Below, piece by piece: positions 1 through 60,000 of a stretch of DNA of 60,000 nt (its first letter is position 1; each line of letters opens with the position of its first letter). The position numbers and the translations under genes are program-made. Source of the stretch: Bolinopsis microptera (lineage: Eukaryota; Ctenophora; Tentaculata; Lobata; Bolinopsidae); NCBI RefSeq assembly GCF_026151205.1, contig NC_087081.1, forward strand, positions 6,569,246 to 6,629,245, given 5' to 3'. The notes below the pieces were generated by a model, which saw only the letters and a program-made list of their open reading frames with translations, was not told the origin of the DNA and made no database searches.

Positions 1-894
1 TTACTTTTTGGTAGCTGCAAATCAGGAAGCGATATGACTCTGATCATATCTGAACTTGATTTCGTTGACTTTGAATCCAATACTGATTTATGGGACTGTG
101 ATTTTTTGCAACATTTTGGACAGCAATTGGTGAAATGCTTTGCAGATGAAGTTTGGTCAGGGTAGTGATCAGTTGAAATCGGGCCAATGCTGGGAATTGT
201 TTCACTTGGAATCATTTCACTTGGAGCTGTTTCACTTGAAATCGTTTCCCTAGGAATCGTTTCATTCGGAAATGTTTTCACTTGGAGCTGTATCAGTAGG
301 GATGGTTTCTGTTATATCTGTAGTAGAACCATGCGAAAACCCACCTGGAGACAGATCATCAGTCTTCTCACTTGCAAAGGATACCGGTGGAGGCATAATT
401 ACCCTGTCAGAACAGATAAAACGTCGCTTCGATATCAGATTCTTATAGCTTGGTACTGATGGCTTCATTTCCGAGAAAGATCTAGAGGTTTCATAATATC
501 TGGAGTACTGTGTGGTGTAGCTGTTTTCTCTCTTTCTGTGAGAGGGACCGGGACACATTTCGGAGAAATCACTTTGGGTGCTGTTTGAGTCTTCCAAACC
601 TCGACCCATACGTCCAAAAGATGCCAACGGGTCAGCCGAATACGAAGCCTCGCTTTGAGTTTGTTCTTCCGAATATTTTGTGGGTGGGTATGAGGGTAAA
701 AACTCATGAGATGAGAAAGTCGGTGGAAGAGAAGATGAGAAAGTCGGTGGAAGAGAAGATGAGAAGGTCGGTGGAAGAGGAGATGAAAAAGTCGGTGGAG
801 GAGTTGGGGAACTTTCAGAAAATCTGGAAGTGTCGATAGTAATACTTGTAGACGATATTACGCTATGTTTTCTAGTACTTGTATAAGAAGACAT
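1..894 (-). CDS. Partial Ser/Pro-rich coding segment with one frame break
   Basis: I do not recognise the family. An ATG at 894 opens a frame rich in Ser, Thr and Pro. It contains four near-identical PPTFSSSL units, then charged stretches (KYSEEQTQSE, SKRRFICSDR). The frame stops at 262-264, but moving by one base at about 262-270 restores an open frame to the window edge. The Thr/Ser/Glu/Pro repeat (ETIPSE-like) continues across the break, so the two frames are one protein. The distal part holds a Cys cluster (CCPKCCKK) and no further stop. No signal peptide or membrane segment is visible, and low complexity suggests a disordered region. It may be an exon whose true 5' edge lies upstream of 894, a decaying gene, or a gene with an assembly error. 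The direction is supported by continuity of the repeat theme; function is unknown. Confidence 0.5.
711..806 (-). repeat. 24-bp tandem repeat inside the coding segment
   Basis: Four copies of a 24-bp unit (plus strand begins ATGAGAAAGTCGGTGG) encode the repeated PPTFSSSL block on the minus strand. The period is a multiple of three, so copy-number change would keep the frame. Confidence 0.85.
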
Positions 895-1272
895 AGTGCA
901 GGTGTATACTTTAACCAGGAGAAGCAAGTTTTACAGAACAAACTGCAGATTAAGCAAAATACAAATATGAAGTGAACTCAACCATCGGGAACTTTTATCT
1001 TGCACAAAAACTGTTATGCTGAACTAAAAGACTAAAAGACCGAAGAAAACTAAACTGTCAACTTCTCTGACATTCCCAGCGAATATATTATCATCAAATG
1101 TTGACTGTTACAAATAAAACATTTTTATTTTGGGAAACATTGCGATTATGTCTAGGATTTGGTGCTTAGAAGTAGTATGGTCGGAAATGTTTAGCAACTG
1201 TGGTGAGAAGGTGATTAGATCGTAAATAGAATTTTAATTTTTTAAATAGTAATTTTATCATAGCACTGATAG
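895..1272. other. No gene seen
   Basis: AT-rich sequence between the Ser/Pro segment and the left end of the long-arm transposon. A weak acceptor-like CTGCAG lies near 943 on the minus strand. I see nothing else. Confidence 0.5.
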
Positions 1273-1274
1273 TA

Positions 1275-2141
1275 CAGTCAAATCCGTCCTTATTTGAGCC
1301 TTTGTCGGACAAAATTCGCAACAAAGCGATTTTAACGGGATATGGTCGGGACAGGTCCCAGGAATCATTCCAGAAAAGTCCCAAAAAATCTGACTTGAGC
1401 AAAATCCACAATTACCACTTTTTTACCACCTTTTTACCACTTTGGTTTTCCGCAAATAAGTCACGTTCTGAATATCTTAGAAGATTCTAGTTTAAAGCAG
1501 TGTGTTTAGGAAACAAAGGAGAACAACTTTTTCTTTAACAACTTTTTCAAAAATAAATTATTTAATTAATTAATTAAATAATTAATAAATTTTCAAATAT
1601 TTAAAAAATATATTTTCATAAAAAATGTTCACAATTAAATTCCACGTATATTGAACTAATTCTTATAAAAAATTTGAAAATTTTCACTTTCAATATTTTG
1701 GACTTGTAAAATTTGTAAAGAATAACTAAACCACTATTTACCACTTTTTACCACATTGGATCTCCGCTAATAAAACGACTTCTGAATGTCGTAGAAGGTT
1801 CTAGATTGAACCGATGTGTTCAAAATATAAAAGAGAACAACTTTTATTCGCCAACCTTTGGATAAGATAATTAATCGATTAATTAATTAGATGATAAGTA
1901 AATTTGTAAAGAATAACTAAACCACTATTTACCACTTTTTACCACATTGGATCTCCGCTAATAAAACGACTTCTGAATGTCGTAGAAGGTTCTAGATTGA
2001 ACCGATGTGTTCAAAATATAAAAGAGAACAACTTTTATTCGCCAACCTTTGGATTAGATAATTAATCGATTAATTAATTAGATGATAAGTAAATTTTTAA
2101 AAATTTCAAAAATATAATTTTTACCAAAAATCTTTGCCGTG
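1275..2141 (+). repeat. Left inverted arm of element 1
   Basis: This pairs with 5820-6504 on the opposite strand. Conceptual translations of the first 200 bases of the two arms are nearly identical, which reflects DNA identity and not a gene. Subterminal TTTTTACCACC-type repeats occur at 1420-1440, 1731-1752 and 1921-1943. The arm is longer than its partner because of an internal 191-bp duplication. Confidence 0.85.
1712..2093 (+). repeat. 191-bp tandem duplication within the left arm
   Basis: Two almost identical copies with a 191-bp period. Each contains the ACCACTTTTTACCAC motif, a stretch ending AACTTTTATTCGCCAACC, and an ATTAATCGATTAATTAATT tract. The right arm of the element carries only one copy. 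Confidence 0.9.
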
Positions 2142-2389
2142 ACGTAAAACGTAAAATGAATTTACTTGAATAATAGAACAAACACCGTCACATAGATTAG
2201 ATAACAGATAAAAAGAGATGCAGATAAATGGAATAAACGGTAAAATATCCAAATTTGTACAATACTATTAATATTATATTATAGATAATAACTATTTACA
2301 CATCATCTCTCGACTTAGTGTTGTGCTTTTAAACTAGATTGTTAAACTGGTTCGTTTGGAAGCGTAAGCTTCAATATTTAATTTAAGGA

Positions 2390-2742
2390 ATGAATCCTGG
2401 CATCACCAACCAGCGATGGAAAGTGAAAGCCCTCCAAGAGTCTATCAGCTCCAACCCGATCCACACTCCTTTCTTCACCTTGACGGAAACCCACCTCATG
2501 TCGTATCACTTAGATGCGGAGGTTCACATCCCAGGTTATACCGGCTACCGAGCGGAGCGTACCAGTCGAGCTTGTGGCGGAGCCGCTACCTATCTCCACA
2601 ACTCCATCACAGCAGAAGAAACAAAGTCCTTCTCAAACTCCTACTGTGAACTCGTCGCCATCTACAGTAAAGAAGCTAACATCGTGATAGCGGGCATTTA
2701 CCGGCCCCCTTCAGCTCCTTTTGACAAGTTTGATGAATGCCT
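2390..2742 (+). pseudogene. Non-LTR retrotransposon endonuclease, N-terminal part
   Basis: The frame from the ATG at 2390 matches the apurinic-like (EEP) endonuclease of LINEs. Motifs in order are LTETHL with the catalytic Glu (about residue 32), GYTGYRAERTSRACGGAA, and IAGIYRPP (about residues 101-108). In an active LINE this domain nicks the target DNA for reverse transcription. The frame breaks at about 2742, where a different LINE fragment begins. The later endonuclease motifs GDFN and SDH are absent here, but an SDH block appears at 3951 in the same orientation. One LINE copy therefore appears to be split by a later insertion with loss of the middle of the domain. The copy is dead. Confidence 0.8.
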
Positions 2743-3950
2743 TTCAAATTAAAACGACATCTGCCCCTAAAAGTGCGACTACAACTCTACCATAGTTTTA
2801 TTGAGGCACATGTTAACTACTGCTCGTTAGCCTGGGGATTCGCGGCAAAATGTCACATTGAGACATTATTCCGTAGACAAAAGCAAGGAATGCGGATGGT
2901 TATGCCAGGATATGTAAATTACTTTTACAAAGACGGCAAATTGCCAGCTCACACCAGAGAAGCATTCTGCAAATTTGAGATTTTGACAATACACGGCATC
3001 ATCGTAAAGAATGCGCTTACATTAATGCACCGCATGAAGCACTTTCCTAACACAGTACATGTATCAATTAGAAATTTGTTTCCAGATAACATACCCACGC
3101 ATGGTTCAAATCATGAGAACAGTAGCGAATGGCTAGATACGTACAATAACCGATGTTTCAAAGCATCCATCTTTTTTAAAGGACCTTTACTAGCTCTAAC
3201 AGACACCAACAAGAACATCACGTCCCTACCTAGCTTATTTTCAATAAATATTTACAAATCGAACGCAAAACGCGTGCTTCTTGAGCAACAGTCAACACTA
3301 GCTAACTCAGAGGACAGCTGGCCAGCATTTCTGCTACACAACGTACCTGGTTTGAGGAAGTCCAATAGATGAGGGATGATTGAGTAATACAGCGACCAAT
3401 AATCGCTAAATCATGACATCATATCATAACATAACATAACATAGGACGACAGCAAACACACAATAAACGAGCAGTAATAAACAACGTTCGCTTAATGGAC
3501 TGACATATTTCAGCATATTTTTCACTGCCAAAGCGCTGATAACAGCAAGCCTTACCCCACTCCGCGCGGATTTTTAATGCACTAAATCTTAAAGATAATT
3601 CTCTCGATAAAATTTTCATCGTCACGCTTGAAAATTTCTAGAAATTAGAATAGCCGTATATTATAACAAACTATAGCAAGCAGAATTAAAAGATAAAAGG
3701 TTCTGGGACTTGAGTGGTACAAATAAAATGAAAGGCATGCTAATCATGCTCACGTACTGTAATGTGTCGAGAGTTTTTTTAATTTTTACTATTTGACAAA
3801 ATAATTGATCTTTTTAGTGTGAGTGTGATTTCAACTTTGAGTTTGAAAATATTTTGAAACGACTTTCGATATTATTGATTATTATATTTAATAAACTGTC
3901 TCAAAGCCCTTAGAGGTGGCTCTATACGGGTCTTTACAACAACAACCCTC
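2743..3950 (+). mobile_element. 5'-truncated LINE inserted in another LINE
   Basis: The coding part (2743-3372, about 210 codons) is the region C-terminal to the reverse transcriptase core: LPLKVRLQLYHSFIEAH, NYCSLAWGF, RRQKQGMRM, ending at a TGA at 3370. No catalytic FADD segment is present, so this is a 5'-truncated copy, typical of aborted target-primed reverse transcription. A non-coding stretch follows and ends in a short (AAC)n run at 3938-3950, a plausible 3' tail; a second candidate tail, (AACAT)n, lies at 3425-3443. The flanking endonuclease halves belong to a different LINE, so it is nested. Exact borders and the 3432-3940 portion are uncertain. Confidence 0.65.
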
Positions 3951-4924
3951 CAACAGTTCATCAAGACAGAGTTATCAGATCATGACATTGTGAGCTGCAC
4001 TCTCCTCAATCCTGAACTCCTCCTCCCCTCGCAGACTCCGGAACGGCCAGTCTTCACCCCCTCCTGCCTCCTTGATGACATTAACTTCAACTCAGCAGAC
4101 TGGGATGCCATTAATGTAGAACTGGTAGAAGTAGACTGGGCTTCTATCACTGACCCAAGCAACGATCAGGATACAGCTTGGACATTGTTTGAAGACAAGG
4201 TAGCGTTCATATGCTCTAAGCACGCTCCCTCGCACAGCAGAAACATCCAAGTGTCATCACAATCCTCCATTCCCAAGCCCAGAAGAGAACTTATTCGTAA
4301 GATGTAGCGACCATGATGCTCCTGTACAAGTCCTACGTACGATCTCATCTGGAATACTGCTGTCCTCTGTGGTCTCCTCACATGCAGTGCGAAATTATTA
4401 AACTCGAAGCAGTTCAACGATCCTTCACTGCTAAAATCCAGGGTCTTGGAAATCTCAACTACTGGGAGCGCCTCCGTCGCCTATCTATGTACTCCCTTCA
4501 AAGGCGTCGTGAGAGATACACTATCATCCTAGTTTGGAAGATCTATAACAATCTTACTCCAAACAGTATGAACATCAACTTCCGCGAGACCTCACGATAC
4601 GGAACTACGTGTATACGACCACTAGGGTCCTCCAAGTACACTAGTGTCAATAACCTGAGGTCAACTCCTTTGCCTCTAGAGCCTCTGCAGTCTGCACTGT
4701 ACAACGTGGTCCCTCCTAGCATCAAGTCCCTCCTAACCTTGACCGCTTTCAAACCTGCTCTTGATGCTTTCCTCAATGAATTCCCTGACACTCCACCATT
4801 CAACACCTGGGTACACTGGACAGAACAAGAACTCAATGCTGGAGTGGGCCGGTGGCATGTGCCTCTGACGCGCTACTACTTGGCGGTGGATATGCAAGAC
4901 ATTCTTGGCCTGGTAGCACTCTAG
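3951..4924 (+). pseudogene. Internally deleted CR1-like LINE: endonuclease end, linker and RT C-terminus
   Basis: Translation starts with LQQFIKTELSDHDIV. SDH carries the conserved catalytic His of the LINE endonuclease. A linker typical of these ORFs follows (DINFNSADWDAIN, PRRELIRKM), then a stop at 4305-4307. From 4313 a 203-codon frame gives the C-terminal domain: LYKSYVRSHLEYCCPLWSP, LEAVQRSFTAKI, YWERLRRLSMYSLQRRRERY, PFNTWVHWTEQEL, ending at 4924. The whole reverse transcriptase palm, including FADD, is missing between the two parts. A complete ORF of this type would be several hundred codons longer, so this copy is non-autonomous or dead. Its 3' region carries AAGTAAGTAAGTAATAATAA, a tail-like simple repeat. 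Confidence 0.85.
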
Positions 4925-5270
4925 CTCGGAACCCAACCCAAGTAAGTAAGTAATAATAAAGGGCCTTTAGTAGGAGTGCATACGCTAGGGTATTGTTTCT
5001 CCGTAGCTTTCAAACCTGCTCTTGATGCTTTCCTCAATGAATTCCCTGACACTCCACCATTCAACACCTGGGTACACTGGACAGAACAAGAACTCAATGC
5101 TGGAGTGGGCCGGTGGCACGTGCCTCTGACGCGCTACTACTTGGCGGTGGATATGCAAGACATTCTTGGCCTGGTAGCACTCTAGCTCGGAACCAAACCC
5201 AAGTAAGTAAGTAATAATAAAGGGCCTTTATTAGGAGTGCATACGCTAGGGTATTGTTTCTCCGTAGCTT
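4745..5270 (+). repeat. 261-bp tandem duplication of the LINE 3' end
   Basis: The last 60 codons of the LINE frame, its stop and its 3' region are repeated with a 261-bp period (copy starts 4745 and 5006). The second copy keeps the coding frame (about 5006-5185) and differs by only a few bases, so the duplication is recent relative to the LINE itself. Confidence 0.9.
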
Positions 5271-5632
5271 AGTGCACTAGATTCCCACTATAGGGATCGT
5301 GCACAAAGCCCAATTACAGTATCGTAGCACCCTGTCGCATGATTAGCGATTAGGTAATCATTGATTACCCAATCAATTTCGCTAACGAGATAAACGAATT
5401 GCTTGATGACTTCGTCATTTTCAGTCTGTTTCGCGCCAATATCTTTTCAGAATTCAGATCATATTCCGAATGTAATGGCCTATTGCAATGTGCAGTTAAC
5501 AGCATGTTCGCAAACACGATTATGTTGATTACAAGACTCATGTGTATTAACTCACGGCACCCCCACTCCCCCTAAACTTGGAGGATATTTTGATTTCTAA
5601 ATGGTATTTAACGACCACGTTCATTCAAAACA
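5271..5632. other. Element 1 interior, no gene
   Basis: AT-rich interior of the long-arm element between the LINE debris and the CXC fragment. It holds a short inverted repeat (GGTAATCA/TGATTACC, about 5350-5376). Nothing else is supported. Confidence 0.5.
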
Positions 5633-5760
5633 TCAGTTGCAACTGTTTAAAGTCAGGTTGTGGCAATGCTTGTTCATGCAGAAAAGCAGGAATACATTGT
5701 GGATCAACCTGCCTCAAATGTCAGGACAATTGCACCAATGTGCCAGCTGAGGACTCATAA
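5633..5760 (+). pseudogene. CXC (tesmin/TSO1-like) cysteine-rich C-terminal fragment
   Basis: After an acceptor-like AACATCAG (ending 5634) the frame reads a dense cysteine module: CNC, four residues, C, GNA, CSC, RKAGIHC, GSTC, LKC, QDNC, ending at a TAA at 5758-5760. The CXC spacing and the RKAG turn resemble the metal-binding tesmin/TSO1 CXC motif. That motif ends many multi-copy, probably transposon-borne, proteins in invertebrate genomes; this is recollection, not a search result. It lies about 60 bp inside the right inverted arm of element 1, pointing outward, so it may be the remnant C-terminus of that element's own protein. No upstream part of the protein is recognisable. Confidence 0.5.
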
Positions 5761-5819
5761 GTATCTAGTATATATTGGTTATATAAAGTGCTGCTTCGAT
5801 TTCCCAATCAATTTAATGA

Positions 5820-6504
5820 AAAATTGTTAATTATTCGTGTTATGCAATTTTAAAATATTTTGATCGAAAATAATTTTTATAATTTTCGAATATTTGTTAA
5901 ATAATTGATTAACTGATTAATTAATTATCTAATCCAAAGGTTGGCGAATAAAAGTTGTTCTCTCTTATGTTATTGACACATCGGTTCAATCTACAACCTT
6001 CTACGACATTCAGAAGTCGTTTTATTAGCGGAGATCCAATGTGGTAAAAAGTGGTTATTCTTTACAAATTTCGAAAATTTTACAAGTCAAAAATATTGAA
6101 AGTGAAAATTTTTAAAAGTTTTATGAAAATTAGTTCATTGTACGTGTAATGTAATTGTGAACATTTTTTATGAAAATATATTTTTTAAATATTTGAAAAT
6201 TTATTAATTGTTTAATTAATTAATTAAATAATTTATTTTTGAAAAAGTTGTTAAAGAAAAAGTTGTTCTCCTTTGTTTCCTAAACACACTGCTTTAAACT
6301 AGAATCTTCTAGGATATTCAGAACGTGACTTATTTGCGGAAAACCAAAGTGGTAAAAAGGTGGTAAAAAAGTGGTAATTGTGGATTTTGCTCAAGTCAGA
6401 TTTTTTGGGACTTTTCTGGAATGATTCCTGGGACCTGTCCCGACCATATCCCGTTAAAAACGCTTTGTTGCGAATTTTGTCCGACAAAAAGACGGATTTG
6501 ACTG
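5820..6504 (-). repeat. Right inverted arm of element 1
   Basis: Reverse-complement partner of 1275-2141. It has the same subterminal GTGGTAAAAAGG-type repeats at 6050 and 6350-6380, and a single copy of the 191-bp unit that is duplicated on the left. Confidence 0.85.
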
Positions 6505-6649
6505 TACTATGAATATAATTTTGGTTTATCTTTTGAGTCGAAAGTATAAAACGTCATCATCACGGAATTTTTTATTTCAAAAGTAGCCCGGTCAACTTAT
6601 AAACTCGCAGCTGAAAAATATTTACATTGGTGTATAATTTATCCAATAC

Positions 6650-6793
6650 CTTAAGTATTTCTCTGTCAACTCTCTTGCACCTTTTTGCCGAGTCTTGGAG
6701 ACGAGATCTAGAAGGAACATGCCGATCCTTTTTGGCGGACGCTTCGTTCAATTTTTGTTCGTATTTCGGTTCTTTGAAGTTGTTGAGCATCAT
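6650..6793 (-). CDS. Possible first coding exon, unknown protein
   Basis: I do not recognise the family. Two successive ATG codons open a 48-codon frame: MMLNNFKEPKYEQKL, then a Lys/Arg-rich stretch, ending CKRVDREILK. The frame is followed exactly at a codon boundary by AAG/GTATTG, a usable splice donor. The hydrophilic, basic, non-repetitive composition is more gene-like than the surrounding AT-rich DNA. Without splicing the frame would run 25 more codons to a stop at 6572. If the exon is real, its first intron contains element 1 just beyond 6512. No downstream partner exon was identified; the Ser/Pro segment at 1-894 does not join in phase by any acceptor I could see. Confidence 0.4.
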
Positions 6794-7413
6794 AATGAAA
6801 GCTGCAGTTTCACTTACAAAACTAACATTTGATGTAGCTTATTTTTTAAATGATTGTTACAAATCACAAATGAAAAGAACGAAAAATAAATAAACGAATT
6901 GCAGCAAAACCCGTAATTATGGCTGAAAGACAAGCTTAAGGAATCTCTTAAAATCCAAATGGTCAGACTTTATAGATGGCAGTGTTATTGATAAAAATAC
7001 AGATTGAAACCAATCTGTATGTCTTTAAACTTAGGTTACCTTTATAGACAAAAGCTTGATTGGAACCATGTTGATTTCCTAAGTTATGCGGGCTGCCAAA
7101 ACAAACTTTTAAAGTAGTGCCCCTTACAGATAATAACGATCAAGAATCGTGCAATCAGAACTAGTATACGTTATAAGGGGCTAGTGGAAGCCTATATAAC
7201 CTCATCAAGAACAAAAGTACCACCGCTAGTAGCTGGAACCAGACTGGAACTACTAGGCTGGAACCAACTCCTCTGGAACCAGACCAAATTAACATTATAA
7301 TGGCGAGCACCCTTGTAGTTATCTGAACTCCCGACTTAGTTGGCTCTAATCTCTCATGCTTAATACGATAACGGGTATCAAGAGAGATAACGGGACTCCA
7401 GAGTGCTGTATGT
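6794..7413. other. No gene seen
   Basis: Possible promoter side of the 6.7-kb exon. A short run of repeated CTGGAACCA words occurs at about 7232-7285. No convincing TATA box or coding frame was found. Confidence 0.4.
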
Positions 7414-7674
7414 GCTGTTCCCTTTTCCTAGTTATAATCTGCATATGAATAGAAGCTACTAAAAACTACAGGAGCCTTTACAGCTCTTGCAGCAGGCACG
7501 TAGCCAGGGGTAGGAGGGGGCAAGGGGTATAACTACGCCCCTGTTATAGGCTATATCTTCAATGATATAGCCTATAACCTTCCATGCTGGAGCGGTGCTA
7601 TTCAAAGCTCAGTTGTAGCTTCTTTTGTTCGTATGCAAATTGTAACTGGGAAAAGGGAACAGCGCTAAGCTCTC
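7414..7674. repeat. Fold-back repeat with a perfect inner hairpin
   Basis: About 60 bp at 7414-7470 is repeated in inverted orientation at 7611-7674 (shared words GCTGTTCCCTTTTCC and its complement). Between them a perfect 15-bp hairpin (GTTATAGGCTATATC and its complement, loop TTCAAT) sits at about 7545-7580. This could be a degenerate MITE. Confidence 0.7.
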
Positions 7675-7754
7675 TGCAGCTGTGCTCTTCAATGATAAAA
7701 TAACCGGAGCTCTTCCCTTTAAAACCCCACCCTTTAAAACTCCAGCAGAGTAGA

Positions 7755-9812
7755 GATAACGAGTAAGACTTCTCAATCCTGATCATGCTCTTGTGCAGTA
7801 TGCAGACTGCAGGAAAAGCGAGAGGATAATATAACGAGTAAGACTTCTCAACCCTGATCATGCTCTTGTGCACTATGCAGACTGCAGGAAAAGCGAGAGG
7901 ATAATATAACGAGTAATACTTCTCAACCCTGATCATGCTCTTGTGCACTATGCAGACTGCAGGAAAAGCGAGAGGATAATATAACGAGTAAGACTTCTCA
8001 ACCCTGATCATGCTCTTGTGCACTATGCAGACTGCAGGAAAAGCGAGAGGATAATATAACGAGTAAGACTTCTCAACCCTGATCATGCTCTTGTGCACTA
8101 TGCAGACTGCAGGAAAAGCGAGAGGATAATATAACGAGTAAGACTTCTCAACCCTAATCATGCTCTTGTGCACTATGCAGACTGCGGGAAAAGCGAGAGG
8201 ATAATATAACGAGTAAGACTTCTCAATCCTGATCATGCTCTTGTGCACTATGCAGACTGCAGGAAAAGCGAGAGGATAATATAACGAGTAAGACTTCTCA
8301 ATCCTGATCATGCTCTTGTGCACTATGCAGACTGCAGGAAAAGCGAGAGGATAATATAACGAGTAAGACTTCTCAACCCTGATCATGCTCTTGTGCACTA
8401 TAATGCAGACTGCAGGAAAAGCGAGAGGACAATATAACGAGTAAGACTTCTCAACCCTGATCATGCTCTTGTGCACTATGCAGACTGCAGGAAAAGCGAG
8501 AGGATAATATAACGAGTAAGACTTCTCAACCCTGATCATGCTCTTGTGCACTATAATGCAGACTGCAGGAAAAGCGAGAGGATAATATAACGAGTAAGAC
8601 TTCTCAATCCTGATCATGCTCTTGTGCACTATGCAGACTGCAGGAAAAGCGAGAGGATAATATAACGAGTAAGACTTCTCAACCCTGATCATGCTCTTGT
8701 GCACTATAATGCAGACTGCAGGAAAAGCGAGAGGATAATATAACGAGTAAGACTTCTCAATCCTGATCATGCTCTTGTGCACTATGCAGACTGCAGGAAA
8801 AGCGAGAGGATAATATAACGAGTAAGACTTCTCAATCCTGATCATGCTCTTGTGCACTATGCAGACTGCAGGAAAAGCGAGAGGATAATATAACGAGTAA
8901 GACTTCTCAACCCTGATCATGCTCTTGTGCACTATGCAGACTGCAGGAAAAGCGAGAGGATAATATAACGAGTAAGACTTCTCAACCCTGATCATGCTCT
9001 TGTGCACTATAATGCAGACTGCAGGAAAAGCGAGAGGATAATATAACGAGTAAGACTTCTCAACCCTGATCATGCTCTTGTGCACTATGCAGACTGCAGG
9101 AAAAGCGAGAGGATAATATAACGAGTAAGACTTCTCAACCCTGATCATGCTCTTGTGCACTATGCAGACTGCAGGAAAAGCGAGAGGATAATATAACGAG
9201 TAAGACTTCTCAACCCTGATCATGCTCTTGTGCACTAATGCAGACTGCAGGAAAAGCGAGAGGATAATATAACGAGTAAGACTTCTCAATCCTGATCATG
9301 CTCTTGTGCAGTATGCAGACTGCAGGAAAAGCGAGAGGATAATATAACGAGTAAGACTTCTCAACCCTGATCATGCTCTTGTGCACTATGCAGACTGCAG
9401 GAAAAGCGAGAGGATAATATAACGAGTAAGACTTCTCAACCCTGATCATGCTCTTGTGCACTATGCAGACTGCAGGAAAAGCGAGAGGATAATATAACGA
9501 GTAAGACTTCTCAACCCTGATCATGCTCTTGTGCACTATAATGCAGACTGCAGGAAAAGCGAGAGGATAATATAACGAGTAAGACTTCTCAATCCTGATC
9601 ATGCTCTTGTGCACTATGCAGACTGCAGGAAAAGCGAGAGGATAATATAACGAGTAAGACTTCTCAACCCTGATCATGCTCTTGTGCAATATGCAGACTG
9701 CAGGAAAAGCGAGAGGATAATATAACGAGTAAGACTTCTCAACCCTGATCATGCTCTTGTGCACTATGCAGACTGCAGGAAAAGCGAGAGGATAATATAA
9801 CGAGTAATACTT
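7755..9812. repeat. 75-bp satellite array, about 27 copies
   Basis: The unit contains ACGAGTAAGACTTCTCAA, TGATCATGCTCTTGTGCA and GCAGACTGCAGG. Most units are 75 bp. About five (near 8400, 8550, 8705, 9010, 9540) carry a 3-bp insertion, giving 78 bp. Both lengths are multiples of three, so the minus strand has an uninterrupted frame of 563 codons (7598-9289) made of a 25-residue repeat; one unit near 9237 has a 1-bp insertion that ends it. Variants AACCC/AATCC and the 3-bp insertion are linked in neighbouring units, suggesting higher-order amplification. I treat it as satellite DNA and not a gene: no start context, splice signals or non-repetitive domain supports coding. Confidence 0.95.
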
Positions 9813-11368
9813 GGCTATGAGGGGTGTTGTAGGTACTACTAAGTCCAGTGAATACCATTAAATAATCGAGAGTTTGATAGCATTATGTAATTAAATATGT
9901 TGCACCAAATAGAGGCAATGGAAAGGTAGCACTTGGGTATCAGAGATTTGTTATATCAATAGTGTTACGGTGAGAGATGATTACTCATTAATCCTTATCC
10001 TACAATCTACTGCTGCTACAAAAGCACGTTAGCCTGATGATATCTTAAATCTTTGTCAGGATCACTGTATAAGGTGCTTTTAAATGGGATTTATTTTATG
10101 TTTTTATAATGGGGACGATCCATGGCCAGCATGCATCAGAAAAGATGAAGTAGCTGTGTTCAACCAAGCAAAGCATTCCAAACAAGTTCCAATCATTTTT
10201 CATGGCAAAGGATTGATAGTGATGATGATAAAGCTAAAATAGTAAGTAAAATTTTAAATGAATTAGTGAACATCAAGTATCAACAAGGGAAGTGTGAAAC
10301 TGTAAAAATAATAATAATATTACAGATTTGTTTTGCCTTGAAATCATAGTAGTATTACTATTTGTTATCGTAGTATTACTATTTGTTATCCACGATGAGC
10401 AAACAATTTGGAAGCTACCTCAACACAGAACGACTACAAAGCAAAAGTTGCAATTACATTTTATTCCGAAAAGGGAGGATGTGCAGTATGGCCTTAAAAA
10501 GTGGGTCTAAATGATCTTAAAAAGCCTGTACGTGAGGCTAGTTAAGTCTTTACAGCTAACAAGCTTTGCACTATGATAGGCGTGCACTAGTTCCTGTATG
10601 TTACACTGACGGTAAAGATTGTTTAGACCCACTTCTTAGGATGTGATCTATTTTAACCTGTTTATTTCAGTATTTCTTAATTACTACACGTGGTGGATTT
10701 TCTAGACTGACATGGATTTTCTAGACATGAATGCCTTGGTTGGAAGTAGGTTGATTTTGTTTTCTAGACTGGCAATTTCTATAGTGAATTTCTCATGGTG
10801 TGGGTGAAAGGCTACTGGTTGAACCAACAATATAATGGGAGACTTGCTGAGAAGACTTGTACGGAAAAGAAAATCCCGTCTTAAAGGTTATTGCTAAATG
10901 TTATCAATATTCTGTTACCTTACAAAGTCGTACATTTTTCATTGCACCAAAATAACTAAAAATCAAGAGATTTGGGAACTACAATTACTTTAAAACCATT
11001 GCAATATATCGGATCAAGCATAGTCTAGTTGAGTCGAAGCCACAAATCGACCGCTTGCTTATTTATTTAAGACCCTCTGCAGAGTTTCACAGACGTAAAA
11101 GTTCCCAGTACTTATCGCACGCGCTTAAGTTTTAACTTTGATTAATAAAATTATCTCATCGCGTGTCATTTTACCCGAATTCAATTTAGTTTTTGATAAA
11201 TCTGTACCATTCGTTTTATTTTCCTGATAACCAATGATTTGATTAACGACACACAATTTTGTTCGAACTTTTTCAAGTTTTATGATATAAGAAAATAAAT
11301 TATCAAAGTTAAACGTAAAATTGCATTTTACAAACCTGTGCATCCATTGTTTCTGTCACTTATTTCAG
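9813..11368. other. No gene seen; small repeats
   Basis: The stretch holds a 21-bp unit repeated twice (10347-10388) and the inverted-repeat element at 10499-10634. A short ATG frame at 10835 (MGDLLRRLVRKRKSRLK) ends at AAAG/GTTATT. It could be an exon, but no in-phase partner was found. Confidence 0.4.
10499..10634. repeat. Small inverted-repeat element
   Basis: AAGTGGGTCTAAA at the left and its complement TTTAGACCCACTT at the right enclose about 110 bp. MITE-like, but no clear target duplication. Confidence 0.45.
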
Positions 11369-11473
11369 GGCTTCACTCATAAGAAACCCAAAAAACCTCT
11401 CACAGTTACAAACTTATCCTCCGTCAACTACAACACTTTAACTAATAAATGTGGCAGAAATATAAGCGCCTAG
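11369..11473 (+). CDS. Possible terminal coding exon, unknown protein
   Basis: A strong 3' splice site (pyrimidine-rich TTTCTGTCACTTATTTCAG, ending 11368) is followed at once by a 34-codon open frame, GFTHKKPKKPLTVTNLSS to CGRNISA, then TAG at 11471-11473. The Lys/Pro-rich start and clean frame fit a last coding exon. AATAAA at about 11444 falls within the frame, and no clear polyadenylation signal follows closely. No upstream exon could be joined with confidence, so the gene is unidentified. It could be a chance acceptor. Confidence 0.33.
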   Translation, partial: GFTHKKPKKPLTVTNLSSVNYNTLTNKCGRNISA

Positions 11474-11658
11474 ATTTATAAAGACTCGAGCTGCAATATA
11501 TAAAGAATATAGAATGGCAGTTTGGCGGTATGAACCGGCGATTATATTAATGGAACAAAACATAAACACCACGGTTTCCTAGAATAAGCAATCATCAAGG
11601 ACAATTATAGTGGTAAACTGTCGCGAAAGAGAGGTAACTATGGTAAATATTTTTGTAC

Positions 11659-11745
11659 ATCACAGGAACAACACAGGAACAACACAGGAACAACACAGGA
11701 ACAACACAGGAACAACACAGGAACAACACCGGAACATCACAGGAA
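11659..11745. repeat. 11-bp minisatellite
   Basis: About seven or eight copies of AGGAACAACAC. The period is not a multiple of three, so the frames across it are accidental. Confidence 0.9.
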
Positions 11746-13440
11746 CAACCCTTCCAGGCCACCCAGTTATCAGATAATGTTACTCTCGTCAAGGAAATCC
11801 AGAAATTACGGAAAGTGGGTTGTTTGATAAACTTACAATTTGTTGCGGGTAAAAGGGTCGAAGTTTTGGGTAAGCGGTTTATAAACTAATAATTTGTTGC
11901 GTTTGTGACGCACGTTTTCAAATTTACAGATGCAAGAATCACCCGCTAATGATCAATTTGTTTCCTACAGCTCTACAGCAAAGGGAGTGAGCAAGTTTGT
12001 ATCATGTTTGAAGTTGAGATTTCAATCGGACTTTAATGTCGGCCTGCATTGGTTGATGGGCCGGAATGGGAATAATCGGAGTTATTTTCAACTGTAAAGC
12101 CGTGAAGCGGTATAAGTATAATGTTGCAAAGTGGACAGAAATTGGAAGAGGAAATGGAGTAAAGAGTTGGTGCTGTAATGTAGCCAAGTTGAGAAAAGTA
12201 GAAGTAGACTTTGTATAGTACGACATACAAGTCAAACGATACACAGACAAACAGCAACAACAGTAAAACCGAATGAAATTTTTTATTATTATCACCTATA
12301 TGATTTTAACCCAACTCCATTCAGTCATACCAAAACAAAAAAGACGAAAAAAGACGTACATAGAAAGGAAATGAAATAATAATTAGTATGCTTGTATACA
12401 AAGAACTTAAACAAAGAAAAGAAAAGAAAAACTCGGTATCGTCATAATCCAGCCTTATAGAGAGAACAGGAGCGGAAGTGCACTTAGCATTTTAATTATG
12501 TGCTTGGTACAGTGACGTGTTATAAACATTGCAGCTCAAAAAGCCAAGATAACAGTCTTAAGTGCATAACTGGATGTATTGGACAAAGCTAAGCAAAAAA
12601 AGAGGAGTCAGGAGCAAAAGAAGAAGAGTCAGGAATTAAAGCTTTCTAGACACACCGATAAACCGATCACACAAAAAATAATATAAAATCGGGATAAAAC
12701 TGCCGACTGAATTGACCTCGTCTAATCAGTAATCTCCTAATCACTGGCCACCTCAAACTGTGTTGGCGGAACTAGACTGTAAAACCAGCAGAAACCATCA
12801 CAAAATAGCTCCACTCCACCAGGGAAGGATGGAAGACTGATGACAGTTGGTTCCCGCCGGGGAGAATATTTGTCTGGGTAATGTCTACGGGTATTGTTAT
12901 GTTATTATTCAACGAACGGAAGCGTGACGTGATATGGGTTTGTCATCCCAGTATTATAAGACGAGGTAATATTTATTAGATGTTATTAGATTTCCTCCGA
13001 GTAGTCGGACTAATATTCATCAGATGTTATGAGATTTCCCATGGATTGATGCTATGATAATACTGGGAGAGAACACATGAATGATGCTGACTTAAATTCT
13101 TGGACTCAAATACACTGGGCAATTCAAAACTATGTTTATCTAATCAAACCCTCAAGTCCTATAAATCAGTAAATTTATCATTTCATTACTTCATTACAAT
13201 GGGCGCGAGCTAAATTTATAATTTCCTTGGGAAGAGTCTTCCCAAGACAGCAAATGCTTCACGGTTCATGGTCTCATGATATATTGCTTGATCTTCGGTG
13301 ATTATTTAATAAAGCACACTACTTTTAATCGTAATTATAACCAGTAATTTTCCTTCAATACACCTTTGATCAGGCTCCCACTTAGTCGCTCGCCCAAATT
13401 ACAAACTTTTTGTGTTAAACGTAAGGTCCTGAGGGTTTGA
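11746..13440. other. No gene seen
   Basis: AT-rich sequence with no supported coding frame. CCCAGTATTAT (12948) and its complement ATAATACTGGG (about 13060) form a loose inverted pair. Purine-rich tracts occur near 12590-12640. Confidence 0.4.
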
Positions 13441-13444
13441 ATGT

Positions 13445-13960
13445 GGCATCAATTGATTTATTTTTGAACGCTGATTCCGAATCACCCCCATAACATAGAG
13501 TTAAAATGCTTCCCCGAGGAGTTTCAGTTATGGGGAAAGAACTGTTTTGATCACGTGACAGGCTGGTAAAATACTAATCAGATTTTGTAAGGCTGCGGTT
13601 AGGGTTAAGGTTGTGGTTAGCGCTATGGTTAGCTTCGGGGTGATGGTTACTGTTAGGATTGGGGTTGTGGTTAGCGCTATGGTTAGCTTCGGGGTGATGG
13701 TCACTGTTAGGATTGGGGTTGTGGTTAGCGCTATGGTTAGCTTCGGGGTGATGGTTACTGTTAGGATTGGGGTTGTGGTTAGCGCTATGGTTAGCTTCGG
13801 GGTGATGGTTACTGTTAGGATTGGGGTTGTGGTTAGCGCTATGGTTAGCTTCGGGGTGATGGTTACTGTTAGGATTGGGGTTGTGGTTAGCGCTATGGTT
13901 AGCTTCGGGGTGATGGTTACTGTTAGGATTGGGGTTGGGATTTAGGTGAAATATAAGCCC
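13445..13960 (+). repeat. Dispersed repeat with telomere-like minisatellite
   Basis: The leading part (GCTGATTCCGAAT, then ATGCTTCCCCGAGGAG, then GATCACGTGAC) is followed by GGTTAGGGTTAAGG and the 54-bp array. The same ordered blocks occur inverted at 47095-47380, which establishes a dispersed family. No coding content. Confidence 0.65.
13617..13940. repeat. 54-bp minisatellite, six copies
   Basis: Each unit contains CGCTATGGTTAGCTTCGG and GTTACTGTTAGGATTGGGG. The GGTTAG words and the adjoining GGTTAGGGTTAAGG suggest it grew from degenerate TTAGGG repeats. The 110-codon Val-rich frame across it is a by-product of a period divisible by three. Confidence 0.95.
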
Positions 13961-14265
13961 TCTGATCGAGCTTGTTGTAATTCAGAAATTTAAAATTAGA
14001 AATTAGAAAGAGCAAAATTACGTGTGTCAGATCCAAATGATGACTGTGACTGTGATCAGTTTGAGATTATTTTGAAGATGGGAACACGGTGATGGTTATT
14101 TCCCAAGTAGAAACCCTGCACCATCAAACTGACAAATTTTAAATTTCGCGCGAATCCTTATGACAAATTCAATGACGATTGAGTATCTATATAATCGTTC
14201 ATCTAACCGAGCATTTTTAAAAAGTTCTAAACTTTACTGAAGGGGATGTTTAAAATGTTTATTAC

Positions 14266-14327
14266 CTGCTTTAGCTGGATTTTTCCTTTGGCTCTGGTTA
14301 TCTCCATTTCGCTATCGTTGCGATGGA
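14266..14327 (-). CDS. Candidate internal exon, 62 bp
   Basis: Flanked by an acceptor (TTTTTGTGTTATAG) and a donor (GCAG/GTAATAAAC) on the minus strand. Only one frame is open, giving HRNDSEMEITRAKGKIQLKQ after two leading bases, so it expects a preceding exon ending in phase 1. It lies downstream, in transcription order, of the exons at 16.3, 15.1 and 14.6 kb. I do not recognise the protein. No donor of matching phase is visible at the end of the 14.6-kb frame, so an unseen exon or an error in the model is likely. Confidence 0.38.
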
Positions 14328-14526
14328 CTATAACACAAAAATTACATTCTTCGTAAGCTTACAATGGTTAAAACAAAACTGTCGACTGTATTTATTCGAT
14401 GCTGAATTTTTTGATAATTATGAAAATGTTCAAATTATCACTCCGTTAACATTATAATTTGATCAAGAAAAGTGAAGTTCAATTTCCGTGATGGAGCTAT
14501 TTATGTTATTTGTCAGCAAAATCTTC

Positions 14527-14710
14527 TCAGTCTAAATATACATGATTTGATTCGTTCATGAAATTTGGAACTATCGTTGCAGACATTTTAATCATGATTC
14601 GGTATTTCTTTTGATCAAGGCCAAGGTTTCTCCTAATAAAGCTTGCTGCAATGTGTCGGATGAAACCATCCCGATAATTAATTTGGTCGTAAAAGAGTAT
14701 TTCCGAGATC
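14527..14710 (-). CDS. Candidate exon, basic helical segment
   Basis: After AAAATTTAG the frame reads ISEILFYDQINYRDGF, then IRHIAASFIRRNLGLDQKKY, then a Met-rich part, ending at a TGA at 14527-14529. One leading base completes a codon begun by the 15104-15138 candidate exon, which ends with two spare bases, so the two join cleanly as GEFW-ISEIL. The alternation of hydrophobic and basic residues looks protein-like. I do not recognise the fold. It may be a terminal exon, or may be cut short by a donor such as CAT/GTATAT. Confidence 0.35.
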
Positions 14711-15103
14711 CTAAATTTTAAACTTATCCGCAAAACTGGCAACATTGTGGCAACAACATCAAATTTTTCTACCGAGTAATTTTATGCTACCCCTGCCAAG
14801 TATTTTTCTTACGCAATATATCGAAGCTATACGAAACTCAATACACTAATACAGCTTCCAATATTACAACCGGACATCGTTAGACAAAAATCATCAAAAA
14901 TCTTCCAGCATGTCTATTTCAACTTTTAAAGATCATTTATAGACTCTGCAGCGCTAACTACAAGCTTGATTTCCCATCTCGATTTAAAAAGGACGTTTGG
15001 GAAAGGAGCGACTGTGGTCTCGACTAAATAACATTTAAATAGTATCAGTACCAGACGAGTATTCGATTTAAACTCCGCTCTAACATCTGAATATTAATTT
15101 CAC

Positions 15104-15138
15104 CAGAACTCGCCAATGATCAGCTCAATGAACAACTC
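15104..15138 (-). CDS. Candidate 35-bp exon
   Basis: Preceded on the minus strand by a CT-rich tract and TTTACTGAG, and followed by TTCTG/GTGAAAT. It encodes EELFIELIIGEF plus two bases. The frame is open for about 100 codons upstream (to about 15404, where CCCTTCTCAG is another acceptor), so a longer exon is equally possible. It joins in phase with 14527-14710. This is short and rests on splice words alone. Confidence 0.25.
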
Positions 15139-16290
15139 CTCAGTAAATTTACGGCGAGAGCGAGAGAGAGAGAGAGAGCCGGTGAGAGCCGGTGATAAGA
15201 ATAGAATAATAGTCACCGTGGTTCTATTCAACATTGACAATGAATATCCATCTGTTATTCGCTGATTCGCCTTGTTATAACGCACAGCATTTGTACCCGG
15301 GAAATCACCATAATGAAACGATAAAAATTTGTCAGGATATGACTGATCTTTGTTCATTTCCCCCCGTATTGTAATGGAAATGGGCACGGAGACAGCTATA
15401 CTGAGAAGGGCTCATTATTATTTTAAACCTGGATCCTAATTCTTTATTTGAGTCTAATTGAGCTGCCATAGAATGTAATTATAGTTATTGAGCTGCAGTC
15501 AAAATCAGTTTAAATAGAAGGAAAATATGAATTTTGGTATATTATTCAAGAGCCGGCAGGTTAAGGCTAAAGACGGGCCTCTAACTAATACTAGAGACGG
15601 GGAGTTAAAATGGTTATTGAAAATAATCACGGTTAAATAATTCAAGGATCAGCAGCAGCAGCAGCAGCTGCAGCGGAGGGATTGACGAAACAATAAATCA
15701 ATAATGGAAGCCTATAGTTATATAGTGCTTCTATAATAGTATGTATAATGACCCACAATATCTACCCGACAGCGTGACTCAGCACTTGTTTTATGAAGTA
15801 GGGGTACACAGCTATTTAGTATAAGTAGCGAATCCCAGTACGAGAATGAGGTGCCAGTCAGTTATGTTAATTGGTCTAATTAGGAAAATTTTTGACAATG
15901 ATCGGATGAAGTGAGATTTTTGGTATTTTGAGGGAAAATATGAGTCTTGAGATTTTTAGAGTAAATTATTATTAAAAATCATCACTATTTGTGATTTTCA
16001 TTTAAGATAGAATGAGGCATGACGTTAGTTTTAAGTAAATTTAGACGTGGGATGATCTGGCAAGCTAATTAACCACATCTTCTTCAGTACATCCACCCAG
16101 AACAATGAACATTCTACAGAATTTTATAGAATTCTTTGGAATCTTACTGACTATAAATTTGATTTGTCTCCCTTCTTACGACTCCATAGTCAAACCGCTA
16201 ATGCTAAATCGTTGCATTATAATTTTTATCACTCTTCATAGCGATCCATAAAAATTTTTAAAAGAAAAATGTGACAGAACCTTTACTTAC

Positions 16291-16566
16291 CACATTAATA
16301 GTAGCAGTGCTGTATCGCTTCTTCAACCCTCTTTTCATTTTCTCCCACCGGTTCATCCGAACCTTCGCCTGAACAACCTCTGCCAATGTCATTGGTTTCG
16401 AGTCTGTTGGTTTATGCTCAATGTTTATTTTAGCGGTGGCAGCGGCCCATCTTGCTTTGCCGAAACCTCCCCCATTTAGGGGTCTGGCTCCAGCTGTTGT
16501 GATGTGGAAGGAGGTTTTGGTGGTGTCTGGTTTTGGAGTGGAGGTTAGAGGGTTGTATTCTGTCAT
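16291..16566 (-). CDS. Likely first coding exon of an unidentified gene
   Basis: The ATG at 16566 opens exactly 92 codons, ending at AATGTG/GTAAGTAAAGG, a consensus splice donor at a codon boundary. The protein begins MTEYNPLTSTPKPDTTKTS, continues through a Gly/Ala segment (GGGFGKARWAAATAK) and ends with a basic helix-prone stretch (VVQAKVRMNRWEKMKRGLK). Composition is balanced and non-repetitive, unlike the spurious frames nearby. No signal peptide or membrane segment is seen. Upstream sequence carries a YY1-like motif, supporting this as the 5' end. Transcription would run toward lower coordinates, where the 15.1-, 14.6- and 14.3-kb candidates lie. I do not recognise the family. Confidence 0.6.
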
Positions 16567-16660
16567 TCCGGGATCTGGTTGGGAGGCTTTGGGGTGTTGT
16601 GTGAGTTAGAAGATGGCGATCTTTAATATAGTTACCTGATGTAACCTTTGTATGGTTACC
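16567..16660 (-). promoter_or_regulatory. Possible promoter/5' UTR with YY1-like motif
   Basis: AAGATGGCGATCTT at about 16611-16625 (plus strand) matches the YY1 core AAGATGGC, often found near animal start sites. It lies about 45 bp upstream of the ATG at 16566. An AT-rich AACTATATTAAAG follows further upstream. Inference from motifs only. Confidence 0.35.
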
Positions 16661-19311
16661 GTTAAGTATTTTATTAATATTATTCTGTCTTTCCGTTTAA
16701 TTTAAGTTGTTGAGTACCGCTATTATATTGAATTACAAAACGGATACCTACTCTGGAGAAATAGAATAAACTATTGTTCAGTAAAACTAACGTTACAATT
16801 AATATCTAGAAAATTGGATAAGTGAGTGAATAACTAAATAAATAATCGTTTCAAAGTTGTAAGAAGAGTAGTACTAGAAGAGCTGTAAAGCGATAAGTTA
16901 AGGTTCTACAATAAAACAGTTAATTAAAGTACTCTAGTTAGACACGTACTCAAGTTCGAAAACTAAAATTTACGTGTACCAAAACATTTTTCAAGCTGGC
17001 TTTCACTATTTATATCAGGTTGATCGTGATCTGGAAAATCGAAAAAAGAAATGAGCCTTATACAAAGAGCACGCTTGGGAAAAATGTCAAAAATGAGGGA
17101 GCGTTATAATTCATAAACGAAACACTAAATTATTACGGGTCAACTACCTACAGTACATGAAATAATAGTTGAAACATGGGATCTATAATTCAATTCGAAT
17201 ATAGTATCGTCCAATCAGAAGACAGTATTCACACCACGTCACAAATAATCACACCACGTCTAGTTGGAGGTGACATCGTGACCTCCTTCCAGCCAATTAC
17301 AAAGAACTTTTATAGGTGCTCAGTTCAACAAGTCTGTCATGACATTGGTCGCTCAGACTTCTACTTATCTAGTTGGTCACGGACTCTAATTCAAGTTACC
17401 GCACTTGAGATTCACGCTAAGATTTGGACCGGTTCGTTAGTTTTCAGACCTGATATTGGCCCATGCTGAATGCTGATTACGATAATTCAAAGATATTTCG
17501 AAACCTTATCTCTGCTCTAATCCTGATTACAGACTATCTTCTTAGAGGCAGGAAGTTAGCAATTGAGAATCAAGCTCATGATCACCTGCCTTCGATTGCA
17601 TCATGTCTTAATTGAATTCATTGAGGCGTCAATTAGCTGCCATGCAAACAGCACGTCCAATTAGCTAATTAGACAATCAAAAGACGACAGATAAAAGAGT
17701 TGGGTTAATTACATAAGAGTTTCACATCATTCACAATTATTGTCAGGGCGATTAGCTTACATGTTATGATACTGATAGAAAACAATCGCGTTTCTAGACA
17801 GAATACCACTTATCTGACGGCTGATGTGGCTGCAATAACAAATCAACTGTCTGGAAGGCGGACAGTTTCTTTTTACTTATAATGGTACTTGTATAATAAA
17901 GTTAGGAGCAAACTAATGGGAATAGTAAAACTACGAGATCTGTCAACCTGTCATTTTGATGTGGGTGTGCGTGAGTCGTCGGGTACAAAACAGCAAATTA
18001 AATCATTGGATTCGATTAGATTAGTGGAAAGTATGGAAGGCAAAATTATAGTATAAATAATATAATTTAGATTTTTGATTATCATAATATAAATGCATGT
18101 AATATCCTGTTGCTATAAAAAAACCAGGGAATATCGACGAAAAGATCGTGTAATTTTCATAGTCAGAAAACTCGAAAATACAGAAAGAAAAAAATATAAA
18201 AGGACCAAAAAGGACCGAGACAACGTTGGATTAATTTTCCTAACTGAAAGCTTTGAAAATACAGGGGGCAAAAAAGCAAAGGACCAGGGTAGATCGAGAC
18301 AAAATCCGCTTAATTTTGGAGGCAAGGTTCGTGTAATTTCCATATTTAGAAGACTCAGTTACCAGGCTGGAGATCTGTGCTTGGAGCGTCATAGTGGAAG
18401 ATTGTTTGCTTTCAACTCTAACTGCATCTGGTGGTGAATTTTTGTACGGTTTCATATTAGTACCCATGAATACCGATGGTGCTCATATGGAATACTGTTG
18501 TTCTGAATGGTGGTCTCTGATTGCTGTTCCGTAAGAGATTATATTATGACATTAATATGATTGACATGTTCATACGAACAGTACCCATGCGGATTATACG
18601 TCTGATCTATCCGAAGTAGCTCGTTAAAAGGAAAATAAGACACAAATCATGAACCAAACATCATGTCCTGAGCATTCTATTTCTATTAGCTCATAAATCT
18701 GATGAAGATAAAGCTCGAGATGATGATGATGAATAAAATTGTAAAAACATTGTTAAAGTTACGAGTACGACCGCCCATAAAGTTGTGTCTGGGCGGCTAA
18801 AAATGATATTCAAACCACAAAAATGGGGACAGTAATATGTTTTAACCTTGCGGCAGTCTGAATGCATTCAATTCGGCGGGTTCATTTTTGTCTCGAGGAA
18901 ATACAGAAATTAATAGCTAGCCGCGTTTCTAGATTTTATGGCAGGTTTTAAATTCTTTTCCTGATATGAAATAGGGACTATACCCTAACCACTATCATTC
19001 TACATGCTCACTGGCATTCTTAAATAAGACACGAAATATTATACTAGTCGGGTGTGGAAAAATGGAAAACTATTCGAATCATTCATCTTGTGATCATGAG
19101 ATGGTGGGTCAATAATGTGGTTGGAAGTTTTAAAAAATACATTCTAAAACACTTAACCTTAAATGGGTAATGACTGTTAATCCGTTAGGACCCGGTGTAA
19201 AACGATTTAAAGTGACAGCGAATTGAAATTTATGTAACATATGTATGTATACATGCATGATGTATACTTGTATACATATTACATATATGTATAAAGTCTT
19301 TCAATTCCCTG
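16661..19311. other. No gene seen
   Basis: AT-rich sequence. At 18120-18350 two or three degenerate copies of a roughly 100-bp segment recur (GAAAATACAG, AAAGGACC, CGAGACAA, TTAATTTT in order). The segment at 19150-19213 (GGGTAATGACTG; AATCCGTTAGGACCCGG) recurs near 21670 and 23905. Confidence 0.45.
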
Positions 19312-19488
19312 GGCTCTGACCATCGGGCAGTACTCTCAACTGTAAAGCTCAGTCTTCGAAAGAGCATAAGCCAACCACGGGTCACACGTTACGACTTTAG
19401 TCGCCTCCAAACTGATCAGGAGTTGCAGATCAAGTTTGGAGTCGAAGTTAGAAATAGGTATAGTGCACTCTTGAGATGGTCTGAGTGA
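19312..19488 (+). pseudogene. RTE-type LINE fragment: endonuclease end and linker
   Basis: The frame reads GSDHRAVLSTVKLSLRKS and then RVTRYDFSRLQTDQELQIKF, ending at a TGA at 19486-19488. SDH holds the catalytic His of the endonuclease. The following KLSLR and paired Asp/Glu linker fit RTE-clade LINE proteins. Upstream it is cut by an AT microsatellite (19240-19305), and no reverse transcriptase core follows. It is a decayed fragment on the same strand as the C-terminal piece at 21253, possibly one original copy scattered by later insertions. Confidence 0.7.
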
Positions 19489-19849
19489 AGCATTCTTTAT
19501 TCTGGCAGAGTAATCGGGAACGTTCACCACTTAAATGTAATGAACATTATGAAGTGTCTAGAGGGTATGGCACTTTGGGTTTACTTACACCCTAAAAAGC
19601 GCTATCGACGATCCTGATGCGGATTTGCCGACCTGAGTCATAACAATTGGTTTGCGGGCGCCAACAGTGGACTACCATCTGAATCTGGGGAAAACTAAGA
19701 CATAAGATTCACATAAGATGATATAACCGACTACTGTGCTGGTACAGACCATTGAGGAAGCGATGACTTTATAATAGATAATAAGGAAAGGCTTGAAAAA
19801 GCAGCGAGTAGAAGCAAGTGCACAGTGAAGCTTTGGGAATCTTGGTTAA

Positions 19850-20055
19850 TTGAGGAGTGTTGGGCAACAGTAGAGTCCATGATGACTCTGAAAGGAGTCA
19901 GCAGAGGCACATGAGGGGGTTATGGATTGAGGATGGTACAAACTGGAAAGACCAACTAACCCAAGTACTTGGAACCTCATCGAGATCTGAAAGAACGAAC
20001 GGGATAACTACCAGGTCATCTACCAGACATAAAACTTCTAGTTGTAGGAGTTAGT
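19850..20055 (+). pseudogene. Strongly decayed RTE-type LINE C-terminus
   Basis: After frame corrections the words NWKDQLT, LKER and PGHL appear in the same order as NWKERQT, IAERR and AGHL at 21253-21489. Several stops and frame changes interrupt it. The assignment rests on that comparison only. Confidence 0.4.
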
Positions 20056-20317
20056 TACCAGACCGAACTGGGGTGCTTCAGGAAAGATCGGTCTGAGAGA
20101 GCGAGGCATTTGGAGGTTAAGGGATTGGTTTTACCTGCAAGAAGCTGAGAGAGGGACGGTGTTCATGATTTTGACTCTGTAGATTTCCTGCAATCAAGCA
20201 CTATTGATTGAACGTCTGACGAATTGGAAGAAGGTAGGCATGCGTTGTGAACGTCCAAAGAACAGGGAATTTTCGACCAATATAGAAACTAAATGGTATC
20301 TTGCATCTTGACGTCTA

Positions 20318-22826
20318 TCTTGATAAAACACTCAAATATAAACAAATGTAAGTGTATGAAATGGATCAATAACTGGCTGAATAGCTAAAGACATTTAAAG
20401 GTCATTGCGTACTGGATTATTATGGGTATGAGAAAAGGTCAAAAACTTTGACAATTCTGTGATTAAGGGTTTGAATTGATTGGGGCCCGAGTGCATTAAT
20501 GTTTGAACACTTTATAATGCTCTTGTATTGATATTTCTAGAAGTAGCTCATATTCGTTAACAGCGTACAACAGTACTCTTTGAGATCCCTCGTCTGCTAA
20601 ACGGTCATTCCGAAAGTTTGCTATGTTGGGGTAAAAGAATGCTATGCACTAGATACTTTTCATAGCAAGAAGTGGAGTTACCGAGGATGGTTTGCGAATC
20701 ATAGTCATACTTCTTTACTTCGTTGCAGGAGGTTAATGCGGGAGAGGGAACCTGGCAACCTTTAAATTCAATAATACAGACTACATTTAGGGTTGTTCAC
20801 AGAGTTTTGGGTTTACTCTCACTTAAAGGAAGACGGACAGATTATCCAACTGTGTAGAAGTCACATGGGATGCGGGACTTTGGTAGTGCTACCTTGCTCT
20901 AATTATACGTTCATACAGTCAGTGACACAAGATTATACTCAGGCATTCTAAACTGGCGGTACAACTCATGTGTTTCTCCTTACTCAACGCGAGGGACATA
21001 CTATAGATTAAATGGATATCAAAATAATAATGTAATGAGTAATACTGAATCTTGGTATGATAGTGGAGTCGGAAATAGACATTGAGAAAGACATTTGTAA
21101 ACTTTAGTCTATTAAGAAAAGTTTCGGTAGGACTTGAACGTGAGAAAAAGCTAAGAAAATTGAGGGTAAAGCTTGAACGTGCACAGAAAGCATATGGAAG
21201 TCAGATACGTAATATCTCTATATAGCGAGCTGTCCAGGAAAACAGTGAGTCTGCATACCTTCTGTATGGCTCTCAAACATGGACTGTCAGCCAGACCCTC
21301 GCAAAACGTATTGATGGAGGTTATACAAGAATGCTGAGGATGGCACTTAACATAAACTGGAAAGAGCGGCAGACTAACGCCAAGGTATATGGACACCTCA
21401 TCAGAGCATCTGATAAGATAGCTGAACGGAGGATGAGACTCGCAGGTCATCTAGCCAGACATGAAGAAATTCTGAGTCACATCCCTTGAAACTATCTCTG
21501 TTCGGACTTTGAAGCCGCCCTAAGTCGAAGTCGATAAATATTATATAAACATATATATGTTTAAGCTGTAGTGAAATAGCTGGTGGATCAATAGAATGGT
21601 TGCAATTCAGCATAAAATGACATTCTGAAACAGAACGATATCTATTTGCGTACTTGGCAGTACTTATCTTTAAATGGGTAATGACTGGAAAATGGGATGA
21701 AAGAAGAGAAACCAAATTCTGTGATTAATTGTGCCTTTGCAGATTGATTTGGAACTGGCCCGAAGTGCCAATTAATGTTTTGAAACAATTTAAGCTAATA
21801 GCTATTTGTATTGTGAACTAACAAATAAATTCCTAGCCATAGTAAGCTTCATAGTTGCGCTTCTTCATACCAGACGTACCATACACATGCTTCTAATCTT
21901 TGTATATCCATGTACGTGCTAAACGGTCAGTCGAAAATGTTTTGCCAAGTTTGAGGCAAAAGCAATGAACCATGCAATCTTAGATCAAATCTTTCTATTC
22001 AATAGCAAGAAACGTGGAGTACTGCAGACTAACTTGAAACGTGGCCTTGCGGTAATTGCGAATTACAATTCAGTTCTATACTTCTATAGAATTAAACGTT
22101 CCCGATTAGCAGCTGAATCATAAAGCGTTAACTGCAGGTGCGGACTGCGGAGTGAAAGAAAAACTCGGCATATCCTTTAAGAGTGCCCAGAAAATAAGTA
22201 CAGACTACATTTAGGAAATTGTCATGACAAGTTTTAAGATGGATCAACCTCCTCAGTTACACGTGTAGACGGGACAGATTATCCAACTGTTGTTAGAAGA
22301 TCACCAATTATAGGATAAGATATATGCACGTGGATACTGGATATGAAGTAAAGTGCCTACCCATTGTCTCTAATTATACTGTTCCACTACCAGTACCAGT
22401 AACACTAACAGCACTACTAACTTAAGGTAACATTATAACACTGGAACAGTACAATTGAGACAATGTGTTTACTTCATGCTTACTTCATATCCGCGAGCGC
22501 TGAGCATACTTTATGGGAATTAAAAATGGATAAACTCCATAAAATGGATAATAATGTAATGAGTAATGACTGGGTGAATAACTTGGTAACCTGATAAGTG
22601 GCATGAACCCATAGATATAGACTGAGAAAATGGACAATCAGTTGTAAAACCTTTAAAAATCATATCTACAGAACAATCTTCTGGTTCAGACTTGAAACGT
22701 GAACTGAAAAATCAAGCAAATAATTAAGTTTTGGATAAAGCTTGAACGACTAGCAAAACAGAAAGTATGATATGGAACGATACAAAATACACTAATTATC
22801 CTTGATATAGCTGTTACTGTCCAGAA
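20318..22826. repeat. Two diverged direct copies of a roughly 1-kb repeat
   Basis: Copy A (20318-21246) and copy B (about 21540-22826) share ordered blocks: TCTGTGATTAA, GCTAAACGGTCA, ACAGATTATCCAACTG, AATAATGTAATGAGTAAT, AAAGCTTGAACG, CTGTCCAG. The offset between blocks grows steadily from about 1.32 to 1.57 kb, so B is longer through many small insertions, or A has lost many small segments. Fragments of the same repeat occur near 19150. No coding frame is supported. Confidence 0.7.
21253..21489 (+). pseudogene. RTE-type LINE C-terminal fragment
   Basis: Seventy-eight uninterrupted codons before a TGA. Motifs in order are AYLLYGSQTWTVSQTLAKRI, GYTRMLRMALNINWKER, VYGHL, DKIAERRMRLAGHLARHEE. 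This is the conserved tail following the reverse transcriptase in RTE-clade LINEs (LLYGSETW, RMLRxxLN, WKDxxTN, RRLRxAGHCxRH). The catalytic core is absent. It starts where the homology between the two surrounding 1-kb repeats ends. Confidence 0.85.
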
Positions 22827-25800
22827 AACAGATGCAGGAGTTTGAACATAATAAAAAACCCAGTTTGCACTTTGCAGGATGTTGCACGTTATCATAAGTC
22901 ATTACCATGATAAAGTATAAACAAGAAGATTAGCACCCTGCTGTAATACTCTATGCGCATTATCTACAATTATCTACACGTGTTCTTAACAGCAGAACGC
23001 TTTGAGAACGTATAAACCACACTTCCCTCTATAACAGTCATAAACTCCGCTGATTATGGGCAGATTTTAGGTAGGAAATGGTAAACTGCCGATTAGAGAG
23101 CAGCAGAAACAAGCAACACAAAATAGCAAATTCGGGATTAAGTATATTAGATTTGGAGCGTACAGCTACAATTCTTCAGAAAAATGACCTTTAATTTTAT
23201 AGTAAGGCCGGGATTTTTTGATCGACCATAGCAACAAAGATCAAACACTAAAATACTTGCCAACAAACACAGCAATTGTATTCCATAGAGTGTTTAAGTG
23301 TTATTAAGTTATGCTTATTCAAAACGATATATGATGACATATAAATATAATTAGAAATTGATATAGCCGTAGCCCTGGAACTAACATTTACCAAGTCTAT
23401 TTGTACCGTAAAACTTATTATAATTCATCAAAGGTGGGAACTTCCATTGAAGGTGTCTAAAAATCCTACTTAAGTTTAACAAGTAAGTAACAAGGTATAG
23501 TACCGACCACGTACATTAAGTTGCGTACGAGGAAGTCTATCATGGTGGCATGCGAGGTACGCCGATAAACAGACTCAGAGGCAACATTTAAGTCCGGTAT
23601 AAGGTTTTGCTAAAAGTTCAGCCCGCACTTACTTAATGAGTTAACATTTGTTAAATTGCGGCAACTGTTGTAATAGTGCTGCTCAAGTGCGGCGAATATT
23701 TGCGAAATGTGTGGCAAACATTACACCATGGGGTTAGTATGGTAATCAAAGGGTGGAATGTACAAGGTACACCGTATAGAATACAGAACAAGTTTCTAAT
23801 ACGCCTCTCCGGGCGTAATAAATCAGTCCATTACATTCCAATATTGAGATTCTCCCAAAAGTTGAAATCTATCTGAAGTCGTATTTTTGGACTCGGATTC
23901 TGGAAATCCGTTAGGGCCCCGTGTAAAACGATTTAGAGTTAGTCACGTGACCGCGAGCATAGCTTTATTAATCACAACCCAGGTCTCTCTTTATTGCAAG
24001 TTCTTGTTAAGTGATTGGAAGGTGGGGTGAAGCACTCAACCTGATTTTAGCCGAGTGTTAAGGTCCCCAATTTGTTAAATCCCTATTTTAAGCAATTCTT
24101 GCGAAATAGATTTTAAGCGCAGAAAACTAAGAAATGATCAGAGAATTATAAAAAAGTTGAATGGATGACATCCTACTTGCAAGTTTCAGGGCCTACAACG
24201 GGAGTCCCCGACATCACTGCAACAATTTATTTAATAAGCATATTTTAAAATTAACAGTTCAATCCAGATATTATGTAATTTTTGGGAAGACATTTTAAAA
24301 GCAAACACCATTTTAAAAGCAAAAACCTTAATGTGAGGGCACGTAAAAAATTATTTAAATGTCATTTACGAGTTACGACTATATTCTACCATGCAACAAC
24401 CTTAAAGTTAAATTAATCCGCTTTGACGTGGCTCTTGTAAGTTTTTCCTACTTGGAAGTTGTATAAATGAAGGTTTGTCGGCATAATATGCATTTACAAT
24501 GTTTTGATTAAATAAGTTGAGAATATATTTAAGAACCTAACCTATTTTATAAAAACGTGGGGAAAACCTAATGCGTTATGCAAGCCATGGCTCTTTGAAC
24601 ATGTTTCCTGTGCGAAGTCCAATTAAATGGAAGACGTGTCGGCAGTATGCATATTGCGTACGATGGGTCACATCTTAAACAACTTGCTTAACAACTTGCA
24701 AGTTCATATGAGAACACAAATATTTAGTCCAACTTTAATTGTTTATGCTTTCGATAATCGTAAGATCGACATAATGATCAAATACCTACGTGAGCAAATA
24801 AATTTAAGCGTGAATAATAAAATTTGAAATTTCTAAACCCGGCTCATGGAGGAGGAAACGAATATCGACATATTTTCTCTTTTCTTCATTGCTTCCAGCA
24901 AGCTGACTAGATTCTCGTTAAGTTCTTATAAAAGTTTGTACCGTTTAAAAGCAAAAAGAAGTATTACAGTCACACCTCATCGTTTTATACGGAAAATCCT
25001 GGGTAGCTGGACGGTAAGCCAATTAATGGGAAGCTTTTGATGTACTTTAGCTACTTTGTAATGCAATAAATCAACAATCAGAACTTTAAAGACGACTGAT
25101 GATTATTCAAATATCAAGTCAAGTTTTGACGAAAGAAAACCTTATTTCTAACAACATACAGACAAGTGACCTGGGATAAATATGTGGAGTTTAACGAGGT
25201 GAAATAAAGAACTAATATCAGAAACCAACTTAATTTTAAAGATATATATCATGGTGCTGGTAATTTTATTTGGATACATATCATACTAAGTGCTGGCAAG
25301 TTTTGATATCACAACAATGACGTTATATTACGTTGGACAATTAAAATAGTTCTAAACTTTAAATTTACAACTACAATTAACTAATTAACTAATTAATTAC
25401 ATTTACTGGGTATTATATGAGACGTTTTAACCAGGCGAAGCTAGTCCACACTCCGTACTATAATAGCTCCAGAATATGAAAATATGTTTCACGTCTACAT
25501 GAAAAGTTTTATAATATATCAGGTAAGAGATCTGGCAACACTTATATACATCTCAATGATTGAATAGTAATGATAAATAACCTATATCAGGCAGTAACAA
25601 CCAAAAAGAGCTCACACAAATTGCTGTACAGATCAAAGTGGTGATATATTTGTGGAAACACAGTGAGGGGACATGGAGTTACAGACGAAGTATTAAAAGA
25701 ACAACTATAGAAATGCAACTGTTGTATAATGATATTTTGAGATATCTTTTAGGAGATCTTAGTTTAGCACAAAATTGTAAACGTTTTTCTTAGTATTAGG

Positions 25801-26240
25801 ATACATGAAATGTAAATATATCTCGTTTCCGACGGTAAAAAGTGCGTCAATGTTTTGGAAAGAGTTTGGGATTCAATGGAATACGGTTTATTTTTAGTTT
25901 CGGGTATATGAGAACCAATGCTTTTATTCTCCCGGGTTAAGGTTTACGGAACTTGCCTGTACTGTTATAGTGTTATAACTTTTATTTGAAAGTTACGCAT
26001 TTTGAGTGAAGTCTGTTGGCTGTCATGATCGTCGCACTTGCCAGCAATTGATATCAGAGTCTCAGATTGTACAAAAGAAGTAAAGGACATGTAATTTACT
26101 ACACATCTGAGGAATCCTAATCCTCCTCGTGTCCTAAAATGTCAGTTCTCTCTTGTCTCATATCTATGATATGAGTTAGTTCCAACTAGTCCCCCTAATT
26201 TCTGATCAGAAGCTTCCTGGTTTTCCAAATGTCTATTGTT
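22827..26240. other. No supported gene except one weak exon candidate
   Basis: Long AT-rich stretch. The block AATCCGTTAGGGCCC near 23905 repeats one at 19170. Apart from 24846-25013, no frame has a start and splice context worth reporting. Confidence 0.4.
24846..25013 (+). CDS. Weak candidate first exon
   Basis: The ATG at 24846 opens 56 codons (MEEETNIDIFSLFF, then a Ser/Lys/Arg-rich part, ending KILGSWT) and stops being needed at ACG/GTAAGC, a good donor at a codon boundary. No recognisable domain, partner exon or promoter. It may be chance in AT-rich DNA. Confidence 0.25.
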
Positions 26241-26248
26241 GCTTGTAG

Positions 26249-26330
26249 CAGTGGCATAATAAAGGGCAGATCCCACTATGCATGCGAGGGAGGAGGGGAC
26301 GGGGCGCTAAATGGTTACGTTACACCACTG
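26249..26330. mobile_element. Short hAT-like MITE fragment
   Basis: It begins CAGTGGCATAAT and ends GTTACACCACTG, an imperfect version of the CAGTGGCGTAAC ends at 59352-59637. Its interior has the same G-rich word (GGGGCGC). No matching 8-bp flanks, so the border is uncertain. Confidence 0.45.
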
Positions 26331-26357
26331 GTAGTACACTGCAGACTTTATTGAGGT

Positions 26358-26480
26358 AAGCTGAGCACGGTTCACGCACTGTAGTGCGACACGTACTCTA
26401 GTGCGACACGTACCCTAGTGCGAAACCTCCAAGATCGACACTGTCGCACTACAGTGCGCTACCTGGACTGTAGTGCGGCA
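26358..26480. repeat. TAGTGCG direct and inverted repeat cluster
   Basis: CACTGTAGTGCGACACGTAC recurs in shorter forms (CTAGTGCGACACGTAC, CTAGTGCGAAAC) and then inverted (GTCGCACTACAGTGCG), so the segment can form a cruciform. Confidence 0.65.
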
Positions 26481-26608
26481 CTTTACTTCAGTTAATAACT
26501 GAAGAACTGAGACAGTATAACTGACAGTTATACTGATATGAGTGAAATAACGCCATAGAGATCCAGCTGACGGTTGTTTTTTGAAAACTGCTGCTAATTA
26601 AACACTTA

Positions 26609-27503
26609 CCTTATCGGACCTTATTTGGACGGACATTACATGAACGGACATAATTGTGAACGGACATTAATATGAACGCTCGAAGGCATTCAAAACCATC
26701 AAAAATCCGAATTTTTTTAATTTTTGACGTTTTTTTAATTTCAGCAAATGATTTTTTAATCCATTTTTTATACAGTAAGTAAGAATAGCAGTCATTAAGC
26801 AGTAAAAATGTTAAAATATGTGTACATGATCAGTGTCTAATATCACATATCATCTTCATTAAATAGGTTTTCGTGCATGAAATAGTCCATGCTTAAACAA
26901 GCATCAGTGATTTCTAGCTTTGTGGAAACCTTTTTTATCAAACTACCCTGGTCCTGCATTTCAGTGTTAACTTTTACAAGCCATTCGGCGTGAAGTGGTT
27001 TTATCTTAGACAACTTAAGGTTAACCTTAACATCACGTGGAGCTTTCCTAGCACTGTTTCATTACCTCCCCTCAGTAATATGAACTATAAAAACGTCGGA
27101 CAATGTCCTTGGCAACACGATTTACCGTAATATCTAGAGGCTGAAACAAGTTTGTCATGTTGGCGGGGACTAGCTCATGAACTATGTTGTTGAGTGTCAT
27201 GATTTCGTTGACTTTTTCCGCCAAGTGACCCTTGAAAACATCATATACTATTACTAGTAGAGTTTTCTGTGCCTCCGGCAGACCAAGGAGAACCTTTCCG
27301 TCGTTAACTTACGGCACAATAAAGTTCTCATAGTTGTCATATTCTGGGTAAAAAGTTCGAAATGGAAAAATTTTTGAAAAAATTTCAACGGACTTTAACT
27401 TGGACGGACATTAATTGAACGGACTTTATTTGAACGGACATTAAGATGAACGCTAGGGCCTCCAGCGTTCAAGTAATGTCCGTCCAAATAAGGTCCGATA
27501 AGG
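26609..27503. mobile_element. pogo-type DNA transposon, dead, with TA target duplication
   Basis: The ends are CCTTATCGGACCTTATTTGG and its complement, bordered by TA at 26607-26608 and 27504-27505. A related uninterrupted copy of the flanking DNA at about 27662-27700 (AAACACTTATATGTTT) shows the empty site with a single TA exactly where the element sits here. Further inward, repeated ACGGACATTA words form subterminal repeats at both ends. The interior carries a defective DDE transposase on the minus strand. Confidence 0.88.
26843..27366 (-). pseudogene. DDE_1 (pogo/CENP-B-type) transposase C-terminus, disrupted
   Basis: Translation gives TFYPEYDNYENFIVP, a stop, then VNDGKVLLGLPEAQKTLL, VIVYDVFKGHLAEKV, VPANMTNLFQPLDITVN and RVAKDIVRRF. 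VYDVFKGH is the second catalytic Asp region and QPLDxxVN the conserved block near the third acidic residue of DDE_1 transposases. A stop at about 27070 and a frame change follow. The reading then resumes with VKVNLKLSKIKPLHAEWLVK to MHENLFNEDDM and a natural-looking stop at 26843. KPLHAxWL is typical of the family's C-terminus. The N-terminal HTH and first catalytic Asp are missing. At least one nonsense codon (27307 region) and one frameshift make it non-functional. Confidence 0.85.
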
Positions 27504-28341
27504 TATATGTTTTAAAGAACCCATCTCAAACCATCAATCTGAGACTCTGATATTTAAGATTTACAATTTACGGAGAATGATGAGTCGCTCTCGCCTACGT
27601 TGAAGAGACATCAGAGATAGATAGACCATGCGATACATAATGAACAGAATGTTCAACCACTAATTAAACACTTATATGTTTCAAAGAACCCATCTTCACG
27701 GATCTGATCCCTTCATACTAAACGTTATTTCTGGGTTGAGTCCAAAGTTTCATCAACACTTGACAGTTGACAGGGCTATGTTCTGATCACCCCACAGCCA
27801 AGTAATGGTATCGCTCATAATTGCGGAAGCACAGCAGAGAGTTCGTATTTTGAGGAGTGTATCCTCTGATTGGCGGCTTATCAGGGAAAGACTGCATGAA
27901 ATTTGTGACAAGCTTTGTGAGCTTATCTTTGAAGTGCTCCAGATCTTGAATGACATTCAGATGTTAGGGGATTTCATTCCACAAATTAGGTCCCTGAACT
28001 GCAAATGTGTTGTCAAACAAAGTGAGGTTTGCTGTTGGACTGGCTTTACGTTTCGATGAAATGACTGCCAGATTTCTAAATTAAGCCTTGGGTGCGAAAC
28101 AAATAAAACGTTCAGATCATTGCTGTTCTTTCCGGTTTAAGATTAACAATTATGGAAAATGATGAGTCGCTCTCGCCTTCGTTGAAGAAACATCTGTGAT
28201 AGATAGACCAGGCGATTCCAGTGGTGGAGATCACGCATTCCTGAGATTCTATTGACAAATTCGTTCTGGACACTCTCCAGTTCTTGGAGATCTCTGATTT
28301 TTGTGGGATGGCATAATGGACAGAATGTTCAACCACAAATG
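27504..28341 (-). pseudogene. CR1-like LINE C-terminal remnant with partial duplication
   Basis: On the minus strand from about 28330: CPLCHPTKIRDLQELESVQ, NEFVNRI, HHWNRLVYLSQMFLQRRRER, then after breaks GPNLWNEIP, FKDKLTKLV, SFPDKPPIRGYTPQNTNSLL and RYHYLAVG near 27780. This is the same domain as 4313-4924 (RRRERY, YLAVD) and 55166-55312 (PPIRGYTxQNSNSLL). The stretch 27571-27700 repeats the RRRER part and its flank, and that second copy supplies the empty site for the neighbouring pogo-type element. Several stops and frame changes are present. Confidence 0.8.
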
Positions 28342-28361
28342 ATGAAATCTCTATTCACACC

Positions 28362-28460
28362 TTTACGAAGCACAATCTTAAGAAATAAGAATGGTGATCA
28401 CTGCGGATATATTGCAGCCAAAATATATTTCAACATACAACACCTACATCGTTTTGTTTG
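28362..28460. repeat. Dispersed repeat, first copy
   Basis: The ordered words GCACAATCTTAAG, AGAATGGTGAT, ATTTCAACA, ACACCT and GATCG recur at 29782-29872 in the same orientation, 1.4 kb away. Confidence 0.5.
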
Positions 28461-29106
28461 ATCGAACTTACAACTTTGTGATGTGTGAAGATGTCCTAAT
28501 AGTAATATGTTTGATAAACCCTAAGAAAGAGCCCATGTCGTACGGGATGAAGATGAAGATGAACCCATTTAAAAGGTGTTGCAAAATAAGCAGCGCACAA
28601 ATGATCGTGATATATAATGACGGTTATACCTTCTCTTTTAAAATGGTTGCTGAAACTAATGTTGCCTGGCGAGATCTGTATCAAGCTTTTCTCTGGGGTA
28701 AAAACACCATTAATTCAAGAAGAGGTTGAGATTTATCATCCACCGACCTGTGTCTTTGTCTTTTTGATGACCGCATTGGCTGCTGTGGCCACCAATGATC
28801 TCATGGGTTAAGAAAAGGAACAACCCGCCGAAGGAACATAATAGGAACATAATAGGTAAAATGTAGCAGTCATGTAAATAGGAGTGTTTATTAAACAAAA
28901 ATTAGCGTCTATAATTTATATCACCAATTATAAGGGCCAATGAAGAGTCCAAGCATTGACCGGTCGTGGCAAAATGCATGCACGAAATTTGCCTAACAAC
29001 ATGATATGATCGATATCCGATACAATACCATTGTAAATAAGATACAGTTACGACGGAGATTACATGAAGTTATGTTACGACAAAAAATGTAGACCGTTTG
29101 AGGTAG
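28461..29106. other. No gene seen
   Basis: A 112-codon open frame (28391-28729) spans a repeat copy and has no recognisable motif; I do not call it. Two short direct repeats of AACATAATAGG occur near 28840. Confidence 0.4.
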
Positions 29107-29262
29107 AACTAACCCCCTATAGCTTGTATAATAGTATCTTAGTATAGAGCCTTGGCACAGAGTAGCTTAAGGTTACTGAAAAGGAGATAAGCATGTACCT
29201 AAGGCCATCCCATCACCAGGAGGTACCCATGCCCTTGTGTTTTGTATGTGTTGGAGGTATAG
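29107..29262 (+). repeat. Dispersed repeat, probable LINE 3' end
   Basis: Matches 59212-59343: shared words CTAACCCCC, GGCACAGAGT, GGTTACTGAAAAGGAGATAA and GGCCATCCC in the same order. At 59.3 kb the repeat ends in a (TTG)n run, which suggests a retroposon 3' terminus. Confidence 0.7.
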
Positions 29263-29305
29263 GAATTGTTGGAACATTGTTAAATGATACAGTAATTTAT
29301 TATTA

Positions 29306-29490
29306 CAGTAAAACCGCGGAGTTTGGGGGAAAGGAAACATTTGCAGTAAATCGGGATTCGCGGTAAATCGGGATTTTGTTTGTTTACATTATACATGTTT
29401 ATTACTTAGCCCTATTTAGGAAAGGAGATGGCCGCGGTATATCGGGGTTTGCAGTAAATCAGGGCGCGGTAATAAATTAAGGTTTTACTG
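29306..29490. mobile_element. pogo-like MITE, 185 bp
   Basis: The ends are CAGTAAAACC and GGTTTTACTG, flanked by TA on both sides (29304-29305, 29491-29492). The interior has inverted CGCGGTAAATCGGG-type words. Non-coding. Confidence 0.8.
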
Positions 29491-29781
29491 TAATAATAAA
29501 TTAAGGTTTTAACAACACTACTTTTAAAATAAATTTATGGTACTCAGCAGTGTTAAACCTAAAATCCTAAATATCTACTCGAATATTAGGTTTAGTTATA
29601 TGCTGCAGGGTACTACGAACCCTTTACAGACACTAGTTTCAAGCTTGTCGCCCTGATAACATAGCGAGTTCAAATTATTTGTTGTAGCAGTCTTGAAAGT
29701 ATTAAAGCTGCTACATTAATGTAACGATCTAGTCAGGATAAATAACTGAAAAATGTGTGGAATATCCTTCTTTTCTTTTTT

Positions 29782-29872
29782 ACATAGCACAATCTAAAGA
29801 ATGGTGATTATGCAGGCAACTAACAGATATTTCAACACCTGCAATATGCATTGGATTTTGATCGGATCGTTT
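29782..29872. repeat. Dispersed repeat, second copy
   Basis: Partner of 28362-28460. Confidence 0.5.
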
Positions 29873-30580
29873 GTGATTTAATACTTTGATAATAAGTTGA
29901 TGATATCTTGAGAATATGAGCAAATTAGACAATAGACCTATTTTCACCGTTCCAAGGCAATTTCTCCGCCGAACCTTATTTGTGCATTTTTTGGATTCGA
30001 CCATTTTGGTGAATAACTGGGAACCTTTTAAAATATTTAGCCGGATAAAAACCAATTAATACGTCTTTTTATATAATTTCATCTCAGAAAAATCACGAAT
30101 TCAGAAATTTTCTTCGGATATTTTTAAGCAGGAAGTGTTAATAAGAATCGTTAAAAGCAGACGTCAGACCATGAAAACTTCGGACTATGAAATCAGAGCA
30201 ATTTACTAAAAAGAGGTACAGTTTGTACACACCAGACATATTAGACTCATTTTATGAGTTCACGAAAGAATGGCTGTTCTTTAAGCAAATGCTGGAGGAG
30301 AGATGCGAGGAGGGTTTATTAAATGCAATCTCATATCATGACCGGTAAAGTCAGGACATGTTTAAAGTTGTTGTTGAAGCTGGCCAAAATAATATGTGAG
30401 ATTGGCATAAACTTATAAACATTGGTTTGCTCTGTACTTATATTGCGGCGATTTGAAAGGATTCGTCATTTATTGAAGGCTTTACTCCATTATACTGCTA
30501 TATTATTACCTGATCATTCATCAGCTGAGCATAAATGCTACCTCCAGGCTCAAACCAAGAAATTTGCAATAGCAAATCCA
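29873..30580. other. No gene seen
   Basis: AT-rich sequence with no recognised feature. Confidence 0.4.
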
Positions 30581-30740
30581 TCGGTCTACTTTGTTGATAC
30601 AACCCAAGGAAGCTCCTTCATCAAAGCTTACATCGGTCTACTTTGTTGCTACAACCCAAGGTAGCTCCTTCATCAAAGCTTACATCGGTCTACTTTGTTG
30701 ATACAACCCAAGGTAGCTCCTTCATCAAAGCTTACATCGG
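30581..30740. repeat. 52-bp tandem repeat, three copies
   Basis: The unit begins TCGGTCTACTTTGTTGATAC and ends CAAAGCTTACA. The period of 52 is not divisible by three, so overlapping frames are accidental. Confidence 0.95.
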
Positions 30741-30809
30741 GTGGGGTCGGAGAATTTGCGTTATACTCAGTGAAAAAAACGAGCATTGCAGGCAAAATAA
30801 AATGTTCTA

Positions 30810-31099
30810 CAGTCAAACCTCTTTATACCGGGTTTTACGAGGGAAACAAAAAGTGCACGGTATAGAAAGATTCCCATCCCCTGATCCCCTGTATCTGTAG
30901 CCCCTCAAATAACCTGTCAAGCGTCTCATATTGATATACCCCATTAGAATCACCTTTCTTGCACAAAACGAGCTAATTGCTGAAAGCTTGGGAGAAAAGA
31001 AGATGTCCGGTATAACTATATCGAGGTACCCAGTATAGAGGCACGGTATATCAAGGTACCTCATGGTATAGAGAGGCACGGAATAAAAAGGTTTGACTA
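30810..31099. mobile_element. pogo-like MITE, 290 bp
   Basis: Starts CAGTCAAACCTCTTTATACC and ends AAAAAGGTTTGACTA, with TA on both sides (30808-30809, 31100-31101). Inverted CGGTATAGA words are scattered inside. These ends resemble the CAGT-AACCTC-ATA pattern of pogo/Tigger-type Tc1/mariner elements. Confidence 0.78.
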
Positions 31100-31443
31100 T
31101 ACTAATATGCATAACTCGTGAGCATGTTACATGGTTGAGGAGTGTGACACTATAAAATTCCGAAACTTATACCAGAGACGAAAGTGTGACTCTTAATTTC
31201 GGAACTTTTACCAGAGCTAATTCTTCACAGTACCCCGATAAGGTGGTCCGCGCCTACTTGCCCTACTATTGACACGTCAACATATCCGTGAAGACTAGCG
31301 TAGTTCCCTTATGCGTTAACGCGAAACTTGACGGTATTGATTGGGGAGAAATTGGGAAAAATTACATGGCTATTAAAAAGTTAGGGAGGGGAAAGTTATC
31401 GTTAGAGCGAATAGAGTATAGACTCGCGGCATATTTCCATTTA

Positions 31444-32133
31444 TCTTAAACAATAAGATCAGAATGTGTGTTTGTCTGTGTGTGTGTCCGCGTGTAATTT
31501 CCGAGCGGCTTAATCAATAAAACGGTAAGAGTTACGGGGCTGGCTATTTCGGTATAGTGCCGACAAAACAATGAGGAAGTCAAATGGTAAAGGGTTTTTA
31601 AATCGGTCGGTGGTAAGTGGTTTAATTGATGGTTTTGTACCACAAATGTTACATAAAATGGCTTGAGCAGAACGGCAAGAGTTACGGGGCTGTAATGTTA
31701 TACCATAAGTTTATTAGGGGAGGGGGCACTGTTATTAGTGTTTGAGGTCTGTTTTAATAATATAACTGCAGAGAGAGAGAGTTCATACGACAATGTTATG
31801 CGTGTTTTCAAATGTAATAGGCGGGTGTGGTGCGGAGTTAGCAAGGGTTAATTTCTATAACGATTTAAATAGAAATGGAAAGCGGTTCAAGACGGGAGTG
31901 ATGAGGTGTAATAGTCGGTGTTCAGACCTTATGATCATGGAATGTGGTGCCTAATGATCTAATGGCTAATAATGACTTAATTATCCACGTGAAAGAACTG
32001 ATTATGAGATTATTGTTTAACTTTAAGATACTTATATTGGGTCACCTAATGCGGGTTTTGACTCAGCGGGTAATTACTCCTACCCTTTTTAAATGCGGCA
32101 GTGAAATCCCGGCCGAAGGCCGGGTTACACTAG
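31444..32133 (+). mobile_element. Non-autonomous Helitron/Helentron-like element
   Basis: The 3' end shows the Helitron signature: a perfect 7-bp stem CCCGGCC-GAA-GGCCGGG (32108-32124) followed six bases later by CTAG (32130-32133) and a flanking T. A fitting 5' end, TC after an A, lies at 31444, followed by the GT-rich tract (TGTGTGTTTGTCTGTG) common near Helitron 5' ends. The interior repeats CGGTAAGAGTTACGGGGCTG (31519 and 31673). No Rep/helicase coding is present. The 5' border is less certain than the 3' border. Confidence 0.7.
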
Positions 32134-32157
32134 TAATCTTATAATAGTCTCTCGAAG

Positions 32158-32340
32158 AAACAAAAAGACAGATAATCAGTTAGTTTCAGCTAATTGTAAC
32201 ACAAAAAGACAGATAATCAGTTAGTTTTAGCTAATTGTAACACAAAAAGACAGATATTCTGTTAGTTTTAGCTAATTGTAACACAAAAAGACAAATAATC
32301 TGTTAGTTTTAGCTAATTGTAACACAAAAAGTCAAATTTA
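32158..32340. repeat. 41-bp tandem repeat, about 4.4 copies
   Basis: The unit contains ACACAAAAAGACAGATAATC and GTTAGTTTTAGCTAATTGTA. It starts 24 bp beyond the Helitron-like 3' end. Confidence 0.92.
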
Positions 32341-32877
32341 GTTTTATATGGCCACGTCTCTATTCTCTAAGTAATAATAAAGGTCATGTTAATGCTCAAC
32401 ATCTCTTAGGTCACCATATCATGGGCATACACATTATGGTCACAGTGTAATCTTCGCAGTCAAATACATGAGACCTGCTGCAGCCGAACAAAGTAAAGTA
32501 CCGCAAAAACCACTAAATAACCTATGCTTAGCACAACTACTCAGTATAGTCACAAAATGAATATTTATACCAACACATTAATTGGTGGTTTGCAGGAGGC
32601 AGGTAGTTATAATTGAGCCGGGACACCACACACCGTGACGAGCATTCAGACCCATCAGCTTTGAGGTTTCAGCTATTACTGGCTGTTCAGATGAGTTCCC
32701 TGTCGGCTACTTTTAAAACATTGTAATTGAAGTTGGGAGGCTGAGATAGCACTAAAAGAACAGGAGGCTCTGGTTCAGTCAAGATGGCTTTGTGGGGAAC
32801 TTTGAGGGAGAGTCTTGGATCAGTGCCATAACCTTTTATGTCATAGGTTAGCACGTGTCATGCATGTTGCATTAGTA
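32341..32877. other. No gene seen
   Basis: Unique-looking sequence between the 41-bp array and element 2. No coding frame supported. Confidence 0.4.
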
Positions 32878-33585
32878 CAGACAGATCCGTCTGAAAAAAT
32901 CGATTTGCTGACACACGAAGCTTTCAGAGGATTTTTGACGTTTTTGAGTCCCATTAGGTGCCCTCTATGGCTGACCAACTTTTCCAAACTTTTCCACGTG
33001 TCTTAAGGCCACTTTTTGCCACTTTACCACTTTTTACCACCTTTCTTGTTTGTCGAATATCTTTAGTTGTGAACATCGTAAAAGGTTGCGAATCAATCGA
33101 GTGTGTTCATATTATCAGGAAGAAAAACTTTTGTTGAAACAATTTTTACGTCAGATAATAAGTTAATTGGATAATTATCAATTAACTAATTAGCAAAATT
33201 CTAAAAATTTTTTATTGGCTAAAAATGATCGGAATAGCTTAAAACACGGAGAAAAGTAGTTTTTAGAAAAAATTTGAAAATTTTTCACTTACATTTTTTT
33301 TTCGAGACTTTGAAAAATTTCGAAAATTCAAAATATTTTTTTCCGCCAAAAGTGATCAAATTGCATGAAAAGCGGAGAAAAATGATCTTCAAAAAGAATT
33401 TAGTCAATTTTTCGTTTCAAGAATACTAAGATCACCAATATTTGTAGTTGGAGTTCAGTAAATCTCGGCAGATTTTAGTAATAATCAGTAATTACTAACT
33501 CTAAGTGGAAAGGTCTGAAACTATAAGAGTTTCATAACTAATTACAATACAGCCTTATCGATTTTCACAGAAACTGCACCAATGG
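32878..33585 (+). repeat. Left inverted arm of element 2
   Basis: Pairs with 34670-35414. It contains the subterminal GCCACTTTACCAC and CCACTTTTTACCACC words at about 33017-33045. Confidence 0.88.
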
Positions 33586-33755
33586 TACGGTTCTATACCG
33601 TAAACTTCTCGTTTCTCCCATGAGAGGCCCGATATGGAGAGGTTTTACAGTGTATCACGAAAACGTTTACTTGGTCTCATGGCTCTTTGACAGCTCAAAG
33701 AAGGCAAGAAAAGACCAGAAAGCTTAGAATGTCAACTCGCAAGAGCGGGCTACCG

Positions 33756-33889
33756 GACAACTGAACCCAATTTAGACATTTAACCCTAACTCTAACCCTA
33801 ACCCTAACCCTAACCCTAACCCTAACCCTAACCCTAACCAATTAAGCTGATTGGTTAGTGGGAACTAGGTTTAATTGGGTTCAGTTGTC
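33756..33889. mobile_element. Small inverted-repeat element enclosing a telomeric array
   Basis: GACAACTGAACCCAATT at the left and AATTGGGTTCAGTTGTC at the right are exact complements. Between them lies the TAACCC array. At 134 bp it looks like a MITE that carries a microsatellite. No clear target duplication. Confidence 0.65.
33781..33840. repeat. Interstitial telomeric repeat (TAACCC)10
   Basis: Ten hexamers, eight perfect and two variant (TAACTC, TAACCA). The motif is the TTAGGG telomere sequence found across most animals. Confidence 0.98.
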
Positions 33890-34281
33890 AGTCTTCGATC
33901 TGTCCCACATTAATCCCGAGCTGATCATCATGGGCCCCGAATATCCTGCGGGAAGAACCTGTATTTTTACTTCACGACGCCCGGATTTCAAATCAACATC
34001 CTCAATAACATTAACAATCCTTCCTGATCAGGATCTGTCTCTATTAGCAATTTCCAAAATATCCTGACTCTCGTGGAACATTTCACTGAATTAATTATTA
34101 CCGGTTCTTTACTACCCCTTGCCCGACACTTTCCCTTGTTGATTTTACTTTTAGCCTACCCTGACATATGAGGGTGATTTGAGGTATCCCGCAAATGAAG
34201 TATGCAGTACAATACAAAACAGTCACAGTAGATGTTGGAAGGTGTATTTACACTTGCTTCCTGGACCTGGCTGACCTAACT
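33890..34281. other. Element 2 centre, no gene
   Basis: A 69-codon frame crosses from the MITE into this segment (INPELIIMGPEYPAGRTC). I regard it as repeat-derived. Nothing else recognised. Confidence 0.4.
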
Positions 34282-34325
34282 GTAAATGAGCCATGAGACC
34301 AAGTAGACATTTTCGTGATAAACTG

Positions 34326-34580
34326 TAAAACCTCTCTATACCGGGTTTCTCACGGTATAAAGCGTTTCATAAACCTCATGAAGAGCCATATAATATACAC
34401 GTACTGTGTCGTATTGTGATTGAATATAGCTCCATATGTATTACTATGTACATCACCCACCAACTTCGATATGAACAACTCGGTTTGATTGTTGAGGAAA
34501 AGAAGAGATCTGGTAATACAGGTAATACAGGTAGGCCGGTTTAGATTAGCACAATTGACGGTATAGAGAGGTTTTATTTA
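34326..34580. mobile_element. Diverged pogo-like MITE nested in element 2
   Basis: CTGTAAAACCTCTCTATACC at the left faces CGGTATAGAGAGGTTTTA at the right. Same end motif as 30810-31099. It occupies the extra space between the inner and outer inverted pairs on the right side. Confidence 0.6.
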
Positions 34581-34669
34581 TTACGAATGTGATTATCTTA
34601 ACCCCACTGATTCATCATTGAAATCAATAAAATGACAGTACAGCAGGCTATCGTTTCGATCTTGATTGT

Positions 34670-35414
34670 GCCATTCATGGTGCAGTTTCTGTGAAAATCG
34701 ATAAGGCTGTATTGTAATTAGTTATGAAACTCTTATATCGCGATCGTATGGTTAAACTTAACGTTTTTCAGTTTCAGACCTTTCCACTTAGAGTTAGTAA
34801 TTCCTGATTATTACTAAAATCTGCCGAGATTTACTGAACTCCAACTACAAATATTGGTGATTTAAGTATTCTTGAAACGAAAAATTGACTAAGTTCTTTT
34901 TGAAGATCATTTTTCTCCGCTTTTCATACAATTTGATCACTTTTGGCGGAAAAAAATATTTTGAATTTTCGAAATTTTTCAAAGTCTCGAAAAAAAAATG
35001 TAAGTGAAAAATTTTCAAATTTTTTCTAAAAACTACTTTTCTCCGTGTTTTAAGCTATTCCGATCATTTTTAGCCAATAAAAATTTTTTAGAATTTTGCT
35101 AATTAGTTAATTGATAATTATCCAATTAACTTATTATCTGACGTAAAAATTGTTTCAACAAAAGTTTTTCTTCCTGATAATATGAACACACTCGATTGAT
35201 TCGCAACCTTTTACGATGTTCACAACTAAAGATATTCGACAAACAAGAAAGGTGGTAAAAAGTGGTAAAGTGGCAAAAAGTGGCCTTAAGACACGTGGAA
35301 AAGTTTGGAAAAGTTGGTCAGCCATAGAGGGCACCTAATGGGACTCAAAAACGTCAAAAATCCTCTGAAAGCTTCGTGTGTCAGCAGATCGATTTTTTCA
35401 GACGGATCTGTCTG
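34670..35414 (-). repeat. Right inverted arm of element 2
   Basis: Reverse complement of 32878-33585, apart from a 37-bp segment (TATCGCGATCGTATGG region) absent from the left arm. Confidence 0.88.
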
Positions 35415-35419
35415 TACTA

Positions 35420-38400
35420 CATGAGTTATTTGAAATTACATAATAAATGACGTATAATAGACGGACGTGAGCGCATAGTGTCAGAAAACCAATATTTAAT
35501 GGAACAGATTTTAGTCAGGAACTCAGACTAGTTTGGTGAAAACGTAATAACAATTTTTGATAAAAACTGCGGGACTCTTAAAATGTCGTAAGTAAATTTA
35601 AAGAATCAACCTTTTAAAATCAACTTCAAGATAAGAAGAAATAATAAAACATATTGAAAAACTCGTAGATTATGGAAGTCTAGCTGTCACCAGCATTGGG
35701 TATAAATATAATTGAAGAAATGGAGGAGAAATGTAATGTTGACAATGGTGGTTTCATATCGAAACTGCGGCAAAAAAGCAAATATCATTATGGCCAAAAT
35801 GATATCGAAACGTTTTCATAGCTGTTTCAGTTCATTTCATCTCTTAGCGAAAGCAGGTTCATTGGATTTATCAATTATGATCATTGGTCAGTCGTATTTT
35901 ACTCATTTAGCATATGAATTTGATTGCACATAAGATATAATGATCTCGAAAGTAAAAAGTGTTGAAAATTCTATGTAGATAAAATATTAGTTGCGATTGA
36001 TAAGGTAAAACAGATCGGAACTATGAACCAAGAGTTAACAAGTATAGCCGGCATTCAAGTTTAAATCAAATGGGAAATTTGATTAGAAATCTTGCAAAGA
36101 TCGCTTAATTTCTGAGTATACCTGTTTGAATTATTCGACCTATCATAATTTTCAAAATTGCACGAAGACGAAAGATTTCGATGTAATCGATTCCAGCAAT
36201 GTTAAATATTTTGGAACAAACAATGATGCATGAAAATCCTTAACCTTCCCGAAAAAAACAAAATCTGAGGCCATAATAGCAAGATATGCGAGATGGCGAT
36301 TTTATATAACCAATTCTAAACGATAATTTAGATTAACTGTTGACCACATAAGTTAATTACTGATTTCCTAGGCATGAAAATTCGACGCGTTTAGCAAAAA
36401 ATATGCAATGAATGTGTTGGGAAAATATTCGCTCATATTATTTAATCGATTATTCTTATTCTTGGGTATCTATTTTTGAATACTTAGCTCATGTGCACTA
36501 GGAAGACACTAAAAATGGTCAAATGATGACTTAAATATGATACTAATAGCTTTTAAGTTAATTAACCTAGTTGCAAAACATTTGGGTGGTTATGGGTAAA
36601 CGTAAACTTTTAAACAGGATTTAATCAGGAGGAGGTTATAATTACTTTAATAATCACTCGTTTATGCAATTATTATGTTAAATTTAATTATGCTATGATC
36701 AAATTGTTAATTGCGATATACTTACGGTACGGTCATCAAAAGTTTTCCAATTTCAGAATTTGGCTTCATCATCAGAAAATTAATTTGGAAAAACTATTTC
36801 AAATATTTTCAAAAGAAAGGGTGCAGACGAAACAAAAGTCAAAACAGTTATTAGTTATTCATGAAGAATGGCAATCAATAGAATTAGACATAATTCATTT
36901 TTCTGCCAATAAATGTCAATACTATTTAGTTTTAAAATTATTCCTTAAAAACTTCATGATATTAAAAAAAAAGGTGAGGCGCAGCAACAAAACCAAACAT
37001 ATAACACATATAACTTAACTATCACGTTGAAATAAAAATACAACAAAGCTTATTATATTGTGACCATTATTACCGGCTCAGCCGCTCAGAGGAGAAGTAT
37101 AACGTCTAATGAAAATAAATACAACGGCTCCAAGCACGATTCCTTCGCTTAATTGCAGTGCTGACGCTTCTAACACGGTGCATTGCTACTTAGAGACCAT
37201 GATATACCGGCTGACGCAATGGGAGGAATCAATAAAGATGGTGAATAATTTTGATCTTTAATAGTTTAATTGATTGGTTGCTAGGGGAACAGGTTTGCTT
37301 TTAATATTGTTGGTTGGGATTGTTCAGGTTTTTACGAAGCGAAGCTGTGTTGAAAGTTTCCTTTTATGCTTATTTTTTGTTTTCCGTTGATTTGTGAAAA
37401 TTGTTTTACCCTGTCTATCATTTGAAGCTTTAAAAATCACACTGTAGAGACGATGAAAGGAATTAAAAAAATGTAGCTGAAACTCCTTATTGAACACTAC
37501 GTAAATCAAAATAACATATTAGAGTTTGGAAATTATCATACAAAGGAGAAACTGTGGGATGAAATTCCGATTCCGTGAAACCGTACGTCTTCTACAACGT
37601 AACCAGTGAATTATCACTATTATTCTCCTGGATGATGAGTGAATTATCGCTGTTTAATGCTGCAGAAACATGACTCCATTAGAAATTATATGTCAGCAAT
37701 TAGTGAGCCATTACTCAATGAATACTATTACTACGTGGAACTGCCATAATCATAATGAACTAATTATATCGAATTTCGAACATATATTTTAAGCTTGAAT
37801 CAGATTTTCTTGTGAAGATAAATAGAGACCGGTATGCAAAAAAGCCTCAAAAAGTTATTTTTGGTCGAAAAACAGTGATTTACATAAAGTAAGTAAATCA
37901 TTGACACAAATTTTCAATTGCATGATCTTGAAGCTTATTCGTTGCATTTTTCGTGCTGATTTAATATGCTATACAACGACTGAAAGCCAAAAATTCCATT
38001 CCATAAAATTTTGTTGTCTTGGAAGTTGGAAATGTCAGCTGAATTAACGAAAAATCAAAGGCAACGTTTTAGATCATTCAGCAATAAAAGATACCGATAG
38101 AGTCATAGAGATAAAGAGGCTCAGAATTCAGATAGACTCTTTAATATATCTGTCGATAAATGACTCACCATCATTACGTTGAATCAAAAAGTTAAATAGT
38201 TGAATTTAATATTTACATAGTATTAGTTGAACAGTTACTTTGATCTACCCACCATGAGGATTGCAAACAATGAATAGTTCAAATAGTTGGCTGCCAAAGA
38301 TATGAACGACCTTAATTATATTTATAAACATCAGAGGGCAAACTGCCCAAGTAAGGTGATGTATAAACTTTGAAAAAGTTATCATCTCTTGAAGGCGTCA

Positions 38401-38436
38401 TAATTAAAACCACTCTGCAAGAGTTCAAACGGGTAT
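35420..38436. other. No gene seen
   Basis: Three kilobases of AT-rich sequence. The 107-codon Lys/Ile-rich frame at 36695-37018 has no motif and ends in an A-rich run; I judge it spurious. Confidence 0.4.
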
Positions 38437-38702
38437 AGGCGGAGGTCTTGAGGATGGAAGACCCAAGGGCGTAAAACTCAAGGGCGGACGTTTCCTAAAA
38501 GGTTGGACTCGAGGGCGGAGGTCGCGAGTTGGCGGAGGTCGATCACATGACACAAGGGCGGAAGTTTCCTAAAATGATCACATTTCCTTAATGTTGGACT
38601 AGTAATACTACAAAACTTGCAACATCACACAACTTACTTATAATTTATAAATTATACAGTCCTCGAGACCTCCGCTCTCGCGACTTCCGCCCTCGCGACC
38701 AG
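38437..38702. repeat. GC-rich GGGCGGAGGTCGCGAG repeat cluster
   Basis: Variants of AAGGGCGGAAGTTTCCTAAA and CGAGGGCGGAGGTCGCGAG occur four or five times between 38437 and 38580. They recur inverted at 38660-38700 (CTCGCGACTTCCGCCCTCGC). The local GC content contrasts with the AT-rich flanks. Confidence 0.75.
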
Positions 38703-40092
38703 TTCAAACAAATTTGCAGATTACTTAAAAAGTATAAATATATTTTCATCGCATTAAAATCGATAGATACACAGATTATCCAAATAACATCGACATAGTT
38801 GTGTTCATTTTGGCCTGCAAATTCTGCAATGATGTAGATCATTAAATTAAATTATCATAGCTAAAATAGCAACAATAGATAGCATATCGTAAAGTGTATG
38901 TGTATTATATATATGATATATATTGTATACTATAATTGTATTGCTTATCAACATAACCAAATTCTTTGAAATTACATTTTCAATTGTTTATGACCAGGTC
39001 ATTTGTTGTTTGCCTGCATGGTTTTACTGTAATTCGCACAGCATTATTATATCAGCCAAACAATAAAAACACTTTTTTAATCTACAAGTACAGTTATGAA
39101 GTTGTTTTTAGATTCGAGTTAGACGCAGTGGCCCAGCTAACCAAACATGTAAGATACTTGACATTTTATACCTGACATGATACTCGGCAACAATTAACAT
39201 CTTCATAGCACGTGAATAAAAGATTAGCAAATCAGTTTAAAGCAGGAACAAACATTTTCAGAAACGTATCAAAACATGTTGCATCACCCATCCAGCATGA
39301 CAACTAAACTCAAAAAGCAAGCGTCAAACTAAAATCTAAGCAGCACAAAACCATAACGTAATTTATATCACATAACGTAATGTATCTGCCACAACATACA
39401 AAACGCCCTATGACTGAAACTTGGAACCGTAACAAATTGCCTCAATCAAATTATGGTACAAACAAGCACAGCTGGTGAACACACAAGCAGGACTTAATGG
39501 TGCGTGACACAAAATCAGGACTAACTTAAGAATCCTGTCTTCACCCCCAGCGGATGAGATCCAGTAGCCGCTAAACGGTTTACCTATTTATAATACGTAC
39601 ATATATCCGCACAGTACTATGGGTTCAGTGTGCGCGTGAGGCAGGACGGGCGGCTGGCAACACAAGTAACAACCAGCCTGCCTCGCTGATTACCCGCTAA
39701 TTGGTCGTTAATTCACCGCTAATTGGTCGTTAATTCACCGCTACTCGGTTGTAGATACTTTAAGGGTCACATTTGTGGGTCACAATGGTTACTGGTAACA
39801 GGTGATAATTCTAACAGTGAGTTCCAGGGGTTGTATAAAAAGCACGTTCCGGACAAGTGCGCACGTCCAGGTTAACCTCGGATTAAGTTGGAATTGGTTT
39901 TTGTTCTGTTATAAACGCTTATAAACGCTTATAAACGCTTAGAAGTACCATTATTTGGCTCGCATTAAGTTATTAACCAGCATAATTTTAAATGTCAGAC
40001 TACTTACTCATTTAGATGCCAGATCATGTAAGCATATCTTTTAGTTCCAAAGAACTTAAACTGGTCCGGGAGGGAGCTATCAGTTTAATCGT
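38703..40092. other. No gene seen; short tandem repeats
   Basis: Contains an AT dinucleotide-like tract (38900-38935), a 22-bp unit repeated twice (39693-39736, CCGCTAATTGGTCGTTAATT) and three copies of TTATAAACGC (39910-39940). Confidence 0.45.
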
Positions 40093-41088
40093 TAAAAATA
40101 CAGCGTAGAGAAATTTGAATTCGTTCACTTTGAAGTAAGGAAGTATAGTTGGTCTATATTTTGTTGGAACTCCCCCAAGTGAAGGCAGAAAAGGATCTTG
40201 GAGTTCTAACTACCAGAAACTTGGACTGGAGTGATCATATAGATAAGTCCGTGAAAAAAGCAAAGTCTGTTATAGGCTGGATCAAACGAAGTTTGATCTG
40301 CCGTAACAAATTTGTTATGCTAAATGTTTACAGAACTCTAGTTCGACCTCACATCGAATACGCTGTGCAAGTGTGGAATCTACCAGCAGAGCACGGAAAC
40401 TGGAGGACTATTAAGAAGATAGAAGACGTTCAGAGAGAATTTACACGAATAATCGACGGGATTGGTATCCTACCATACGATGAGAGACTGAGAATCCTCC
40501 AGTTAACAACACTACTGGAGCGCCGTATGAGGGGTGATCTTATTGAAACCTTTAAAATAACGACGGGTAAAGTGGACTATGGACAAGATCTTTTCAGGAT
40601 ATCACGTAGCGGTACCAAGATCCTAAAAGATAAAAGAGGAAATCAGGTCCTCAGTAACCGTGTTGCCAATTACTGGAACAAAGTACCAAGTTCGGTTAAA
40701 GAAGCCAGTTCAGTAGACGCATTCAAAGCTCGACTTCAATGTTATAAAAATGAACTGATAGCGAGTGGAGCATCGTCAAAGGGTCACTTCTGGGATCTCA
40801 GCGAAACCTTGATGTCAAAAATAAATACATGTGAGCATGATTCATATGCACATTTCATGTCTAATAACCCATTGATCGCTAAATACCGAGGAATCAATGT
40901 TTCTTGACTGTTAAATTCAGAACTACATGTTAACGTCCTAAAAATAATTAATCATTAAATGTTCCGGATAGGAACATTTTTCTTTTTGATAATATTGTGC
41001 GAACTGCAATAGCGTAGAGTGCAGTTGGGTTTCAAGTTTTGTCGAGATGGCCATGTGGCCATAATCCTATTATTATTATTATTATTAA
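40093..41088 (+). mobile_element. 5'-truncated LINE with (TTA)n tail
   Basis: The copy begins within the reverse transcriptase (YSVEKFEFVHF, cf. the family word DKCEVxHFG) and continues into the C-terminal frame. It ends in a 3' region with a GGCCATGTGGCC hairpin (41049-41060) followed directly by TAATCC and a (TTA)n run to 41088. A hairpin plus short simple repeat is a typical LINE 3' recognition end. Confidence 0.88.
40152..40907 (+). pseudogene. LINE reverse transcriptase C-terminal domain, about 250 codons
   Basis: An intact frame with EKDLGVLTTRNLDWSDHI, KSVIGWIKRSL, NVYRTLVRPHIEYAVQVW, IEDVQREFTRIIDGIG, LLERRMRGDLIETFKI, NYWNKVPSSV, FWDLSETLMSKIN and a stop at 40905-40907. These are the thumb and C-terminal blocks that follow the palm in CR1/L2-type LINE proteins. 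The palm with FADD is not included. A frame change at about 40140-40150 separates it from the KYSVEKFEF start, so the copy cannot retrotranspose. The long intact frame suggests relatively recent insertion compared with the other LINE pieces in the window. Confidence 0.92.
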
Positions 41089-43504
41089 CTTATAAAAATT
41101 GCTTGGCCAATGCGATTTATGCTTGAAGTTATATCCATTAATAATTCAGGCATTTTTGTGAACTTAGAACATCGTACAAGAAATCATGTCCTCAAAAATG
41201 AGTAAATATATAGTTAAGGTAAACACTATTTACACAACACGGCCAAATAACATAATCAAATTTAATTGGATACAAATTAATGCAGTTGATGATCAAATAT
41301 AACTTTTGAGTATTAATGGAGTTGCATCATGTAATTTGTACTACATTAGTAATACAAATTACTATTAGTATTACATTAGTATCATTATAATAGGACGCCA
41401 TTTTGAATTGCCCAAGGCTTCGCTGGGATCCAAATCCTCACCTCCACCCCCGCCCCGCATATAACATCCCTCAAATACAATAAGAGGTTAAGTAACAAAA
41501 CCTACTTATTATTATTAAATAAAAGTTTTAAACAATAGTTATAAACAACGCCCAAGTCTAAATTAACAACATCGACTCAAATAACTTAAATAATGTACTC
41601 ACGGTATTCCATTTGAGCCGTATCCTCGTCATTATCTGAAATAAAATGCGTGTTATCAACTTGTTCAGTAAAGTTTACGTCATGTATATATTTAATTGAC
41701 AGACACGAATTCTTTATTTTTCGCCATACTCCAGGTTATTAAGTATGCAGCGTAAGTATGTCATACTAAGTTTGATATTTAGTTTTACCTCGACTAGAAT
41801 TTGACTTACACTCATAGATAATCAACAATTTATTCAGAGGCTAAAAGAATTATCAACACTATTTCTCACGTTTAAAGTTTGAATAAAGTCGCCATCCAGG
41901 CCCAACCTCTCTTCAAAGAAAAAGTTAAAAAAAGAAAGTCGCATCCAACCAAGTGATGGAAAACACAAACCATACGATACGTTATATATGAAGTCCTTGC
42001 TCAGTTTTGGCACATGATGATCACTACAATTAGTATCATCAGATCGAACTATAATATAATACTAAGGTTTCTTACTTTCGCTCTGATAGATCTGTAACAC
42101 TTTTCTACGGACCTGCGTTAACAGTATCCAAAATTGTGGATTTAATGGTTTTCTTGTGTAGTATGAAACAAAAAGTAAACCGTTGGTTTTATCTCCGGGC
42201 GATTAAAGAAAGTATTTATTTCCCACTATCCAACAAAAATTAGCAACGTTAGCTGCTGCAGTAGAATCTACAAGTCTGCAATTCCATGACACCTCCAATC
42301 CTCTACAGGATTAGAGACAACAATCATGACACAATTTCACCGTCCCTTCACGATTGCAGACACAGGTATGGTCCGTGAAGGGATGACCATAACACCTTGC
42401 AGTTTTTACAAGTCTCCACCAAGTACTTCCCCCTCTGTAAGTGACAATTGAGATGATTGTTTCACTTATTTTGCTTCTGTTTTGTGGCTTCTATTTCAAC
42501 ACGTAGTCTCCAGTTAGCACTTCCACGTTATTCTGTATATCAGGCTGTTCACAAAAAATGCATTTTTTGATTGATGGTGGATAAATTTTGACATGGTTGC
42601 ATTGGACATGCGATTTAAATCAAAATACTGACAAAATTTGATTTTCATTAAATTAAATTTATTAGCATTTGAGATTAGTAAGTATTTCAGTTTAATTAAT
42701 ATATCCTTTCAATTAAATGATATTTAGTGAAAACTTTATTCCTTTCAAATTTTTTTGAAATATAACTTAAGGATACTTGAGTACTTTATTTGTCCAATTC
42801 TTATAAAATACAATTCTGGTAAATAAATCTATCAGGGATATACATTTGTTGGTCACAGTAATAAATAATACTATTAAACTAATAACGACTAGTGAGACTG
42901 GGAAGCCACTCACAAAAAAATCGGATTATTTTACTTTGATCTGCATTCTGCAATTGACCCATTCGACACAATTGAACCCAGCATTGATACTACTTGACAT
43001 TAAACAGCAGAGTTGAGGGTTTGATGCTCAAATGAGGCTTCAAATCCTACTCAGAGAGTCAGAGCCACAATTATGCTGAACGGTGAGCTATATAACGCTC
43101 GATTAGCAGTTATCACTCCGCAATACTACGCTCTAAGTCGTCAATACTCTCCTCTCTCCCATGTAATCACTGCTGGATTGGTAGCTCTCTACAATTTCCA
43201 ACTTCCGTGTCAAATACCTTGTTGTTATTCCTGGTGTCTTACCTAATGAACAAGGTATCTAACTATATGTGCGAAGGAAACTGGGATATTGGGAGGGAAC
43301 GATCACAAAGCGGCCGACGCAAAAGCGGTGCTTGTTTCTTTACGACTCCCGGAAGCACCACAAAATATTGTTATCTAGCTTGTTTTGTAACGATATAAGT
43401 AACACTTTACATTCCTTATCAGCAACAATATGGGCGGCAAAATACAAACGGAAAATGTGAACTATACGGTCATTTGTATCCAGACACATAAATCCAACAT
43501 TAAT

Positions 43505-43546
43505 GCGGATAAAGTTATAACTTTATAAAGTTACAACTTTATCCGC
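43505..43546. repeat. AT-rich hairpin
   Basis: GCGGATAAAGTT and AACTTTATCCGC are exact complements around a TAACTTTATAAAGTTA core that is itself near-palindromic. Confidence 0.75.
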
Positions 43547-44503
43547 CTAACTGCATCTTATAAAAACGCCTACCTCTTGCTGAGATTGTAGCACCTTGGG
43601 ACTGGCTATAGCTCTGATTCCACTGCTAGCTTCAACAACAAGTGACCCTTTGGTGGGTACATCATCATTATCAATCAAACTTTGGGAGTGAACAGCCAGG
43701 GAGTTATCGGTTGGTGACGTCATGGGGTCTAATACTCAATTATATGTCTATGATGGATCATTATTGAGTATGTCTGTGTTATAAGGTATTTATTGGGTAT
43801 TATCAAGCTATGATCTATACAATGGAGCAGCAGCTGGTTGGTATTTTCATTGAGGGTTCCAAGTCAAAGTGGTCGGGGGGTATATTCAGACCTTGGAGAA
43901 TATTCAGCAGAACAAATGTTAGAATTTCAGGCTTCACCGATTCACCGGGGATGATAAAAATATCCAAGTACAGTCTGTACTTTTATTACTAATACTAGAT
44001 CACACAAGCTTGTACCACTGTATATCGACTGGGAACTTTGTGATTAAGCAACTAATCGCTATAAGTATCGGACAATTAAGAGACCCCAACAATTATCACT
44101 CTTAGAACAAAGAGTTGCTAGGAGATCAACCCTGTCACCCGGCAACTACCGATCAGTTACCAGGCAACTACTGACCAGTTACCAAGCAACCTGACCTTGG
44201 TACCATCAAATAGAATAATGACCAAGTGTCAACAACAGCAGGATTCCAGAGAGGGAGATGGTTTGAGGAGAAGGATCTGATCACCAATGATCATAAGACC
44301 TCGGAAGGTACTGATGACCACCGGGGAAGGTACTGATGACAGATTTTAGCAGGTTACGTATTGTTAATATTTGTCTAGTACCCTGACAATGAAACTGGTT
44401 ATTAGCTATACCACCACATTTACATATGGATATATATGGAGATCGATCACTTGTGGGGGTCCAAGACGGGCTAGTATCGGGGTGTTTGTTACTCTTAGTA
44501 GGG

Positions 44504-44570
44504 TAGATCCTAAGCTGGGGTGTTGCTACTCTGTGTCACAGAGAGTAACAACACCCCAGCTCAGGATCTA
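44504..44570. repeat. Long hairpin, about 30-bp arms
   Basis: TAGATCCTAAGCTGGGGTGT pairs with ACACCCCAGCTCAGGATCTA, and the inner part (TTGCTACTCTG/CAGAGAGTAACAA) continues the stem. No flanking A/U-rich terminator context is claimed. Confidence 0.8.
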
Positions 44571-45387
44571 ACCAGTCTCTCTCTATGACAGAGCTAAACA
44601 GGTGTTTGTTACAGAGTCCAGGTCCTCACCAGTCACTATCTGACGGGGTTAATGATCAACAATTTATAAAGAGTTTAATTTTGTTAACTGTAAAATGTTG
44701 CCTAAAGAAGGATGAGGTTATACCAATATTACACGTTTAGTGTATTGGGTTAGTCCTTCAACAATTTGGGTGATAAATAAAGATATTTATTGTTTAGGCT
44801 ACTTGCAACTGGACTCGAGATCTATGCAGTTAAATGGACACCATTCATATAGTTATAATCATAACGTTATAATATTGTACGCGGTCAATGATTCAGCTTA
44901 TGATCCTTGTCAGTTGTGATCAATGATCAGGGTTGAAAACTCTGCGAAGTTATTATAGTCGATGTAGTTAAAGGCGAAAAATTGAAATCAAGCTTTATAC
45001 TTTTACAGATCAAACAAATATGATCACAGCATTTAGCATTACCAATTAAAATTTTTGATTACCAGTTCGATGAATTTAGCGCAAGTCCAAAGTATCTTTG
45101 ACATTTGAAGGAAAGCGGATACACCGCCGATAACTAGACTATGGTTTTAAAAGACGATCGAATAACCAAAAAAAAATTTTACGGAATATAAACCTTTTAA
45201 CCAATATCTCTACAAAAATAGAATAAAAACCCACAGATTATCAAAAAATTACTTACTACGGTCTGGCCGATCTGGGTGGTCCTTCGAGTTATCCGATTAG
45301 CTGGACTGGAGGAGCTCATATTTGAGTGCATTTGGTTCGTCGACTGGTAACCCGACTAAATGGGTTATTACTCACACAGTGACCTAG

Positions 45388-45480
45388 CACGTGGTTGTTG
45401 TCAAGGTGACACGTGGTTATTTTCAAGGTGACACGTGGTTAAAGTTTAAACAAGTGACACGTTGTTCAAGATGACACGTG
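45388..45480. repeat. 22-bp minisatellite with CACGTG boxes
   Basis: TCAAGGTGACACGTGGTT recurs with about 22-bp spacing. CACGTG (E-box) is at 45388, 45410, 45432 and 45475, with a mutated CACGTT at 45456. A regulatory role is possible but unproven. Confidence 0.75.
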
Positions 45481-46430
45481 GTTGTTAACAGTCCGTTAAA
45501 AACCAGTCCGTTAAGAGCTGAGCGCTCGTCTGAACTTCAAAATAACTCTAAGTAATCTTAAACAGACCGTGCGACGAAAGTTGACAAGCGGTCAATCGAC
45601 ATACTGAGTAGAAACGAGAAATGATGCGCTAGAAATATAAAAGCTCGATTGCCTGGACACACTTGACGACGTAATGAGAGGACGCTGAATAGAATGGAGA
45701 CCTGCGATGAGAGGTGATGGTGAAGATGGGGTGAAGGTATGGTAAGTGATGCTGCTCACTCCACTTTTCATGGTGAAGAGGAGGTGAGGGTGTTCGGAAT
45801 GCAGCGCTGGAATGTGGTGAAGGTCGTTAAAGTGCTGAAGTTTTGATCGGTGAGGTGCAGTTCCGGGGTGGTGAGGTGCAGTTCCGGGGTGGTGAAAATG
45901 TTGGTTAGCAGGTGGTGACTTTTATAGTGAAACATCAGGTATTGTGAGCATATTCAGTGATATGAAACCAGTTCCTTTCAACACTAATCGCAAGTAAAGC
46001 TGTGAAAATAAAAGTTGAGCAAATGTTGCCTTACAATTTCGGAGTGCAATGCAGACAAATGAAATTAAGTAGCTGTCTCCGCGAATTGGATTATCATTCG
46101 ATTTTTATCTGTTTTAATCGTATTTAGCTACACAATTAAACAGGCGATTCACAATAACGATCATTGACAGCCTTTCATAGTCCCGTACAGATTAACAAAA
46201 GTATCACATTACAGAGCCACAAGTTTAACAAAAAAATTTTACAAGTGTACTTGAGCCTGATCGGGAACACTCGAAAACACTCTGAAACTCCTTCAGTCAG
46301 ACAACTCTAAGAGTCTAAGTACACCTCTGGTAACTTAGTAAGTTGAGTTATCTTATAACTTTACGACAATGTTGGATGAAAGTCTACCAGGAGCTATCAA
46401 CACAAGGTGCAGCTAACAGTGCGGCCGTGG
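45481..46430. other. No supported gene
   Basis: GTGAGGTGCAGTTCCGGGGTG is repeated twice at 45846-45891. A 58-codon minus-strand ATG frame near 45590-45765 (MKSGVSSITYHTFTPSSP) has no supporting evidence. Confidence 0.35.
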
Positions 46431-46656
46431 TTAACGTTGGGCACTCCCAATGCACTGTACAACCACCGTCAAAGGAAATTTACAAGCACTTCTGAGATAA
46501 TTTAGTGTACCAAATGGTAATTTTGTCAAAGTATCTATTCGTCTGGTTTCGTCCTGTTTCAGGGCAGTGGTAAATGCTTTGCATTGACACCAAAGTGTTA
46601 CAAGAATGTTTTCAAGCTGTATTGGTGGAGCAAAAGTTTGTTCATTTTCAAACTGG
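46431..46656 (-). CDS. Possible terminal coding exon, unknown protein
   Basis: A convincing 3' splice site on the minus strand (TTTATTCTTTCCGTATTTG then CCCACCAATAG) is followed by an open frame of 74 codons in one phase: QFENEQTFAPPIQLENILVT, LWCQCKAFTTAL, KQDETRRIDTLTKLPFGTL, NYLRSACKFPLTVVVQCIG, ending at a TAA at 46431-46433. Composition is protein-like, with four Cys. I do not recognise the family, and no upstream exon was found. The unspliced frame extends 20 codons further and begins with an ATG, so a chance open frame remains possible. Confidence 0.33.
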
Positions 46657-47094
46657 CTATTGGTGGGCAAATACGGAAAGAATAAACAAGTTAGCAAGCA
46701 CTGGAAATGGATATTTTGCATCGGTGCTGTCTTACTCTGCGATCAATCCTGATTCCTGCTTATGAAAAGAATTCTACTGTTTCTTTGAATCTGTTGCTGC
46801 TACTGATGATGGCTATAATATCATTTTCCATTGATGTCAGAAAATAATCACCGCTGAGTTATGACCGATGTTACAAATGAAACAATTCGCACGCGCACCT
46901 GCAATGCATATATTGGTGGCGTAGAACTAATATATGCAATTGAAATGGGTCTATTGGCAATGGTACTCCGTATAAAATGATCCGTTCAGTGGTTCTATCT
47001 TCATCACAGAGTGCACTAGCCAGAAATTTTATTGTTAACACAAAATTCGCCACTTATGACATGATCGACATGGGATGATGATTAATCACTCTAC
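46657..47094. other. No gene seen
   Basis: No motif, repeat or splice-supported frame recognised. Confidence 0.35.
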
Positions 47095-47380
47095 ACTCGA
47101 CTGTCACGTGACTTTTTTAACACGTTCTCTAAGTGGCCCTGAATGACTATTCGAAACTCTAACCTCTGATCTGAGCCCAACCCTAACCCTTACCCAATCC
47201 TTAACAAAAGCATATGCTGAAACCCTAACCTTAACGTGAAATTATACCAACTTCCTTATATGGTCATATCACGTGATCGATACAGTTTTTCGCCAATATC
47301 TTGCCCCGGGAGCATTTCAAGTAATTCGGAATCAGCGTCTGAAAATACATCGATTCATGTTGGTTTCAACTGTCAGAAGA
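47095..47380 (-). repeat. Dispersed repeat with degenerate telomere-like words (inverted copy)
   Basis: On the minus strand it reads GCTGATTCCGAATTAC, ATGCTCCCGGGG, GCGAAAAACTG, GATCACGTGA and then TTAGGGTT-type words (47175-47235), the same order as 13445-13960. There the telomere-like words are amplified into a 54-bp array; here they are not. Confidence 0.65.
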
Positions 47381-48202
47381 TCTTTTTTTTAATCTCGAAG
47401 ATCGACTGTAGAGTGATTTATAGCACGCTCGGACGGCATGTCCACGACCTAATGAAAAACTTGTGTTTAGTCCAACTGACACAAAATATCTAATACGTAT
47501 GGATCCTTAAAAATACGTCCCTAACTCTAAAAAAGCTTCCTAATCGATAAATTCTATATCAAATAAGCTGCAAGGCATAAAACATTTTTATGAAACTGTT
47601 TCAGGCAATTTGTAACTTGGATAACATGAAAAAATGTGTCAGAATTTGCTATATTGTTGAAAAACGCGTCAGAAGCTGTTAAGCGAATAACAATTTCTCC
47701 GCAACGGAAAAGTTGGGGGAAATTTCTCGCCCGTTATACTTGTTAATTTTTTTTGATGGAAGTACGAGGTATTCTAAATATATTGAATATACTAAATATT
47801 TTAAATTGTACTAACTCAACGTCCACACCTTAATTGTTTTAATACGGTTGTCATACAACACCATCCACGGTAACGATGCTATTGACGAAATACAGGACTC
47901 GAACGATCTTGAGGGTCGACATTGTGTATAGATACTTATTAGTTACAGCTCCTTCGATCCGTTGCTGTTGAGCACTTTCGTTTGTATTTCTCGACTCAAT
48001 AATTCACTCTCGAATATGGATCACGATTCTACCAGCTTCACAGAACTCAGTAAAGAATGTTCCTCTGACACTACAATTTACACGCAGTAAACAAATTTTA
48101 AACCTATTTTCTTTGCCCGAAACTTTCCAGACAATTTATGCAGCTAGTGTTCATCTTAGTCCAACCATTTTACACAGTTAACGAGAGTCTGTGGGGCTGC
48201 AC
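47381..48202. other. No gene seen
   Basis: AT-rich, no supported feature. Confidence 0.4.
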
Positions 48203-48217
48203 TAAAGTCCCTAAATA

Positions 48218-49195
48218 CAGGGTGAGTTGAAAATAGTGTGTGGAAAGTAAATGGCTCTAATTTTTTTGACAAATGAAATTTCCACTTAGTTTTTGCATAT
48301 TTAGGTAATGAAAATATATACTTTTTATAATAATACAATTAAAATACTTAATAATTAATAATTTGCTCAACCCATCGTCCTTTATTAGCTAGGACATATT
48401 GATAACGTGTAAGACAATTGTCTATGGCCGACTTGACTGTATTATGGGGACAGGGGGGGTCTTCATGGAAATTTTCTCAAAATCGACTTTTTAGTTAGTT
48501 GTTTCTGATAGAGGGGAGTAATATCTATCAGATGCTTTTGATGCCGTGGAAAAATATCGTTCCTAGCCGAAATTATTGCCGGTCAAAGGTCAGCGTGTGT
48601 ATGGTAATTGTATTGCGCGAGCGATTTTTGATCGCATGCCCTGAAAATCGAGTCTAAAAATCTATTTTCTCCTACATTTTTTGAGCAATCACCCTGAAAC
48701 TTTCAGTATATGTTCTGAGGATCATTTAGAAGAGATGAGCCAGACAGAATTTTGAGATAGGCCTTTAAAAAATTTTTATTCGATTTTGAAAATCTTGGAC
48801 CTCGTTTTTTGATGATTTTTTGAGGTCCACGATTTTCAAAATCGAATAAAATTTTTTAAAAGGCCTATCTCAAAATTTTGTCTCGCTCATCTCTTTTAAA
48901 TGATCCCTAGAACATATCCTGAAAGTTTCAGGGTGATTGCTTAAAAAATGTAGGAGAATATAGATTTTTAGACTCGATTTTCAGGGCACACGATTTGAGA
49001 ACCCCATTAGGACGAATTTAAGATTTTTTGGAAAACTGCCAAAAATCAACCAAATTATGAGTTAGAATCAAATGAGAGGCAAGAATGAAATATGTAAAGT
49101 TTATGAACTGATAGCAATTCACCTTTCAAAATTTGCTCCTTCATAAAAAAAATTATCGATTTTTACTTTCCACACACTATTTTCAACTCACCCTG
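48218..49195. mobile_element. mariner-like non-autonomous element with inner palindrome
   Basis: The ends CAGGGTGAGTTGAAAATAG and the exact complement (33-bp identity or more) are flanked by TA at 48216-48217 and 49196-49197. CAGGGTG next to TA is typical of mariner-type elements. Inside, 48633-48805 and 48820-48994 form a near-perfect palindrome of about 170-bp arms. No transposase frame. It has inserted into the edge of the CCCTAAAGT array. Confidence 0.85.
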
Positions 49196-49197
49196 TA

Positions 49198-49350
49198 GTC
49201 CCTAAAGTCTCTAAAGTCCCTAAAGTCCCTAAAGCCCCTAAAGTCCCTAAAGTCCCTATAGTCCCTAAAGCCCCTAAAGTCCCTAAAGCCCCTAAAGTCC
49301 CTAAAGTCTCTAAAGTCCCTAAAGTCTCTAAAGTCTCTAAAGTCCCTAAA
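49198..49350. repeat. 9-bp tandem array (CTAAAGTCC)
   Basis: About 17 copies with CCC/CTC/GCC variants. One and a half copies lie left of the mariner-like element (48201-48215), so the element split the array. Confidence 0.95.
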
Positions 49351-50590
49351 TGACAGTTCTTAAAGTCATAAACCCCTTACATATCACTGGGCTGGATCAC
49401 CACCACCACCCTGTAACTCTGTAACAGAACTGAAAAGTGAAAACCCTTTCCTCCTAAGACCACGTTTTCACCTTAATCCGAGTCATTTAATTTTATAAAT
49501 GCCGATAAATGACAGTTTTGGCTCAATCTTTTCACTAAAAGACTGGAATTAATTCCATTAAACTCACTCCAAATGCTGAATCCACGATTTGTTGTTGCAT
49601 CCAGTGGTAAAACTGGATGGGTGCCACTGAATTGCATGCTAATCCACATGAAATAGTAAGTTCATTAGTTCATGTATAATTGCTGGAGCTGCTCTGGTTT
49701 GGATTTTTCTTTTGAACCCAAGAATTGGACATACACCGATAATTTAGTTATTAAGTCCCACCTAGTAGTTACTGACAGCAGTCAAATAAGTGCCCCGAAC
49801 AACCGTTGCAAATTAAGTAAATATTCTCGCCAATCAACTCTCTCCTGAAAATGTTATTGAGTGCTATCTGCAAGCTGAACTTGTTAATGGAGCTGAGGTG
49901 TGCATTCCCCGATGAAACTCTAGCACTGTGGCATATCTACAAAAACAGTTATCGGTTTAAGTGGTATTAGATATTCTACTTTGTAAAATAACATTGACTC
50001 AAAAATAATAAATTACGGACTCTATATAACGTTTATTAGGTTTTTTAGTAATTTAGCAGTTAGGTTGTTGATGAACTGCAAGAAAATGCGACAAACCCTC
50101 ATTTTGATGCACTGTCCTTGAACTCCTTAATTTAAACTTGTAAAAATATGAAATATAGTGGTTACTGAATGTTTGGATAAAATAGGGTGCAAATAGTTTC
50201 CAGACAAAGATCCATAAATGTTAGTTCGTTGACTGGTGTTGCAATCAGATTTCGTAAGATTTAATGGTTTATAATTATATGTTTAAAGGGTTCTGTTCCA
50301 TTCTGCGGCGAGAATATAAAGTTTAAATTCTTAAGGTGACCAATTTGATCAGTAATCATCATTTATCATAGGTTGTTGATTTGATTATTCAACAAATCTC
50401 ATCAATATGTATCAATATTTATCAGTATTTATCAATATTTATCAACCGAAGGCATCCAAACGTCCAACAATGTCGCCAGGTGTTATTGATAAAGTGTGTT
50501 TCATTCCGATGAGCTGAATTACTGACGATAAAGAAACGTAAATTTAGTTGAGCATGTCACACCATAACACGCTCGAATGACAGCAATGTC
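49351..50590. other. No gene seen
   Basis: The only regular structure is a 12-bp TATCAATATTTA run at 50404-50442. Confidence 0.4.
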
Positions 50591-50785
50591 AAATAAAGAA
50601 ATAACAACATTTAAGAAACTCACCGATTCATACAGTCCTGGCACCAATGTCAAACACATTATTTAATAAATTCACCGACTCATAGTCATACTGACCAAAT
50701 TTGACAGAATCACAAACCATGGATTGTTTAAAATCCGTTATAGGGTGCCGTCTAATTTATAGAAACACTCCGACTAAACGTGAAC
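50591..50785. repeat. Dispersed direct repeat, first copy
   Basis: The block from about 50697 (ACAAACCATGG, AAAATCCGTTATAGGGTGCC, ACACTCCGACTAAA) recurs at 51799-51882 in the same orientation. The preceding CAATGTCAAA...CACCGAYTCATA words at 50591-50690 form a local twofold repeat. Confidence 0.75.
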
Positions 50786-50990
50786 ACTTAATTAGTTGGG
50801 AGGGCTATATCACATAATCATCCTAACTTAATCTCTCGTCATTACCACCTAGTAAGTAGTTTGCCGGATTACACGACCTTTTGTGATTACCACCTTGTAT
50901 GTGAAAATCCTGTGCGGATCTTCGCCTCATCTAAGTGCAATATTAGGTAGCAAATCATGTAATCATATAAACTGTGTGGAATGTATCCGT

Positions 50991-51127
50991 GCTGTGATCC
51001 TACACCACGTGGTATGACGTCACACCACGTGCTGTGATCCTACACCACGTGGTATGACGTCACACCACGTGCTGTGATCCTACACCACGTGGTATGACGT
51101 CACACCACGTGGTGTGATGCTACACCA
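50991..51127. repeat. 40-bp tandem array of CACGTG and TGACGTCA boxes
   Basis: Three units of 40 bp. CACGTG occurs six times at exact 20-bp intervals (51006, 51026, 51046, 51066, 51086, 51106). TGACGTCA occurs three times at 40-bp intervals (51015, 51055, 51095). These are the core binding words of bHLH (Myc/USF-like) and CREB/ATF factors. The regular phasing places the boxes on one face of the helix. It could be an enhancer or only a minisatellite. Confidence 0.9.
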
Positions 51128-51798
51128 TATTATGATTTCACAACATTTCGTATAATCGTCCAAAACATTATGTAATTTTGGGGTGACTCATAAGTCATGA
51201 TCCATACGATTCACTGTATGAATGTCACAACTCTTTTAGCTTGTTTCCTAAAACACGAGTTATCATGGTTTCCAGATCCTTTCAACAGATACCTAAGTAA
51301 CAATGCCTGATCTATATTTTATCTCGTTCCAAACACGAGCACATGTTGCTATAAGTAATTATCACCGAAGTAAACGTATTCCAAGAGTGGGCAAACAATC
51401 TGCCCTGAAATAATTATTTACGGATTTAAAGTTGCGATGAAGCGCGATTTATTAATCACACGCAGAGGATGGATTAGAACGTGATAAAACTATAATTTGT
51501 ACCTGCACTTACCGAATCTAGACCAAAACTTCGTGGCAAAGAGTTCTCACGGTGACGAGAAACATTCATTTTGGCGATGATAAGAGATGTAAGCGAGATA
51601 CTATCAGCGACTTGATTGATATAACAAGAGACTGTTGCTGGGTTTGGAGATTAATAAAGTTATCAAGGTTGCTTTAAAGTAGTGATGTATGTCTGAGAGT
51701 GGGATCACTGTATAGCTAGATTGTTTACAGATTCTGATTGCCAATCTATTAAGCTTCAAAGCAGTAATTTTTTATTTGTTAGCGATCACAAAGAGTCT
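51128..51798. other. No gene seen
   Basis: No supported feature. Confidence 0.4.
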
Positions 51799-51882
51799 AA
51801 ATTTTGACAGAATTACAAACCATAGCTTGTTTAAAATCCGTTATAGGGTGCCGTCTAATTTATAAAAACACTCCGACTAAAG
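51799..51882. repeat. Dispersed direct repeat, second copy
   Basis: Partner of the block at 50697-50785, about 90% alike by eye. Confidence 0.75.
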
Positions 51883-52029
51883 AGTCCTTTTAATATATGA
51901 GGGTTTCGCTGAAACTGAAGGTGGTCTCGAAAACTAGACTAGACATATAGCATGACGGTGCGGACCCACTGTCAGCAGTGTGTTGAATGTGAGGCTATCG
52001 AGTATCAACCAATAATTGATTACTAATCC

Positions 52030-52253
52030 TAGTAACTGTAGTGACTAGTAACTATACCAAAGTGTCTAAATTTTTCATTATTTATCAAGTTATTACTAAT
52101 AACTTGATAAATACTAATAAATAAATATTATAATATAAATACTAATACTAAAGTGTCTAAAATTTTCATTATTTATCAAGTTATTACTAATAACTTGATA
52201 AATAATGAAAAATTTAGACACTTTGGTATAGTTACTTGTCACTACAGTTAGTA
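52030..52253. repeat. Nested palindrome
   Basis: The 65-bp arms (outer words AGTAACTGTAGTGACTAGTA and its near-complement) enclose a second, smaller ATTTATCAAGTTATTA/TAATAACTTGATAAAT palindrome that occurs twice. MITE-like fold-back. Confidence 0.85.
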
Positions 52254-55092
52254 TTATTAGCTGAACAATCTTGCTCGACCGGTTACAGTTTTAGAGTTAC
52301 AGTTGTGGATTACATCCACATTGTCAAATATTTTCAGTTTTGAATGGTTATACTTATACCACCTGATCGAAATTCTTCCGAACGATTATTACCATCCCTA
52401 TCGAGAGTTCTGTGGAATTATTTTGTTTCATGCATGAACTATCTGTTCAACATAATTCAAAACCTCTTAGTGATCTTACCTCCGTTATATGAAATAGAAG
52501 ACCAACTTTTGCATTCAAATTTCAATGAGAAAAAAAGTTTTTCAACGGGAAAATTTTAAAAAATGATTGCCGATGACAAGTGAAACGCATGAATTACAAA
52601 AGAAAAGAGCTTGTTTAATGCGGCCTGCATTTCTGAGAGGCAGATATAGGAAGATAGGACCTGTGAAATGTCAACACTAGTGAAGTGAAGTATCCACATG
52701 TCCACAAGTCAACATGTGTCAACTTTAGTAAACATTTAGAGTCTGGAAGAATTGCAAATAAATGTCATGTGCTTAATTTTGGTAAGGATAGAACATTCGG
52801 TGACTAAGGGTATTTTTGGCAGACGATTTTGACACAAAGTTGTTTAGCCGCTTAATTTTGGATGTTTGAACAAGCAAAATTTTGAATTTTAAAAACCAAG
52901 GTTCGTTTTAAAAAACGGATACTTCAATTGAGTTGACAAAACTATGCCGACCATTAAAATGCAAAATTTCCCCATGTGAATTCCATGCTGCAAATCCAAA
53001 TTCCCTCTTGTAATCTTTTGTTGAATACACGGGCACGGGTTTTAATTTTAAAATTTCGTTATTGCAGCTGCGTCAAGTTATACTTAATAAATTACTACTT
53101 TAGAACATTTACTATGATAGACTCTTTGTGAATTATCGCACAAATAAACCTAAGGCATTTAAAACGTTTTCCAAAGCAAGAACCGGAAGATCAAGACAAC
53201 TAAACCCAAAAGTCACTTAACCAACACCTTGTCACCAAGACGTACTGATACCCGGCGAACACTTTCCTTTTATTGATACTTCTTGAGTTCTACGCAATTA
53301 CATCACTATAACAGGCTTCCCAATCAGTCGATCACCCTACTCTACCAGAGGTCTGGCTGAAGTTAAATACTGGAGATTGTTTAACTGGTATAAGAGGTTG
53401 GTGAGGGGTAGGCGTTATCCGGTTAACAGGTGAGAACACTGCCAGATATTGGTGTTTAAATCCGGGAGAGCGTGGTTGGTGGTTCCATTGTAGGTTTCCC
53501 AATTTGGGCTCATGGTAGTTGATACGAAACGTTATAGTGTTAAGAACTGTTACTGTGTTTATGCAAAACTTAGTTGATAAGTTTAAACTTGAGTAGAGGA
53601 GACACAAGGGAAGTAGGGGAGACGGTTGATATGTAGTAGGGGAGACGATTATTTGTATTGAGCAATTACTTGAGTCTCTACCAGTAATTCTATCCAGTGC
53701 CGAATCACGGGGTAGAACACAACACAGGGAGGTAATTGAACTGGGAAACTGGTTATAACTGATCAGGGATCATATTACCAGAATGACAGGCTGATAGCGC
53801 CATCCAGTAAGGATCAACATATTTCAGAGAAAGGAAATAAACAAACTCTCACCAAGTTAATCCGAGTCTTCTCATCCAGTTCCAGGGAAGTATCAGACAC
53901 CATGCCTGAACCCACCTCAGACAACTAGCAGCTACAAGGGGGCAGGGAAGTATCAGACACCATGCCTGAACCCACCCCAGACAACTAGCAGCTACAAGGA
54001 GACAATTAACAAGGAGAGAAAAACTGCAATGTTTAAGGAGATAGACTGGCCATTAATCATGTTCAACTAGGTATAGACTAGCCAGTAATCATGGCACAAC
54101 AGTTTTTAAGTAGGTCGTCTAAAAGCGCGGGGGCTTTACTAGAAACTTAACTAGACATAGGCTACATGGGGCAATCAAAGAGTTGTGTTCAACAAGGTGC
54201 AGGTACGTTAATCATAGAAAAACAGTGTCCAGCGCGAGGTAGACTTGAACTGGAGGGGGTTCTGATTAGACATTCATTTTTTTAAACCTCCCTGAGCTCT
54301 GCACTGAAAACGGGGCTGTAAATACCGGCTACTAACTGACTATAACCTACTGACTACATACTGGCTATTAACTACCAACTATAACTAACTGACTTTTTGT
54401 TGTCGCGTACCAAACACGATCGAGCTTTTTTACAAGCTTCTTTATTGATCTGACATCCTGGGAAATGAAGTTTAATATAACGGTGGGCAGATATAAAATA
54501 CCATGACATCACATCCTGAGAAAGGAAAAGGGCGGTTTTTCTTAAAGTTCCTGCTTGACGGCATGGAGCAAAGTATAAAGGGGCGACTTGCAAAGTCAAT
54601 TTTGTTGAGTCTTGACTTGGAGAGTCCATGTCGTTGACACCTTGTTGCCACACAATACTTGAATATATTGCCCTTTGAGCACCGCTATTTTGTTAAGTAT
54701 GAAACCAGATTTTTACCACAAAAAGGACGAAAAGAGCCGGTTCTTGTTTAACTAAGACTGTTGTAAAGTAAAATAAAGAAGGAAGTTTTCACGCAATATA
54801 TTGAGCTTTGACAACATAATTTATTAGGTACATAATTATGCTCCCTCCATTCGTTAGTCAAGACTTATAGACCGTACATCAATAGGTGATCGCTGATCAC
54901 CGAAATTTTTCATTCATTCATGATATTATGTGTATATATTAGCAACTCATTACTGCATTAAGACAATCATGCCAAAAGTTATCGAGCAATTTCATTTTTG
55001 GTCATGACTCTCAATTGTGTACGTATGAGTCTTTCAAGTTATCTCTTTTCTTCATTTAGAACAGAAGGGTCCAATAAGTCTACACATCGGGT
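52254..55092. other. No gene seen
   Basis: Frames at 52344-52559, 53332-53607 and 54372-54653 lack motifs and splice support. Repetitive CTAACTGACTATAAC-like words occur at 54325-54395. Confidence 0.4.
53883..54000. repeat. 60-bp tandem duplication
   Basis: Two copies with an exact 60-bp period (CAGGGAAGTATCAGACACCA start), differing at a few bases. Confidence 0.95.
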
Positions 55093-55146
55093 TTGGCTAA
55101 TTAACATCTCAAACATTTTTTATGGTAGAAGATGTTAATTAGCCAA
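55093..55146. repeat. 17-bp perfect hairpin
   Basis: TTGGCTAATTAACATCT and its exact complement with a 20-base loop, ending 20 bp before a LINE tail. Confidence 0.85.
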
Positions 55147-55165
55147 GTATAATAGAGGTAAAAAA

Positions 55166-55312
55166 TTGTGGAATGCAATGTCTTACCATCTGAATTGCAT
55201 CGGTAACCGGGTGCATTTCAAATCGCAGTTCACCCAGTTCATGCTATCTCTTCCCGATACACCGCCTATCAGGGGCTATACTACTCAGAACTCAAACTCG
55301 CTGCTTTGTTGA
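55166..55312 (+). pseudogene. CR1-like LINE C-terminal tail
   Basis: Forty-eight codons read LWNAMSYHLNCIGNRVHFKS, QFTQFMLSLPDTPPIRGYTT, QNSNSLLC and then TGA. It matches the minus-strand remnant near 27.8 kb (FKDKLTKLV, PPIRGYTPQNTNSLL), so the two are the same LINE family. The downstream sequence ends in GTAGGTAAGTAGGTAGG (about 55399-55415), a likely 3' simple-repeat tail. The 5' truncation lies just after the hairpin at 55146. Confidence 0.8.
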
Positions 55313-55424
55313 AGGAATGACAGAGAGATCTCCTCTCTGTGAGGTGGTCACACAATGTGATGGCCCTGATAAAGCTTAACGGATCTCAACATAGGTGACG
55401 TAGGTAAGTAGGTAGGCAACCCTG

Positions 55425-56361
55425 TAACCTTAACACCGTTTCTATACTTGAAATTTGAATTTGTATACTTTCTAAAGGCAAAAGCTGACAGTAGAAGTCA
55501 AACGCTTTTTAACATGTACAGCAATCGTATGCATACAATACGGTAAATTGAGTAAAGCGAATCATAAACTTATTTCACTATATCTGCGATTTTAGTTCAA
55601 TAATCTAACGAACGAGATCTTACTTTAGGTATTTTAGCCAAAAGGCAAGGGCCGCCATTGTGCATCACGGAAATTGCAGTCTATAAGCTTATAAGAGAGT
55701 TGGTGCAGATAGCAGTGTAGCCTGCCGTTGGGGGATTATCAGGAACCTTGTCGAGGGACAATCCGAGAGCTGACTTGGATAGATCGGCGAACGAAATTGA
55801 CAGTTTTAAAATTCAAAAGATCAAACGGGATGGTGAAATAATATTAATTTCTGCAGACCATCTGATTGGAAAACGAAGAAATTCAAGTGTTGAAATAGCT
55901 GCACAGCAACTCGAATTACGTAACTGAGTATGAGTAATCAATTCAATGTGTGAATTAGAATACTAATCTAACTTAATATTTCTACTGTTCATTATGTGAG
56001 ATTTATTAATTTGTTGTGACGGGCCCATGTAATTGTGGGCACTTCACGTGATGTCCATATAAGGTGATTGCGGGCACTGTTCAGCTTTTTATCAGACAAC
56101 AGTTTATTCGATTAACATTTTATACGTTATAATTGCTGTACTTTGTAAAGTATGAAAAGTATTTATTACAAAATTACCTAAGCGATGAGACATGATATGC
56201 TTGTGATGTAGCCATGGCCGTCGGCCGCCAAAACCAGCTTACAAATTTCTGGATTTCCCATTATAGCACTCCATTACATATTAATACTGACATATTCATT
56301 TTATAAATGTGGTACATTTGTAGTGTTGTAATTCGTTCAAAACATATAATTCAGGTACGTC
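55425..56361. other. No gene seen
   Basis: No supported feature. Confidence 0.4.
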
Positions 56362-56871
56362 ATTTGACCAAAACCCATAATCATGGGTAGAGTGGACCGC
56401 TGCCAGTGTCTCTCTTTCCCAAACAAAAGGAAATGATATTAATTTGATTGACCGTTCTCAAATGCAAAATGATACCGAGAATGAAATCGGTCGCTCGCTT
56501 TTCCCATTCATTCACGGCTTACGAATTGTAATAAGTTTCGATTGATTAGGTACATCAATCAGATGCTGTAAAAATCTCTTTGGGTTGCGTTCGGGTCGAT
56601 ACCTAGTATTTCGGGGTAAGGGTGGTAGTTATTACTTATTGAATTAGCTGAAGTTTATTGAATCTTTATTGCCGAGTACAGCTGCCTTCGGGTAGTTCTT
56701 CTTAATCTATTACAATTGTAAATGAATGGGAAAAGCGAGCGACCGATTTCATTCTCGGTATCATTTTGCATTTGAGAACGGTCAATCAAATTAATATCAT
56801 TTCCTTTTGTTTGGGAAAGAGAGACACTGGCAGCGGTCCACTCTACCCATGATTATGGGTTTTGGTCAAAT
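56362..56871. mobile_element. Fold-back element with identical 151-bp arms
   Basis: Left arm 56362-56512 and right arm 56721-56871 are exact reverse complements by my base-by-base comparison (ends ATTTGACCAAAACCC / GGGTTTTGGTCAAAT). A 208-bp non-coding spacer separates them. No clear target duplication beyond AT at the tips. The identity implies a young element or recent conversion between the arms. Confidence 0.85.
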
Positions 56872-58635
56872 ATCATCTCTTTTTGATTATAATGTCAGGG
56901 TACTTTATAAAGTCGAAATTTAAACTGATATCTTCATTAATAAGGAGGAAGTTTCAACAATTTCGAAATTTTTCCTTTAAAAACATTTCCTTGTGTTTAG
57001 GTAAGCATATCGGTCGATCACTGACTGAATATGCCACTTAATACTCATTCAAGTTGGCATTAAATTCATTTATAATGACATTAAACTGTCGTGGCAAAGC
57101 AGAATTTGTTGGAAATCACGAATGAGCAAAATTCTCACCTTTCGCACGTGCAAACTTTGAGCGAACGTTTCGTGCGCATCCAATATTGAATCGCCGTAAA
57201 TTTTTGCATGTAATTTTATTATATATAGCTTGATAAGCACGCAAAGTTTCAAAGTATTTCAAGAAGAACTGTAATCACAACGGCACTCTAAAGTTGACAG
57301 AAAATGACGAAAACAGCAATTTTCAGTGATTTTAGCAATTTTCTATCAATTTGGGCGTGTCCCCACGTGTGCAACTTTTCGATTTTTAACTTTAAAACTA
57401 GCCTAATGCACAATTAATACCTATAGGAAGCAGAACTGAGCTCCACAACCCAAGGCATGGCCCAACACCAGAGAATACTAAATCGCAAAATTGACGTTTT
57501 TATAAAATAATTCTTCAAAAAAGCACAAACTTCAATGACGAATATCTTTATGAAGGAGCAAGCTAGAAAAACTTTCCGGTAGATTTTCAGAATGCTTGAA
57601 CAATTATCTAAGGTGAAAATTTCCTCAGATTTTGAATACAATTACTTTTTAATGGTGTAAAATCATTTTTAAAAGTTATTACTTTGTCAAAAATCAAGTT
57701 TTAAAAACGGTTAACTTGATGACGTCATCAAGGGGTGTTCATGACGTCAAATAATTTGTTTATACAATGTAAACTAAAGTGTAAACAATTATTTTCAAGA
57801 CCTGTGGTCGGAAATGGCTGTATCTTTTATACTTTTGAATCTATGGACAATTAAATACAGGCTACAATCGACTGGCAAAGCGTCTATCCCTGAATATATA
57901 TATGTATGTATATAGATATCACGACAATCTGTCGTAAAACAGGGGTTCTAGAAAACCCACTTCCCGATGTTCCTGAAACCTGAAACTTTTTTTGCAGTCG
58001 ATTTGGTCAACGTCTAGACGCCCTGAAAAATTTCAGATCTCTAACTCGATTTTAACATGGTTTTTAAGGCTCCTGAATATGGCGATTTTGGGTTTTTTAC
58101 CGAATTTCGTATAACAGTGCTGGCGAGTATTTTATGCAAATTTCTTAAAAATCTCAACATAACTATTTTTTATTCCTGTCATCTTTGACATCAAATTAGA
58201 ATGTTTTGAACTAAAAATAAATCTGCTGAACGACTTCCGATGAGTCTTAATGCCTGAAAAACTCCTGCCGGAGTGCACGCTTCGCGTGCACAAAAGATGC
58301 TTGTAACGTGTACCAAAGGGGGTATAATAGTAAAGAGGGTATAATAGTAAAGGGGGTACATAGTATACCCACAATAAATGCACCGGTCGTGCTTGCCAGC
58401 ACTGTGATATAGAAAAGATTAAGTAACGGTTTATAATCTATTAGCAAATAGCGAGATTATACTCTTTCTTATCCCTAATTGTTTAAAGCAGATTGATCAA
58501 TCATCGATTGATTAAGACTGAAAAGTGAAATTGGCTGAATCTCTATCAAAATAGTAATTAGTTTCCAAACAGTACTCCTAAGACCTCATTTCCTCTCAGT
58601 ACTTGCTTAGTTGCTGTCCACAATTAGGTACCTTA
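56872..58635. other. No gene seen
   Basis: AT-rich. Minus-strand frames at 57070-57252, 57414-57641 and 58132-58447 show no motif. GGGTATAATAGTAAAG-type words repeat at 58318-58365. Confidence 0.4.
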
Positions 58636-58700
58636 TAATATGGTTGTGTTACTGTGGTAACAATATGGTTGTGTTACTGTGGTAACATTACCTTATATAA
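58636..58700. repeat. GTTAC/GTAAC satellite, first block
   Basis: ATATGGTTGTGTTACTGTGG units, each able to fold through GTTAC-TGTG-GTAAC, alternate with ATTACCTTATA. Same array as 59004-59155, separated by 303 bp of other sequence. Confidence 0.88.
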
Positions 58701-59003
58701 TTCAGAGAATTATTTCTGTAGAATGTCTGTATGTACGACCGCCCACGTGCAAATTAGATGAAAAATAGGAATTTAGGTAACAACCAAAACGTTCCATAGC
58801 AACGGTGTTTTAATGCACACATGCACGTTCAAAGATTGTTTTAACGTCATTTTGATCGGTTTTGTGGTAATTACGTTGTGTTTAAAGTGTTTTATATTTA
58901 AACCGGCTGTATCTTCGGTTAGGATGGATATTTTTTGATGTGATTAAAAATTTCTTTCAAAGAATACTACTAGCTTTGTCCCTGTTACCACGGGCTTTCT
59001 AGT
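58701..59003. other. Unidentified sequence splitting the GTTAC/GTAAC satellite
   Basis: About 300 bp without a coding frame or inverted ends. Its placement between two blocks of the same satellite suggests insertion, but I see no terminal signature. Confidence 0.4.
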
Positions 59004-59155
59004 TACCTTATAATATGGTTGTGTTACTGTGGTAACAATATGGTTGTGTTACTGTGGTAACATTACCTTATAATATGGTTGTGTTACTGTGGTAACAATA
59101 TGGTTGTGTAACTGTGGTAACATTACCTTATAATATGGTTGTGTTACTGTGGCAA
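59004..59155. repeat. GTTAC/GTAAC satellite, second block
   Basis: Six ATATGGTTGTGTNACTGTGG units arranged in pairs joined by CATTACCTTATA, a two-unit higher-order repeat of about 60 bp. Confidence 0.9.
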
Positions 59156-59343
59156 GTCGGCCAGTTACAAAGCTGTGATTTGGTACAGCTTGGGCTGATG
59201 ATACACACTCTCTAGCTCGTAGGACTAACCCCCCTACAGCTAGTATAGTGCCTCGGCACAGAGTGGCTTAGGGTTACTGAAAAGGAGATAAGCACCTCAG
59301 GCCATCCCAACGTTCGGGAGAGACCTGCCCTTGTATCTTGTTG
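59156..59343 (+). repeat. Probable LINE 3' end with (TTG)n tail
   Basis: Shares ordered blocks with 29107-29262. The CACTCTCTAGCTCG word resembles the stop region of the LINE at 4924 (CACTCTAGCTCGG). It ends TTGTTGTTG, and satellite-like GTACTGTGGTAACATTACC resumes after the hAT element, so it appears to be a retroposon inserted in the satellite. Confidence 0.6.
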
Positions 59344-59351
59344 TTGTACTG

Positions 59352-59637
59352 CAGTGGCGTAACGTTGCCTGTTGGCGCCCCCTGCCGAAAAGGCGCCCCC
59401 CTGTTGGCGCCCCCTCCCCTTTTGGTGCCCCTCCCTAAAATTAAACAAATTAGGTGATTTTAGAGGATACGCCGGTAAAATCTCTAAAAAAGTGTGTATC
59501 TAGAGTAAAACGCGCATTTTTGCTAGTACTTTAGTTAAATTTCGAAATTGTCCCACATTCAAACGAAGATTTGGCGCCCCCATAAGACGGCGCCCCCCTG
59601 CACAGCGGGGTCAGCAGGGCCCTTCGTTACGCCACTG
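59352..59637. mobile_element. hAT-type MITE, 286 bp, with 8-bp target duplication
   Basis: The inverted ends CAGTGGCGTAACG and CGTTACGCCACTG are exact complements. They are flanked by TTGTACTG at 59344-59351 and 59638-59645, an exact 8-bp duplication as made by hAT transposases. The interior is GC-rich at both ends (GGCGCCCCC words) and has no transposase frame. Confidence 0.95.
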
Positions 59638-59645
59638 TTGTACTG

Positions 59646-60000
59646 TGGTAACATTACCTTATGGCTTATATACTCTTATATGTTATATTACTATTACTTA
59701 CTTAGTTTTATCAACGTCTCCAATGCTATCTTGTCTCAGCAGCAGCCGACTATAATAAGAACGTCAAATAAAATGAACAAATGAACAAAACCGCCATACA
59801 TCCGTGACTGTTACAGCATGGGTTGAATAACCGTTAAATACAGCCGGCATTGTTAAGGCGGGTAAATAACCGCTCAGTTTACTCCTCCGATTAACCACAG
59901 CTTGATATGATTAAGATAAACGCCCAGTGGCACGGTGGCGGCGTTTTGGGAGGATTTTTACTCCTTTATAATATACTTCTTTGTGATAAAATTAGTGTTT
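59646..60000. other. No gene seen
   Basis: Starts with remnants of the GTAACATTACCTTAT satellite, then unremarkable sequence to the window end. Confidence 0.4.

What the first reader, a model, noticed from the sequence alone, without database searches (positions are those of the whole stretch)
1275..35414. A family of long-arm, TA-inserting transposons with shared subterminal TTTACCAC repeats
Elements at 1275-6504 and 32878-35414 share end sequence (CAGWCARATCCGTC), TA borders with the same outward TAGTAC extension, arms of 0.7-0.87 kb, and several subterminal ACCACTTTTTACCAC words at matching positions. Arm length far exceeds that of ordinary Tc1/mariner elements. The repeated subterminal words could be transposase binding sites. 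The family may be undescribed.
Basis: partly seen in the sequence, partly recalled or inferred. Interest (0 to 1): 0.72.

Follow-up and report, generated by a model that had tools for sequence, protein, structure and literature searches.

The report
Academ-type jumping genes, long inverted ends
Two repeats in this stretch are copies of cut-and-paste jumping genes, most likely of the Academ kind, whose tips occur hundreds of times in the host genome; they do not insert at TA as first thought but duplicate three bases of varying sequence, and their long ends carry evenly spaced words that may be docking sites for the moving enzyme.

Summary
The two inverted-repeat elements are real; their limits are 1270-6509 (E1) and 32873-35419 (E2), five bases wider at each end than reported. 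Their tip occurs 403 times exactly in the 264.65-Mb host genome; the reversed control 0 times. They are not TA-inserting: the TA is the element's own first two bases. E1 and E2 are flanked by 3-bp target duplications (TGA, CAT), as are 24 of 26 other pairs, and one empty site matches 237 of 237 bases with a single TCA. E1 and E2 belong to two families with almost no shared interior but homologous arms. In 50 of 56 arms at least three RCCAC words lie 130-180 bp from the tip, mostly 10-11 bp apart. A 7.6-kb copy with E2-type tips encodes a transposase-like region and an XPG/FEN-type nuclease with a CXC-like tail. E1-family copies carry broken pieces of a related protein. A 3-bp duplication plus a nuclease fits the published description of AcademX (passage); no named Academ protein could be compared. 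Best filed as new families of a known kind; E1 and E2 are non-autonomous.

The parts
1270..6509 (.). E1: complete family-A element, 5,240 bp, ends TAGTACAGTCAAATCCGTC...GACGGATTTGACTGTACTA, non-autonomous
   Evidence: Sequence; same tips genome-wide; copy at C7:11727270-11731410 (L088) is 99.4-99.5% identical over pieces of 2,121, 846 and 645 bp
1267..1269 (.). left copy of 3-bp target duplication TGA
   Evidence: rule shown in 24 of 26 other pairs
6510..6512 (.). right copy of 3-bp target duplication TGA
1270..2113 (+). E1 left arm (about 0.84 kb, includes a 191-bp tandem duplication at 1709-2101)
5873..6509 (-). E1 right arm (about 0.64 kb)
1414..1440 (+). spaced word cluster in E1 left arm: three ACCAC words at element positions 145, 156, 167
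1730..1754 (+). second word cluster in E1 left arm (element positions 461, 471, 481); repeated at 1921-1945 by the 191-bp duplication
6349..6375 (-). spaced word cluster in E1 right arm (positions 135, 146, 157 from the right tip)
   Evidence: sequence, whose E1R row starts one base inside the tip
2737..3372 (+). 211-aa ORF: piece of a LINE inside E1; no DNA match in the loci fetched, including the E1-like copies L087 and L088
   Evidence: 51% identical over 210 aa to an ORF of the LINE in L001, whose neighbouring ORF matches RVT_1; DNA comparison
4095..4925 (+). interior segment shared with other family-A copies (includes the 203-aa ORF 4313-4924, no Pfam match)
   Evidence: 99.4% identical in L088 over 831 bp; 98.4% over 628 bp in L087; Pfam
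32873..35419 (.). E2: complete family-B element, 2,547 bp, ends TAGTACAGACAGATCCGTC...GACGGATCTGTCTGTACTA, non-autonomous
   Evidence: arms 82-83% identical over 428-454 alignment columns to the arms of the gene-bearing copy at C6:4303762-4311381
32870..32872 (.). left copy of 3-bp target duplication CAT
35420..35422 (.). right copy of 3-bp target duplication CAT
32873..33581 (+). E2 left arm (about 0.71 kb)
34678..35419 (-). E2 right arm (about 0.74 kb)
33008..33040 (+). spaced word cluster in E2 left arm: RCCAC at element positions 136, 146, 154, 164
   Evidence: (row starts two bases inside the tip)
35252..35284 (-). same cluster in E2 right arm
33781..33839. (TAACCC)n telomere-like array in the E2 interior; also in L023, not in the other 22 elements fetched

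Best explanation
E1 and E2 are non-autonomous copies of two related families of DNA transposons of the AcademX type (DDE-like transposase region plus XPG/FEN-type nuclease). The proposed working is as follows. The transposase, made by longer relatives such as the 7,620-bp copy at C6:4303762-4311381, recognises the TAGTACAG tip and probably an array of RCCAC words about 135-170 bp inside each arm. It cuts the element out and joins it to a staggered break that yields a 3-bp target duplication of varying sequence. Shown: complete ends, 3-bp duplication, one exact empty site, several hundred tips in the genome, homologous arms, and transposase-like/XPG/CXC coding regions inside copies with these tips. 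Inferred: word binding by the transposase, mobilisation in trans, cut-and-paste chemistry, and the role of the XPG domain in processing DNA flaps.
For: 403 exact tips against 0 control. 24 of 26 facing pairs have exactly 3-bp duplications, against 18 of 650 mismatched pairings. Exact empty site, 237/237 with a single TCA and no TA. Gene-bearing copy with arms at 98.6% (514 nt) and 96.6% (59 nt) and a TAC/TAC duplication. Family-A copies hold broken transposase pieces; a query joined from two of them has 115 matches genome-wide (several per copy, other families included; 83 of 402 candidates scored). C-terminal profile matches Exonuclease 1 (E 0.001 with 5 sequences; 1.5e-5 with 20) and the LIN-54 CXC domain (E 0.02). 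Predicted fold (mean pLDDT 76) matches FEN/EXO1 nucleases (Z 13.1, rmsd 3.6 over 238 residues). Conserved D columns and a D..(I/L)EQ motif in the upstream region (the motif is reached by 3 of 4 sequences). Published: AcademX makes 3- or 4-bp duplications, a difference from AcademH that the author links to the nuclease it encodes (PMC10045372, passage; that this nuclease is of XPG type is recalled).
Against: No named Academ sequence was available, so family membership rests on domain content and duplication length. The fold of the DDE-like region was not tested, and one search has other invariant acidic columns (for example E227), so the choice of catalytic residues is mine. 2 of 26 pairs lack the 3-bp duplication. 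Two of the three targets with empty relatives show 4 or 6 extra bases beside the insertion. In one search an unrelated protein (inosine triphosphate pyrophosphatase, E 0.008) scores between EXO1 entries; Foldseek TM-scores are modest (0.35-0.39 by query for the first 15 rows). No intact full-length family-A transposase was found, and whether the gene in the C6 copy is intact (introns) or broken was not decided. E2's arms are only 82-83% identical to the C6 copy's arms, so its direct partner may be another copy.
Confidence: 0.88

Rival explanations
1. TA-inserting Tc1/mariner-like transposons with unusually long arms.
For: 403 of the 433 GTACAG... tips are preceded by TA, so copies look TA-bordered.
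Against: The exact empty site CTCTTCACTCTTC has no TA. The bases outside TAG...CTA are duplicated in 24 of 26 pairs and vary. The coding content found is XPG nuclease and CXC-like tail.
Confidence: 0.02
2. A DDE plus XPG transposon superfamily that resembles AcademX but is distinct from it.
For: Membership could not be tested against named Academ proteins; Pfam finds no transposase family in these ORFs.
Against: Both published marks of AcademX that could be checked, a nuclease and a 3-bp duplication, are present (PMC10045372 passage).
Confidence: 0.08
3. Inverted segmental duplications or palindromes without mobility.
For: Some fetched loci have extra or shifted inverted arms, for example L009 and L012, so rearrangement does occur.
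Against: Hundreds of dispersed tips, fixed ends, 3-bp duplications and an exact empty site.
Confidence: 0.01
4. The RCCAC words are not transposase sites but leftovers of shared ancestry, or sites for a host factor. (This bears on the words only and can hold together with the best explanation.)
For: The A and B arms are homologous over about 300 bp in general, so conservation of the words alone is not proof of selection. Most B/C arms have an 8-bp step in the array, which weakens the helical-turn reading.
Against: The only stretch that aligns between E1 arms and the gene-bearing copy at the settings used is positions 143-266, which starts in the cluster. Spacing near one helical turn recurs in both families although the exact positions differ.
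Confidence: 0.35

Closest known systems
AcademX lineage of the Academ superfamily (as described in PMC10045372, passage read; original paper PMC7165386 not held)
   Same: 3-bp target duplication; a DDE-like transposase region together with a nuclease
   Different: Terminal motifs, arm length and protein phylogeny could not be compared here; the regularly spaced RCCAC array and the 0.6-1.2 kb arms may or may not be usual for AcademX
AcademH lineage
   Same: Same superfamily by name
   Different: Published duplications of 9 or 10 bp and a helicase; here 3 bp, and no helicase family listed for three long relatives scanned
Tc1/mariner
   Same: Inverted ends with a TA at the border to the eye
   Different: The TA belongs to the element; the duplication is 3 bp and not TA
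PIF/Harbinger (features recalled)
   Same: 3-bp duplication
   Different: No TWA-type consensus in the duplications; XPG/CXC coding content

Membership tests
AcademX (Academ superfamily) | 3- or 4-bp target-site duplication | tested here: met
   24 of 26 facing pairs exactly 3 bp, control 18 of 650; one exact empty site; TGA and CAT in the window
AcademX (Academ superfamily) | nuclease encoded with the transposase (XPG type; the type is recalled) | tested here: met
   Profile matches Exonuclease 1 at 1.5e-5; fold match Z 13.1 to EXO1, the 50 rows shown being FEN/EXO1/XPG/GEN1-type or XRN nucleases and a repair complex; found in an element with these tips
AcademX (Academ superfamily) | DDE/D transposase domain | tested here: inconclusive
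   D13, D16 and D182 invariant in 4 of 4 and a D..(I/L)EQ motif in the 3 sequences that reach it; fold not predicted, no Pfam transposase family
AcademX (Academ superfamily) | sequence or tree relationship to named Academ transposases | not testable with these tools
   No Repbase or Dfam sequences held; PMC7165386 not held
AcademH | 9-10 bp duplication | tested here: not met
   3 bp
AcademH | helicase | tested here: inconclusive
   Pfam scan of L027, L028 and L029 (1342, 1550, 1438 aa) lists no helicase; the upstream frames of the C6 copy were not scanned
Tc1/mariner | TA target duplication | tested here: not met
   Empty site without TA
PIF/Harbinger | 3-bp duplication of TWA type (recalled) | tested here: not met
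   Duplications include AAG, GAC, CGT, AGC, TTG, GAA

The most novel reading that the evidence does not exclude
These AcademX-like elements use an array of RCCAC words spaced near one helical turn, about 135-170 bp inside each arm, as an end-assembly platform read by the CXC-like tail of the same protein that carries the DDE-like and XPG domains. Two families with otherwise different interiors keep the array because both depend on it. The XPG domain removes flaps at the donor or target, which could also explain the 4 or 6 extra bases seen beside two insertions.
Probability: 0.25. Interest if true: 0.55.

Novelty: new member of a known kind. Interest (0 to 1): 0.4.

Why it matters
Academ transposons are, in my judgement, among the less studied eukaryotic superfamilies. 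This genome holds hundreds of well-preserved tips, some nearly identical copies, a gene-bearing copy with matching ends, an exact empty site and a precise, testable subterminal word array. Together these give a usable starting point for asking how a DDE-plus-XPG transposase recognises its ends. The case also shows how a tip that begins TAG mimics TA insertion.

Tried and rejected
Tc1/mariner and TA insertion: rejected by the empty site and the varying three duplicated bases.

Transposase inside the longest copies with these tips: the 8.7-kb copy L001 and the 4.4-kb copy L013 hold reverse-transcriptase genes instead; L002, L003 and L018 gave no coding region that I recognised (L018 and the ORFs of L002 and L003 were not searched against any library).

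Empty sites for E1 and E2 themselves: joined flanks matched only their own flanks. Of 11 other joined flanks searched together (40 of 3,093 candidates scored, so absence is weak), three found empty relatives: one exact and two with 4 or 6 bases fewer than the collapsed junction. The other eight gave no junction-spanning match in that list. Of the empty copies listed for the two inexact cases I aligned 3 and 5.

Structure of the 564-aa ORF from a single sequence: useless (mean pLDDT 36.8); the 20-sequence alignment of its C-terminal 384 residues gave 76.2, with most of the CXC-like tail (333-357 and 360-384) under 50. Single-sequence PDB searches gave nothing for the C-terminal ORF and weak unrelated hits for the upstream ORF. 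Pfam on fragments and long ORFs gave no transposase family.

Termini of relatives: L028 and L029 elements have long arms (404 and 245 nt), but their target duplications could not be read with certainty. L027 showed no arms in the stretch held. L086 was fetched and not analysed.

Literature: searches. The Academ primary paper PMC7165386 is not held. PMC12221973 was looked at for a possible link of transposon ends to chromatin loops in comb jellies; the 12 of 17 passages shown do not mention Academ.
Full report
What is there. The window lies at C10:6569246-6629245 of a 264,652,675-base genome in 232 contigs. Two inverted-repeat elements are confirmed. Their true limits are 1270-6509 (E1) and 32873-35419 (E2): both begin TAGTACAG and end CTGTACTA, with TGA repeated outside E1 and CAT outside E2. 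The tip TAGTACAGWCARATCCGTC occurs 403 times exactly (210 forward, 193 reverse), with 0 for the reversed control. A looser pattern, with two free letters and one mismatch allowed, gives 640. Without the first two bases the tip occurs 433 times, so 403 of 433 (93%) carry the TA.

Target duplication. One search lists 100 of 640 tips with their outer ten bases. All 26 facing pairs less than 10 kb apart in that list were taken; 24 of 26 show exactly three repeated bases next to TAG...CTA, against 18 of 650 when left and right flanks of different elements are paired. The repeated triplets vary (TTA, CTA, AAG, GAC, CGT, ATA, TCA, AGC and others). The two failures are C1:11174321 and C4:6946162. Joined flanks of 11 elements other than E1 and E2 (ten of the 26, and the C6 copy below) were searched together. 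One (C2:6722351) matches an empty relative at C2:6699165-6699401 over 237 of 237 bases, with a single TCA and no TA at the junction. Two others lie in repeats whose empty copies are 4 or 6 bases shorter than the collapsed junction (5 and 3 copies aligned): the occupied copies carry extra bases, which could be older excision scars or variation of the target copy. E1 and E2 themselves gave no empty relative.

Two families. Twenty-three elements with these tips were fetched and compared with E1 and E2 by blastn at E 1e-10. Copies with tip TCAAATCC (family A, with E1) and copies with tip ACAGATCC or ACAAATCC (family B/C, with E2) share nothing at those settings, apart from about 1% in L018. The first 400 bases of the arms of E1 and E2, tips excluded, are nevertheless homologous: local scores 158 and 159 against maxima of 90 and 85 in 300 dinucleotide shuffles each. 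Arms elsewhere reach about 1.2 kb (L022, L023). Some copies are recent: window 1275-1460 is matched at 100% in four places, E1 itself being one (40 of 266 candidates scored), and the copy L088 on C7 is 99.4-99.5% identical to E1 over pieces of 2,121, 846 and 645 bp and has its own 3-bp duplication TTT.

Spaced words. Of 56 arms examined (both arms of E1, E2, the C6 copy, the 23 elements, L087 and L088; related copies, not independent), 50 have at least three RCCAC words in one orientation at 130-180 bp from the tip; about 0.04 per 50 bp are expected from base composition. The opposite orientation occurs 5 times in the first 300 bp of all 56 arms. Family B/C mostly has the words at 136, 146, 154 and 164 (the C6 copy at 136, 146, 156, 166). 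Family A mostly has 135, 146, 157 in one arm and 145, 156, 167 in the other, and many arms have a second cluster near 445-495. Spacing is mostly 10-11 bp, close to one helical turn, but most B/C arms have an 8-bp middle step and one A arm has 13 and 12. The six arms with fewer than three words are one each of L009, L012, L013, L014, L018 and L019. Between E1 arms and the C6 copy the only stretch that aligns (blastn, E 1e-5) is 143-266 at 74-75%, which begins within the array.

Transposase. Family-A interiors carry broken protein pieces on the minus strand (L006, L016, L017). A 520-aa query made by joining such pieces from L016 and L006 gave 115 matches, often several per copy and with other families among them, including a divergent pair on C6. 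That locus is a 7,620-bp element, C6:4303762-4311381, with E2-type tips, arms of about 0.6 kb (514 nt at 98.6%, 59 nt at 96.6%) and TAC on both sides. It holds open frames of 471 aa and 564 aa plus shorter upstream frames; whether these are exons or a broken gene was not decided. A second pair of frames, identical in protein, lies at C6:4427720-4431421; its ends were not read. E2's arms are 82-83% identical to the C6 copy's arms over 428-454 alignment columns. Further relatives in the genome include uninterrupted frames of 1342, 1550 and 1438 aa.

Domains. The C-terminal part, aligned from 5 and then 20 sequences, matches Exonuclease 1 in the PDB at E 0.001 and 1.5e-5, and the LIN-54 CXC domain at E about 0.02; an unrelated pyrophosphatase also appears at E 0.008. 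L029's tail passes Pfam's cut-off for the TCR/CXC domain (24.6 against 23.5 bits); other members fall below it. The predicted model (mean pLDDT 76.2) matches T5 flap endonuclease first and EXO1 among the first 15 rows in Foldseek, with modest TM-scores, and EXO1 at Z 13.1, rmsd 3.6 over 238 residues in the second look. Upstream, an alignment of four members keeps D13, D16 and D182 in all four and a D..(I/L)EQ motif in the three that reach it. That is what a DDE transposase would show, but other residues are invariant too and the fold was not tested.

Name. A passage of PMC10045372 states that AcademX generates 3- or 4-bp duplications and AcademH 9 or 10, and links this to the nuclease and helicase they encode. 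That the AcademX nuclease is of XPG type is recalled. The features here fit AcademX. PMC10294476 (passages) treats Academ as a DDE/D superfamily found in bivalves. The primary Academ paper is not held, and no Academ protein was available for comparison, so membership is by features only.

How it probably works. Shown: tips, 3-bp duplication, a clean insertion, spread, and gene content. Inferred: the protein binds tip and word array, cuts and inserts with a 3-bp stagger, and moves non-autonomous copies such as E1 and E2 in trans; the XPG domain trims flaps; the CXC-like tail is a candidate reader of the words. E1 carries a LINE piece, 51% identical in protein to an ORF of the LINE in L001, with no DNA match in L087 or L088; another interior segment is shared with those two copies, so it was probably acquired before they spread. 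E2 and L023 carry a telomere-like array.

Host. C13 is 16.35 Mb and C14 0.198 Mb, which suggests thirteen chromosome-sized contigs. This and the total size resemble the comb jelly Bolinopsis microptera (13 chromosome-scale scaffolds, about 254 Mbp by k-mers; PMC10232365, passages). This is a guess and nothing rests on it.

Verdict. A well-preserved pair of families of a known kind. The spaced word array is the part worth an experiment.

Noticed in passing
L001:6739-8241 (minus), inside the element at C1:25299422: Beside the reverse-transcriptase and endonuclease ORFs of the LINE in this copy lies an ORF matching 2OG-Fe(II) oxygenase (AlkB-like, E 1.2e-17), followed by a stretch that looks SGNH-hydrolase-like by eye; unusual if it is the LINE's first ORF.
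   Followed up: partly
C2:17925810 and C2:15818883 insertions (flanks L073/L074, L075/L076): Occupied sites carry 4 (TTGA) or 6 extra bases compared with empty relatives: possible scars of earlier insertion and excision at the same target.
   Followed up: partly
L027, L028, L029 and many other places in G000: The genome holds many divergent relatives of the same protein (79 and 84 matches); two of the three long ones examined have long arms (404 and 245 nt).
   Followed up: partly
window 33781-33839; L023 1659-1724: Telomere-like (TAACCC)n array inside one subgroup of family B elements.
   Followed up: no
window 7756-9812: 75-bp tandem array of about 27 copies overlapping long open frames on the minus strand.
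   Followed up: no
window 48631-48994, 52023-52260, 56362-56871: Three further hairpin-like inverted repeats with arms of 173, 98 and 154 nt; possibly other small transposons, not studied.
   Followed up: no
G000 contigs C1-C14: Contig sizes (C13 16.35 Mb, C14 0.198 Mb) and 264.65 Mb in all suggest a lobate comb jelly as host; a guess.
   Followed up: partly
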